Shown here piece by piece: positions 1 through 64,000 of a stretch of 64,000 bases of DNA. The stretch's first letter is position 1; each line of letters starts with the position of its first letter. A program made the translations under genes and the position numbers. The notes beneath the pieces were generated by a model that was not told the DNA's origin, searched no databases, and saw only the letters and a list, made by a program, of their open reading frames with translations. The stretch comes from Mesocentrotus franciscanus (lineage: Eukaryota; Echinodermata; Echinoidea; Camarodonta; Strongylocentrotidae): NCBI GenBank assembly GCA_037976565.1, contig CP137686.1, positions 960,646 through 1,024,645 of the forward strand, read 5' to 3'.

Positions 1-758
1 CTGTCTTGATACTTGACTTGTCATCAACTTGATGGAGACTGGAGTAATGCCTGGCAGCTCGATCGAACGGGGGAGCTATACTGGAATGGTAAAACTCACT
101 TTCATTTCTTCTTCCAAGACTGTCCATTGTCTTAATAGTGACGATCTTATCTTAAACTCATTACAACTGTCGCGGATTTAACGCTTATAATAGAGATCAC
201 AATATTAGCAGCCAAGGAAAGCCGCGCCGTCACGAATTGGAGCTTCGCCCAATCCATTATTTAAACCGCACCCGTCCAAGTTCGGCTTTGCGTTTACAAA
301 ACACACTACGACTGTAAAATCTGTACGCAGTCTGTAATTCATAACAACTCATAGTCTAGCTCAGTCATGATAAACAGACATGCATGTTAGCTAGCTAGTC
401 CAAAATATTCTGCTTCAATTCTCTCAATCTCACAGTTAATTAATACTAACCAAGATATACAAATTCAGATTATACTCCAATACCTTTATGAACCAGAAAC
501 ACACAATGCAACCGGTCACTCCAAGTTTGTAGAACTCGTCGTATGGTATATGAATGTACACACTGTTCAAATTACACAACATTATCAGCTGTTCGTGACG
601 TCATAGTAGGCGCTCTCGTTGTATAAGAATGACGTCATGATAACTTTCCTCCAATGAAAATATGTATATCGATCAACTTCCTCGCAAAATAGGAATTTGT
701 AAAAGGTCGCACTTTGAAGAAATTTGTAGATTATACAAAGGAGTTCCCGGGGTGGAAG

Positions 759-908
759 CAGCGCCGTAGCCAGAGTTTGATGTTTGGGGGAACATACATG
801 TAAATTGATCAACGTCCTGGGGAGGGGTCTATGAGGAGCGGTGTATGATCTTGGAAATTTTGGGGGGCACGTGCCCCCCGTGCCCCACCCCCCCTGGCTA
901 CGGGCCTG
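759..908. mobile_element. 150 bp hAT-type MITE with perfect 8 bp target duplication
   Basis: The termini CAGCGCCGTAGCCAG and CTGGCTACGGGCCTG are imperfect inverses. Flanks GGTGGAAG at 751-758 and 909-916 are identical. The body is G/C-run-rich (gggggggcacgtgcccccc). Confidence 0.88.
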
Positions 909-2051
909 GGTGGAAGGGGGTAGATGGCAAGGGATTTTTTGTTTTAATTAGTGCCCCTCTATTTCAACTACCCCAAAAGTCCCCCTTTTGACTTTTAATT
1001 TCCTCTATACTTTCGAAAAATCAACTTAATGCAATTTTAATAGCCTTGTGTGTCCCCTATTTAAATGTGCAATAGTACAATGACATATTACATAATCCAA
1101 ACATGATTTCAATGGGATGCACAATTGGGTATTGAAATTGCCTTGAGTTGATTATATTTTAATAGTTGCACACTGGTCTTTCTTTCTCCCATTCTGAAAT
1201 GGCCACAAGACTCAGAGGAAATCATCCATAGCAGAAGGTTCCCCTATTACATTCAACCACAATACAAAGTAACAAGAATGGGGCAGGAGGGCCAAAGTGC
1301 CTCTACATTTAAAAGCATGGACAGTGCCCCTTTTTAAAAGTTGTTGTTGTTGTTGGTAGTTTATGGCGTTCTTTCTGTACTGAATATATATGCCATATCT
1401 TCAGTTATATAAGAAAATTCAGTTATCAGTAAAGTAATAAATTGTAATAATATAATTAATTAACCAGTATCGCAATTTATTAGGAGTCTCTAGATGGTTT
1501 ACAACTTCTTTTTTAAAGCTTAGTTTTACCCCTTTTATATGCTTATCAACAGGTTGCTAGAAAGAGCTATATCACTTTAAGAAAAGTGTAACATTTCATA
1601 CTAAAATCTGTGCCTTTAAATTGATTTAACATATATATTTGCTCAGTACATGGACATCTGAAGACCTTTGATTATTTATTCTTTAAATCCCCATTCCCTT
1701 TTGAACTAAAAACAAGAATTAACTGTTCAGTATCAGGACAGGGTAGACAAACTACCACAAATATGTCCATTTTCAAAAGTTGAAAGGCCCACTTTTCATT
1801 ACTTCCTTGTACCTTTGTCTCTAATAAAAAGTGCATTCTTTAACTAACAGAAGGTGCTATTCCTATATTAGATATATTTTACATGTGACAATTGATATCT
1901 GCTGTTAGCATAGCAATAGCATGGCGCATAAATCCTTTTAACTAAATTTCGAGTGATTTTCTTTTTATCAATAAATTTGTATCTCAAGATCAGTTTGATG
2001 CTCTGATAAATCCATATTGACAAAAACATACATCTGCAAAAATGAGACCTG

Positions 2052-2327
2052 GGGGGTGTTTCATAAAGCTGTTTATAAAGTGCCAGATAGGATGCCCAAA
2101 GTTTTTCACGATGTTTTAACAAAGTGTGACTATATTTCCAATAACCTCAATTAAATTATGGCAAAAGATATACTTTGCATTAAAAATGTTTGTAATAATA
2201 AGAATGTTAATCTACATCTGCACAGTTCAACTTTAGTTGATGCAGTTAAAAATGATTGAGCATCCCACTTGGCTTTTCATATTTAAGTCATTTGTAAAGT
2301 CATGCGTAACTTTACGAAACACCCCTG
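2052..2327. repeat. Probable MITE with gggtgtttcataaag ends
   Basis: ggggtgtttcataaagctgt on the left and aactttacgaaacacccc on the right are imperfect inverses; gtgtttc..aaag ends recur in the foldback at 13165-13457. The 917-2050 stretch to its left shows nothing recognisable. Confidence 0.6.
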
Positions 2328-2703
2328 TATAGGGAAGGTCATCAGTGCTCTTATTTAAGTGAAACAGTCAAGATTATTTTGGCTCTCCTGATAATTTGAA
2401 ATATTTGAGTTTCGATTCTACAAACAATATGGGTATGGTGAATCTTGATCAGTAACATAAGGTACATTCCAACTCATTCAATGATACGTACAGTCACAGA
2501 AAGTAGAAGACACAAAATCGTTTATATTTGTAACTACAAAACTTTAATCTCAAGATATTTCATCAAGTGGAGGGAAAATTACATACCGTTACTGTCAATA
2601 TAATTGCACAATATCCTCAAGTTCATAAACAAAGCAAAGTCTTTGTGAGGAGATTAGAGGGGAATGTGCATCCATGTTTATTATAAAAAAAAAAGAATTT
2701 TCC

Positions 2704-3156
2704 ATGAAAATTACAAATCATCTGCTGGGATCAAGAAGGGCATTATTAGAGTACATGAGTTAAAGCCCCTCTAAAGTGTTTGGACCCCCAACAACTTTGA
2801 TGGCAAAATTTCACTTAAATTGTATCATAATGTGAAAGAGGATGCCATTTAGGACACATTTCTGCAAGGATTTTCAAAACAAATGTGTTTGAAGTCGAAT
2901 ATTGATGAAAGAATACAAAATTTTGGTTTTCTGCGAACAGAAAACCTAAATTATGTATTCTTTTGATTTGTCCTCAAACACAGTTTTTGGGGGAAATCTT
3001 TACAGAAGTATGTGACATCCTCTTTCACATTATGATATAATTTAAGTGAAATTTTGCCATCAAAGATGTTGGGGCTCCCAACACTTTAGAGAGGCTTTAA
3101 CTCATGTACTCTAATATTGCCCTTTTTGATCCCAGCAGATGATTTGTAATTTTCAT
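2704..3156. repeat. 453 bp long-arm foldback element
   Basis: Two arms of about 200 bp are near-perfect inverses (atgaaaattacaaatcatct ... and back), with a short tttggttttctgcgaacag centre. No coding sequence. Confidence 0.92.
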
Positions 3157-3900
3157 TTTTTTTAATAATATATTTTTGATCACTATTCATCAAGTCTGTC
3201 AGACAACCCTCAATGCTGTTGGTCCGATGTTTGCTTATATCTACTTTATATACATGTATTTACTTTCTTAGTAGTCAGGTCAAAACAAGAGAAATCATGA
3301 CAAACAGTGTGCTAATTAAGTAATAATGCACAAATAATAATAGCAGCTGCACTGTGTTTTACTGTTCTATATGAATCATCATACTAATTGACCATGAATC
3401 TACAATAGTAATAAGACTGATATTATAGATAATAATTATTATTCTATTGGAAATACATGATAACAATCATATACATGTAATATGTATGATCCTAATTTAA
3501 GTGTCTTGACATTATTAAGTAAATATTTAAGTACGGCATCGAATCATTGATAATGCACTTCAATTTGTCAACATTCATTATACATGTACAGGTAAGGCAC
3601 AGAAGAAATTGCGTTTAATACAACATTAAAAGTATGGCAGCAAAACCAGACAGTACCCATGATGACATAAAAATAAACTTGTACAAGTACATACATGAAT
3701 GTACTAAAATAAGCATTCTTTGAAAGTGTCTACTCCAGATTATTCTTGGAGTTATAAATATGATAACAAAAGTGTCAAAGCTTGAAACAGATATACATGT
3801 ATTGCAGATAATTTGAAGTTAATTCAACATATACATAGTAAACAGTTTACCCATTATAGATAGCATTCTTTAAACACATTTTTTTCTAGCTGTTAGACCA

Positions 3901-4059
3901 GGGCCCCGTTGCACAAAACTTACCATTGATGGTAACTTTGCCGTCAATGGTAACTACCAGGGAAACCTTGATTTTGATTGGCTGTTGAGCCCTGTTACCA
4001 TGGTAGTTGCCATTGATGGCAAGGTTACCATCAATGGTAAGTTTTATGCAACAGGTCCC
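3901..4059. repeat. 159 bp foldback MITE with internal repeats of aaccatTGATGG type
   Basis: gttgcacaaaacttaccatt on the left is inverted on the right (aatggtaagttttatgcaac). The short accatcaatggtaa motif is repeated within the arms. Sequence from 4060 to 5620 holds only short chance ORFs. Confidence 0.9.
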
Positions 4060-5624
4060 AGATCAAAAGTATGCTAAAGATTTCTCAATGTTCATACATG
4101 TATTTCTTTCAGTAAGTTACTGTTGACAGCACTAGAGATTTAACACTACATGGTTGCCAACATGATACAAATCAGAATGTCACAGAAGGATTGCATACAT
4201 GATTTGGGGCAGGTATTGAACACATTTAGCAACTTGCTTGCCAAATTAACTCTTTATATGCAACATTGTATACATCATGGGATATATATACCAAAAAAGC
4301 TCAAGATTATTTTACTATGTCCAGTGCAAGATGAATCTATACGTTGATAAAAGGATTGTCCGTGGCTAATCAAGACCAAAATTTTGTCATTTTGCAAAGC
4401 CATTGTGTTGCACAAAGCAATCATTCCGTCAATTGTTGCCTATTGTTTTGGGCAAAATTGCATTTATGGCAAAAGGGCAACCATGTAGAGAGGAGTAAAA
4501 TGCAACACAAGTGTTAATAGAGTAACAAAATAATTCACTAAAAGGGGTCGTAAACATAACATCAATCAAATTGCAAACTATCAGCTGTAGAGTATACCTT
4601 TGAGTTATTTAAGGCTAAGCAAGGTTTTATAATGGGCAAGTAAAAAACAAAATATCAAACTAAAATACCAAACTAAATGGGCAAAACTACACAACAAAGT
4701 GATTTGTTCCTTATTCAACTATTCCTAAAGTTTATCATATGCTTTACAAATTCATATTATCATAAAATGAACAGAATGTTGGCAACTAGAATTCTAACTA
4801 ATGAAATACTACACAGATGCTTGCTGTATATGAGAGATATGGTCAAACTTTTTCTCAAGGTTAAAAATGTACAGTAGCCGAGTTGAACTAATCTATAATG
4901 TGACCAGGCACCACAAAGCTAGTAAAAATTATGATTTCAATCTACCAAGAGAAGAAAAGTAATTTTTTATTTCCTTTTTTTTTGAAGGCACATGACCAAC
5001 AAGGCTGTGAATTCACCTCATTATTCCTATTAATGTATTTTTGTTTTGCCATGAATTGTATCCACCTTGTTGATTTTAATTAATTTGAATTTGAGTTGGA
5101 TCATATCAAGTTATATACAAAAATCAGTCATAAGAATTAATACATTTCATTGCACATTGATTAAAAATTATACAATTTTGATAGTACTGATCAGACAATT
5201 ACAAATATCAATGAAATACAAATATTGATCTAACTGATTAACAGATTAAAACTCTGCATCATATTCCTAATATACATGACAAAATATAACACAGTTTGTG
5301 ATATCAGCTCTATGAAAGTCTAAATGTACAAGCTTGAGGCTTACCTTTACCGTATATATAGAAAATGATATAAACATGAAGGCAGAAGAATATGAATCTG
5401 GGCAATTGTTTGTGATGTGTCCCGTACGACATACGTATATATTGAATAACTTATCCATTTATTCATCCAAAAATTAAAAACATTTCTTCCTGTAACCATT
5501 ACCTAATGGTGGCGATACCAAAAACAAAAACAAAAAATTCAATGGTCATATATGAATATGAATAACAGTCATATGGGACACAATGCACAGAATCACCCAT
5601 CAAATAAATAGATAAAAGAGCAAG

Positions 5625-5832
5625 TTTAGAGGGTACACATTAATCTACACTCGCTACACTCGACCCAGGCGAGGTAAATGGGTACCTGGCAGGAATTAAT
5701 TCCTTGAAATGCTAGAGCGCCGTAATGGCAGCTAGGCTAAAGCCGGGGTAATAATTAAATGACCTGCGCCTCAGAATAGTTTACTAGATCAATGGCGCAT
5801 AACAAATGCTGTATTATTATTATTATTATTAC
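5625..5832 (+). repeat. SINE 3' body with (tta)n tail
   Basis: A dispersed-repeat body (cgacccaggcgaggtaaatg ... gctagagcgcc) ends in tattattattattatt, typical of deuterostome SINEs with trinucleotide tails. The tRNA head is missing. Confidence 0.6.
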
Positions 5833-5977
5833 ACATCGAGTTGTTAACTTTGGATTGATATGAGTGTTCATTTCCACACTTTAAAACGTGTGTAAATATA
5901 CAACTAATAGATAAGCATACTACAATATTTGTTGCTTATATAAACTAGATGAAACTTCAACTGCACGCAGTCGAAAA

Positions 5978-6617
5978 TGATGCCTCCGCCATAGAGCAAT
6001 TTTACAAACCAAAATGGAAATAATTTTTAAAATTCAAGTTTGATTGTAATCCATCTGTTGGTTCTAATGATAACGCGATCACAAGCTATTTTAGGATACA
6101 TAATGAGCCCTGTGACCTTTGACCTCGTGACCCCCAAATCTAATCAGTTCATTGACTCTGCAAGATACATACATGACCCAAGTTTGGCGGTAATCCATCA
6201 ATCGGTTCTTGAGATAACGTGATCACAAGCTATTTTGCATACATAATGAGCCCTGTGACCTTAGACCTTTGACCTCGTGACCCCAAAATCTAATCAGTTC
6301 ATTGACTCTGCAAGATACATACATGACCCAAGTTTGGTGGTAATCCATCAATCGGTTCTTGAGATAACATGATCACGAGCTATTTTTGCATACATAATGA
6401 GCCCTGTGACCTTTGACCTCGTGACCCCAAAATCTAGTCAGTTCATTAGCTCTGCAAGATACATACAGGACCCAAGTTTGGCGGTAATCCATCAATCGGT
6501 TCTTGAGATAACGCGATCACGAGAACGGGACGTATGTATGGACGTACGTACGTACGGACGGACGGACGGACAACCAGAAAACATAATGCCTCCGGCTACT
6601 TTGTAGCGGAGGCATAA
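5978..6617. repeat. Repeat element with three ~150 bp tandem units and gcctccg ends
   Basis: Left atgatgcctccgcc, right gcggaggcat. Between them are three units of about 150 bp with ccatcaatcggttcttgaga, acataatgagccctgtgacc and a tgacctttgacctcgtgacc core. Ends with a gtacgtacgtacggacggac microsatellite. The 60-69 aa ORFs here are repeat translations. Confidence 0.88.
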
Positions 6618-6969
6618 AAAATTGATTGCCTCACAAAATGATTATTGGATAAAAACTACACTTTGACCTTTGACCCCGTCCTGTATGACAATATGAAGAG
6701 AACCTAGTGGCGTCAAAACTGGATGGGAAATTAATTGCTGGTGGTTCACAACAAAAACAACATGTTTCTCAAATATTCACAACTACATGTAGCTCTTTTT
6801 CTTTGGTTTAAGCTGAATGTAAAACTAACGTAAACCCAGAAACTTTGTGTGCATGAAATTTTCCTGAATTATGCAATAATGATTACAACAGTAACAATGA
6901 CTATTTCTCATGTAGCACATTCTTCACTCCTCTGGGGAGGGAGCATTCCAGCCAGTCAGTCAGCTGGTG

Positions 6970-7148
6970 TTATGTTATCAGCTTCATCAGGGTTTCTTTG
7001 AGCTCCTTCACGACAAGGTATCGTCCCTCTTTCTTGCTGGGGCTGCGACACTCTGCAATCTGATCTTTGACCTTTGCTCTCATGTAAGGTGAGAGGTCAG
7101 AGGGTATGCTGTGGAGAAGGCCTCCGTCGCCATGACTGGAATCTTTAC
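6970..7148 (-). CDS. DIPK2: DIPK2 coding exon 6: C-terminus and stop
   Basis: 179 nt, starting in phase 1 after CCACTCAG and ending at TAA (6972-6970). It encodes GGLLHSIPSDL, an acidic/basic helix with a conserved Cys (AECRSPSKKEGRY) and the terminal KELKETLMKL helix. This corresponds to the family's GGLLHDPPS...KELREYLAQL C-terminus. The 3' UTR must lie below 6970; no clear AATAAA was found on the minus strand close to the stop. Confidence 0.96.
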
Positions 7149-10100
7149 CTGAGTGGACATAGAAGAATCAAATGAAATGGAAATTTGTGAGATGTTTGTA
7201 AGGAAATTAAGAAAAGTGTTCCTCAGTACAGTGTATCTTAATGTCTGTAAAGCGCTTTAATAGAGACTGTATTTCATATAAAACGCTATATAAATCCATA
7301 TTATTATTAGTACATCGTAGTTTTGAACGGATTAGACCAATAACAAAATCAAGGTGGTCCACAGGTTTGAAAATCAGAGATGGATTAAATTTGTGTCTCA
7401 ACCAAAACCACTCTTGAATATTAGTAAACAAACAAAAATTGTTTGAAAATACTTCAGTATTGTGCTCATATGGGACCAGACAGAGAGCATCTAAGAACTG
7501 AAGAACTTCCAGGACCCTTTAAGACTTTTGAGTGGACCCTGGACCCCTGCCACAAGGGTTTGGCACTTTGCACACATCAGTTTATACTGTTCCAAAATGC
7601 AATTCATTTGTTTGAATTTTTGTTTGTCGACCGTCATGAAAATGATTGTTAATTGACTTGTTAAAAGCTGTAGTTTTCATCCAGCCACTAACTCAATACA
7701 AATACATTGTCATTGGAAACACTATTAAAGAACAAGGTATTTTTCTTAATTATCAGTGGTTGATCTGCGATTGGTACACATTCCATGTTAATCTAGCAAA
7801 TCATACTTACCAAATAGCCCTTGGCACACTGCATAGTAATTGCATACATGTAGATATGTGTTCAGATTGTTCACTATATAGTCAATACATTATACATGAA
7901 GATCTACATGTATGTAGAAGTGCGTTTAGATTTAGCAAATCTTACTTACCGAATAGCCCTTGACACACTGCATAGTAGTTATGATCACTGTAGTAATGAT
8001 TGCATAGATCTGTATGTGAGAACATGATACATTCTCTCCTACTCCCGCATCCTTCATGTTCTGATTGATGCTTCACATCCCAACCAGGATTAGCATCTGA
8101 GAGAAAAAGGAAAGAAGATGATCAAACTGTTGGCATTTATATTGAGGCCGCCATCCAGTCAAGCATCGCTTATGATTGCGGTCTCCTGCACTTTTTTTCC
8201 ACAGATAGTTCGGAAAATACTTTAAATTTATAATAATATGTTATAGAAATATTTAGTTTTGTTATTATATGTATATATGTTAATAACAATTTGACATGAA
8301 GTTATTATTATTTGTATATTTTGTATTATACCTTACGTATATATATTCTTTGTTATTCAGTAATTATATTTGGAAAAATGCAGAAATCAAATCAAATCAA
8401 ATCAAATATAATGCCCTCTTTCTAAAGCTAAAGCCTGGTACCGGTAATCATTTCTTAAACTCATTTAAGTCGCATAGACTGCTTTATAAAAGTAATGTCA
8501 CTCATTCTACCAGGTATAACTATAAATGTAATAATCCTGGATAAATTGTGGCAAATAATATACATATAATGCATGAGCTCATTATATGATCTATCCACAC
8601 TCAAGTTGAGGCTGTGAGCATTTATCCTAGGCTTGGTATGATAGATGATTACAGCCTCAATGAGAGTGGATAGAATGGAAACATACATCATTTGTTAAAT
8701 TATTTGTAAAATATTCTTCATCCTTGTTGTTTGATCAAACAAGGGATCTGCAACATCCTTAATCCATGTGCTCATTTACTATCACCTGGATAGGAAGAAA
8801 TAACTGTGGATAAAGCTTTGCCCCGCTCCCAACACAGGTATAGTCTCATTCTAATAATTTTACATCTTGACATTATCATTGATATCTACCGGTGTGTGTT
8901 ATGTTCTTTTCATACACCTCACTCGTAGATTCTAATCAAATGATTGGTCAAACTCGGTTACATGCGATTTATTTACTAAGACTATCCCACATTTTTTACA
9001 TGAAAAAACAAGCAATTGTTTTCACTACTATCCAACAATTTTTAAGTACGCGATGCGCAGCAGCGTGTGTAGAAGTTAGTGCACTTATTGTGTGTGGGCC
9101 TATACTTGCGCAGCACTGCACGTAAACGCATTTAGCGGTAAGTGTGACTTATTTGTCAGAGATAATGACAAAAATAACCTTGAAATGAATTTTTTAATAA
9201 AAAACAAAGAAACAAAGAGTTTGTTGTATTAAACAAATGATGCTCTTATTGAGTCTTTTTATGCACCTATGGTACAAAGCCATTAGGCTTGGTACTATAG
9301 ATGCATAGAGTCTCAACTCGAGTGAGGATAGATCGTATAACGCACTCATTCGCATGCATGATTCATATAATATCCTTTCTTTCAAAGTACAATGACATTC
9401 CCTATATAAATGAAACTTGTCCTTGCATTTACGATTAATCATCGGAGAACAGCGCAATCGCTATGCCCAGGATAGAAGTGGTTGGAACGTCATCATCAAT
9501 AGGGTCACAAAGGGTCAGTCATGACTCGTAGGACGATGACGACGAACAGCACAAGCCTTACTCTTGCTTCTTTCATTATCATTATCATTCCTCGTCATTG
9601 TCATTGCCATTGTCATTGTGACTATGATTTTTATTATCAGAATTTCACATCTTTGCCTTACCATCTTTTATCTTCTTTCTATCCACTACAATGATGTTTT
9701 CTGCATCTATCACAAGAACCTCTCCGTTGGCAGTGACAGCTAGGTTATCTTCAGAGACATCGGTGAGATACAAGGCAAACTCATCCCGATTCTCAGAAAG
9801 CTGCTCTGCTATCTTCAAGGCCTGTATGGTAGTGGGGATGTTACAATGTACATGTTATTCAGGGTCTGACACTAAACATTCCATCCACTTATCCATCAAA
9901 TATACAGTCAAACCTGCTTTAGTGACCACCTGCCTACAAAGACCACCTGTCTAAAAGACCACTTTTCTTGTCTCCCTTGGGTGGTCTTTATAGACAGGTT
10001 TCACTGGAGTATTATACAGTGTACATTCATTCTGATTCTGATTCTGATTCTGTTCAGGTCCTGGTCCGATTCCGAGATGGATATGTATGACCAATAAGAA

Positions 10101-13100
10101 CGTTATCGCTCGAGAGAGAGTGTTTGTTAAATCTAAAACATTTTGGAATTGAGTCCCATCACATAGCAGTTGTGGGGAGGGACTATGCTTATATTACCCT
10201 TTTGAATTGCTTCCCAGAGTTTGGTTTTGAAGGTTTCAACCGACTTGCAGGCAATGATGCTGGGGGAATAGATTCCAGGCCCGAATGGTTCTTGGAAAGA
10301 AGGTGAGTCGATAGATATCCGTTTTGCATCTTATGTTAGAGAAGGAGAGATTATGATGTCCCTTGAGTATCTTCTGGGGTTGAGTGATGTATTCAGATCT
10401 GGGTATGGCTACTTGGTCTTTGATGGATTTGAAGAAGAGCTGTAGAGGTTGCCATTTTAGATCCCTTTTTAGTTCTGATACATGGACGTCTATTCCATAT
10501 TTGCCAGTGACAAATCTAGCCCCTCTGTTTTGGACTCCCTCCAGTTTGTTGATATGTTTACTTAAGTAAGGATCCCACACGCTACTGGCATATTCAAGAT
10601 GAGGCCTTACAAGACAGGTGAATGCAGCTTCTCTGATCTTCTTGGTAGAGAAGCCAGACAGGTTACGACGAGTCATCCCGAGCATACAGTTTGCACACCT
10701 ATCCCTCATTCCCTGCACTGGCTTCCATTAACAAACAACTACAGTTCAAAGTTTGTTAGTTTCAAAATCTGAAATGGATTAGTACCTTCAGGTACATTGT
10801 ATCTCAAAGACCTTGTATGTATCATTGATAAAGAAGCAACCTTTCGTCATTCTCAGATCTTTTTCACACTCATTTTTTCTCCTGCATTGCCACCCATACT
10901 AGCTACAGGTTCCGTTAGTACATGTTTCAATGAGAAACCATTTTCAGGGGGGGGGGAATATGGTCTTTGTAGACAGGTGGCCTTTCTATACTGGTGGTCA
11001 TTAAAGCAGGTTTGACTGTATATGATTCACATCCATTTACACTTGGTGACCAACTGAACAGAATGATTTCCATGATGTTCCACAACTCTTGAATCTTTCA
11101 AACCCATGCTAAAAACTAATCTGTTATTCAGTTTGTAATTCAATTGTTTACCTTACCTTACATGTATCTATTCTGAATCATGATGGTCCAGAATGTACAG
11201 CAAAATAAGATTAGGGTAGGCAATAAATTCAAGTCTGTCCAGTATTTGGAATCAACTTTAACATTTCAAATATATGTATTAAGGCCATAATGAATGTTTT
11301 TTTTTTTTTTTTTTTTTTTACAAACATTGAAAATGGATCCATGTGAAACAGTTTCCAAAGGTTAAACAATGATTTTTTCTTTTTTTTTCTTCAAACATTA
11401 AAAATGGATCCATATGAAACAGTTTCCAAAGGTTAAACAATGGGTGAGTTACCTGAACTGCTAGAGCAGCTCTGACGCCGAACTTGAATTTATAGAAATA
11501 TCTTAACGTATGTCCACTATAGTCCTGTACAGTAAACCTTCCACAGGCTCCCTGGTATGCTGGGAATGGCCAGCCCTTCCGGTTAGGAAAAGCCTCAAGA
11601 AAACAAAGGGAAGATAAAAGGAATCAATTTTGTGCCTTAATGGATTGTTACAGATGTCAAATTAAAGAAGTTAGAACAATTGACTCAACTCTACAGAAAA
11701 GATTCATAGGTCATGGGTTTGAGCTCCGGCTTCTCTCCTTCCATGTGGTAGCATTGTGCACACCTGTAAAAAGTAGTGGCAAGTTGAAATATGCAGAAAT
11801 TCCATGCCAGTGAAACTCTGATGACAGGAGTAATGATGTATCCATAAGGCACAGAGAGCTCTTATAGAGACATATACTGAATGCCATATATACATTTAAA
11901 TGTATTTTCACTACTGTTAACTCTTCTCACTTAACTTCTTAATACCGGTACATCATCAATGTTGTTTAAACATATTTGTGGCTTACATGTATTTACTGGG
12001 TGTAAGCTACAAATATGTTTAAACAAATGAAATTTCTCCCAGGAAGCATTACATTTATAAAAATCATCAATGTTGTTTTAAATAACAAATTTCTCTTTCT
12101 TTTAGGAGGAGAAGAAAAAAATAAGGCAATTGCAATGTTTATGAGTAAAGTTCAATGAAAACACCTGTACATGTAATACCTTCATCACCGCCTTCAGAGA
12201 TGGAAGCATTACCAAACCTCAACAAAGAATATTAATTTATTGAATTCAGAGACCAAGAAAAGGGTTGAAAACTAGATACATTGATCTCACCTGCAAAATG
12301 AGTGGTTCTGGGTTAAAGGCAATGGTTGTAGCCAACATTAGCTTATTATCTCTAGCCAATGTATGATCATACTGTCTTTCTCCAAATGTATCCCATATCC
12401 TGTCTAGAAGCCTTCTTGACGGACATCTCACAATATCCGATAGTCCCATGACATCCTTCTCCTTTAACCGCTCTGCGTACATGATATCCGATAGTTTTGA
12501 CTTGTAAATCTGCTGCGAGACGTCACAACCTCTAAGGCCACTTTCCGCATTTGTACAGAGGTCCTTGTCAAACTGGTTGTGCTCAGAGTTGTGTCCAAGT
12601 TTTTTCATGACGACAGGTTTCTGGTCGAGGTAGGTGGCAAAGTAGACGTTCTTGACGTTGACGTAATCAAAGAGACGAATGGAGGAGTAGGAATGGAAAC
12701 GGTAGTCGCCACGACTGAAACGCTTGCAGAGGCTAGTTCCAAAGCAGGCCGGACATTTGGTAGCCTCGACAAAGTATTCATTCTACAGAGATGGAGAGAG
12801 AAGGCCTTTTTTAAGGATAAAGTAGTGTTGTAATATCTTGTGACAGCAACAGCCAAGGACTCAAATTGAATTGAGACTCGACAGACTCCAGACTCAATTT
12901 GATTTAGGACTCAAAGCCTTGTTCTTCGACCTCAAACAGGAATCAATATTTAGGGACTCCCATTTCAGACTGTAATAAAATATAAGACATAAACCATACT
13001 AGCTTCAAATGTTTTGTTGATTGATGAGACAATCATAACTTTTTTAAAGTAGTCAAAAGTTTGGAAAAGGCCTCCACATGCAACTTTCATACACCCACAC

Positions 13101-15247
13101 AAATTTGGGTTGTACAGAGATTCATTGTCAGTGAACTTCAATGCAGGGCTTCTGGGCTTGTTCTGGGGGGGTGTTTCACAAAGACTAAGATCGACTTTAA
13201 GTTGGACTTAAGTATGGCGGGCCATTCATGCCATTGGTTGCTGTCACAATTGGTCCCTAAATTATAATCTTTAGATAATATTTTTTCCATCAATAATGAA
13301 CTATCAAAAAACGTAAACTCTGTAGATTTGAGACCACGATTTGTACATCCCTTGAAAGACAAATGCCAGTAAATGGTAAGAGCAAACAGTGGCATGAATG
13401 GCCTGTTATACTTAAGTCCAACTTAAAGTCGATCTTAGTCTTTGTGAAACACTCCCCTGGTCTTGACATTTTAATTTGTTGGGGATGATTTCATGTCGTC
13501 TAAAGCTTTGTTCACATATGATGCAATAAATTCACAAATGCTACGGCAAATTTGAGCAAAATAAAATTATGGAAGAATAGGACGCTTCCCATTTCTGTCT
13601 CTTATAGCATGTGGAGATGTTGTGGTACAGTGGTTCATTTACTTGATGCTCAATCCAAGGGTTGAGGGTTCAAATCCCTGCCCAGCACTATTGTCCTTTG
13701 GCAAGACATTTATCCACATTTTCCACTCTCCACCCATGTGTTAAATGGGTTCCCAGTAGGATGCAAAAGTCATTGTAGAATGTTAAGCATTATGAGTGGA
13801 TGTAATACAGTGCAGGAACATGAATCTAATAACAGGGGTCATAATAAATCTGTAAAGTGCCGAGAGACATCATTGATGTATTGATCACTATATAAACCCA
13901 GATATTATACACAGAGATAAGCGACTACTCTTAGGGTTCTATTTTGCATACAACTACCTTTTTTCCATCCCTGCTTATCATAAATTTACACGCAAAAGTT
14001 TTGCCGCAGCAATTTCTTTGGGTGAGCATGTAAACAAGGCATGACAATACACAAATTACGATCTTTGGTGATGTAGGCAAGACTATAAACATAGCTTGGC
14101 AAAATTAAGTGGCAGGAAAATACAAGTCCAGAACACAAAATGCATTATTGAATTTATTGTTGAAATTCCTGATTTTATTCCAATGAAGTAGAACCAAACC
14201 ATTAGGACACAGAGCTAGTAATTCTCTCTACTACCCTCTACTACCCTCTACTGCCTTGATTGCACTTGATAACTTCTTGGACATCCCATTGAAATGTGTG
14301 TTATAGAATTAACATGCATATCTATAAGATGTCCACGAACTTAGACTTATGATGGTTTCGAGAAACTGGTCCCAGGTGTGTACCTTGATTGGACCAGGTA
14401 GGTGATAGAGAAGGAGTGGAAACTCTTGTAATTTATTCGAATGCATGCGTGAGTTCTAAAGCGTAACAATGGGATGCGTAACATTCCACTTGGCTTTGAA
14501 GTTCCATGCTCCAAGCCGCTCCTCCACTGCGGGGAATTTTGGAGGCCAGGCACCAGTTTCACATTCATTAAATTACCCGCAAAATTTCAGTGTAAATTAT
14601 AAACTTTATATGGGGATTGTATTGGGAATAGTGCATCAAACAATTTTTCAAATTTAGTACTTCGCCCTTCCTATAATTTGTGTGCCAGAGTTGGTAAAAG
14701 AAAAATTAGATCCTGACAACAATTGATGAGAAATCATTGAAAGGGACAGCGAACATTTGCTGAGATACCATTTTCTGATGTAGGAATTCTAAATCCTGAT
14801 ATTTCATGCGCTCTTTTATCTCACCACCTGGTCAACAGTTGCAGATTAGCACATAACTTTTCGGCAGCTTGGAGCATGGGGTCAAAGGAGAGCGGCTTGA
14901 TTCCACTCCTTCTCTATCACCTCCTGATTGGACTTAATGTTACCCCCAAAATGCCACTGAGCCATGTCAAATGACAAACTTTTCATCAACAGATATTACA
15001 AAATATTATGCCTTTTGTGTTCTGGACACGTTTTTTTTTGTGCCACCAGATTTGGCTAAACTACCTAAACTCAGTCATATTGATTTACCTCAAGGTGATT
15101 GGCTGTGAAGTGAAGATAGAGCTGATAATACAAAAAGAGACACATCGATGAAAGAACAACAAGCCAGGTTAATTGTTGGGCTGTTGAGATGCAAAAGCGT
15201 TTTGAGAACTGATTCAAGTATCTCCTCATAGTGGCCATCTTTGCCAT
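6970..15247 (-). CDS. DIPK2: DIPK2-family divergent secretory-pathway protein kinase, complete six-exon gene
   Basis: Coding exons are 15247-15089, 12782-12291, 11593-11453, 9821-9662, 8096-7950 and 7148-6970. They total 1278 nt, 425 residues plus TAA, close to vertebrate DIPK2A (about 430). Every junction is GT-AG and the phases (0,0,0,1,1) match. Family hallmarks seen: CPACFGTS near residue 63, VKNVYFA near 97, VVMKK near 110 (Lys in the place of the ATP-binding Lys), CPSRRLLDR, AFNPEPL, GWPFPAYQGACGR, catalytic-loop-like DVSEDN (Asp285, Asn290), IDAEN (Asp303, in the DFG position), HNYYAVCQ, and a C-terminal GGLLH...KEL segment. Known of the family: DIPK proteins are kinase-fold proteins of the secretory pathway, and DIPK2A (HASF) is reported as Golgi-resident and secreted; substrates are poorly defined. 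The N-terminal hydrophobic stretch suggests a signal-anchor. I cannot assign it to the A or B paralogue; a single pre-duplication gene is likely. Transcript ends are not visible. Confidence 0.95.
7215..7312 (+). repeat. SINE 3' end in DIPK2 intron 5
   Basis: The end motif (gtaaagcgc ... cgctatataaatccatattattatt) recurs at the end of the SINE at 13616-13912. Truncated retroposon. Confidence 0.55.
7798..7846 (-). pseudogene. Partial duplicate of the 3' end of DIPK2 exon 5 with donor site
   Basis: On the minus strand this reads NYYAVCQGLFG followed by GTAAGT, nearly the same as the end of exon 5. The matching plus-strand segments are 7794-7838 and 7934-7978, offset by 140 bp. No acceptor or 5' half of the exon is present. 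Read-through from the real exon hits a stop a few codons into the intron. It is therefore a tandem-duplication relic rather than an alternative exon, though it carries a competing 5' splice site. Confidence 0.8.
7950..8096 (-). CDS. DIPK2: DIPK2 coding exon 5
   Basis: 147 nt, phase 1 at both ends. Acceptor TTCTCTCAG|AT, donor TTCG|GTAAGT. It encodes NPGWDVKHQ, a Cys-containing segment (CGSRREC) and HNYYAVCQGLF, the family's conserved HNYYAVCQ block. The last ~30 nt and the donor are duplicated about 140 bp downstream (see the partial copy at 7798-7846). Confidence 0.95.
9662..9821 (-). CDS. DIPK2: DIPK2 coding exon 4: catalytic core
   Basis: 160 nt; starts in phase 0 after CATACAG and ends in phase 1 at GATG|GTAAGG. 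Residues 265-317 include IAEQLSENRDEFALYL, the catalytic-loop-like DVSEDNLAV (Asp285, Asn290) and VLVIDAEN with Asp303 in the metal-binding DFG-like position. All three polar residues expected of an active DIPK2 kinase fold are present. Confidence 0.96.
9905..11018. mobile_element. Mariner-like terminal-inverted-repeat element enclosing a LINE fragment
   Basis: CAGTCAAACCTGCTTTAGTG at the left matches the inverse of the right end (GGTTTGACTG), and both ends are flanked by TA, as in Tc1/mariner insertions. The left arm also contains an internal inverted copy (to about 10009), so either a short MITE plus a solo end, or one composite element, is present. No transposase is visible; the core is LINE sequence. 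Confidence 0.7.
10236..10718 (-). pseudogene. Non-LTR retrotransposon (LINE) RT C-terminal fragment in DIPK2 intron 3
   Basis: An open minus-strand stretch of about 160 codons: IREAAFTCLVRPHLEYASSV, NKLEGVQNRGARFV and FFPRTIRAWNLFP. This is the post-catalytic C-terminus of a CR1/jockey-type LINE RT (the LxYASxVW, QxxAxRF and RTxxxWNxLP motifs). No catalytic YADD or FADD segment. It sits between mariner-like termini. Confidence 0.88.
11298..11320. repeat. Poly-T run
   Basis: About 23 T, within an imperfect direct repeat (aaatggatccatgtgaaacagtttcc at 11331-11356 and again at 11401-11426). DIPK2 intron 3. Confidence 0.85.
11453..11593 (-). CDS. DIPK2: DIPK2 coding exon 3
   Basis: 141 nt, 47 codons, phase 0 at both ends. 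Acceptor TTGAG|GCT, donor GTTCAG|GTAACT. It encodes residues 218-264 and contains GWPFPAYQGACGRF, matching the GWPFAKYLGACGR block of the family, followed by an aromatic/basic helix. No ORF scanner would flag so short an exon. Confidence 0.95.
11964..12024. repeat. 61 bp hairpin
   Basis: gtttaaacatatttgtggct and its inverse (agctacaaatatgtttaaac) with a short loop, in DIPK2 intron 2 about 270 bp below exon 2. Confidence 0.85.
12291..12782 (-). CDS. DIPK2: DIPK2 coding exon 2: Cys-rich segment and N-lobe
   Basis: 492 nt, 164 codons, phase 0 at both ends. Acceptor CTCTGTAG|AAT and donor TTGCAG|GTGAGA. It encodes residues 54-217: KCPACFGTS with conserved cysteines, LFDYVNVKNVYFATY, the VVMKKLG strand, then RCPSRRLLDRIWDTF and the exon-final TIAFNPEPLILQ. 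These blocks align collinearly with vertebrate DIPK2A as I remember it. An overlapping minus-strand ORF at 12605-12856 is in another frame and has no family similarity. Confidence 0.97.
13165..13457. repeat. 293 bp foldback MITE
   Basis: ggggtgtttcacaaagacta on the left and tagtctttgtgaaacactcc on the right. Arms of about 80 bp are nearly perfect inverses and include aagtccaacttaaagtcgat. DIPK2 intron 1. Confidence 0.92.
13616..13912 (+). repeat. tRNA-derived SINE in DIPK2 intron 1
   Basis: The head has gtggtacagtggttcat (A-box-like) and gagggttcaaatccctgcc (B box). The body ends in the tatataaaccca...attat motif that recurs at 7290-7312. This is a dispersed Pol III retroposon. Confidence 0.8.
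14271..14373. repeat. Foldback element related to 63259-63386
   Basis: cccattgaaatgtgtgttat and agacttatgatggtttcgag are shared with the element in CASK intron 1, but this copy's left end is truncated. Confidence 0.7.
14375..14945. repeat. ~570 bp inverted-repeat element
   Basis: ggtgatagagaaggagtgga at 14401 and its inverse at 14903-14922, plus inner gctccaagccgctcc pairing with gagcggctt. DIPK2 intron 1, ending about 145 bp before exon 1. Confidence 0.75.
15089..15247 (-). CDS. DIPK2: DIPK2 coding exon 1: start codon and signal-anchor
   Basis: 53 codons from ATG at 15247 to a GAG|GTAAAT donor (phase 0), which fits the phase-0 start of the next exon. The N-terminus is basic (two Arg at 8-9, Lys16, Arg17), followed by a hydrophobic stretch at about residues 26-45 (LTWLVVLSSMCLFLYY), typical of a type II signal-anchor. 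An in-frame TAA lies about 65 nt upstream of the ATG. Further in-frame ATGs at codons 4 and 7 are possible alternative starts. The family's first exon is poorly conserved, so the call rests on topology, phase and position rather than residue identity. Confidence 0.85.
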
Positions 15248-15380
15248 TTGTGAGGAACTGAGGAGAGCAATAGCTAAGCCTATGGAGGAGAAATGAAGAA
15301 AATGAGCAACAAATTATTAAGTAAATAGACTCATTTCATAGATCTATATCAATGTATTCGTAGCACAAGTAACATAAGGC
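15248..15380 (-). other. Probable DIPK2 5' UTR segment
   Basis: Sequence immediately 5' of the DIPK2 ATG on the minus strand. It contains an in-frame TAA about 65 nt upstream, and an acceptor-like CTCCATAG about 30 nt upstream that could begin the exon. Promoter position is unknown; DNA to about 18040 holds no other recognised gene. Confidence 0.4.
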
Positions 15381-15775
15381 GAGTTGGCTCAGTCGGTAAA
15401 GCGTCTGCCTGTCGAACCAAAGATCTTGGGTTTGAATCCCACCCAGGCGGATGACTGAAGCCTGCGTTGCGTATTTAACGTACCCCTCCCCTTGTTTCAT
15501 AGACGCAGGCTATGTTAAGTGTAAAGCACTCCGTCCCTCGGATAGGACGTTAAATGGAAGCCCCGTGTAGAGGAGAGTCACCACCTTTGCACGTTAAGAA
15601 CCCACTGCACTATTCATATAAGTGTAGGGGAAACCCTGGTGTAGTGGTCCACCTGCACACCCCAGTATATACATGTACATCTGCAAGAATCTTCAGTATT
15701 GAAAGAGACAGATTATCCATAAGAAGTTTGCTTTCAAGAAAAGCAGAAAATAAAACACAGAATCAAGAATCTGAA
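15381..15775 (+). repeat. tRNA-derived SINE upstream of DIPK2
   Basis: A tRNA-like head (gcgagttggctcagtcgg A box, gggtttgaatcccacc B box) is followed by a longer unrelated body and an A-rich tail (aaaataaaacacagaatc). The missing acceptor-stem pairing and the long body rule out a functional tRNA. It lies about 135 bp 5' of the DIPK2 start codon in opposite orientation. Confidence 0.85.
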
Positions 15776-18241
15776 TTCTGATGCCGACTAATAAGAAAAA
15801 TGAGACAAAAATATACAATTTCTGTATTACGATCACTGATTAAAAAAAAAAAAATTATGATGTTATTTTCAGAGTCACTCTACTCTCTATTTTTATTAAA
15901 GAGTAAGACTAGACTTCCACTCCAGCAAAGCATAGAGAGTCAATGCTAATGCGTATTGACCTCTAGCGCTGTACTACATGTACATGCTAATAGGCAGCAA
16001 TTGCACACGTGAATACCGGTAGTCAATACACACATAACACACAAATGCACACAATGAATAAGATGTGGCTGTAAGCAAGTTTGACAGTAGTCTTACGATT
16101 TGAATTTTCAAATTATTCTTTCTAACATCGGTAAGTTGAAAAAATTGTATTTTACTGCTATTTAGGTGTCATCAATTGTCACTAAAGTACCAATTTTGAG
16201 TGAAATCAGTTGAGTTTTATACAGTGGTGTTTGAATGTTAAAAATCAATAGAGCAGGTTTTATACACAGCCAGGATAGTAATGCAGCTATGTGTGTAGTC
16301 TTGTAGACTTCTTGCAAATTCACTCCTTTCAACAGGCATTTAATAACACTACACAAAATACCACACATCGGACTTACCAAAAATTCTGTCATTCAATACG
16401 GGCTATTCTATTCATAATATGAGTCCAAAATAATTTAAATAACTTTCACGCATATCATGTAAAGATAAAATACGCGTCATATATTTTAACATGGTATTTG
16501 ATAGGCTAAATACCTTTAAAATGTCGTGTCTACCGGCCAGGATTGTAACTTCCGTCCTCTTTCTTTAATGTACAGTGTAGCATAGACTATTTTCTAGTGA
16601 CTATTCCCCGCCGCCTTCCTTGGTTGATGTTTGACCAATTTGTTTACTTTCTTGAATCATCATCTATATGCTCGACTCGATCATTGCATGCGCTGCACGT
16701 CTGGAGCTGGGGTGGGGGGGGTAAGCATCATGATTATGGGTATATTCACTCGGGTATTCACTATTGTTCTTTGGTTTGCGTTATATGGCAAATTTTTTTT
16801 CCCTACGGATTTGTATGACATCCATCGCCGAGTGATGCCCATGCACGGAGGTGTGTTTATTGCAACAAAGGAAGACTTGGTTGCTAGCAGGGTTACTATA
16901 TACATATGAAAAACTTTCGTTCATCTGCTCCGCACGCATCGCACCGTGAGCTACAACACGTGAAATTCCTTACCATTTCATGCATTACCTACGCTAAATC
17001 ACAGCAATAGCCTAACTGAACCCACTTTTAATACCATCTCGGCCTGAATTTTAAAGTTCAATGTTTTCTCTTTAAGATGATATAAATTAGAAATAATTTC
17101 ATTCGTGGGGAAAGGTTGCACTTTTTGCTTTAAAATGTTCAAAAAAAACCTTTCACGACACTTTCTCTATGGAGGTCAACGGATTTTCGCCCAAAATCCG
17201 TCAACTCTCCATACTTATCTTGGCTGTAGAACTGATTCGATGGCCGAATCGCACCATCTCGCATATCAAATTAAAGCAGAGAGTTTAACGATTCCAGTAA
17301 TGTATCATTCATTTTGATTGGATAAGAGGAACAGGTTGCACTTTTGCATCCAATGATTTGCTGTCTCTCATGTATGCTCCTTTTTGCGCAAGAGCATGAC
17401 ATATGCCACACTACACGAGTTCCATAGACGTACACATTAGCGTGCGAACATTTGCGTTGCATGTGATTTGAAACAGCATGTCTCCTCTCGGAATGTTCTT
17501 CGAACCTGTCCATTTTGTGTAGTTATTTCTATCAATATGTGAGTTTTAACCTTAAATATAGAAAGAAGAAGACATGTAGACTGTAGTAATGATAATTAAA
17601 TGGTGATACATCATGGACTTGTTGTGTAATTTGCCAGTGACCATGAAGAAACACAAAGGATTTTGTAAAATTGTTCGTCGTAAACTTCAGACCCTGAGAG
17701 AGGAATGTTCCATTTGATTGTGGGGTTAAATATATAATTAGTGAACTCCTTGATATTGAATTATCGATATGAATTCAATCTTCAACAGTTTTAAAGTCTT
17801 GTTATTGTTTTTGTGTCGTCTTAGAATTTCATTAAAAGACATAAACATGCAAATGAAATCGTCCTTGTTTTATGTTCATGTTATGAACAAGACCCATTCT
17901 CCCTATTTTGTCATAATGGACGCACCCAGCGATCTGTGTTACGCGCCAGTGCACACTGCGGGACTTGGTGCGAAGCTCTGTGCAGAGTTGACCGAGCCGG
18001 TGAGCAATCCATTTTATGAACGAATTCGCCCCAAAGTTTTCCATAAGTAGAAGAGTTAGAGACAAACTGCGAGATCCTGTGGTGCAAGAGTGACAGCTAG
18101 GAACCAAAAACCTGTAGGACTTATGTCGCATTTTACTACAAGCCACATGAAGGAGACGAATCCAGCTTACTTGAGCTCCAACAATCACTTCCAAGATTGA
18201 ACACGAATCACCTCATTGTCATCGCGGGGGAGACTTCAACC

Positions 18242-18521
18242 CAGTGGCGGATCCAGCTAGCAAAAAAAAACAGGTAAAAACACCCTTTTTTTTGAAAAAA
18301 GAAGAAGATGGGCCCCCTCCCCTGGCGCCAAAGGGGTTGGCGGTGGAAAAAATCACCCTTCCGTAGGGAAAAAAAGTTTTCGGGTGCGAAAAAAAAAAAT
18401 TGTGCTCACTACCGCCCCCCTCACACTGAGCGAAAAATCGACCGGCACGATTTTCAAATTTTCGCACGAAGTGGGCCCCTTTTTAGGCCCCCTCCCTTGC
18501 CGCCGGCTGGATCCGCCCCTG
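18242..18521. mobile_element. 280 bp hAT-type MITE inserted in a LINE endonuclease motif
   Basis: Ends are CAGTGGCGGATCCAGC and GCTGGATCCGCCCCTG, flanked by a perfect 8-bp duplication CTTCAACC (18234-18241 and 18522-18529). It splits the LINE endonuclease GDFN motif. Length, TIR and 8-bp TSD indicate a non-autonomous hAT-like element. Confidence 0.88.
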
Positions 18522-18737
18522 CTTCAACCTCCCAGGATTCGGACTGGATTAACCGAAGGGTGAAAGAATGTGGCCGCCGTGCACCCTAGCTAGCTAGTCC
18601 TGCCTTTAATACGTACATCACAAGTTTGGAGAGATGTGGATGACAATGGTCTAGTTCAACTAGTAGAGGAACTTACAAGACGACAGAACATTCTCGACTT
18701 GTACCTCACCAACAATCTCACTGTTTCATACAATGTG

Positions 18738-19121
18738 TCCGTAGTCGTATCATGACGTACAATATTACCCCCCGGAAATTCCCCCGAGGACAATTACCCC
18801 CGGAAAATTACCCCCCGAGCACAATTACCCCCAGAAAATTACCCTCGGGAGGACAATTATCCCCCCGGCCCCCAGAACAACCAAGGACAATTACCATCCC
18901 CGAGGACAATTACCCCCCTGTTCGTTATAATATAAAGGGGAAGTCCAGCCGGCCTGATAATATTAAAGCAGATATTTTTTCTGGGGGTAATTATCCTCGG
19001 GGGTGGGGGTAATTCTCCGGGGGGGGGGTAATTTTCCAGGGGTAATTGCCCCTGGTGGGTAAATGTCCTCGGGGGGTAATTTTCCGGGGGTGATTGCCCA
19101 GGGGGTAATTGGCCTAGAACC
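18738..19121. mobile_element. About 380 bp insertion made of inverted attaccccc-type repeats
   Basis: It interrupts the same LINE between its NLTVSYNVSVV and VPGISDH segments. The flanks share tccgtagt (8 bp). The left half is dominated by aattaccccc units, the right half by their complement gggggtaatt, so the element folds back on itself. Confidence 0.72.
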
Positions 19122-20169
19122 GTCCGTAGTTCCTGGCATTTCGGATCATTACCGTCCTCTTCTAATCCTGGACATGAAGTTCCTGTCTACAGCAATTAAA
19201 GCAGACAAGGACGCACTCCAGGTCAGCATGTCAAGAGTTGCGGGTGACATAGCATCAAAGTACATGTATGATTAGGCCACCACTAGTGAACTGTGGAACA
19301 TATTTCAGACTGGAATCAAGAATGGTATAGAGGCACACATTTCCCAGACAAAACCAACTTACCATATGAGTGACTGCAAGAATCAGGAAGCTCATCAAAA
19401 GAAGCAGGGTTATTAAGAGATATACAAAAATCTCTTGAAGACCACGGGACTTATCCCCTATGACCTGAAAGAGCACAACAGATGTATGAAGAGGAACATC
19501 CAGTCAGAGATGAGGAAAGAATACTGGAAATATCTTGAGTCGATCTTTGAAAAAAACGAGAATGAAAACCATATGGGGCCATATGAAGAGATTCTGGAGC
19601 TTCATATAACATAACCGGAGTGACAGTGGAGGAATCTCACATCTCAACTCAGATGGAAGGAAGTTATATTAACCGACCCCACTGAGAAAGCACAATTCCA
19701 AGCGGTGTTCACGAAAGAGACTCCAGCTAGCCCCACCTGATCAGATCTGCTACCTCCCAACTCGCCTTATGAAACCATGCCAGATATCATCATCACAACG
19801 GCAGGTATCAAGAAATTGCATGACAATCTCAAACCAAGGAAAGCCCCATGTCGTGCATGATGGGATTACTCCCACGAGTACTCAAGGAGCTGTCAGTTGT
19901 CATAGCACCTTCCTTGTGTGGAATCGTCAGGAAGTCTTACATCACTAGAGAGATAATACCAGAAGATTGGAGCGATTCCAACGTAGTTCCAGTCTATTTA
20001 AGGGAGACAGCAGAACCAAGCAACTAAAGGCCCACCTCACTTACTTGTATCTCATGTAAATTGATTGAGGAAGCATATCGTAGCGAGCAATATCCGATGC
20101 CGCATGCCGCAGTGAGAAACGAAAACGTAAACGAGAATATTATTTTTCTAGATTTAAACGTGTCAGAAG

Positions 20170-22125
20170 TAATATAGGATTTCCCGGCCAAATCCGCGAG
20201 TTTGTCATTAAAATTAATTTGTCTTGCGTTCAAATTCGACGGTTTTAGTGCTGTCAGGTATATCTCGGGTTTTTATTCCTTTTTCTAGTTTTAAAATCTA
20301 TGAAGTTTTCGTTAGAATCTATGTATGTTCCATTCAAATTAATGAACAATGTGCTTCTTTCGCTATTTGGTCATTCGATTTGGCGCAACACGATTTGCTG
20401 ACATCGCGACGGAATACTTCTAGCATTCTAATTCATTTGTAGCATTCAAATTAGCACTTTGTGCACTTATATTGATGGTCAATATACATTTCTCGTTTAT
20501 TAAACACTTTTTATAGCTCATTCTATTTCTTTCAAGAATTTTTTTTTTCATGTGTATTTCATCATATTTTATTTTCTTGCATTTATACACTTATACTTAT
20601 TAGATTTATCTGATATTCATTAGCATTAAAGTTACTACGGACTTGATGGTCTCAATATGTTTGTAAATGTTCACGTTTACTTAATGTCTGACTACACCCA
20701 TATGCATTGTCCTGAAAATTAATAAATGGAATAAGAGATTAGACCCCAATGGCAAATCATGCATTTTAATTGCATTATTTTAAAACTGTTAACGTGTGTT
20801 GCATTTCTTCCCCTAACATTCCTAACTTGAATAAACATATTTCAAATACGAATGACAGGTGTGAATTTAAATGATAAAAATGACGCCTCGACAAGTGACG
20901 ATTAATTTGAATGCTAGTTGAGCAGTTCCTCAATTAAATGACAGATCTATGAAACCCTTCGACCAAAATCCTAAATTAAATACAACAAGGGAATCGCCTG
21001 CTGTCTCGCCTGCATTACGCAATTCGACATGATGAAAAATTGAGGTATGGACATTATTTATAGGCAGGGTGGCCCATTAGCAGGCCCCCCAAAAATGAAA
21101 TCCTCTGAATCTAATCAGCATTTTGAAGTGAATATTGACTAAGAATCATCAGAAGAATTATTGACTATTGTTTGTACCAAGATTGATAACTTTCATGAAA
21201 TATGAACAAACAACAATAATTCTCATATTAAGTTGTGAAAATATAATCCAAGTCTACTGACCTAAAATGACCTTTGACCTTGACTTTGTGACCTGGATTT
21301 TGTGTCATATGATTTGTGACACTTGTTAACCCTTGGGTACAAGTTTCATGGAATTTGAACAAACACTTTTGAAATTATGCTAAAAGTTCAAAATCTTGAT
21401 GTTGATGCCACAACATAGTCTAAGTTTGCAGACCTGAAATGACATTTGACCTTGACTTTGTCACCTAAAGACTAATAACATGATTGGTGATACTTGATAA
21501 CCCTTATGTTCAAGTTTCATGGAATAGGAATGTATACTTTCAAAATTACGATAAAAATACAAAATCTTAACCTGATGCCACAACATAGTCTAAGTTTGAT
21601 GACCTGAAATGACCTTTGACCTTGACTTAGTGACCTGAAATTCTACTCACATGATTGGGGATACTTGATAACCCTTTAGTCTAAGTTTCATTGAATAATA
21701 ACTTATACTTTCAAAATTATATTACAAATTCAAAAACTTAACCTCAGGTTAAGTTTTTGATGATGATGCCACAACACAGTCTAAGTCTGTTGACCTTATA
21801 TGACCTTTGACCTTAACTTTGTGACCTGAAATTCTCCTCACATGATTGGGGATACTTGATAACCCTTTAGTCCAAGTTTCATTGAATAAGAACTTATAAT
21901 TTCAAAATTATATTAACAATTCAAAGGTTAAGTTTTTGACGTTGACGCCGCCGCCGCCACCGGAAAAGCGGCGCCTATGTCTCGCTTTTTGCTACGCAGG
22001 CGACTGACAAAAACGGGAAAATTGAATGATAATTGGCATGGCAGAGCCGATCTGCGCTAACTTAAATGCAAAGTAAATGAATTCGAATGACAAACTCGCG
22101 AATTTTGCCGGGAAATCCTATATTA
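20170..22125. mobile_element. About 1.96 kb element with ~40 bp terminal inverted repeats
   Basis: The left end (TATAGGATTTCCCGGC...CGCGAGTTTGTCATT) is repeated in inverse at 22085-22123. The flanks contain TA-rich sequence compatible with a TA target. Inside: AT-rich DNA with no supported gene at 20240-21050, a tandem array with DR1-like cores at 21250-21935, and a GC-rich patch at 21950-22010. No transposase recognised. Confidence 0.65.
21250..21935. repeat. Tandem array, about four ~170-180 bp units
   Basis: Each unit carries a tgacctttgacctt-type core (one reads tgacatttgacctt), an acatgattggggatacttga segment, aagtttcattgaat and a gatgccacaaca motif. Units diverge by several percent. 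The array ends at a ccgccgccgccac patch. Confidence 0.85.
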
Positions 22126-24210
22126 AGGCAACTTGGAAAACCATGAATGATATTTTAATGACAGTTCGGGAAAAAATGCAATGTGATTTTATTGAACAAA
22201 ATGGTAAACAGATACATGATAAACATGCCATTGTCCAAGCATTTAATAGCTTTCTTAGCACTATCGGTAGGGAAACTGTAAATAGTATACCTGATGCCTC
22301 CGTTGATTTTAAAAAACCTAAATGGGACTTTTTAAAGTCTATATTTATGAAACCATTTGAGATTTCTGAAATATTTGAAATTGTTAAAAAACTTGAATCA
22401 TGTAAAACCCCAGGATATGATGATGTTAATATTGCCGTTCTAAAGAAATCTATTGCTACATTTGTTATACCGCTTTGTTATTAATTTATTCAATATGTCT
22501 TTACAAGTTGGTGTCTTTCCTACTGCTCTCAAGAAGGCTAAGGTGATTCCTGTGTACAAAAAAGGAGATAAACATATTTTAAATAATTATAGACCAATAT
22601 CAATTTTATCTACTTTCTCAAAAATCTTTGAACAACTAGTTTATAGCCGTCTACTTTCCTTGTGTAAAAGAGATATATTATACCATAAACAGTATGGGTT
22701 TAGACAAAATTACAGTACATATATGGCTCTTTTGGATTTTACGAATATTATTGCTAAATCATTTGAAGATAAAAAAAAGTTGTTTATTGGTATATTTTTA
22801 GAACTCACCAAGGCGTTCGATTGTATAAGTCATCAAAAATTATTACAAAAATTGCAGTTTTATGGTATTCGGGGTACTGTACTTAAGTGGCTTTCCAGTT
22901 ATTTAAATAATAGAGTGCAATATGTATTTGTAAATAATGTATCTTCTGAAATTGCACAAAATCCATTTGGTGTCCCTCAGGGATCAGTATTGGGTCCGTT
23001 ATTGTTTTTGAAGTTTATTATTGATATTCAATTCGTAAGTGATATCTTACAGTCGATAATTTTTGCAGACGATACAAGTTTATTGTTGTCTGGTAAAAAT
23101 ATTGATACATTGTGTTCTACTATTAATACGGAACTTTAAAAAAAATTGATACATGGTTTAAAGCAAATAAATTCATATTGAATAAACAAAAAACGTGCTG
23201 TATGTTATTTCAGCCAAAATACAACAATATTAATACATCCTGTATGGAAATAAGTATCAACCAACAAAACATATCGATAGTAAATTCTACAACTTTTTTA
23301 GGAGTAAGAATTGACAATAAACTGACTTGGAAAGAACATGTACATTATGTATCATGTCAAAAGCACTATTGGTGCAATGAACAGAATTAAGAAAATTGTA
23401 CCTTTTAATATTCTTCTTAATCTGTATAATACCATGATTCTACCCTATCTTAGTTACTGTAATATAGTGTGGGGAGATTGTGCTAAAACTCATTTAAATC
23501 GCATTTTAATTCTTCAAAAACGTGCAGTACGAATTATCTTTAACTTACATCCTTTCTCCCACACTGCTCCAGTATTTAAAAAACAGTATATTAACAATTT
23601 ATGATATACATAAGTAACAGATTGGTATCTTTACGTTCTCTTACTCTAAAAATATACTTCCAAAGTTTCTAGATGATTGTTTTATATATAATAGAAATGT
23701 GACAAATTATCAAACTCGTCAATCAAATCTTTTCCACCTACCAATGTTAACTTATGACTTCTCAACAACAACAATTATTTATGCCGGACCAAAATTATGG
23801 AACAAATTGCCTCAAGAACTTCAAATATGCCCAACAGTGTCAATCTTCAAAAGAAAGCTTAAGAAATATCTTGTAAATGTATTTGTATAACTAGTATTAT
23901 TTATACATAAATGCCTTTTCTGTTTTTGTAATGGATTTGTCTGGTTTAATTCTATATGTTCATTTTTTGTGTCATATTTTTAATCTTTGTATTTCCATCT
24001 TGTTTTTAGTATATTTAAGAAACATTTTATGTAAATTTTATTATCTTTGGGAATGACCTTGATTGGCCATTGGCCTCTGTTTTTTCCCACCACATTATGA
24101 TTTCAATTGAAGATTTTTCATTTTAACGCTTACTATTGTATATTAAGCATATAAATTGTACTTAAATCAGATGTGGAAATAAAACTTGAACTTAAACTTG
24201 AACTTATATT
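22126..24210 (+). pseudogene. LINE reverse transcriptase, 5'-truncated and frameshifted, with 3' tail
   Basis: Consecutive frames give a nearly complete RT: KAKVIPVYKKGD, NYRPISILSTFSKIFE, YGFRQNYST, LTKAFDCISH, VPQGSVLGPLL and the catalytic IIFADDTSLL. Next come FLGVRIDNKLTW, LYNTMILPYLSYCNIVWG and ILQKRAVRII, and the terminal GPKLWNKLPQEL...FKRKLKKYL. Frameshifts fall near 22480, 23140 and 23390. The 3' end carries a cttgaactta repeat tail near 24180-24207. The order is that of a CR1/RTE-like non-LTR element; 5' ORF and endonuclease are missing. No activity expected. Confidence 0.92.
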
Positions 24211-24535
24211 GTATGGTAACAAAAATATGAGCCTCGACAGGATTCCTATACTTCTAGAAACTTTTTTACACAAATTTACAAAATATGAATGAGTCTTCCA
24301 AGAAACAATTTTGTTGATAATAATACAAAATGCATACGCATTCAGACCTATATAATTGTAAACCACCTGTTAAATAATGAAAATGAAAAATTTCATGAAA
24401 TATGGTTTCTTCTGAGAAAGGGACACAGTAGAATCCCAGTCAACAATATCGATGCAAATCTCACAATGTAAGAAATTTCATAACAGCCTAACTAGCACAT
24501 CTTTATCAGATTTGTCATATCCATATTTTTATTTA

Positions 24536-25048
24536 AAGGTACTATGTCCCATTTGCAGGCCAAAAAAATAAGGTTAAATTCCAACGGCATTTGAAAGATA
24601 ATACTAATTTAGAACTTCCTCAAAACGAAAGGGCTTGAAAATGTCTTTAATGGGAAAATAACGACATTAGTTGTCGAATCGACTTTAGTGATTGCAATCA
24701 TTTTAGTAATAGTCTGATTTTCAGACCTTGTACCGAATGGTCGTACGTTTTGTGTTGCGCAAAGATTCAATCAGTTTAATTTTGGCCATTACAAGAAGTG
24801 GGTTATTGATGTAGACAAATGCTCATGTACCTTTACAGCTCATTTTATGTATGTTATTACCAAGTCAGTCAGTCACTCAATAGTGTCTGACAGTGAAGTC
24901 TAGAAAGTAAACGGGTTTCCTTGCATAATTTGAATATTAGGACACTGCTAACGTTTAAATTTCACAGATAGGACAAACGTGACATATTCATAATTCCTGC
25001 AAAGTTCTACAGAATTTGATGTTGGCTGCAAATGGGACATAGTACCTT
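24536..25048. mobile_element. 513 bp MITE with 21 bp terminal inverted repeats
   Basis: AAGGTACTATGTCCCATTTGC at 24536-24556 is found exactly inverted at 25028-25048. No ORF. It lies about 290 bp past the Tie-like stop codon. Confidence 0.85.
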
Positions 25049-25241
25049 AAAGGCATGCATTTTCAAATTAAATTGTCCTTTTGGCATTGGGGGCTATTGT
25101 CGGACTTCCGGTCATTCAATCTTTCGAAATGTAAGGTTATACCGACAGTCCGTGCCTCTTGCGTTGATTTTAGATTTTGAATAAATAGATTTAATTCTAG
25201 ATACACCTCTGTAGACAGACGTTTAAGTCCAATTTTATCAA

Positions 25242-25247
25242 TTTATT
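25242..25247 (-). promoter_or_regulatory. Candidate polyadenylation signal of the Tie-like gene
   Basis: AATAAA on the minus strand about 90 nt past the TAG. It fits a very short 3' UTR. AT-rich sequence makes chance AATAAA common. Confidence 0.4.
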
Positions 25248-25334
25248 TAGATTTTGACATCACATTGACGTAGCGTCGTCTGCAGTGTTGTCTTCAACAC
25301 GTTTCAAACCGTCATAGGTGTTTATAGGAGGCGA

Positions 25335-25428
25335 CTAAAAGGTTGTGTTCTCATATATTGGCTGATCTTCGTGCGTCTTTGGATTGGTTCTTGGATTGGG
25401 AGGTTGGGGGTCCGCCTTGCGTCTTTTC
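25335..25428 (-). CDS. Tie-like receptor exon 11: short cytoplasmic tail with YENT motif and stop
   Basis: 94 nt, starting in phase 2 after CTTGTTCCAG and ending at TAG (25337-25335). It begins WKRRK, a basic stop-transfer anchor directly after the TM helix, continues with a proline/asparagine-rich stretch and ends [10 protein letters not shown]. Tyr633 lies in pY-x-N context (YENT), the consensus for Grb2-type SH2 binding. There is no kinase domain. Splice phase, basic anchor and in-frame stop agree, but a longer alternatively spliced form cannot be excluded. Confidence 0.82.
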
Positions 25429-28400
25429 CTGGAACAAGGTGTATACGGAATAGATTTATTTACAAATTCATCCCATTTATAATGTCCTTAGTGATTAGGT
25501 TAGTAATCTACTTATAAATGCGGATCAATATCTTTCAAGGAAAAGCAGTATAAATACTAATGGAGCTACCCTTGGTATATAAAACCCAATTTATTATCAT
25601 TATCGTTTTCATTATTATTATTGTTTTCATTACCATTATTATTGTTGTTGTTGTTGTTCTTAATGTTATGTTTGATATTATTATTATTATCATTCTTATT
25701 ATTATTATACTATTATTATTATTATTATCATTATTACTATCATCCTTACTATCATTATTATTATTATTATTGTAGTTGTTGCTGCTACTATTATCATTAA
25801 TATCAAAATATCTTTCATTTATTAGCCATTTTGCAGCTTATGCAGCTTAAGAACAAGCGCAAATCTGTGCAGAATTAATTGATAAATGTAGGACTACGAA
25901 ATTATGTTTGAGGATCTCATTAATGCACTATTTCAATTCGTTGAATTACTAGAACATTGAGATATTCCCAGTGAGGGGAAAACAAAGAAAGAGAAAAGGG
26001 GAGGGGTGATGATATGGAGCGCGCGTAATAGCGAGAAAGATAGAGAGTCAGACAGACAGAAAGACAGGTAAAGAGAAAGAGAGAGAGAGATAGAGACAGA
26101 AAGAGAGAGAGAGAGAGACAGAAAGAGAGAGAGAGAGAGACAGAAAGAGGTGGGAAGAATGGTGCGGGCAAGGGGCGCTTTAGGATGATAAGAGGAGTGG
26201 CGGAAAACAACCTTACTATAAGCTGAAAAATCTTTTTGAAGTTTTCTTCGATATTATCACATGTGTTGAATACCTTGACAAAGACTTCTTGTCGGTTTCC
26301 TGTTTTATAATGGAAGCTTACCATGGAAAAATGAGGACGATGATGACGACAGCACAAAAAAGGAGAGTAATGCCAAACAGAGCCCAGGGTACATTACAAG
26401 ATGAGACACCTAGGAAGCAGAACAAATATCATTATAGCCTCGTTCAGAAACCGAGGCTGCTTTTTTTTCTTGGGAGGGGGAGGGGAAGGGATTAAATTAT
26501 GATGACGTAAACTATGGTACGCGCAACAAGCTCAATGAATATTTACGGCGTTTGCGGCGGTTAAATTACCACGTCTTATATATGAACGAGCCTTGCCTTA
26601 CTTTATTACAAAGAAGTACCGTTTTCACACCTGGTTCAGATAACCCGGGCTATCCTTAGCCCGGGCTATAAGGATAGCCCAGGCTAAGAAATTACGTTTT
26701 CACACCTGGTAAATTAACCCGGGTTAATGCCTCGGTCACACCTTTGCGTATTTGGCTTGCGCATTGCTGCGTATTTATAGCAAGCCGTTTTAATATCTAT
26801 TCCTATTTCTTGATATCAAGAATTATATTCCACATACAAAGAATCTTGCGCTACGATTGGTCAAAAGTAAATCACGTGTTGAAAGATCATCATTGTTGCT
26901 CTAAAATGACGGAAGAAGTGAAATGTTTCCGATGTGGAATATAAAGCAAATAATCACCTTTTGGTTTCAGGCGATGGTAATTAAACTATCACTTCCTCGG
27001 CGATCTAAATGTATACGCTATCTTTCCGAAGCGAAGTTGAGGAAAGATAGCTACATCCAGATCGCCTCGGAAGTGGTAGTTTGTCCCATCACCTTCACCA
27101 ACGGTAATTATTTGCTTAATGAATTCGTGATATCAAGAAATCGAATTCTTGATATCATGAATTACCATTGCTTTACAACAGAAAATAATTTCTTGATATC
27201 AAGAATTAATTTCTTGATATATCAAGAAATAGGAATAAATGTTGTATGGCTTGCCATAAATACGCAGCAATACGCAATTAAGCCAAATACGCAAAGGTGT
27301 GACTGAGGCATAACATCTAGCCCGGGCTTTAAAACGTTGCCTGTTTTCACACCTGCTTTGCCTTAGCCCGGGACGCGCCGGGACTATTAGAATATTCAGA
27401 AAATTGACGGGCAGTGCAGTTCTACGACTCCACATAAACGGAAGTTGACAGTCGACTTCGTTCTTCAAAATGGCGCGCCACAGTTCTAATAAGATTTCAA
27501 AGGAATGATGTGCGTTGAATTGACAGCATATACACACAAGCCTGAGTATGTATTTAAAGAGCTGCACTGATTGAATGTACACACTTTAATAAAAATGTAT
27601 GCCATGTTACTACAAAAAACGCGCGCTCCGATCCTCGCTAGCTGTTGTCATCGGTGACGGTTCGTATTCTTGAATATTCAAACGTGCACCATCGTTCGAA
27701 AGATATTCCGGGCTAACGGCCCATGCTTTCACACCTGTCAGGTATTAAACTGGCCCCATGCCTGGAAGACCAGCAGCAACAATATAGTTGCAGCTGAAAA
27801 TGGGCTACCAGCCGTATTTTGTCCTTTTTCTCTGTATGATTACTTGGTATGTATTTTCAGGCGCGGATCTACGGGGGGTAGGGTTTAACCCCCACCTGGG
27901 CGGCCAAACCAAAAAAAAAAAAAAAAAAGAACGCACACTGGAGAGAAACCCTTTCAAGTGCAAATATTGTGAGAAGATATTCAACTCATCTGGTTTGATT
28001 AAAAAAAGATGTTATCATGCACTGCTTTTTAAAGTCTCCATTGTGTTAGTAGATGCCAGGAAAACATCACTTACGGGCCGGGGGGGGGGTCAAAATAGCC
28101 CCCCAAAAAATCGCCTCGTCGCTACGCGGCTCGTGGCCGATGCTCTGCATCGTCAAAGCTAGGTCAAACTGTTTAAATTGTTACTTGATTTAAAAAGACG
28201 TTATCGTGCACTGCTTTCTATGCTTTCTACGGGAACTTGCGGTGTTACCCACTTTCGAAAAACCAGGTGTGAACACAGAAGATAGCCCGGTGTGTAAAGT
28301 CAATACGGGCCGATTTTGTGTGTACTACGAGCCGGATTTTGTTGCGTGAAAAAGTACCCCTTTACCGGAGAATTGGGGATCATGAATGCGGTCCCTTCGT

Positions 28401-31400
28401 TCCCGGAGTGAGGGGGCCGGGTTGCAAGGCTAAAAACCTCTTAGCCCCGCAAAAAACCAGGTGTGAAAACGGTAAAGGCCTTTGTTGCGCCATGCGTATA
28501 GAATTACGCTTTGTTCTGATCCTTCATCTATTCTAGGTGAAAACAAAGAAGAATACCCAGAAGTAAAGTTTAAAATACCATCTTTGATGGAGTGATTCAC
28601 TATTCACTGCACATCACACACACAAGTCCGCCCTTATATCCCGGCATTCAATCATAACATTTACATTTTGTTTGACCAATTGTAAAGTATGAACTTAACC
28701 TACTTGTTTGCGTTTGAGAAGTCATCCCAAACGACGCGTGGCTGTGTGGACCTTCGCAATCTTTGTTCCATAATGTCATATAAACTGAGTAATTAGTTTC
28801 AGGTACCACTGAGCCAAGGAAGTAACTACCAGCAGAATCAACGGGAACCTGTACTGAGCCTTCAAAAGAAACATCGGACGTTGAAGAGAAGTAGATGGAA
28901 ATGTTCGTGAAACCACTGCGACAGTTTGCACTCGCACCGTCAGCAGTTGGAAACTTCAAAGAGAAGGGGAAAAAAGTTTAAAGAAAATGTTTTTTGAATG
29001 GCAAAACGTATGTATCTGGTTGACTATTCCTGGAAAATACCCCTAGGACAAATACTCCCTAGGTAAATAACCCCCATAAAATTTCCCCAGATTATATCCC
29101 TTTCAAATTACCTCCTTACCCTCAGATTGATAAAAATAGGGATAGGTATCCAAAGAATTTACCTGGAGTAGTTGTCCGGGGTTTATTGTCATTAGGTAGT
29201 TTTCTTAGGGGGTAATATTGCGGGAGTATTTTGACCGAGTTGATGCTCCACAGGTGCAGAAATTACTTAGTTGTAAGAAAATGTTTTTTGTTATAAAGAG
29301 GGGTTGGAGGGAGAATGAATCGTTAAAATTACATCCATTCAAACATTGCCAATGAAAGTTTTATGATGAGGGCTCTTCTAAAACCAAACAAATGAAAGTT
29401 TTGTCTCGCCTCCTCTTCGAGAAACTTGAGTGGAAGGAAAGGGTTAGGGGGCTGCCCTGGAGATACCCTAGGATCGAACTCCTTAATCTTACCAGCCATG
29501 TAATAAGAAGCTGTTCAGGAGATAACACTTGATGAACTGTCACATGTGAAAGAACTCCAGTAGGGGCTACACGTACATTGAAACAAGAACAACGAAATGA
29601 AAATGAACAAACATAAACAATGACTATCACATTATACTTAACTGAACATGAACACTGGTACCAATTTGTTTGATTGAACTACAGTATTTAGAATAAACGA
29701 CATTAGAGACTATATATGCTTCAATGAATACACTGTCTAATGAAGAATCTTGCTTGAATGAAAGGGCCAAATTGAAAAAATTAGCACTTCTTTTTATTTA
29801 GTGGTTGATTTATTTCCTGACTTCATTTGAAATGATTGGACAGGCAAATCTTGAACTGTACCTATTTCTAAAACGTTTGCATCACTATACAATAAATGCA
29901 TACATTTACTTAGTTTTAGAGGGGTGTCAATCTTCGGATACATAGAGGGGATAATAATAAAGTATGTTTTTCTGATCAAGGTGTTTGCCCTATGCCCCTA
30001 TCCGAGGATAGACATTTAAATGATATAGACGGGTTTTGGCATTGAATAGATTTTTGTTGATGATTTGCTTCCGACATTTTTGTGGAGGTTCCCGATTAAC
30101 ATGATTGAGTAAATTAAAATGAATTTGAATGTATCGGAAGTGTGTCTAAACGACAAATAAACCTTTGGTACCAGGACAAGCTGATAAGGTGTGGGTGGTT
30201 TTGGGTTATGGAGAGGTGGATCAAAATTGTCAGAAGTGATGGGGAGGACGTCGAATGAGAACAATATTTTTATTGATCGCCATGGAGAGTGGGGAGCGGG
30301 GGCATTGTCTAATATCGCAAGCTATGTATGTGCTTGTACTCACGCAAACAAGTAGTACTAGCAGTCACATTCTCCAGAGGTCCTTCTCCTCCATCGCCAT
30401 CCCTCTCTACAGAGACACTAAACATGTAGTCCCTGTCAGGAGACAAACCATCGATCATGTGAGAAACATCTAAAGCGTTACCTCGATCAAGACGGATCCA
30501 TGGTGAAGAATCTGGGAGTACCTCCTTGTAGTATACATTGTATCCAATGAGTGGAGGATCGCCAATGTCTACCCCGGCCATCCATCCGTCCCAGGACAGT
30601 GTGATTGAAGTTTGAGTAGAGTCTTGGATCAAAGGCGGCCTTGTCAGTCGTGCTAGAACTTGATTGAGAGTGAAAGAAGAAGATATAGACCAAGTCTAGT
30701 TATTTGTCCTTTATGGTGACAATGCATACCTTCAACCAATGATAATCTAGCACATCGATACGGTGTATTTTCAACTTGAATTGTACCTTCAAAGTTCGAA
30801 ATCTTGTTTGATTATAGTTTTGGAGTTGTCTATATCTATATCTTTTGTTTCTACGTGAAAAAATATCTTGTAAATAATACGAATTTCTATTTGTGCATAG
30901 TATACTGAAAACTGAAACTTGGAGACTATGTTTAACAGTGGGTACATAGGTAGGGCTGAGCCTGTTTGTGAATGATTTTGTTGCTGTAAAGGCAGTACAG
31001 TGTGTCCTTGGAAAACGAAATCCTAAAACGGAGGGCTATTGTTATCAAGCTGTGTGATATATAACTATATTATGTATTTTCCATAAACTAGCAGATAATT
31101 TGCTATCAAAACGATACCGTGATGACATCCTTATATACACATACCGAGTCCCAACATTTTGGAAATGGCATGTAAAAAAGAAAAAGGTTTTCCCAAATTG
31201 TGGTAAAAACGTTAAAATGTTGCGATCACGTATGAACATGACCTGAAAATAACATAAAGTACAAAGCCGATGGAATTCTTGTGTACGTCATGTAGGCGTG
31301 TGATACTATCATTACACGATGGTTTTACCCAGACATGGCACAAGTGGATTTAGACATGCCATTTTCAAACGATGTGGATTAATGCCACCAATGTATCATT

Positions 31401-34400
31401 TGAAAGTACATTACTTCGACTTTAAGAAACACACAGAATCATATAGCTCCTAATTTGTTCACAATTAAACTTTTTCGAGTTTTGTAATTTCTCAATGCGT
31501 CGTACAATGGAAATTTATTTACTAATGATATATTGTTTTTCTCATAAATATATTATAACAAATTTACGTTTTCAAAAGTATGAAATTGTAGTACGAATAC
31601 AATAATATTCCTACAACTTTACGCCACAAAACACATCATTTTCATTGATCAAGTCTGTTTGAATAGAAGTACATCACCTATCTGAACAGTTCTTACCAAA
31701 CCTGCCAGCCAGACATTCTGTAAAAGAGTAATCCAGGTAACGATAAAGATTACGAGAAGAATATTTCGCTCTTTGAGTAGTGTAGGGCAACCATATCCTT
31801 CATTTCCTTCTAATTCATGTTCTCGAGAAATTCTTTGGAAAAGAGTTATAATTGAATTTGTCGATCAAGTTTAAAGAAAGTAAGGAACACCGTATCAAAT
31901 ATTGCAGTTACTTCTTCCTTTTCAATATACTGCTCTAAGGACGAGCCATGTTGGGAGGGCCACAGCCTGAAGTCTTAATAAATGCATATTTCACATTCTT
32001 ACTCTTTCTCTGCACGTTCTTTCCTTGTCCTCTTCTTCCTCTGTTTCTTGCTCCCCTCCTATTTCTTCTTCTCCTCCTTCCTCCTTTTCTTTCTTCTTCT
32101 GCCCCTCTTTCTCTCTCTTATTCCCTTTCCTCCCAATGCTCCTCTCTCCTTCTTTTCCTTTTTCTTCTCCTTTTCTTTTTTTCTTCTGCTTCCTTTCATT
32201 TCTCTCGTTCATGTTTCTTTTTATGCGTAATTCATCATCCATACTTGTTCAACAGCTTTTGTATGAATGTAGAGCTCAGATAAAATTAGTTTGTTTTCTT
32301 TATGCTGTTACTGACACATCAGTCACATTATATCGTTTCTAAATTCAATATATCCATTTCGCATTCATGTAACATCGTTTGTTTGGAGCCACAATGGCAT
32401 TGATCTATATTACTTTGACATGGAGTTAGCGCCCTTGTGACCCCAAACAGATGATATGTTAAACGTGTCCGTTAATAATTTTCTACTTTATGAATAATAT
32501 GAAGTATTAGCCCTGCATTGTTAATGATAAAACATGACCTGGGCTTCTTCTCTTTTCTACTTTCATATACTTTATTTTTGGTAGTATCTATACAAGTTTA
32601 TGTACTATTACTTCCTTTGTTAATAATCATGATTGTTAATAAAGTGATATTGAAGAAAAAAATGGAACTCCTAATTTGTTCACAATAAAACTTCCGAGTT
32701 TTGTTATTTTTTTTAACGCATCATACAATGGAAATTTATTTGCTAATGATATATTGTTTTTCTCATGAATATATTATAGTAAATTTACGTTTTTAAAAGT
32801 ATGAAATTGTAGTACGAATACGATAATATTCCTACAACTTTACGCCACAAAACACATCATTTTCATATATCAAATCTGTTTGGATAGAAGTACATCACCC
32901 CTGCGTCACCTACCTGAACAGTTCCTACCAAACCTGCCAGCCAGACATTCTGTAAAAGAGTAATCCAGGTAACGATAAAGATTACGAGAAGAATATTTCG
33001 CTCTTTGAGTAGTGTAGGGCAACCATAACTTTTTTTTTTATTTTTTACTAATTCACGTTCTCGAGAAATTCTTTGAAAAAGAGTTATAATTGAATTTGTC
33101 GATCAATTTTGGAATAAGTGACTTTTTAACGCCACTTTAAATCGTGAAAGGCTTGTTAGTCAATAACATAAAAGAACTGAAAATACATGAAACATAAAAG
33201 ATGAACATTAATGTCTGTTATGTTATTCATACCGCATCAAACCTTATATAATCAGGGAGGTATATTGGTCACTAACAATGTGAAATTTTATGATGTAAAA
33301 GTTGTCGTAAATCTTGACGGTTTCTTTGAAGTGCAATTACGGAAGCATCAGGAAAACAGAGAAGTAAGACAGAGAAGTAAAACTTGGGCAAATTTGAAGA
33401 AGAAAAAAAAAATCGCTCACATGAAATTTTCATTATGCCCTTTCAATATACGATAAACATACGCAAATGAAGCAGAAAGAAAGAGAGAGGGAGAGAGAGA
33501 GATAGCAAGAGAGAGAAAGAAAGATAGAAGATCAAGAGATGGAGATAGGGGGATTGAGAGAGAGAGAGAGAGAGAGAAAGAGAAAGAGAGAGAGATAGAG
33601 GGAGAAAGAGAGGAAGGGATGGAGAGAGATAGAAAGGGAGAGAGAGGGAGAGAGAGAGAGAGAGGTGGAGAAAGGGAGAGAGAGAGGGGGAGAGAAAGAT
33701 GGGGGGAACAGAAAGACGGACAAACAGACAGACATGCACACATTAAAAAGGAAAAGGAAAGGGGGTGAGAGCACTGTTACAAGACATAAAAGAATAGTTT
33801 TCAAATGGGTTTTATTTATCTTGCGAAGAATAACAAAAGTGAGGTGAAAAGCGCATTGTTGCAAACTCATTAATTGTTGACTTTGTATCATTTTGAAGAA
33901 ATATGTCAGTTAGAAAGGTTAAAAAGGTTTAAAAACGAGACTTTTCAAGTTATGATGGTAAATCAATCTCTTTGTGTATATAGAACATTTCCTTTCCTGA
34001 CCCAGTGGCGTTTAGACAAGACCTAATTCTTTTCCCCTTACTCTCTCTTTGTCACGCACACGCACACACACTCACGCACACACACACGCACACATGCCAC
34101 CTCTCTCTCCTATTCTCGTATATATATACTTAGCTTTGCTCCAGCCTTCCATACAGTGCCTGCGCAGTTGCCTGATGGTCGCTTGCAAGGCGCGAAACTC
34201 GGGGCAGCAACCATGTTCCATTAGTCTGCCTTATTCAATATATATATATATATATATATACACTTCCAGCATCTTTCTTAAACTTTTATTTATTAAATGT
34301 AAATGTACACTCATATTTAACTCGACATGCTCATGATTACCATCTTAATAATCCCAAAGTTTAAGAAAGATGCTGGAAGTGTTTTGGAAGTGTACTTATA

Positions 34401-35201
34401 CATAAAAATGGCAGTTTGGAGCGTATGTATATCATAAACCTTTAACGTTTTTAATTGACGAAATAACGGGTTCGAATTTGCAAGATAGTTAGAGTGTGTA
34501 CAAATACAATTGACCAATTTGACCAATCAGAGGCCTATAATCTAGACATGTGGTATATGAATATTATTATTAACCTCACTCCAGAAATCTAGCCATCTGA
34601 TTGGTCAAAATTGTCTTTGTGCGAGCGCCAGACACCATACAGTGCTTTTTGTCTGCGATTCCCAAATGATTAAAACTTGTCAATTAGACACCACGGACCA
34701 GATATTTGGAATAACTTACCAAACCATATTAAAACTAGGACATCCCTTTATTCATTTAAAGCTTATATGAAAAAATATTTGTTATCTCAGTATAGCTTGC
34801 TAGATCTTACATAGAAATTTGGAATAATCTAATTTGTTATGTCTTGAATTGTTCTGTTTTTGTCAACAGGAATGGACCCTGCATACATTTAATATTATCA
34901 CCCGTAACTGAAACCACCACACAATTAATATCATGGTATTAGTCTTTTATTGTTCCACCAAGCTAAAGCTTTGCACTATGCACAAATGCACAAATGCACT
35001 TCTCAACACGAAACATGTCACTAAATATACTTTGTTATTTTCACTCAAAATTTTATTTGTTAAATCGGCCGAGGCCACGGTCATCATCACGGTCTCCTGC
35101 TTTTTCCTTTGTAAGAAACTTGCTAAACATAGATATCCATTCTCCCCCTTATTTCTTATTTTTATGCAGATTATGTTTTCACGATGGTTTGGCCCAAATC
35201 A

Positions 35202-35232
<31 letters not shown>

Positions 35233-38200
35233 TTGCTTGTATTTTAACTAGAAACATATTTTGTCAAACTTACATGTTACTCATTATATTTATTTGTATG
35301 ATGTTTCTTTGTATTGATGTGAAAAATTGGAAATAAAACAAACAAACAAACAAACATACTACGGACTGCCGGGCGGTATGGTGAAAAATATTGACCGGGC
35401 ATAGTATTATGTCTTTGTACGCGCGCGCACAGCTATGGTAATTTAGATACGCGGGCGCGCGGACTGCACCATATCATACATGTACACTGAACGAAATTTC
35501 GAAAGAGCGATCGATGAGAATTACGTTACGTACCATAATTCATCTGTCTTTGAAATTAATTTCTGAGCTAACGAAGGATGCGGTATATATAAAAAAAATG
35601 TTGACTGCTTTGAGGGGCACGGTAAAAACCATGGCCCTCGGTGATCTCGCAACTGTGCTTTGCCCCGAGACGACAAATCTAGCCATCTGATTGGTCGAAA
35701 TTGAGTCGTGATTTTAGCCATGCCCGCCTACCAGTCAATAGTCTTTTAAAAAATGCCCTCATGCCCGCCTACCAGTCATTAGTCTTTTAAAAAATGACCG
35801 CATGCCACGGTTAATGGCCGCATAAATAAATTCTGGCGAGATCCCCATTGGTTTACGTGTAAAACATTTCTTTGTGCGAGCGTGAATACCATACAGTGTG
35901 TGTGCGATTTGGTCGCTACATTTTAGGTTTTTTCGACTGTAGGCCTACGTGTAATCTCCGATTTTTTAGTTTCTTAACTTTATTTTATGTCCAAAGGAAG
36001 CAATAACGGCTGAAGCAACTCTTCCTAGATTAGTTTCAACTTCTTGATGATGATCAATTACAAGACTCGATTGATTCTGCGGACAGCAAGAACACCAAAC
36101 ATTCCTTAAAATTCTCCGTAAAAATATACTACCTGCAAGTTATCAACACAGACCTCGATAGCGTAAACAAACTGTCGAATTCGGCAGTTTGATGATGATG
36201 TTCAAATATGAGGACCCCATGATTGGTAAGTCGCACGTGTATTCTTTGACTCTTTTTAATATGACTGCTTTAATATTCAAGCCATAGTTGTTTTAATAGG
36301 CTCTCGGGGACGTTACATCCTGCTATCACCCCTCGGCATGCCTCGGGGTGATAGCAGGATGTAACGTCCCCTTGAGCCTATAAAAACAACTATGCCTCTC
36401 GTAGCAGTCATTATATCTATACTAAATATTGGTGCAATATTCCTGCTCGAACATGATATTGCCCTCGAATGCCCCGAATATCGGGACTTTAAAAACTTTG
36501 GAAGGAACGGGCTGTCGCCGCAAAATACAAAAAAAAATCTAGCGATTTACTTACTTTGACAGCTACTCCCAGCCCAGCCATGCTGGCACTCAATGGAGCT
36601 TCCTGTACAGACTCCAGTAAATCGATCACACTCTCCTGATACACAGTGACATGTCTCCGTACAACTAGCTCCAAACTCACTTTGATCACATTCTAATACA
36701 TGTTTTTCAAGAAAAAATATAATTTTCATACGCAATATACTGTACAGCCAGTTAATGTAAATACCAATATATAAACGCATAACAAGAATAACATAGGAAG
36801 AAAAATCTTAGAAGTAATGATAAAGTAAAGAATATTGAAGGACAAGTTTCCGATAATAAATCAAACGAGAACCCCAATATTTTCAAATGAAGACTATTAT
36901 CATTACAAACCAACGCTATAATTATAATCAAACCTGTAATGTACCGCACTGTCTAATATGCTTTGGTAATCAAAACAACGAAATCTGAATGGATATCATA
37001 TTGCTGTCTCTCTATCTCTCTATAAGGGGTTTTCGTTTTACACGACGAGAACGTGGACCGCCACGTGTGACATCCTTTTAAGGTAATGTGACGTCCTTTT
37101 AAGGCACTGCCAGGCACAGCCCAGTGCCTTAACACAATGTCACACATGGCAGTCCACGTTCTCGTCGTGTAAAACGAAAAACCCCTTATGTCTCTCTCTC
37201 GTCTCCCACTTCCCCCTCTCTCTCTCTCTTTCCCTCCCCCACCTCTATCTTTCACTCTCCCTTTCTCCCTTGTCTATACCCCTTTACTCTTTCCTTCTCT
37301 TATCTTCCTGACATACTGGGTATATTTTTCTCTCTAGACTAGTCTAAAAACCTTCTATACTTTCGATTGCAAAATGCAACCATACATGGCATACAATATA
37401 TAACAATATTCTTTTTAACAGATCATTGTACATGTATTCATATTTTGTGAGTTAATTTTTGTTAATTGTAGTAGAAAAACTTTTTTTCATGGTTTACATT
37501 TCCTTGTGCTTGATAATTTCAATCTTTTCATTTGTGATAACTTCCGCAATTCGGCTTTTAGCCACGACGGATTTATCTCACAATATTTTTGTATATTTTG
37601 TTTGTATTTGAATGTTTACATAATGAATATTATGATCGCAGGGCCCTTAGGGAGAACAGTGTAAATGCTGATGAGGCTATTCTGGGTAAAACAATATTAT
37701 TGTTATTATTATTATTATTATTCGAGTCGTGCCAAATGAGTGAAGATCAATTGGTTAGATACCTGTAATACAGTTCAATCCTTTGTATCCTGGTGTACAT
37801 GAACACCCATAGGGATCGGGCACACAAACCTGAAGTCCACTACATGCTGTCCTATCATCTGAAATATTGTAGTCACATCTATACTCGCAATTACGACCAT
37901 AGCGATTTCCACCGCACGCTAGATAATATAGTGTTGTAGACAAAGAAGATAAAGATAATTTCAAAATGTGTAACAATTTAAATTACTAACAGCATTACAG
38001 GCACAACTTTGGATTTGGATCAATTTACTTTCTATGACCCAACCCTATTAAGTATCATTACATTCCAGAGAAGCACATAAAATCGTGACACGGGGTGGGT
38101 TTATGATTAGGGACATGAGATGATCAGGGCTTTGATCACATTTATACTTGAAATTACGACCGAAACGATTTAAACCGCAAGCTGCATATTGGATTTGAAT

Positions 38201-41200
38201 TTGAAATGCACAATAAAATTCATTGTATAACAATTTCTTTTCATTATAGATATATGAAAATAAAATTACTATCGATTTATAGTTTTATAGTTCATTTGAT
38301 AGACAATAACATGTAATTTAAAAGAAACTACCTACCCAAATAATAGTAAATATCTCAAAGAAGTCCCAATAAAAAAGAAATGTATTCCGAAAGGAACATG
38401 GTTACAGTTTTCATCAGTACATTAGGACGTAAGACAAATTGTGTTTATTCGTCTTTGGTCTTATGAGTCTTACTGGTCCAACGTCTCTAAAGGTTATGAG
38501 GATATTTCGATTTGGTCCTTTAAGTATTGAGTATCAATATTAGGGCAACTGCTCTTGCAAAATTAAAACAATCATAACATATCTATTAAGATCTTACCCA
38601 TTTCACATCCATCTCCCTGGAATCCTGGAGGACAGATGCATATCCCTGTTTGATCATGACAGATTCCTCCATTGTAACATGATGGACATAACTGGGTACA
38701 TTCACTGGATACATCATAGCGACCGGCAGAACATGCTGAAATTTAAACACCGATAACACGGTAACATTTGATACCTAATTTCCTCGAACGCTCTCTTTCA
38801 ACGAGTACTCTTGAATTACATAACTTACACGTGTATCTTTGCCTTGAAAAACCCCTCTTAATTGGATAAATACATGTATCACTATCGATATTACAACCTC
38901 CAACATCCATTCAAATTATAAAGAACGTGTCTTCTAGGATGGTTACCATGCCCTGTGCCCCTTAAACCCTCTTCGGGGGTATTATTTTGGTTGGCGGGGA
39001 TGGGGACTCCATTGAAAAAAAGGGAGGCTCGAGCCCCCTCATCCCCTTAGAACTGCACCCTGAAATAAAATATTCATAACAGTGGTCAGTGGTGCACAAA
39101 TAGGAGGTAAAGTTCTCGAAAAAGGTGAACAAATTGTGAGCTTTTTCGTTCTTTTTATGTTAGTGTGGAAGAATATTTAAAAACTCTTATGAATGGGATG
39201 GCCCTCCAAATGCCCTCATACATAAGTAACAGCTACAGGCAGGGGCAGCGATCCCGGGGGACGCTCCCCCCGGAAAATTTGAAAAAGTGCACACAAAAAA
39301 TGTATAGCAAATACTGACTAATGACTGCAACACACTTTTAGGCTCTGGAGGGCCCAAGAGTGCAGCGTTTAGAGTAATAACAATGCAAAAATTTTCTCGC
39401 TCGGTCGCTACGCTCCCTCGCATAATATCCTTCAAAATGTACAAGTAAATATTGTAGAAAATTCGTATTCTGTTGGTATCACGTAAGCACAGTTTACACC
39501 GCTATGCTCCCTCGTCCCTCGCATTTCGCCACCCCCCCCCCGGTCATGAAAAGAAATCGCCGCCCCTGGCTAAAGGTAATTGTGGACCACACATCAGGTT
39601 CTTTTTTCGAGGACAGGAACAAAGCTGTGAACTTAAATTTTGATTTATGCATATTCAATTCAATTCAATTCTATTCTATTCAATTCAATTCAATTCTATT
39701 CTATTCATTTCAATTCAATTCAATTCAATTCAATTCAACTCAACTCAATTCAATTCAATTCGGTTTTTCATCCATATTAGGACATTATTGCAAGGTTACC
39801 AATCCCCATACTGATCCTAAACACTGAAAGGTTAGTGATATTTCGGGGAAAGTTTTCTGTGCAGTCGAAATGTGACTTCCTAGACAACACTGTACGGCGT
39901 ATATTTTGAAGCTCCCACCCCTTTCCTGTTTAAAAAAAACATTAAAATAGAAAAGAAATTAAAAAATGCAAAGTACAACAGTCCTAGATGATAAAGGAAA
40001 ATTAAACTAATAGAAAGCGGGGCTTGTGAGTGGTGTATATCCAAGGTACAATATCATTTTCAAGTTTGATCGACACTTTCTTCACATTTTCTGGAATATT
40101 GAAGGTAACTACTTTTTAACCTTTTTATTTCAAAATCACGTCTACTTTTCAAAATCAAAGAGAAATACAGAATACGTCCAGGTTACTTTAATGTACAGCA
40201 CTACAGATACCATACCATGAAAGGCATATTACAAAACATACTACGTTGAACATAATAAAATACATACAAATAATTTTTGGATAAATTGGAAAATGAGTAA
40301 ATTAGATGGAAACGATTCTGAGAGGAGCACGTGGAATTCTCATGATCGTAAATTGTAATAAAGCGAATACCCTCAAATTGCTTTCCCATACCCATATAGT
40401 AGTACAATGACTCAATTTGCTAATTACCTCTAACGATCAGTCTAAGAAGGCCAGCTCTTGCCAATCCCCTCTCACCTCCCAAATGAAGCTCATAAACACC
40501 ACCATTTGAGGTATCTACCTCTCCTATGATTGTGTAGACAGTCAATTCCTCAAAGATCGTGTCATCAGAGATAGTTTTAGAAGGGTCAGTTGTACCATTA
40601 AACCTCCAGTTCTTTTCTCCCACCGTAGGAGTAACCTCAGTAAAATCAACCGTAACGTTCACATCCCCCTTGTTGACAGTCTTTGAAAACCTGCCACTTG
40701 TGGGCACAAACTTAGCTGAAAACGAAATGAATGTACTATCATGATCATGAATGTGATATGATAATATAAGAAGAAGAAGAAGAAGAAGAAGAAAAATAAA
40801 AAATACAACATAATAACACATTCACACCGACAAGACCGACACTACATCAACAACAGACCGACCAATACATTACATTACCCCCCAAATGGCCTATAATCGG
40901 TCGGCTTGGAGTCGGTGTGTTGTTTTGGCGGTGTGACTGAGGCATCATGATACAGAAAATTGTGTTCAATGGTTCCAACAATATTAAGCCAGTCGTAAAT
41001 TAGCTTCAGTTTCATATAAAGACAATAATAGAAACACGATTTTAATAACCCTTTACAGAAAGTGAAAACAGAAATATCAATTTGAAATTTAAAAACCACG
41101 CCTCCTTTTCTCAACTTGTATAAATGAAAAAAAACATTGTCTACCGGGGGACATGTAGAGATTGGTTCCAATAATAATGATGGACAAGACGTATGCTCTC

Positions 41201-42613
41201 TCTCTAGAAGGGAAAAGTGGATACTTTAAAAGTCCATTTCTACACAACAATAGTAGTCTAGAATTTCGCTTCAACTCAAACTCAAACATACCCTTATAAA
41301 TGAGTCTATATTATTCATACTGTTTTGAAGTCAATAACAGTAATCATGCTTTAATATATTATACAATAAACATGCAGAACTTTGTAAGAAATCAAAGAGA
41401 AACAAAAAGTGAAAATTGGTAGCTACAATCGCGAGGCTTCTCTTATCAAATATACTTAGTCTGAATACGAAAAACGATTATTTCTAATTACCATCAGATC
41501 TCAAGAAGACTGTCGGTACAACTGAGCGTTCTCCATTCAGCGATGCAGCACAGTAGAAGGCACCATACGACCTGTGATCGGTCTCCAGATCTATTCTGTA
41601 GGCTTGAACTGGTGGATTACCAGCATTGAAGGGGATACTGCCTGGCGGATCAGCATTAGCTGGGTCATTTATATCATTGTATACATAGACATACCTCCCT
41701 CTAGTCACAAGAGCATTCAAAGAAGGAGAACTCTTGTAGCACTTAAAGAAAGGGTTTCCAGTCTCTGTTTTTGTATATCCTCTACTAGTGGTAGATATAT
41801 AAAGAGATGCCGATGCTGAAAATCAAGCAGATGAACAACTGTGAAAATCGATCGACATAACCAAGAAAGGAATGAAAAAAAATCAGATCGTATAAGCAGC
41901 ACATATATTTTTTTTACTCATTCTGATATTTAGACAGGGTGACTCATTATCACCAATAATGGTGGTCTTCCATGAGCCCCTGTTAAACATAATAAGAAAC
42001 AATAGTTTAAAAAAACATATATAATTATAATAACAAAATCATGAACATAAACTCATAACAGCAACAAAGAATAAGTAAGAACATGTATAGACAAATACAC
42101 AAAGTATTTGGTATCAACGTAATGAATGAATGGTTTGTTTGTTTTGTTTTGCTTTGCTTTTTTATTCAAGAAAACGTTGTTGCATATTTATAATGGATAG
42201 ATGGATAGATAAATGGTATTTATTGATTCATTTCCATGTATCGCAGTTACAAGTAAATGAATTGCACATGAATAAAACATTGATGGAAGAGACAAGTATA
42301 CATTTCAGGAGATATCACAGTAACAAGTAACTGAATTGAACATGAATAAATCGATGGAAAAGACAAGTATACATTTCAGGAGATATCACACTACAATCTA
42401 CATAATTATGAAGAGCGTGTACATGTATACTATATTATACCATTAGTCTTATACAATATTACAATTTAAAAGTTTTAGTTAAAAAATGAAAGAGAGATGA
42501 ATAGATTCAGAGAGATGGGAAAACATGAGAGAGATGAATAGATTCAGAGAGATGGGAAAACATGAGAGAGAGAGAGAGAGAGAGAGAGGGGGAGAGAGAG
42601 GGAGAGAGAGGGA

Positions 42614-42704
<91 letters not shown>

Positions 42705-45700
42705 AGAGAGAGGGGGGAGAAAGTGAAGAGGGACAGATAGAAAGAGGGGGAAAGGGCTCTAATAACAACGATTATGTACATACTGATAAAATTCAAAGAT
42801 ACATTGCAACAAATATATAAATATTAAAAGGTGAACACTAGAAATATATAAATATGCATCGTATACTTCATGTCATAAAATGATACATTGAATAACTGTG
42901 TAATATATCAGACCTCAGATTTATGAATTAATTATATACTAAGGAATATAAATATGTAATAAAAATTGACAATTCAATTTGTTTCAAATTATAATACAAT
43001 CATAGAAAACTTTTGTTATACAAACGGATCAAATCTGGGATTGGGCTATTCTGCATACGTTTAGTTTTACACCTGGGTTCATGGATCTTATTAGTCCTTC
43101 GCAATGTTCTATTGTGTACTCTTTGGGGGGAAATTGTTTGAATTGGTCTGTGCATGATAACGTTTTCTTAAAGAAGGTAACACATAGGCAGGGGTGTCGA
43201 TCACGGGGGGATGGGGGGATATATCCCCCAAATATTTCAGGTGGGGGGGGGGGTGGCCTGTACAATCATCCCCCCAATAATTCACCATCAAAAAAAAAAA
43301 TGAAGAGAAAAATTAATGATGAGAGCCCGATGAGAGTAGTTAATGGTTATTACTCGCAAGATGACCATAAATACACATTTTGCTATCTCATTTTCATAAT
43401 ACATACATATATGAGACAACCGTATATGAGACAAGAATAAATTGAATTCTCGCTCATACGGCTTCATCAGGAATTGATGAATTTAATATTCAATTTATTC
43501 AATCAACAGCATCATAGAAATGCAGTGCGCCAAATGCAAAGCCCTAGCGTTAAAAAGCAACGAGCTAAATGTTAAGCGCGAAGCGCAAAAGTGCAAAAAA
43601 GAAGTAGAGAGTGGGAGAGTTATAAGATAGATCACTAGTTGTTTTTAAAATTCACGTCATTGTATCTTTTTTTTTTTTCACTCATTTTATTTCCTGATAT
43701 TTCCTAAAACATTTTTCAAAACGCGCTAGGAGTTACAGTCGTGTATTTGTTTAACTCTTTTAATTTGGGCATTATTGCCGAAAAAATTATCAACCGATTC
43801 CTCAATATAAAGAACTCTTAAAGGTAAAGGAAAGCATCTGAGCAAGAATATCACATGACTTTTGGCCAGTTCAATCTGAAGTGATTTTTAAAGCTATGAC
43901 TATGTAGGGTTGATGATGCGTTTTTTTCATAATGCAAGTAAAGTAATAAAATATTGTACTATTGAAGAGAAAGACGGTTTTGTCCAAATGGCAGCATGTA
44001 GGAGACGAAACTTTCAGTTTGTTCCCTGATTCATACTCAGTATCTATTTTTTTTATTGATTTCATCCATTTCTTTGTTTATTTATATCTCTACATGTAAA
44101 ACATTTGAAGAGCTATTTTCCGAAAGGAGCAAAATCTTTTGATAGCAAATGGAGATAATGATATACATTTTCCTCTATTTACCTTGAACAAAATTATTAA
44201 CCTAAATTACGAGAGAAATTATGAACACATGCATCTTTTAATAACAATTTTCCATAGACACCTGAACAAAATCGGGTAAACAAAGAGTTCTTTCTTAAGT
44301 TACACACATGGATCTAGTGCCTCTTGAAAATAAGCTCTTTGTATGTACATAAACAAGCAATACAACAGAATACCCCAGTTCGATATTTTGGAGAAAGATT
44401 ATTATGTCACAACTTATTTTTGTTTTATTGAAAAGCTGATGTAGGCCTATGTATTGTATTCAAACGTAACAGGCATAAGATAGTTAAGGTGTTTTTGAAG
44501 GTTAGAATGTTATTAAGTTTGAAGTTTTGTTTATAACACCCTTCCAATAATAATGCACCTTCTAAGACTGGTTATAGTTTTTGAGAAAAAAATAGTGCTC
44601 TGGTCAGGGCCTTAGGGAATATTATGCTTATATTTTAGAGCGTATCTGGTATGATAAGTATATCTGGGTGAAGAAGGAGATAATGGAAGTTTGTTGTTTG
44701 GTAGTTGGAACGTAAGTTTTATATTATGTTTTTAAGAAACAGACAGTTTGTATGAGATCAGGAGTGGAAATTTTCTGTCATTTTGAGAACCAAATTTTGC
44801 ATCAGTGATATTCTGTTTCATTGAATTGAGTTTCCCGCAGAGAGGATTCAGTTGGTTTAATTAAAGAAGGAAGAGAGTCAAATGAAGAACCAAAAGCAAT
44901 ATGTTTTTCATTTACTAATGAGAACTATGTTTTTGAGATCTCCTTACACAGAATATTGGAATGGGTTTTTCACGATGAATGTTGTTTGGAGACATCAATA
45001 TTCATAAAATGTATGTTTCTATCACCAGGAAATAAAGAATTTTCTGTCTACATGAACCTTTCCTGGTTGCTTATTAATGCATTTGCCCACTGGTAACATA
45101 ATACTTTCACAAGTTGATATCCCTCACCATTGGATTTTTTTGGTAATGTCTAAATTTCGTTTAAAAATAGATGATATCAGTCTGGTAGGCCTACACTGCA
45201 GGCAAGAGTCAGGACTAACATTTAGCATGTTATTCATTTTATTACCACTCTTATATTCTCTGAAATGTTATCTTTATTGAGGGTGACTTGAAAAAGTTAA
45301 TAACTTGGAAGGGAGGGAGTGCAACCAGGGGCGTCGCTAGACCTTTTTCAGTGGGGGGTAGAGGCCACCGATTACCGACAAAACTAGCCACCAATTACCG
45401 ACAATTATATTAATGCTATAATGTCCCAATATCAAAGCGCGCTCCCTATAGGGGTTGGGTGCAGGGAGGGGCTGTTTCCCCCCCTCCAGCGGGAGGTGCG
45501 GAAGCTTTGACGTTTCATTAAATTATTAAAGAAGGAAGACGATTCGTTGTACCGTTCTCGACTCTTAATCCGTGTCTGAATTCGTTGTACTGTTTACGAC
45601 TTTTAATCCTTGTCTGAATTCAGTTTCCCCCTTCCCGCGCGAAGCGCGGAAGCTTTGACGTTTCATTAAATTATTAAAGAAAGAAGACGATTCGTTGTAC

Positions 45701-48700
45701 CGTTCTCGACTCTAAATCCTTGTCTGAATTCAGTTACCCCTCGCGAAGCGCGAAGCTTTGACGTTTCATTACATTATTAGAGAAAGAAGACGATTCGTTG
45801 TACCGTTCCTGACTCTTAATTCTTGTTTCCCCCCATCCCGCGCGAAGCGCGGAAGCTTTGACGTTTCATTATAAATTATTAGAGAAAGGATACCGTTCTC
45901 GACTCTAAATCCTTGTCTGAATTCAGTTTCACCCCTCCGCGCGAAGCGCGGAAGCAGTTTCATTAAATTATCAGGGAAAGGATACCGTTCTTGACTCTAA
46001 ATCCTTGTCTGAATTCAGTTTAACCCCTTCCACGCGATGCGCGGAAGCTTTGACGTTTCATTACATTGTTAAAGAAAGAAGACGATTCGTTGTACCGTTC
46101 TCGACTCTTAATCCTTGTATAAACTCAGTTCCCCCCCCCCTTCCTGCGCGAAGCGCAGAAGCTATGACGTTTTTTTAATAAGACAAAGAAGACGATTCGT
46201 TGTTACCGTTCTCGACTCTTAATCCTTGTCTGAATTCAGTTTTCCCCCTCCCGCACAAAGCGCGGAAGCTTTGACGTTTCATTAAATATTTTTATTATTA
46301 AAGAAAGAAGACGATTCGTTGTACCGTTCTCGACTCTTAATCCTTGTATAAACTCAGTTCCTCCCCCCCCCTTCCGCGCGAAGCGCGGAAGCTTTGAAGT
46401 TTCATTAAATTATCAGAGAAAGAAGACGAATCGTTGTACCGTTCTCGACTCTAAATCTTTGTCTGAATTCAGTTCTTTCAGAGAAAGAAGACGACTCTTC
46501 ATCCTTGTCTAAATTCAGTTTTTCCCCCTCCCGCGCGAAGCGCGGAAACTTTGACGTTGCATTAAATTATTAGAGAAAGAAGACGATTCATTGTACCGTT
46601 CTCGGCTCTTAATCATTGTCTGAATTTTCAATAAATAGTCACAGTTCATACGGAAAAAAAATTGCCGGCCGACCGACATATTAATACATCTCACCGACTT
46701 CAAACTTCTGCATTGATATAGTACACGAGGATCGAGCAAGAATACCGACACACCTGACCCGACACAGCAACATATCTATGCTTATCTTTCTTGCTCCCTT
46801 GACGAGGCGACTCCACCCAACAACCCCCTCTCTTACTCCCACCCCTCCTCTCTCAGGCTCTTACCCCCTTCTCCCTCTCCTCTCTTTCATCCCAGTTTCT
46901 TTTGTTTCCCTTTTCTCTTTTTTTTCTTCTTATCTCCTTTTCTTTCTTTTTCTTTTCTTTCCTCTCCTTCCTCTTTTCTTTTTCTCTTTTTTTCTTCTCT
47001 TCTCTTTCCTTTCTTTTTTTCTTTTCTTTCCCTTTCCCTTTCCTTTTTCCCCTCCCCCTTTTCTCATTTTCCCGACGGCAGCGCAATTTTACCGACAATA
47101 TCCTGACAGGTGGGGTGTCGCACCCCCCCCCCCCCTCTAGCGACGCCCCTGGGTGCAACCTGCCACACGCTTCTACCTCTTGGTTGCTTTGATCCATTGC
47201 CGAAAATATTTTGGCACCTATCATCCCCCCCAACCACGGATACAAATCGACACCCCTGCACATAGGTCATATCGACGACTTTCCAATGCTGGCAATTTCG
47301 ATTGAGTAAGAGCGGACCTGAGCGGTTGCATAACTATGGTAATCCTTTCTGAAGATAATCCTCAAAGCACGTTTTCGTAATCTTTCTTGGCGTTGTCTTT
47401 GTGCACCAGTGAGCCTCCAAACTGGATTTGCATATATTGGGCGAATATAGCCAACGAAAATAGCTGTAAGAAGATAATTTTCGAGAATAATGGAAGACTG
47501 ATTAACTGGTTCTCTAGAAAAGCAAATGTCCATTTTAATACGCTTTGTAGGATTCAATTGCATTTTATTAATATCAGCCCATAAAGAGAGACATTCTGCA
47601 GCTTCTTGCATGTTTGAAATTTGGCTTGATTTACGACACTCAACTAGGGTTAGATCATCGACATATTTAAACATATGTATGCTTTCAGAAAATTTGAAAT
47701 AATTTATCATCACAAGAAAAATTAAGGGTCCAAGTTTCGTACCCTGAGGCACACGTGCATTTATTTGACACCATTCTCTTTGTTTGTGCTCAGAGAGAAA
47801 ATCAGAAATCCAGTAAACTACCGCTGGTCGTACACCAATTTCAATTAACTTTTTGATGGCAACTGTGTGATCTATTTTATCAAACGCTTTAAATATCTTG
47901 ATATAACATTGTAGTATAGACGGTAATTAGTTTTTAAATCCGATGAAGAGTAACTATTAGCATATTTCGGTATGTATCAGATTTTGAAAAAAAGCAACAT
48001 ATACTTTTGAGAGTTCATAAACAAAGTATAGAAACTACTTAGGCTCAGTTAAAGGCATCGTTTAACAATGTTAAATCTGAGATGCACGGCCCTACGTGTT
48101 ACCAGTGTCCATATGGTGTAATATTGAAGCCCTAAACAAAATCGCGCTTCAAATTGATCGAGAACTGCCTCAAAAAAGTAAAAATCTTTGAGTGACCGGT
48201 TTTACCATACTCGTTTTCCCCAATGGACTGCAGTGTTATGAAAACCGTTAGGAAAACGCAAACTTTGGTTTCGATTTCCAATCATAAATATCTTGATAAT
48301 CAGACAGGCGATCGGCTTGTAAAAGTCATGGGGTTCCTGACTGACCCACAGGTTTATAATTATCATTGCAGCATGAGCTAAATCCAGGATTTTGTTTCAG
48401 AATCTGAGACAAAGTTACCGGATCCCTTTAAAGAGAAGGTTGAGTTCTGGGAAGAGGAAATGTAATTGGTGAGCGTTATCATTGTTATTATGCAAGTGTG
48501 GAAGAACATCAGATTAAAAATGTTCCCTGAAAAGCATGGCTCTTCAAATAACTTAATATTCTAAATATGGCATGAAACAGCATAACAATCGGGACGGATT
48601 TTTGTGCCACATATTCGTGTAGTCCCATATACATCTTTCTGTGTACAGTGCTTGTAACTTTACCAAGACTGGGCCAAATTTCTTATCATTTTGATGATTC

Positions 48701-50348
48701 CAGAACCTTGCAGTACACACCAATACTTATATGCTAGATGATCAACCTTTTCTGATCAATTCCACACTGTTTCTTTCACAATGCAATCGCATGACCAGAA
48801 CTCAAATTTATCTTTAAGAAAGACATTAGGGATACCAAAATTGTTATAGGCCTATACATATTTACAACAACAAAATATTACAGGATAATAAATTACTGGA
48901 TAATATGCAAATAGATACATGTAATCTAGTATAGCAATTGAATGTACACTCTTAAATAACAATAAATATACAAATATATTTATAACTGATAATAAATTAT
49001 AATAATTAATAATAATAAATCGTCCTACATTCATGGCTAAGAAACAGACAATCAAACATTTTGTGCAAGCATGACAATTACAAATGTCATATCCTTGACA
49101 CTTCAAAAATAAAAAGCGTCAAGTGAAATTTTCCTAGCAATGAGGATGTATATGAATACCACATTTTATCATGTTGTTCTGCAAGCGCATCATTAACCAA
49201 TCGTTTGATTTTTACAAGAGAAATGTGCTGGAAAGCTAAAAGGAATTTAAGTAAAACTTTAGTTAAGACACTAAACAAAATTCCTCTTGTCATTTTATCT
49301 TATTGGGAATCGATATTGCAAGATTGTTTGAACATGTATTTAAAGGTGTTCACAGAGCTTGCCATTCTCAATGATCTGTCCAACTGATTCCATGCTATAA
49401 TTGAAGATACGAGGGGTCTATGTTTAAAGCATTCTGTTTTATACTTTGGCACAGAAAGTAAACCTTCACCTGCCTGTCTCGTATTATACTGATGAATGTC
49501 ACTTACTTTAATTAAACTTTCTTGTAAATAGGATGGCGTCACATTATGTGTGCATTTGTACATCATATATTATCACGCTGAAATTCAAAACGTTTCTCAA
49601 TTGGCATCCATTTCAGATTGCTAATCAACTCACTTGATGGAGTCTCGTAAATTTTGTTTCAAATTTTTCTAGCAGCTCGTTTTAAACTTTCTTGAGTTTA
49701 TCCGTTTGTTTCTAATACCGATTTGACCACACAGAGGAACAAATCAAAGTGAGGCAATACGAGTGCATTATAAAGCAAATTTAAAGATGTTATTGGTAAA
49801 TAGTCCTTTAGTTAGCTCGTTTTATTACACTGATATTTCTTTGCGTTACTTTTGTTACTTTGTCAACGTGCTTGGACCAATTCAATTCTTCATCGATTAA
49901 TATACCAAGACATTTCAGTACCTTTCCATTTACAGAAAAGTTGAAGGTTGCTATTTTGTTTAAATTTGCACGCATCTTAATCTGAGAGCCCAAATCGAAC
50001 AAATTCTTTAATTTTCCGCTATGACGTTCATGTACATTATAAAAAAAAGGAAAATGGTTTTAATATAAGAGCTTATATGAGACACAACTTCCAAATGCTG
50101 TTTACACAAAGAGATATCTCTTTGGTTTACACCACCATAATTTCAATCAATTATTATACAAAGCCAATTTGAAACCCAGTTATTATCAGCGTTTTAAATA
50201 AACTGCTAAAATGAAAACCGCCATTCGTCATATAAAAACATAATGTTTCATGTATGTATCAGGATATTACCGTGTTTTACAACTTTATTCGCTTACCTCC
50301 ATGAACATGCAGCATTACAACGCCAAATATTATCCTCATAAAATCCAT
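25335..50348 (-). CDS. Tie-like receptor without a kinase domain: 2 Ig, 3 EGF, 2 FN3, TM, short YENT tail
   Basis: Eleven coding exons (50348-50297, 41815-41492, 40715-40428, 38735-38598, 37918-37763, 36692-36555, 30658-30344, 29566-29493, 28953-28704, 26409-26322, 25428-25335) total 1917 nt, 638 residues plus TAG. Phases match at every junction (1 for seven junctions, then 0, 1, 2). Domains: signal peptide 1-17; Ig-like 18-125; Ig-like 126-221; EGF 222-267, 268-319 and 320-365; FN3 366-470; FN3 about 471-578; TM about 587-606; tail 609-638. Tie1/2 hallmarks seen: [10 protein letters not shown] in EGF2, LRLIVR closing Ig2, CICPPGF in EGF1, CDRF in EGF3, and GGEG...LPPTG between FN3 modules. 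Family knowledge: Tie receptors are angiopoietin-type tyrosine kinases with three Ig, three EGF, three FN3 and a kinase. Here the third Ig, third FN3 and kinase are missing. A role as a ligand-binding co-receptor, decoy or adaptor-recruiting receptor is inference. Confidence 0.87.
25580..25800. repeat. (att)n-type microsatellite block
   Basis: Imperfect tat/att trinucleotide repeats with atc and gtt interruptions, in the last Tie-like intron. The long ORF predicted across it is an artefact of repeat composition. Confidence 0.9.
26030..26155. repeat. (ga)n purine-rich microsatellite
   Basis: agagagag runs with gacagaaa interruptions, inside the Tie-like intron between the TM and tail exons. 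Confidence 0.9.
26322..26409 (-). CDS. Tie-like receptor exon 10: transmembrane helix
   Basis: 88 nt, phase 1 to phase 2. Acceptor CTTCCTAG|GT, donor CCATG|GTAAGC. It encodes [10 protein letters not shown] followed by an uninterrupted hydrophobic run ([16 protein letters not shown]), a single TM helix at about residues 587-606. The phase fits both neighbours, so this exon was found from phase and hydrophobicity rather than ORF length. Confidence 0.88.
26729..27309. mobile_element. 581 bp MITE with ~60 bp imperfect terminal inverted repeats
   Basis: gcctcggtcacacctttgcg at 26732 pairs with cgcaaaggtgtgactgaggc at 27309 and pairing continues for about 60 bp. The core has further foldback (caggcgatggtaatt... 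with its inverse, and several cttgatatcaag palindromes). It is nested in the 26619-28472 element. Confidence 0.85.
27930..28026 (+). pseudogene. Captured C2H2 zinc-finger fragment, frameshifted
   Basis: The plus strand carries cacactggagagaaaccc, the THTGEKP linker of C2H2 zinc fingers, followed one frame off by [18 protein letters not shown]...CYH. The CxxC half and hydrophobic core of one finger are clear. A single-base shift between linker and finger, the loss of the usual His spacing and an adjacent stop-rich context mark it as dead. It lies within a transposon-like element. Confidence 0.8.
28704..28953 (-). CDS. Tie-like receptor exon 9: remainder of FN3 domain 2
   Basis: 250 nt, phase 0 to phase 1. 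Acceptor TCTTTGAAG|TTT, donor ACAA|GTAGGT. It encodes [40 protein letters not shown] and a stalk-like TSQTQT. FN3 tyrosine-corner logic (PETNY) is visible. NIS and NYS are sequons. Confidence 0.9.
29493..29566 (-). CDS. Tie-like receptor exon 8: first part of FN3 domain 2
   Basis: 74 nt; starts in phase 1 after CGTGTAG and ends in phase 0 at TGGCTG|GTAAGA. It encodes [11 protein letters not shown]...LLITWL, the A-B strands of an FN3 with the conserved Trp. The exon is required because exon 9 starts in phase 0 and exon 7 ends in phase 1; 74 nt restores the frame exactly. Confidence 0.9.
30344..30658 (-). CDS. Tie-like receptor exon 7: fibronectin III domain 1
   Basis: 315 nt, phase 1-1. Acceptor CAATCAAG|TT after a pyrimidine tract, donor TTGC|GTGAGT. 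It contains the FN3 core [17 protein letters not shown] and [23 protein letters not shown]. The GGEG turn and the terminal TAS run match Tie2 FN3-1. NVTAS is a sequon. Confidence 0.93.
31446..31872. repeat. Segmental duplication, copy A
   Basis: About 430 bp starting ctcctaatttgttcacaat and ending ttataattgaatttgtcgat, nearly identical to 32667-33107. Contains micro-exon copy A. No TIRs seen, so duplication rather than transposition is likely. Confidence 0.88.
31697..31717 (-). other. Second copy of the EGF-start micro-exon, altered donor
   Basis: Same acceptor and CLAGRF coding as the copy at 32949, but the distal donor is changed. A GTAAGA inside the copied sequence would end the exon at 31697 (21 nt, frame kept). 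The distal alternative, AG|GTGATG at 31678, would break frame. It lies inside a recent duplication of about 430 bp. Confidence 0.3.
31995..32215. repeat. Pyrimidine-rich low-complexity tract
   Basis: Almost entirely C/T on the plus strand. All overlapping ORFs (Ser/Phe/Leu-rich, or Glu/Lys/Arg-rich on the other strand) are composition artefacts. Confidence 0.9.
32667..33107. repeat. Segmental duplication, copy B
   Basis: Direct-orientation partner of 31446-31872, offset about 1.22 kb. It has a small insertion (cctgcgtcac) next to the micro-exon donor and a longer poly-T. It contains the better-preserved micro-exon. Confidence 0.88.
32914..32949 (-). other. Candidate 12-codon micro-exon resembling the start of an EGF module
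   Basis: On the minus strand, CTTTTACAG is followed by 36 nt (phase 1-1) encoding (K)[11 protein letters not shown], then the donor CAG|GTAGGT. The C-x3-G-x-FG-x2-C spacing resembles the opening of Tie EGF modules. The rest of an EGF is absent. It could be spliced in without breaking frame between EGF3 and FN3, or be a relic of a fourth EGF exon. A near-identical copy lies at 31697-31717. Not included in the 638-residue model. Confidence 0.4.
33462..33735. repeat. (ga)n purine-rich microsatellite
   Basis: About 270 bp of gagaga with aaag and gggg interruptions; purine strand is plus. The overlapping long ORFs on both strands are artefacts. Confidence 0.92.
34261..34382. repeat. Inverted repeat with ~24 bp arms
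   Basis: cacttccagcatctttctta at 34261 is inverted at about 34362-34381 (taagaaagatgctggaagtg), separated by about 80 bp. A (ta)n run abuts the left arm. Confidence 0.8.
34665..35356 (+). pseudogene. LINE 3' fragment with (aaac)n tail
   Basis: Near 34690 the plus strand reads [17 protein letters not shown] and then [10 protein letters not shown], the terminal motif of CR1/RTE-like LINE RTs. About 500 bp of 3' UTR-like sequence (with a (ta)n at 35200-35227) and an aaataaaacaaacaaacaaa tail follow. 5'-truncated. Confidence 0.75.
36257..36415. repeat. Near-perfect foldback of ~160 bp
   Basis: ggggacgttacatcctgcta at 36307 and its inverse at 36350-36369 flank a cctcggcatgcctcgg centre. Pairing extends outward through tagttgttttaatagg and the atgactgc/gcagtcat ends. 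It would form a long hairpin in the intron just 3' of EGF exon 6 (36692-36555). Confidence 0.9.
36555..36692 (-). CDS. Tie-like receptor exon 6: EGF-like module 3
   Basis: 138 nt, phase 1-1, acceptor GTATTAG|AA, donor CAAA|GTAAGT. It encodes [17 protein letters not shown], then [10 protein letters not shown] and [10 protein letters not shown]. The CDRF motif and the final GWxGxxC match Tie EGF3. In Tie receptors a third Ig domain follows; no such exon was found between here and 30658. Confidence 0.93.
37022..37189. repeat. 168 bp foldback MITE
   Basis: ataaggggttttcgttttac at the left and its inverse at the right, with pairing continuing through cacgacgagaacgtggac. A repeated gtgacgtccttttaagg centre. 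No coding content. Confidence 0.9.
37625..37722 (+). repeat. SINE 3' end with (att)n tail
   Basis: gcagggcccttagggagaacagt ... gggtaaaacaat is followed by tattattattatt repeats. 5'-truncated SINE in the intron before Tie-like EGF exon 6. Confidence 0.55.
37763..37918 (-). CDS. Tie-like receptor exon 5: EGF-like module 2
   Basis: 156 nt, phase 1-1. It encodes [15 protein letters not shown], a longer loop, then [19 protein letters not shown]. The DPYGCSC...G(W/Y)KGLxC block is the most diagnostic Tie1/2 feature in the window. Donor ACAG|GTATCT is slightly weak. A degenerate copy of this exon lies upstream at 38095-38203. Confidence 0.95.
38095..38203 (-). pseudogene. Degenerate duplicate of Tie-like EGF-2 exon
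   Basis: After an ATGCAG acceptor-like site the minus strand reads [16 protein letters not shown], clearly a copy of [16 protein letters not shown] from exon 5 (37918-37763). The second EGF cysteine is Phe, the [10 protein letters not shown] half is lost, and no donor follows. I read it as an exon duplication that has decayed. The upstream exon 4 joins exon 5 directly in phase. Confidence 0.82.
38598..38735 (-). CDS. Tie-like receptor exon 4: EGF-like module 1
   Basis: 138 nt, phase 1-1. The spacing is ACSAGRY...[19 protein letters not shown], then [12 protein letters not shown]. NGGxCHxxTGxCICPPGF is almost the Tie EGF1 signature. Acceptor AATTTCAG|CA, donor ATGG|GTAAGA. Confidence 0.94.
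39240..39568. mobile_element. 329 bp hAT-type MITE with 8 bp target duplication
   Basis: Starts CAGGGGCAGCGATCC, ends ATCGCCGCCCCTG. The flanks are GCTACAGG (39232-39239) and GCTAAAGG (39569-39576), 7 of 8 matching. A second truncated copy of the left part lies at 58234-58420. Confidence 0.85.
39652..39763. repeat. (caatt)n pentanucleotide array
   Basis: Tandem caattcaattcaatt with ctatt and caact variants, about 22 units. Confidence 0.95.
40428..40715 (-). CDS. Tie-like receptor exon 3: Ig-like domain 2
   Basis: 288 nt, 96 codons, phase 1-1. It begins after TTTTCAG and encodes [32 protein letters not shown] and the closing LLRLIVRG. The VxKGD start and the GGVY...LRLIVR end match the cysteine-poor second Ig domain of Tie2. 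N-glycosylation sequons (NVT, NGT) are present. Confidence 0.92.
40817..40948. repeat. Short foldback with cacaccg ends
   Basis: attcacaccgacaagaccgac at the left and gtcggtgtgttgttttggcggtgtgac at the right pair imperfectly. The terminus resembles the gcctcggtcacacc end of the MITE at 26729. Confidence 0.6.
41492..41815 (-). CDS. Tie-like receptor exon 2: Ig-like domain 1
   Basis: 324 nt, phase 1-1, acceptor TTTTCAG|CA, donor GATG|GTAATT. It contains FFKCYKSS (first Ig Cys), [10 protein letters not shown] and [16 protein letters not shown] (second Cys after a tyrosine-corner-like motif). The latter parallels the GAYFCEG segment of Tie2 Ig1. A phase-1-flanked single-domain exon is usual for extracellular modules. 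Confidence 0.88.
42479..42752. repeat. Long (ga)n microsatellite with upstream 38 bp tandem duplication
   Basis: From about 42563 to 42720 the strand is almost pure ga, including an unbroken run of over 70 bp. Directly upstream, the 38 bp segment agagatgaatagattcagag... is present twice. Located in intron 1 of the Tie-like gene. Confidence 0.95.
43029..43180 (-). pseudogene. LINE RT C-terminal remnant (3' part of the split copy)
   Basis: Minus-strand [11 protein letters not shown] and following residues continue the motif (R-R-Y-D-L-C...FF-K) found at the end of the fragment at 47267. The LxxRRxxLCxxFFK element is typical of the C-terminus of CR1-like RTs. The two parts abut the duplicated CACATAGG. 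Confidence 0.82.
45484..46620. repeat. Tandem array of ~110 bp units with a GCGCGAAGCGC palindrome
   Basis: About ten units. Each includes ccgcgcgaagcgcgg, aagctttgacgtttcatt, a gacgattcgttgtaccgttctcgac segment and ctaaatccttgtctgaattcag. Units vary by small indels and truncation. Confidence 0.93.
46778..47080. repeat. Pyrimidine-rich low-complexity tract
   Basis: ttctttttcc-type sequence on plus. It gives long spurious ORFs on both strands. Lies inside the nested hAT element. Confidence 0.9.
47267..47910 (-). pseudogene. LINE reverse transcriptase fragment (5' part of a split copy)
   Basis: Minus strand: [25 protein letters not shown], then [17 protein letters not shown] and the catalytic [11 protein letters not shown], followed by the C-terminal [13 protein letters not shown]. 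An intact RT core, truncated upstream at about 47910. It is separated from its C-terminus (43180-43030) by the 4.07 kb hAT-like insertion. Confidence 0.9.
48049..48434. mobile_element. piggyBac-like MITE, copy 1
   Basis: About 380 bp flanked by TTAA (48049 and about 48431), with AGGCATC/GGATCCCT-type short inverted ends. More than 90 percent similar by eye to 63555-63954. No ORF. Confidence 0.75.
49290..50030 (-). pseudogene. Second decayed LINE RT fragment in Tie-like intron 1
   Basis: Minus strand: [20 protein letters not shown] (the xxxLGxxIDxxLxW motif) at 49910, then later frames with YNTRQAGEG and [20 protein letters not shown] at 49300-49566. Order and motifs are those of the RT tail of a non-LTR element. 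Frameshifts throughout. Confidence 0.82.
50297..50348 (-). CDS. Tie-like receptor exon 1: start codon and signal peptide
   Basis: ATG at 50348, then [17 protein letters not shown] and a phase-1 GGAG|GTAAGC donor. The residues form a short hydrophobic secretion signal, and the phase fits the acceptor at 41815. It is the best signal-peptide exon I found upstream of the Ig exons, but at 52 nt and without residue conservation it is less certain than the domain exons. The intron that follows is about 8.5 kb. Confidence 0.72.
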
Positions 50349-50519
50349 GGTTAATTTGATAACGAATTACCGACGTGACCAGTGACCAAAGTATCCATGA
50401 GAAAACCAAATGACTGAAAGCCTAATTACGTATTGTTAGATACGCAACTTGTTTCAGTTGAGGAAGTACTGTGAATATTAACCACTGCCGAAGAAATATA
50501 AACAATTCATAATTGAAAA

Positions 50520-51060
50520 CAGGGTGTCCAAAAAATGCAACGATATTTTGATTGGCAATATCTTTAAAAACTACTTAAACATCCTCAATGAAATTTAGTA
50601 AAATGTTGTAGTATAGTATCTCATAGCATGACTCTATGTGAATTCCACAATGATTTAAGCTATAAAATTACAAAGATTGTTTTTGTAATTTTGAAATTCT
50701 TACAGACAGAGAGAGTGCGCTCAATAAAACCACTGCACAAAAGTCACTTCTGCATTTCACGACAAAACTTGTCATTGAAGTCATTCTAAGAATTCAGCTT
50801 TCTTAATGAAATCCCCAAATTCATGAATATGTATTGAATCTAGCCTGTCACTTAATATAAGTTTTAAAAAAAAAGTTTGTCAGGTAAGTTTGACATCTTC
50901 TACAACTACATCATTATACCGTGAACAATACTGTGGAAAACAACAGAGCAATGTTTTAAAAGAAAACAAGTCAACGCAAAGCGTATCCCATCGCCGGGTA
51001 CAAATGGCCTACATAGGCTACGTCAGAAAAAGTTACCACCGTTAGACTTTACTATAATTA
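50520..51060. other. Non-genic stretch upstream of the Tie-like start
   Basis: AT-rich DNA with agggtgtccaaaaaatgcaa near its start. No ORF with supported similarity. The Tie-like promoter should lie near 50349-50520 but no TATA or initiator can be assigned. Confidence 0.4.
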
Positions 51061-51610
51061 GCCATTTTTGCAAATTTATTGAGCTGTGACCTTTGACCTT
51101 TGACGTACATACACAACAACATTACTTATACGTTATTGAATGAAAATCACATGTTCGCATATATAATTAGGTATTTTCGCATATTTAATGAGCTATGACC
51201 TTTGACCTTTGACGTACATACTCAACAACATTACTTATACGTTATTGAATGAAAACCACATGTTCGCATATATAATTAGGTATTTTCGCATCTTTAATGA
51301 GCTATGACCTTTGACCTTTGACCTACATACTCCGAAATCGAACTTAGGCTGTATTTTGATACCATGTACCTTCATATCGAATCTCATTAAAATCCGTCAA
51401 GCACTACCAAAGTTATCGAACGGAAACCACATTTTCGTATACATAATTAGCTATTTTTGTATATTTTAATGAACTATGACCTTTGACCTTTGACCTACAC
51501 ACTCCGAAATCAAACTTAGGCTGAATTTTGATACCATGTACCTTCATATCAAATTTCATTAAAATCCGTCAAACATTACTAAAGTTATCGAACGGAATCC
51601 AAATATTCAA
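51060..51610. repeat. Tandem array, four ~110-170 bp units with tgacctttgacct cores
   Basis: Each unit has tgacctttgacctttgac, tacatactc or cacactccg, and catgttcgcatatataatta or equivalent. Cores at 51087, 51196, 51305 and 51477. Confidence 0.9.
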
Positions 51611-51659
51611 ATACATAATTTTTGAAACGTTTAAAATTGTCTGGAACATATAGAAAATT

Positions 51660-52760
51660 ACTTGGCTGGGGTTTCGAGTGATTTTTAGTATGTAGAGGCC
51701 CGCTTTAGGGCCCCTGGTGGGGTCGAGGGGGCAGAATCCCCGGAAACTTAGAGGTTTTAAGCATTAAATTACGGTCAGATGAGCATATTTTTGAGTCCTT
51801 ATTTGTGACACTGGCAGGTCACTAATTGGCGTGGGGTCCAAGGGGCGGAGCCCCCAGAAACTTAGGGGTTTAGAAATTAAATTACTTTCAAATGAGCATC
51901 CAGGGGCCCGCCTAAGGGCCCTTTGTGGTATCCAGGGGGCAGAGCCCCCGAATGCTCAGGGGTTTTAGGCATTTATTTACGGTCAGATGAGCATCCAGGG
52001 GCCCGCCTTAGGGCCCTTAGTTGGGTCCAGGGGGCAGAGCCCCCGGAAGCTCAGGAGTATTAGGCGTTTAATTACGGTCAGATGAGCATATTTTGATACC
52101 TCATTATTTTGTGACACTGGCAGGTCACTAATTGGCGTGGGGTCCAGTGGCGGAGCCCCCAGAAACTCAGGGGTTTTAGGCATTGAATTACCGTCAGATG
52201 AGCATCCAGGGGCCCGCCTTAAGGCCCTTAGTTGGGTCCAGGGGGCAGAGCCCCCGGAAGCTCAGGAGTATTAGGCGTTTAATTACGGTCAGATGAGCAT
52301 ATTTTGATACCTCATTATTTTGTGACACTGGCAGGTCATTATTCTTTCTTTCTTTCTGGTTTGGGGTTTCGAGTGATTTCTAGTATCCAGGGGCCCAACT
52401 TAGGGCCTATGGTGGGGTCGAGGGGGCAGAGTCCCCGGAAACTCAGAGGTTTTAGGCATTTAATTACGGTCAGATGAGCATATTTTGATACCTTATTTGT
52501 GACACTGGCAGGTCACTAATTGGCGTGGGGTCCAAGGGGCGAAGCCCCATGAAACTCAGAGATTTTTAGCGTTAAATTACCGTCAGATGAGCATCCAGGG
52601 GCTCGCCTCAGGGCCCTAGGTGGAATTCAGGGGGCAGAGCCCCCGGAAGCTCAGGGGCTTTAGGCATTCAATCACGGTCAGATGAGCATATGTTGATACC
52701 TCATTTTTTTTAATGACACTGGCAGGTCACTATTCTTTCTTTCTTTCTTTCTCTTTCTTT
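51660..52760. repeat. Complex higher-order tandem array (ggggcccgcc / ggcagagcccccgg units)
   Basis: Interleaved units: ccaggggcccgccttagggc, gggtccagggggcagagccc, ttacggtcagatgagcat and gtgacactggcaggtcac, repeated at least six times with ttctttcttt spacers. Palindromic ggggcccg and gggctctgcccc cores. Confidence 0.9.
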
Positions 52761-53099
52761 CTATTTCTCTTTAATATACCCCCACCCGCCACATCAGTAC
52801 GCCAGTGGTGACCAGTGGCGTATCTGGCGCTTGGCCTGTTGGGGCGAGAGGGGCGCAAAAGCATATCCCACGCCTGTCATATCGAAACATAACACCCACT
52901 TCTTATTTAGAACATGGGAAGGGGAGGGCTTTTACCAGGCTTTCACTCCCGCCGGAAGAACATTCTGAGATTTTTAAGTCCATACAGAGCATTATAATGG
53001 CTAAAGTTTCTAAATTCCGAAAGAAAATTTATATTTACACCTATGGTGTCGAGGGGCTCCTTCTTCATGTTTTGTTCGGTAATGAATAAGGTTAGTGTC

Positions 53100-54890
53100 T
53101 GTGGGTGTCATCATGGTCATGTACGCTAAACTCCCTCGAAACCCGCCCTAAACACTGAGTTTTGTGAATCCTTATCAGCATACGTCGGCTCTTGCAGGAG
53201 CCGTAAGAGTTCATTATTCCTCGATCATATCAAATAGTTATGTATTTGAGATGGCCAGATACTGTAAATCAATAACCATTTCCAATAGGATCAGCCTAAA
53301 TATATGTGTGAAAACAAGTCATTTGTCGTAAGTGATGTAACAAAGATGTCGGGCTCGGTATTAAGTTTCAAAAAGTAGACTTTATTGACCTGCAATATGA
53401 TAACTATAATATCATTACAAGTTGTGTTTTATACCCTTCAGAACCAGAGTGAAAAGACTGGTTGTTTACTATATTACTTTTACAAATTTATACGTAGCAG
53501 GTTCTTTGGAACAAACATGCCAAGAAAGACAACTTGTAGTTTTTGTACGATTAAAGTTGTATAGGCGAATACTCCACCCTTGCATACAAAATAGCGTACA
53601 AAGAGCAACAACATGAACATGGAGAGACACCTCAGGCCTGGGCCTGAGACACCTACTTGCGTTTCGTGAGAGGTTGAAGTATCCGGGCCAGCTATTAATA
53701 CTTTTTTTTATTGAGTAAGTTTTGAAGAAGACCATAAACGAGTACTCACTCTCCAATCGTATTGGTTATTGGGGAATTTGGAATGTCATCAAATATGTGT
53801 TTTCCTTTTAACACAATAATTGTTTTGCCACTCAATTCAGGCCTGACTAAATATATAATTTTTCGTAAGGCAACAGACAAGTTATTTTGTCATATAACTG
53901 ATTAACATTTGAAGATATCCTACACTAGTGCCTGGCTGTGCGTGTCCCATATTTGATCAGGTTTAGAAAGGTTGTGGTTGACATGACTAAAACAAAATTG
54001 ATTGGCTTGCATATATCTGTATTACTGTATAAAAGGTTAAACAAAAATAAAAGAGTATTCGAGCTTTCGACAAGGCGTTTCACACAGTAAATTGCACCTG
54101 AAATTGCATTATGTTCATTATAAGTTCCAAACGCTTTCTTTCATACAAATACACACAAAAAAGTTCCAAAAGCTTGAATGTATACTATTTCACAAGATGT
54201 AATATAACAATATAAATAATTCTAATTATACACTTACATGCAAATGCCAGGCATGATCATTTTTTCGTTTCTTTCTGCCTGCAAAATAGTTTTCTTCTGC
54301 ATTTTGTTTTGTTGCTGTTATGAATTTATTGTTATCATGTAAGTAACAAAAACAATTCTTGTTTTTGTTTGTTTGTTGTAAATCTTTTGAGTATCTATGC
54401 TTATACTTATTCTGTAAATCTTCAATCTGGTCTTGTTATACTCTCATCTTATCCTAATTTCAAATTTTCATTTTCAGTTTTTGTGTAGGTGGCAGCACTA
54501 ATAAGGCATTTCCTTTCTAGCTGTCTCCTCATTCTCATAAATACTCACTTTTCCCTATATTTTGTCCAGATTACCTTTATGATGTATATTATATTATATG
54601 ATTTTGTTTGATTTGATTTATTTACCAACAGCAATACAGTAATACATTTCATGCAATGTGTTTACATATACAAGAAGAGAAACTATTGGTTGGTAAAAGG
54701 GGGCCAGATAATATCACATGTGCTAGTCGAGCCTAACCCCTTAAACAGCTATCATTGTAATGTATGTTTTTTTTAACTTTATATGTATGCGATATTGTAT
54801 GTTATTTATTTAAATGTTTTTTATGATGAATGATATAAATTCGACAATCAATCTATCTATCTATCAAACAGGAATAAATAAATAAATATA
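53100..54890. other. Intergenic DNA without recognisable genes
   Basis: Short ORFs only; the longest (minus 53756-53469) shows no domain I recognise, no coding bias and no splice context. Contains ctatctatctatc at 54850. Confidence 0.55.
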
Positions 54891-54954
54891 TAAATACATT
54901 TGTACAATAATAGTTGTAAAATGATGACAGAAGAAGCGATACAAATCGCAACTG

Positions 54955-55496
54955 ATCTTCCTTCTTTTCCCCCTTTCTTCTCTTCTTCCTCTTTATTTTC
55001 GTTTCCTTTCTCTTTTTTCCCTTTCCCTTTCCTACATTCTCTTTTTCTCTTTTTTGCTGGGGAGGCCTTTGGCCCCTCCCGATCTACACCTTGTTGGCGG
55101 GATTAATCGCAACTGATCTTCCCTATTGTTCACCCTTTTCTTTTCTTCTTCCTCTTTTTGTTCCCTTTAGCTCTCCTCTTTCCCTTTCCCTTCCTTCTCT
55201 CTTTTTGGGGGCAGGGGGAGCTTTGCCCCCTATCCACAACTTGTTGGCGAGAAAACGCAGCTGATATCCCCTTCTTCTCTTTTCCCTCTCTTTTTCCTTC
55301 CCTTTATCTCCTCTTTTCCGTTGTTCTTTCCCTTTCCTTCCCTCTCTCTTTTTTTTTTGCTGGGGGGGGAGGCAACTGCCTGGGAGGCAAGGCCCTTTCG
55401 CCCCCCCCCCATCTCCTTCTTTTTCCCTTTTTCTTTTCTTCTTCTTCTTCTTCTTTCTTTCATTTTCTCTCCTCTTTCCCTTTCCCTCCTTTTCCT

Positions 55497-55548
<52 letters not shown>

Positions 55549-55550
55549 AT
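54955..55550. repeat. Pyrimidine-rich repeats with ~100 bp units, ending in (ct)n
   Basis: Three approximate repeats of gcaactgatcttccct/ctttccctttccc/tttgctgggg(gg)aggc...ttgttggcg, then (ct)n at 55497-55543. The ORFs of 77-164 aa here are artefacts on both strands. Confidence 0.88.
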
Positions 55551-55931
55551 TTTGTTGGTGGTGGTGGGGGGATCCGCGCCTGTTATTACATAAATACCTA
55601 CTGGATGTACGTATCACCTAATAACGTAAAATCTGTATAGCGCATGTTACAATGCAATTACAATGTAGTTCTATATGCGCCTTACATTATAACCTTTGGG
55701 AAAATGAATATAATACAGGAAAATGTAAGCATTACCGTACGCAAAGATTGGTCTTAAGTGAAAGAAGATAATAATATTCTCAATTGTTATGGTTAAAGAA
55801 TTCCAAAGAGCAGGAGCTGATGCCATGAATAATCGGTTTCAATACGTATTCATGTTTACAGGGTGTATAGCCAGAAGATGTATTGATGATCGAAGATTAC
55901 GTTTGGTGTATGTTCATGAATAAGTGCTGAT

Positions 55932-56170
55932 ATATGAGGTTGCTCAGTGGTATTTAGAGCAGTGGTCTCGTAATCGGGAGGTCCCGGGTTCGAAAGCAAG
56001 TCAATGCGCTCGTGCCCTTTGTTAAGGCATTAGTCCTCATTACCAAGTCCCTCGGGAAGGACTTCCAGCTGTCGGTCCCCTAGTTGTTTACTTACAAGCT
56101 TATACGTGCTTTTTTAGCAGTCAGGTAAAACCAAGGAGTTATTCTCCTTGGTAAAACAATAATCAACTAT
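55932..56170 (+). repeat. tRNA-derived SINE in the Tie-like/CASK intergenic region
   Basis: gttgctcagtggta and cccgggttcgaaa form A and B boxes around a Thr-like ctcgtaa anticodon loop. The 3' half of the tRNA is degraded (gaaagcaag) and followed by a SINE body. Not a functional tRNA. Confidence 0.8.
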
Positions 56171-56718
56171 CATTACATGGAGTGAGATTGCTCTGTGCTT
56201 CAAAGCAAATAATGAGTATCTTCAATACCACACGTTGTCTACATGCAACCAGTGGAGTTTGTTATGAATTTGTGTAATGGCGTCTCTTGAACGAGCACCC
56301 ACTAGCAACCTGCTGCTGTGTTTTGAATTCTCGGAACCCGGTTTAATTCCTCTTTTGGAAGTCCATAAAACAGTAAAATTACAATTATCTATACATGAGA
56401 CATAATCAAAGCTTGAACAAGAATTTCAACATATCTTCTAACAAGATATTGGCGAATGTGAATGGCCATGAAGATGAATCATCCCGGCCAACCCTGCTAC
56501 GTACATTGAGCGAGCTTATAAATCCTTAGGATCTAGGCCACTCAGATACACAGAGTCCTGCGAAAACATGACGTCGTTTCAGTTTCCTTGTTTTGGCCGA
56601 TGTCTATCTGTCAAAAGAAACTGTTTAACAAGTTTACATCAAACAAAACAAAAACAAATAGAACAGAAGTATGCACTGGACATAATATTATAGACGGTTA
56701 GACAGTGACTTAATACTA

Positions 56719-56719
56719 C

Positions 56720-56746
<27 letters not shown>
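56719..56746. repeat. (ga)n microsatellite
   Basis: About 14 uninterrupted ga units. Confidence 0.95.
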
Positions 56747-56752
<6 letters not shown>

Positions 56753-57659
56753 TACAAAACATATGGAAATATCATTTTTCCTAAAAAGAGATAAAACATT
56801 GGTTATTTGGTCTTGTTTAAAGTTTAGGTGTTTTTTTTGAGGGTCAAAATAGTTGAATTATAGTTAGAAATGAAATAAAACAACAAAAAACAATACAATA
56901 CATAAGTTAAAAAAACAATGAAATTCATAAGAAATTATCAAAACAAGAGATAACATAAGGAATAACCTGGCTCTTCCATTTTTTTTTTGTATTATTATTC
57001 CAAATGGTCTAACAAATATATGTAGTGAAAAAGAAAGCTTAAATATGAAGAATATATGATTTATGGGTAAAAATGTGAATATTTTGGACCTTATTTGCAT
57101 AATTTACCATAAATATGCAAATGAGTAAATTTGTCAAAAAAATGAAATTACCATAGTATTCTATACACTTCACTTGACATGCATGCAAATTTTCGCGGCG
57201 ATCGGCCGTTTCACGGCCGAGATCTTAGGGGGCCATAATCCCCCCACCCCGGCCGTATTAAGACCTCAAATAGCCCGGTCTTTTTAGGGTTAATATATAC
57301 GTTCTCTTTTGGAGTAGTCATCTCCTGTTTATAGATCAACTACTGGATTCCTTTGCTCGTAATCTGTTGAAAATCCCCCCAGCACAGGGACCTTCTCCCT
57401 CCCTGAGTCCCTTACGAAGTGATATCTCCTCTCGTCGCCTACTTTTTTTTTTAATGATATTTTATTTCCTTCCTCATAAATTCACATTACAAAAATTATC
57501 ACAATAAGTAATATAGAACAAGATCTTCGATACAAGATACTTCATAAATAATCAATCAATGAACAATGAACATAGAAAAATCTCAAATAATACATGATTG
57601 TACATTTTTTCTTTCATATAACAGTTTATAATCAAAATAACCATAGAGGAAGGTATGAA

Positions 57660-57860
57660 TTTTACATAGTCCCACCCAATCACACACTCGCACATCCTCA
57701 ACTCGCACCACACACCACACACCACACACAAATTACTCATGACCCCCCCCCCCCCCCCCTCCTCTAGCCCACCCACTCCACACACCCTTTCACACACACA
57801 CTGCATGTAACCTGTTCCGGTTTGTCCACCTGTACACACAACAACAACAACAACAAAATC
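57660..57860. repeat. Low-complexity cluster: (cacacaccac)n, poly-C and (caa)n
   Basis: caccacacaccac repeats, a C run of about 18, and acaacaacaacaacaa. The minus-strand ORF at 57875-57552 is built from these. Confidence 0.9.
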
Positions 57861-58233
57861 GCCTACATTCTTCAAATCTTCTCAACACCCCCTCTGTCGG
57901 TCTACCCCGTATTACTCCTCAACGGTACCCACAGTAAGTGTTAGGCTCTTGAATCTTTGAACTCATTCTAGCAAAAGATCTAGTCAACAAAAAATGTTTT
58001 TGCTTATGTTTCCGCTTGCATTTTATTTGCTATTCATTATTTATGCTAATGCATTGGCTGTATTTTAAGAAGATTTTTTTTAAAAATCATAATGATGCAC
58101 CACTCCCCGGCCAAACCGACTCGAGCCCTCATCATATTCTAGTCAAACTATTCCCGCAACGAGAGGCCCAATAAATGTCACTGGGAGGGTTGTCATCTAA
58201 ACTCTGTGTGGATGGGTGTAGGGTAGATCTAGG

Positions 58234-58420
58234 CAGGGGCGGCGATCCCGGGGGGACGGGGGGACGTCCCCTCAATTTTTTCGTCCCCCCCTGAAAATTT
58301 GAAAAAGTGCAAAAAAAAATGTATTGCTAATACTGACTAAGGACTACAACACACTTTTAGGCTCTGGAGGGCCCAGGAGTACAGCGTTTAGACAAATACA
58401 AATGCAAAAATCTTCTCGTG
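58234..58420. mobile_element. Truncated copy of the hAT-type MITE at 39240
   Basis: CAGGGGCGGCGATCCCGGGG start, then the body shared with 39240-39400 (gaaaatttgaaaaagtgc, ttaggctctggagggccca). The right end is lost. Confidence 0.8.
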
Positions 58421-58675
58421 TGCCTGTTTTTAAAGGGTGCACCTCTGCACTAAGAAAATCTTAACTCTGCTTGAACAGAAAACTGAAGGGGATTTTAAAT
58501 CCCAATTTATTGTTATTTGTTTTGTTTTACCTCGGATGTATTTTCGATGTCTTTTCCACAAATTTACTTATCAATATTGCACATCATAACACACCAGAGG
58601 GATTTAAATCTCAACTTTTCTCAGCCATGGAATTGGTGAGTGGGGTCTAGCTGCCTTCCTCGGGAGGCACACGTT

Positions 58676-58985
58676 TTCCGATGGTTCGTAATTTCGACGG
58701 TTCGTAATTCCAAAACACACATTTCCAATTCGATTGGCTATTGAGTAATGTTGACATGGTAATTAATGCTAATCCAAAGGTTCGTAATTTCGGAAATCAA
58801 TACAGGTGCATGCTATGTTGTTTTCGGAATTATTAACCTTGAAAAATACACGTAATTTAATTATTAGCCTTATTTAATTTTCGGAGTTATGAGCCCTAAG
58901 TCCATTTCGGAAATACGAACATTTTGAATTATGAACCTTATTTATAGGAGTAACGAATCTTCAATAAATGAACCTTCGGAAAAAA
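58676..58985. repeat. Repeat rich in ggttcgtaattt and its inverse
   Basis: ggttcgtaatttc occurs several times and related inverse forms (aattatgaacc, ttcggagttatg) follow, an imperfect foldback. No coding content. Confidence 0.65.
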
Positions 58986-59943
58986 TGTTTCTACCCTCTT
59001 GACCCCCGACCCCAGCAGCTCGACATCTAAAAACCCATTCGAAGTTGCGATGTCAGTAGTGCTTCGTATAAAGAGATGCAATAGCATTAACAAAATTATA
59101 TAGAATCGAGCGCCACTAGACGAAAATCCCCTGTGTAGGTTTGTTGTGACTGTTTGTACTTTGTAGTCTAGTTTTTTTAATGTCTTTATAAAAATTGGTG
59201 CGTTTTATTGTATAGAAGACAACTTTCATGTTTAAAGGTAATGCAAAGTTTTGGGAAATTTTGAAAATTGGATGGATAGTAATTCTTTAAAATGTTGATA
59301 TATTTGGATGCCCCTGTGGATGTAGTATAAGCACTAGAAAATATTTAGCTCCTAAAACACTTCTGCTTTCGAGAAATTGAATAATCAAAATTTACTGGTG
59401 CTCCCGGTAAATTTCAAATATTTCAAATAGCGCCTATGGCCATTCCATGGTAGCTGCGACCATGAAAATCTCAAAATATACAGTTCTGATATATAATTTC
59501 CAAACGGGAGTAGCAAATGGGTCGATTGTAGTCAAGAAACATTGTTTTAAAGCTAAAGTAATATCAGTCTTGAGAGGGTGCTATATACAACATAAAGACT
59601 TTATTATTAATTTACGAATTCATCACTTTAGACTCGATTTCAACCGTGATAACGATCACTGAATATTGTAAAATCGCATATGCTTCCAATATGTTTATTT
59701 GAACCAAATTCATGACCCCATACCAAAACTGTGTATTACTTTTAATCAATCGGATTTGTAAATTTGATGGGAACTAAATGGTTGTTACTATGTGCATGGT
59801 AATTGAAATTAAATACCATGATTACATTCAAGCCTAAGTTTTCAGATGCCAATATTAATTGAATTAATGCTGTTGGAATGCCTGTCCGTCCTGTAAATTA
59901 TTTCAATATGCATCTCTTTCTATATGTTTCCGTCTTTGTGTGG

Positions 59944-60082
59944 GTGTGTGTGTGTGTCTCTGTCTCCCTCTCTCTCTCTCTTCCTCTTCTTCTTCTTCTT
60001 CTTCTTCTTCTTCTTCTTCTTCTTCTTCTTCTTCTTCTTCTCCTCATACTCTTCCTCTTCCTCCTCCTCCTCCTCGTCTCAT
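59944..60082. repeat. Microsatellite cluster (tg)n, (ct)n, (ctt)n, (cct)n
   Basis: Includes about 18 consecutive ctt units at 59985-60040. The Leu- or Ser-rich ORFs here are artefacts. Confidence 0.95.
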
Positions 60083-61139
60083 TCTGTTTCTTCTTAATAA
60101 TTTCTCTCGTTCTCTAGCTGGCCTCTATCGCCCCGAAATTTCCCCATGGGTCTTTTGATGAAAAGTTGCACTTGAAAGCCACTCAGTCAGAACTTAGTAT
60201 TGAAATGCTATTCCATTATAATTTGAATGTGTTAAACTAGTCAAGAGGGAAAAGTCTACCCTGATATCAAGTTGGTTTTAATTTAAAATAATGAAAGGAA
60301 CAGGTCCGTCAAGTTTGAGCTAATTTTGATTTGTAATCGATTTTTGCTCAAACTTCCACTCTGATCCGTTTCTCTAATTTTTCTGCTTCTGATAAAACCA
60401 ATTTAATATCAGGGTGGATTTCCAATTTAATAGCTGGATTTAACAACAAAATTCTATTCAAGAGGTCATGAATTAGCCAACTTATGAGTATAAAAATCTA
60501 GAGCAAAGTTATAATAATTCGTAATAGAAGAGTGATATTACAATATCATGCTGTCCCAGTACATGTAAAAGTGATGTAATGCATGAATACGTATAATTAT
60601 GTCGAACGAGTTTCAGGGAAATTGGAGACAAAATATTATTATGTCAGTTAATTGCCTTAAATTAGGGGAAAAATCTATTGTTTCGGGTGAGATGAGGGGT
60701 GATAAAAATATCTTGTCAGAACACGTATGGTATTAAATGAATGACATGTGATGATGCATATGTAGTTGCCTTAAGTTTGAACTTCGTAAGCGACACTGGG
60801 AAATACAGGAGAAAATGGATACGTATGGAAGGGCTGCCTTATAGTTTATAGAAAGATAAATTGACATTTATTAAAAGTAACAAAGGGCCGGCTAGCGCTA
60901 GGGAACTTGTTACAGTTGTAATGCCTTTAATGACAGAGGGCGCACGTAAAATAACAAATTGACCTGCCCAGGTCTAAATCTCCGAAGGTGGACGGATTGT
61001 CTTTTTAGCAGCGGAAAGAAGCACACTTTTAGTGGATATTATTAGATTCTGGAATATCTGGATAAACTCTTGGTATCCTAGTCAATCGTATGTATAATAA
61101 TTGGGAAATACTGTCATTCTGATCAAATTTTCAAGCTAT

Positions 61140-61560
61140 TTCGACGACGGTCGACACACCTTTTTCTGTCGAGCATTGCAAGGGCCGTGTATTGTGAGCT
61201 GAGCTGAGCTGAGCCGCGGTACTGTACGGTATTCCTGTGTAGCCGAGCGGCTATATCGTGCACCTGCTACCGTAAAACGGTTGGTTTGGTGCGCTCCGAT
61301 CCCCTGTGCAGACTGTACTGTACGTCTGTAGATCTACTGCAAACTCTTCTTTGGAGTCTGAGACTTGATTGATAATATACTTCTGCTTCCCTAAATTGGA
61401 CATATAGCGGATCAACCGAGAATTCTATTGAAGTATTCCCTCAGTTTAGTGAGGTACCAAGTCAGAGGACTGGAGGATTTGCTGAATCTGTGGACTAAAT
61501 ATTTAATATTAAATTTGAGAGGAATTTTCAAGATCAACACGGACGGTCATCAACCTCAAA
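61140..61560 (+). promoter_or_regulatory. Probable CASK 5' UTR and proximal promoter region
   Basis: This sequence is richer in CG dinucleotides than its AT-rich surroundings (for example around 61140-61320) and leads directly to the CASK start codon. It includes a gagct tandem run near 61198-61215. No TATA box or initiator can be assigned with confidence, so the transcription start is unknown. Confidence 0.45.
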
Positions 61561-61619
61561 ATGGCAGATGAAGATTTACTCTTTGATGATGTGTATGAGC
61601 TCTGTGAGATAATTGGAAA
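61561..61619 (+). CDS. CASK: CASK first coding exon (MAGUK scaffold with CaMK-like domain), gene truncated by window edge
   Basis: The exon encodes MADEDLLFDDVYELCEIIG plus two bases of the next Lys codon, then the donor AAA|GTAAGT (phase 2). Compared with the vertebrate CASK start I remember, 16 of 20 residues are identical and the four changes are conservative (D/E, V/L, E/D, V/I). IIGK opens the glycine-rich-loop strand of the CaMK-like domain. Start choice: an in-frame TGA at 61516-61518 upstream and purine-rich context (CAAAATGG). Family knowledge: CASK couples an atypical CaMK-like kinase domain, L27 repeats, PDZ, SH3 and guanylate-kinase domains, and scaffolds adhesion molecules and channels at synapses and epithelia. 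All other exons lie beyond 64000, so intron 1 exceeds 2.3 kb. Confidence 0.95.
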
Positions 61620-61835
61620 GTAAGTCATGAAACTAATATTTTAAATCCTTTGGCTTTGAAATTTTTCTTTAGCTTTTGAGATTTTAAATTAGACCTAGAG
61701 GTCTAGTTTAGACTACATGAATGAACTTGACATGTACATGTACATAATACAACAATCTTTTGTCATGTTTGTGTATTAATTTATTAATAATATTATTATT
61801 ATTTAATGATGTTTGTGTACATGTGTACATGAAAT

Positions 61836-62532
61836 GTACACCCCACGTAGAACTATTTGTATTCCGTGCTGTACAATGAGTTTACGTGCTCTGATTGGCC
61901 GATACGCTCAAGCCGTTACAAATTAAAGTGATAGAGGGCCCCCACTTACATGTACGTAAGCTTAAGCAATTAGCGCGCAAGGCAAAGTGCAATGTCAATA
62001 CGACTTTTTACGTAACATTACATAACGAACTGACATGTCGTGCTTTAAACAGTGACGCATTTCACACATAGGTGACGCACACTCAGCATAGGTACAAACA
62101 TAAAATAGAAAAATCAACGAACATTTCAATACAACTTGCAAGTTTGTACCTTAAATATGACGAAAATGAGAATTTTTCAAACTTAAGACATGTACTTACT
62201 GTACGTAAGTCTTACATGTACATAAGTCTTAAACTTAAGTGAATTACTTAACTTTTCAAGGACGCTGAAAATATATCGTAACAAATAGAAGATTTGACTG
62301 GAATATCATAATTTTGGTATCGGTAAAAACAGAAAATCGCAAGCTAGCTCCTCGCACTAATGTCTTATAACATAGAGCCTACATGTATGGGATCCAGCGA
62401 TAGCCAATCTAAAGGGCCCATGTCGGCTCGGCTAGGCGCCAAATTACGAAAATGAGCTGAGGCGGGAGAAACGTAATGCGCATGCGCTGGTTGTATTGCC
62501 GATGTAAGCTAAAGTTCTACGTGCACCCTGTA
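61836..62532. repeat. Possible TIR element in CASK intron 1
   Basis: tgtacaccccacgtagaact on the left and agttctacgtgcaccctgta on the right are imperfect inverses about 700 bp apart. Internal acatgtacgtaag palindromes. No transposase. Confidence 0.5.
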
Positions 62533-63258
62533 AGTGTAACTAATACTTGTCCAATTACGTCAGACCTAGCCAATGTCAAATATGATATTGATATCACCTA
62601 GCCTTAATTGACACCCATACCCCTGCGTGAAGAGGCAGGTAAACAAAAGCTTAAATGCGTCTGAAATCACCCATTCCCGCAACTGACGAACATTGCACAG
62701 TGGCCTCAGAGTTTTCTAGTGGACTCTTCTTTCTTTTCTTCTCATAAAAAGCACTTTAAAATCGGTAAAGAAATAAATATAAAATGTGAGATTTAGCTAA
62801 CCGAGAGGCAGTGATTTGCTTACCTTCCACGTGTTCCTGATGATCATTAGTAAAGGTGCGATTTACATTACAAAAACGCTGACCTCTTGCGAAAGTTTGT
62901 GGTGTTACTTGCAAAGACACCGGTATACACGTTAAAAAAATGTTTTTTCTGTTGCCAATATGATACTTACTTTACGATAATAGCGATTAGTGTAAAAAGG
63001 CGCGCGCGCAGGGAGTTCGCTAAATTCAGCGGACTCTGTGCATGCGCCCTTGTATACTATACTAATTAAGTATCAAATTGGCAATGCAAAAACACAGTTT
63101 TTTACGTCAGACGGGGCTCACTGGCTGCAGCACAACCAAGCAAAGGCCATGTTTAATCAATTATTAAAAAAATAACGTTTATTGTTAGATCATTATTCGT
63201 TTTACTTGTACTATTTTAGACACAAGTCTAACTAGAATACACCTGACGGTGGCCTGGG

Positions 63259-63386
63259 GCCCGTTTCTCGAAACCGTCATAAGTCTAACTTCTTGAATAT
63301 CCCATTGAAACGTGTGTTATAGAATTAACACGCGTTTCAATGGGATAGTCAAGAAGTTAGACTTATGACGGTTACGAGAAACGGGC
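63259..63386. repeat. 128 bp near-perfect foldback in CASK intron 1
   Basis: gcccgtttctcgaaaccgtc on the left and gacggttacgagaaacgggc on the right, pairing through most of both arms. Followed by (gaa)n at 63400-63423. Related to 14271-14373. Confidence 0.92.
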
Positions 63387-63554
63387 ACTGTACTGCAACT
63401 GAAGAAGAAGAAGAAGAAGAAGAATTTGTTTATTTGAATGCGAAATTCATTGCCTTTACTTACATGTAGTTTTGAAACAGAGCAGGTGTTAGACCGTGTT
63501 ACTGTTCATACTGTTAGTGTACTTTCGCATGCATTGGTTTCCTCATTCCCACTC

Positions 63555-63954
63555 TTAAAGGCATCATTTAACAATGTTACATAAATCTGAGATGCACGGC
63601 CCTACATGTACATGTTATCAGTATCTGTGTCTGTGATATGGTGTAATATTGAAGCCCTAAAAAAATTGCGCTTCAAAATGATCAAGAAGTGCCTCAAAAA
63701 AGTAAAAATCTTTGAGTGACCGGTTTTACCATACTCGTTTTCCCCAATAGACTGTAGTGTAATGAAAACCGTTAGGAAAACACAAAAATTGGTTTCGATT
63801 TCCAATCATAAATATCTTGATAATCAGACAGGCGATCGGCTTGTAAAAGTCATGGGGTGCCTGACTGACCTAAAGGTTTATAATTATAATTGCAGCATGA
63901 GCTAAATCCAGGATTTTGTTTCAGAATCTGAGACAACGTTACCGGATCCCTTTA
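63555..63954. mobile_element. piggyBac-like MITE, copy 2, in CASK intron 1
   Basis: Same element and orientation as 48049-48434 (catcatttaacaatgtta ... accggatcccttta). The left TTAA is intact; the right reads TTAG. The ORF called across it on the minus strand is an artefact. Confidence 0.75.
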
Positions 63955-64000
63955 GAACTCTACTTATATCTTGCATTGCACAATGTGCAATTTGAATTGA

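Follow-up and report, generated by a model that had tools for sequence, protein, structure and literature searches.

Tie receptors are tyrosine kinases and are known mainly as kinases of the vertebrate vasculature. A locus of the sea urchin Mesocentrotus franciscanus, analysed here within a 64-kb stretch of DNA (the window), appears to encode a Tie-like outer part and a short tail in place of the kinase. The question is whether this is one complete gene, what has become of the missing domains, and what such a receptor might do.

Gene model and the Tie-like head

The kinase-less Tie-like gene (the focal gene) was reconstructed as a chain of 11 exons on the minus strand, 50348..25335 (Table 1). 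Its open reading frame of 1917 nt encodes 638 amino acids and a stop, with phases in agreement at all junctions and AG and GT at all internal exon borders; the start codon lies in the context AACCATGG. An earlier interpretation from the letters alone (the sequence-only reading) had given these 11 exons, and its coordinates, splice borders, phases and total length were all borne out, but it had missed the small exon 6b (32949..32914). The encoded protein comprises a signal peptide, Ig1, Ig2, EGF1-3, two FN3 domains, a transmembrane (TM) helix and a 30-residue tail. Eight of the ten introns are in phase 1, one inside FN3-2 is in phase 0, and one between the TM and tail exons is in phase 2. Phase 1 introns are usual for extracellular modules, so phase agreement is weak evidence for a single gene.

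The nearest proteins, among the best 120 of 606 matches, came from S. purpuratus, Lytechinus and Diadema. Exons 1-6 were 77-91% identical to the best S. purpuratus match and exons 7-11 83-86%, which on sequence comparison is far above chance. The nearest relatives were not the same along the gene. Exons 1-5 were closest to P0002/P0003 and P0001 (A-type), with several A-type rows tied at exon 5, whereas exons 6b-11 were closest to P0010, P0011, P0014 and P0009 (B-type). Exon 6 was ambiguous in this respect, and its end was identical to P0010. The decayed copy of exon 5 has an intact acceptor, and its cysteine pattern is gone after the 44 aligned nt. Two reverse transcriptase fragments (RVT_1) were found in the window, at 22444-23139 (+; E 7e-23) and at 47267-47926 (-; E 7e-15), the latter inside intron 1 of the focal gene.

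Table 1. Exons of the focal gene and associated features, in the order of transcription (positions in the window)
Feature	Positions	Strand	Evidence or remark
Exon 1, start codon and signal peptide	50297..50348	-	89% identity to S. purpuratus P0002/P0003
Exon 2, Ig1	41492..41815	-	77% to P0002; Ig1 also in the Tie2-like P0002 model
Exon 3, Ig2	40428..40715	-	84% to P0002
Exon 4, EGF1	38598..38735	-	91% to P0002
Decayed exon 5 copy (EGF2-like), aligned part only	38136..38181	-	Acceptor AG; 44-nt DNA match to exon 5
Exon 5, EGF2	37763..37918	-	90% to P0002
Exon 6, EGF3	36555..36692	-	Terminal 12 residues are the start of B-type P0010
Tandem-duplicated block with exon 6b	32709..33119	-	Second copy at 31488..31881
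Exon 6b, 36 nt, 12 residues, phase 1-1, AG/GT	32914..32949	-	Search E 2e-6; identical to S. purpuratus P0010
Second copy of the exon 6b block	31488..31881	-	87-95% identity in three pieces
Probable Ig3 relic, 57 nt, 19 residues, open, AG/GT, phase 1-1	30730..30786	-	Just upstream of exon 7
Exon 7, FN3-1 (B-type)	30344..30658	-	PF00041 E 5e-8; 86% to P0011
Exon 8, FN3-2 first part	29493..29566	-	Exon chain, S. purpuratus comparison
Exon 9, FN3-2 second part	28704..28953	-	Exon chain, S. purpuratus comparison
Exon 10, transmembrane helix	26322..26409	-	83% to P0010
Exon 11, 30-residue tail and TAG	25335..25428	-	84% to P0010
Frame past TAG: 24 residues SPPINTYDGLKRVEDNTADDATSM, then TGA	25260..25334	-	13/13 residues GLKRVEDNTADDA in common with S. 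purpuratus P0003
AATAAA, poly(A)-signal-like hexamer	25242..25247	-	3' of the tail exon

The head of the focal gene is Tie-like, as judged from a sequence match and a fold match taken together. By sequence, residues 99-367 of the protein matched Tie2 in the PDB (4k0v, E 9e-44; 2gy5, E 1e-42). By fold, the predicted structure of the S. purpuratus relative P0002 (413 aa, pLDDT 80.9), modelled in place of the focal protein itself, ranked 2gy5 (E 4.6e-25) and 4k0v (E 2.4e-24) first, and the third chain followed at E 2.7e-6. The Ig1-Ig2-EGF1-2-3 ligand-binding head of Tie receptors is present in the focal gene. The sequence-only reading had taken both the EGF and the FN3 blocks as Tie-specific. This stood for the part from Ig2 to EGF3, by the match to 4k0v. 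The best PDB match of the FN3 pair was receptor phosphatase delta (E 1.7e-6), and Tie2 FN3-1 matched it with only 3.5 bits in the PDB sequence search, although full-length turtle TIE2 (P0042) did match exon 7 (E 6e-6). In Pfam searches of the focal protein, one FN3 domain was above the cut-off, the EGF domains were sub-threshold only, and a cytoplasmic phosphatase (PTP) domain gave no match.

With vertebrate TIE1 and TIE2 (TEK) the focal gene shares the order Ig1-Ig2-EGF1-3, the EGF signature, the head fold, an FN3 stalk and a single TM helix. It differs from them in having no kinase, no Ig3 and no membrane-proximal FN3-3, the FN3 domains being two in number. A further difference lies in the ligand-binding surface. 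In Tie2, Ig2 residues 161-169 carry angiopoietin binding, as judged by alanine substitution, with Phe161 and Pro166 dominant (excerpt of PMC8294587). When Tie2 Phe161-Glu169, at the positions given in that excerpt, was placed against the focal protein by PDB alignment, none of the nine residues was identical (Tie2-focal pairs F-T, I-D, H-P, S-T, V-I, P-S, R-D, H-D and E-T), with a two-residue loop insertion making the register uncertain. Tie2 dimerises via its third, membrane-proximal FN3 (excerpt of PMC8560823). The name Tie receptor, strictly taken, should not be applied to the focal protein.

Missing domains and the shortened tail

For the kinase, the starfish and turtle Tie kinase domains were used as tblastn queries against the whole 64-kb window, and their best matches had E values of 2.9 and 3.2. 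The window extends 25 kb past the tail of the focal gene and has no assembly gap (no N anywhere). Downstream on the same strand there is an exon for a FAM69-type kinase domain (9645-9854, -; PF12260, E 5e-9), which is another kind of kinase domain and presumably belongs to another gene. With no Tie kinase match, a poly(A)-like hexamer after the tail and this FAM69-type gene further along, the kinase-less reading holds, by sequence, as far as the window reaches. The sequence-only reading, which proposed a Tie-ectodomain protein with a short tail and no kinase, is supported in this respect. An ORF at 12246-12782 (-), without a Pfam match, looks, by its KCPACFGTSLC motif, like the upstream exon of this FAM69/DIPK-type gene.

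When FN3-3 of P0001 was used as a query, none of its eight best matches in the window lay between exon 9 and the TM exon. The sole better match (E 0.012, 63385-63224) is outside the focal gene and was rejected, and the rest had E 0.62 or worse. FN3-3 is also missing in the B-type P0009, P0010 and P0014, as read from their sequences; its absence is therefore not peculiar to the focal gene.

Ig3, normally between EGF3 and FN3-1, is absent from the focal gene save for a probable 57-nt relic. We searched the window with the Ig3 stretches of four relatives and the small exons of three (E up to 20, best eight matches per query). No intact Ig3 exon was found in the window by this search, and only exon 6b, its copy and a relic with the sequence TIQVENTP made sense. 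In S. purpuratus P0010, EGF3 is followed by the 12 residues of exon 6b and then by Ig3, whose exon begins GTIEVENTP. The eight-residue match of the relic alone had E 2.1 over the window, and the 3' half of the relic is weak, so its identity was judged from its position, immediately 5' of exon 7, and from its splice sites and phase. Ig3 thus probably survives in the focal gene only as this relic, and it seems to have been deleted within its own exon. Close paralogues of the focal gene keep Ig3. In the second block, the copy of exon 6b has AT where the donor GT is expected.

Comparison with the relatives shows the 30-residue tail to be the beginning of a longer family tail that has more tyrosines and is cut here by TAG. 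The tails of P0010 and P0011 run on to a second motif, YESL, and then repeat the unit, in full in P0011 and partially in P0010. P0003, with P0002 the nearest head match, ends in GLKRVEDNTADDAYVNVMSM, and all 13 residues of GLKRVEDNTADDA are shared with it past the TAG of the focal gene, so the stop appears to have truncated a tail that was still coding in the recent past. The only tyrosine left in the focal tail is at tail position 26, in a membrane-proximal YEN motif. As the TAG deprives the focal tail of the family's second tyrosine motif, the signalling capacity should be below that of the paralogues.

A YxN motif 15-35 residues past the TM helix was present in 10 of 21 tails, the focal gene included, against a mean of 1.1 under shuffling; none of 2000 shuffles reached that number, and two of the 21 (P0032 and P0126) are probably ectodomain wrongly called tail. 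Since the tails are related, this result shows conservation and not independent gain. Among the ten are the kinase form P0045, three of six phosphatase forms (P0040, P0125 and P0127) and tail-only members; the other 11, with no YxN at this position, include P0001, P0011, P0013 and P0022. This distribution points to homology between the short tail and the juxtamembrane region of the forms that carry an enzyme.

These results do not agree with the earlier proposal that Ig3, FN3-3 and the kinase were replaced by a TM helix and a tail: a probable relic of Ig3 remains, B-type relatives are also without FN3-3, and the tail is a shortened form of a longer one.

Two paralogue groups in a probable single gene and its possible function

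The change of nearest relatives along the gene was seen in single exons: for exon 3, identity was 77% to P0001 but 40% to P0009; for exon 7, the values were 40% and 63%, respectively. In a tree of the N-terminal half, the focal gene grouped with P0002/P0003 (96/94). In a tree of the C-terminal half, it grouped with P0010/P0011 (95/95) within the B group (100/99). Grouping with P0009 in the former (p-AU 0.0151) and with P0001 in the latter (p-AU 0.000136) was rejected, the groups for these tests having been picked after the per-exon identities were seen. The trees support a recombinant, with the head half and the stalk/TM/tail half drawn from two paralogue groups, and an exchange between exon 5 and exon 6b would most simply have made it. 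We also considered that the mosaic might lie in L. pictus rather than in the focal gene. Against this, Diadema P0004/P0006, which have an A-type head, grouped with P0001/P0013 in the C-half tree (88/89, not a strong node), so the combination of A-type head and A-type stalk looks older.

In P0003, a computed gene model in which the FN3 and TM exons are skipped, an A-type EGF3 is joined to a tail end that matches the continuation of the focal tail (13/13). The recombinant is therefore probably older than the split from S. purpuratus. P0002, with a head nearly identical to that of P0003, goes on with a small exon of A-type, and both forms may therefore exist in S. purpuratus. The B-type P0010 (LOC105443864) and P0011 (LOC105437973) and L. 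pictus P0009 and P0014 share with the focal gene the FN3-FN3 stalk and a YEN-type tail (59-84% identity over that half). The tails of all four extend past its stop point; P0009, P0010 and P0014 differ from it also in keeping Ig3, and P0009 has a B-type head where the focal gene has an A-type one. The sequence-only reading had raised the case of exons belonging to two genes. In an evolutionary sense this was half right, as the AU tests point to two paralogue groups, but several lines suggest that the two halves now form one gene.

With modest confidence, we regard the focal gene as a single-pass receptor of the echinoid kinase-less Tie-ectodomain family, recombinant in origin, that acts as a docking co-receptor or a dampener. 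A co-receptor with one docking tyrosine is the most likely form. Its head would bind a ligand other than an angiopoietin that grips the known Tie2 surface, and the protein would then cluster with enzyme-bearing members of the family. The single tail tyrosine could be phosphorylated in trans and, as pYxN is the preference of Grb2-type SH2 domains, the motif could dock a protein of this type. Alternatively, the protein might compete for ligand and add little signal, as a dampener.

The main rival is decay, in which the focal gene is a hybrid paralogue that mutation has stripped of Ig3 and part of the tail and that is becoming a pseudogene. The deletion in Ig3 down to a probable 57-nt relic, the TAG that interrupts a partly conserved tail and the exon 6b duplication with a broken donor in one copy suit this explanation as well, and the decayed copy of exon 5 points the same way. 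We consider it rather unlikely, since the 11 exons and exon 6b are all open with canonical borders over 25 kb, the relic of Ig3 has retained its frame and splice sites, and identity to S. purpuratus stays at 77-91% exon by exon. The change of paralogue group between exon 5 and exon 6b could also be explained by two neighbouring fragments that are not spliced together, an A-type head-only one (exons 1-6) and a B-type one with stalk, TM helix and tail (exons 6b-11); the contigs given for S. purpuratus P0002 and P0011 differ in length, and phase 1 borders would match by default. Such an arrangement is unlikely: the frame is continuous in both the 11-exon and the 12-exon chains, protein searches with the relatives gave no extra terminal or first-exon match between exons 6 and 7, P0003 couples an A-type head to the end of this tail in another species, and the same plan occurs complete in two proteins, P0001 and P0013.

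The co-receptor reading was also weighed against a mainly soluble or decoy receptor, whose functional product would be the head, either shed or produced through early splicing. Many models of relatives are without a TM helix, P0003 (signal, Ig-Ig-EGF3) among them, but these ends are probably those of truncated models, and the TM and tail exons of the focal gene match S. purpuratus P0010 at 83-84%; we hold a decoy to be quite unlikely. It is very improbable that the locus is a complete Tie kinase gene with kinase exons overlooked or joined by alternative splicing. Tie receptors are kinases and Patiria P0045 is a kinase-bearing Tie-like protein, but no kinase exon was found in a window reaching 25 kb past the tail, the tail exon is followed by a poly(A)-like signal and, further along, by another gene, and B-type relatives end in a like tail.

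A Tie-ectodomain family in echinoderms

The focal gene is one of a large and little-studied family of echinoderm receptors in which a Tie-type outer part is joined to a kinase, a phosphatase or a short docking tail. The best 120 of 606 matches of a first protein search (length filter 351-1116 aa, which disfavours full kinases) and eight proteins added by a second search with a holothurian member led to 53 invertebrate proteins, tabulated with domain labels assigned by hand; four further new rows from the second search (two vertebrate Ties, a mollusc draper and a fish SCARF1) were excluded. At least 45 echinoderm relatives were tabulated, of which 37 had no enzyme, six a PTP, one a kinase (Patiria P0045) and one a 7TM region. 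The eight non-echinoderm rows include Limulus (2), Nymphon (2), Branchiostoma (2) and Ptychodera (1). A TM helix was predicted in 14 of the 37 enzyme-less models (three doubtful: P0025, P0032 and P0126); in the 23 without one, the cytoplasmic part is mostly not covered, though P0009 and P0003 end in tail sequence. P0001 and P0013 have head, FN3 domains, TM helix and tail in single proteins, and P0009 and P0014 have EGF domains, FN3 domains and the YENP tail in one model, that of P0009 being without TM.

In a tree of the heads, the focal gene adjoined S. purpuratus P0002/P0003 (91/79) in an echinoid clade of 14 rows (100/99) without any enzyme domain. For this tree, coverage led to the removal of P0028, P0049 and P0131, while P0010, P0011, P0014, P0017, P0040, P0074, P0130 and P0132 were also left out, and only ten vertebrate rows entered. 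The kinase rows need two changes and the PTP rows at least four on the starred branches, numbers that truncated models could inflate. The starfish kinase form was apart from the vertebrate kinase forms, so either the kinase and non-kinase states switched more than once or models are truncated.

A Tie-like ectodomain with a PTP was seen in P0125, P0127, P0128, P0030 (Holothuria), P0055 (Apostichopus) and P0040 (Lytechinus pictus), which their sources name as Tie-1, as RPTP kappa/epsilon/T/F-like or as uncharacterized. They share with the focal gene the Tie-like head and FN3 domains (the P0040 model is without EGF domains) and, in P0040, P0125 and P0127, the membrane-proximal YxN, but have the PTP domain where the focal gene has its short tail. 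In the PDB, the two PTP regions of P0125 matched receptor phosphatases (1e-110); of the six PTP models, only P0055 and P0125 have the pattern HC-x5-R-[ST]. P0123 (Holothuria leucospilota), with a Tie-like ectodomain and seven predicted helices, is annotated as adhesion GPCR G4 and is possibly a fused model. Neighbouring genes may have been fused in several of the PTP models and in the 7TM model. Most Holothuria rows are listed on a sequence of 60,200,511 bases, which suggests one chromosome.

SpTie1/2 and the SpTie-like genes of S. purpuratus are probably of the same family as the focal gene; SpTie1/2 is reportedly the Tie1/Tie2 orthologue, as the title of a 2010 paper by Stevens is said to state. 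Transcripts of SpTie (SPU_026748 and SPU_024044) and SpTie-like (SPU_014858 and SPU_002763) are reported to be elevated in the axial organ and in coelomocytes (excerpt of PMC6494969), an indirect sign of expression. A coelomocyte proteome likewise includes a starfish Tie-2-like protein and an RPTP-F-like protein (excerpt of PMC13409769), and the P. lividus kinome names a 'Tie-1-like' receptor (excerpt of PMC10855541). We found no description of kinase-less Tie proteins as a family in the examined portions of the echinoderm and invertebrate Tie literature, subscription papers lying outside them. FGFRL1, which is found in sea urchin too (excerpt of PMC2806250), is the established precedent for an RTK family member that has a short tail and no kinase. 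It differs from the focal gene in its FGFR-type ectodomain with three Ig domains and its histidine-rich, zinc-binding tail.

Tentatively, and as a possibility that we rate well below an even chance, echinoderms may have a paired-receptor system. Tie heads would be placed on kinase, phosphatase and SH2-docking tails that often share the juxtamembrane YxN, with heads and tails recombined between paralogues, and the focal gene would be a recombinant whose seam can still be seen between exons 5 and 6b. If the Tie ectodomain is such an old module expanded in echinoderms, the vertebrate vascular kinases would be one outcome of a broader, possibly immune, family. The mosaic focal gene offers a direct test of head and tail exchange between paralogues.

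Outside the echinoderms, Tie-like EGF heads were also seen in the chelicerates Nymphon (P0026 and P0029) and Limulus (P0037 and P0038), in listed models without an enzyme. The Nymphon rows and P0037 adjoined vertebrate TIE in the head tree (95/92), on long branches.
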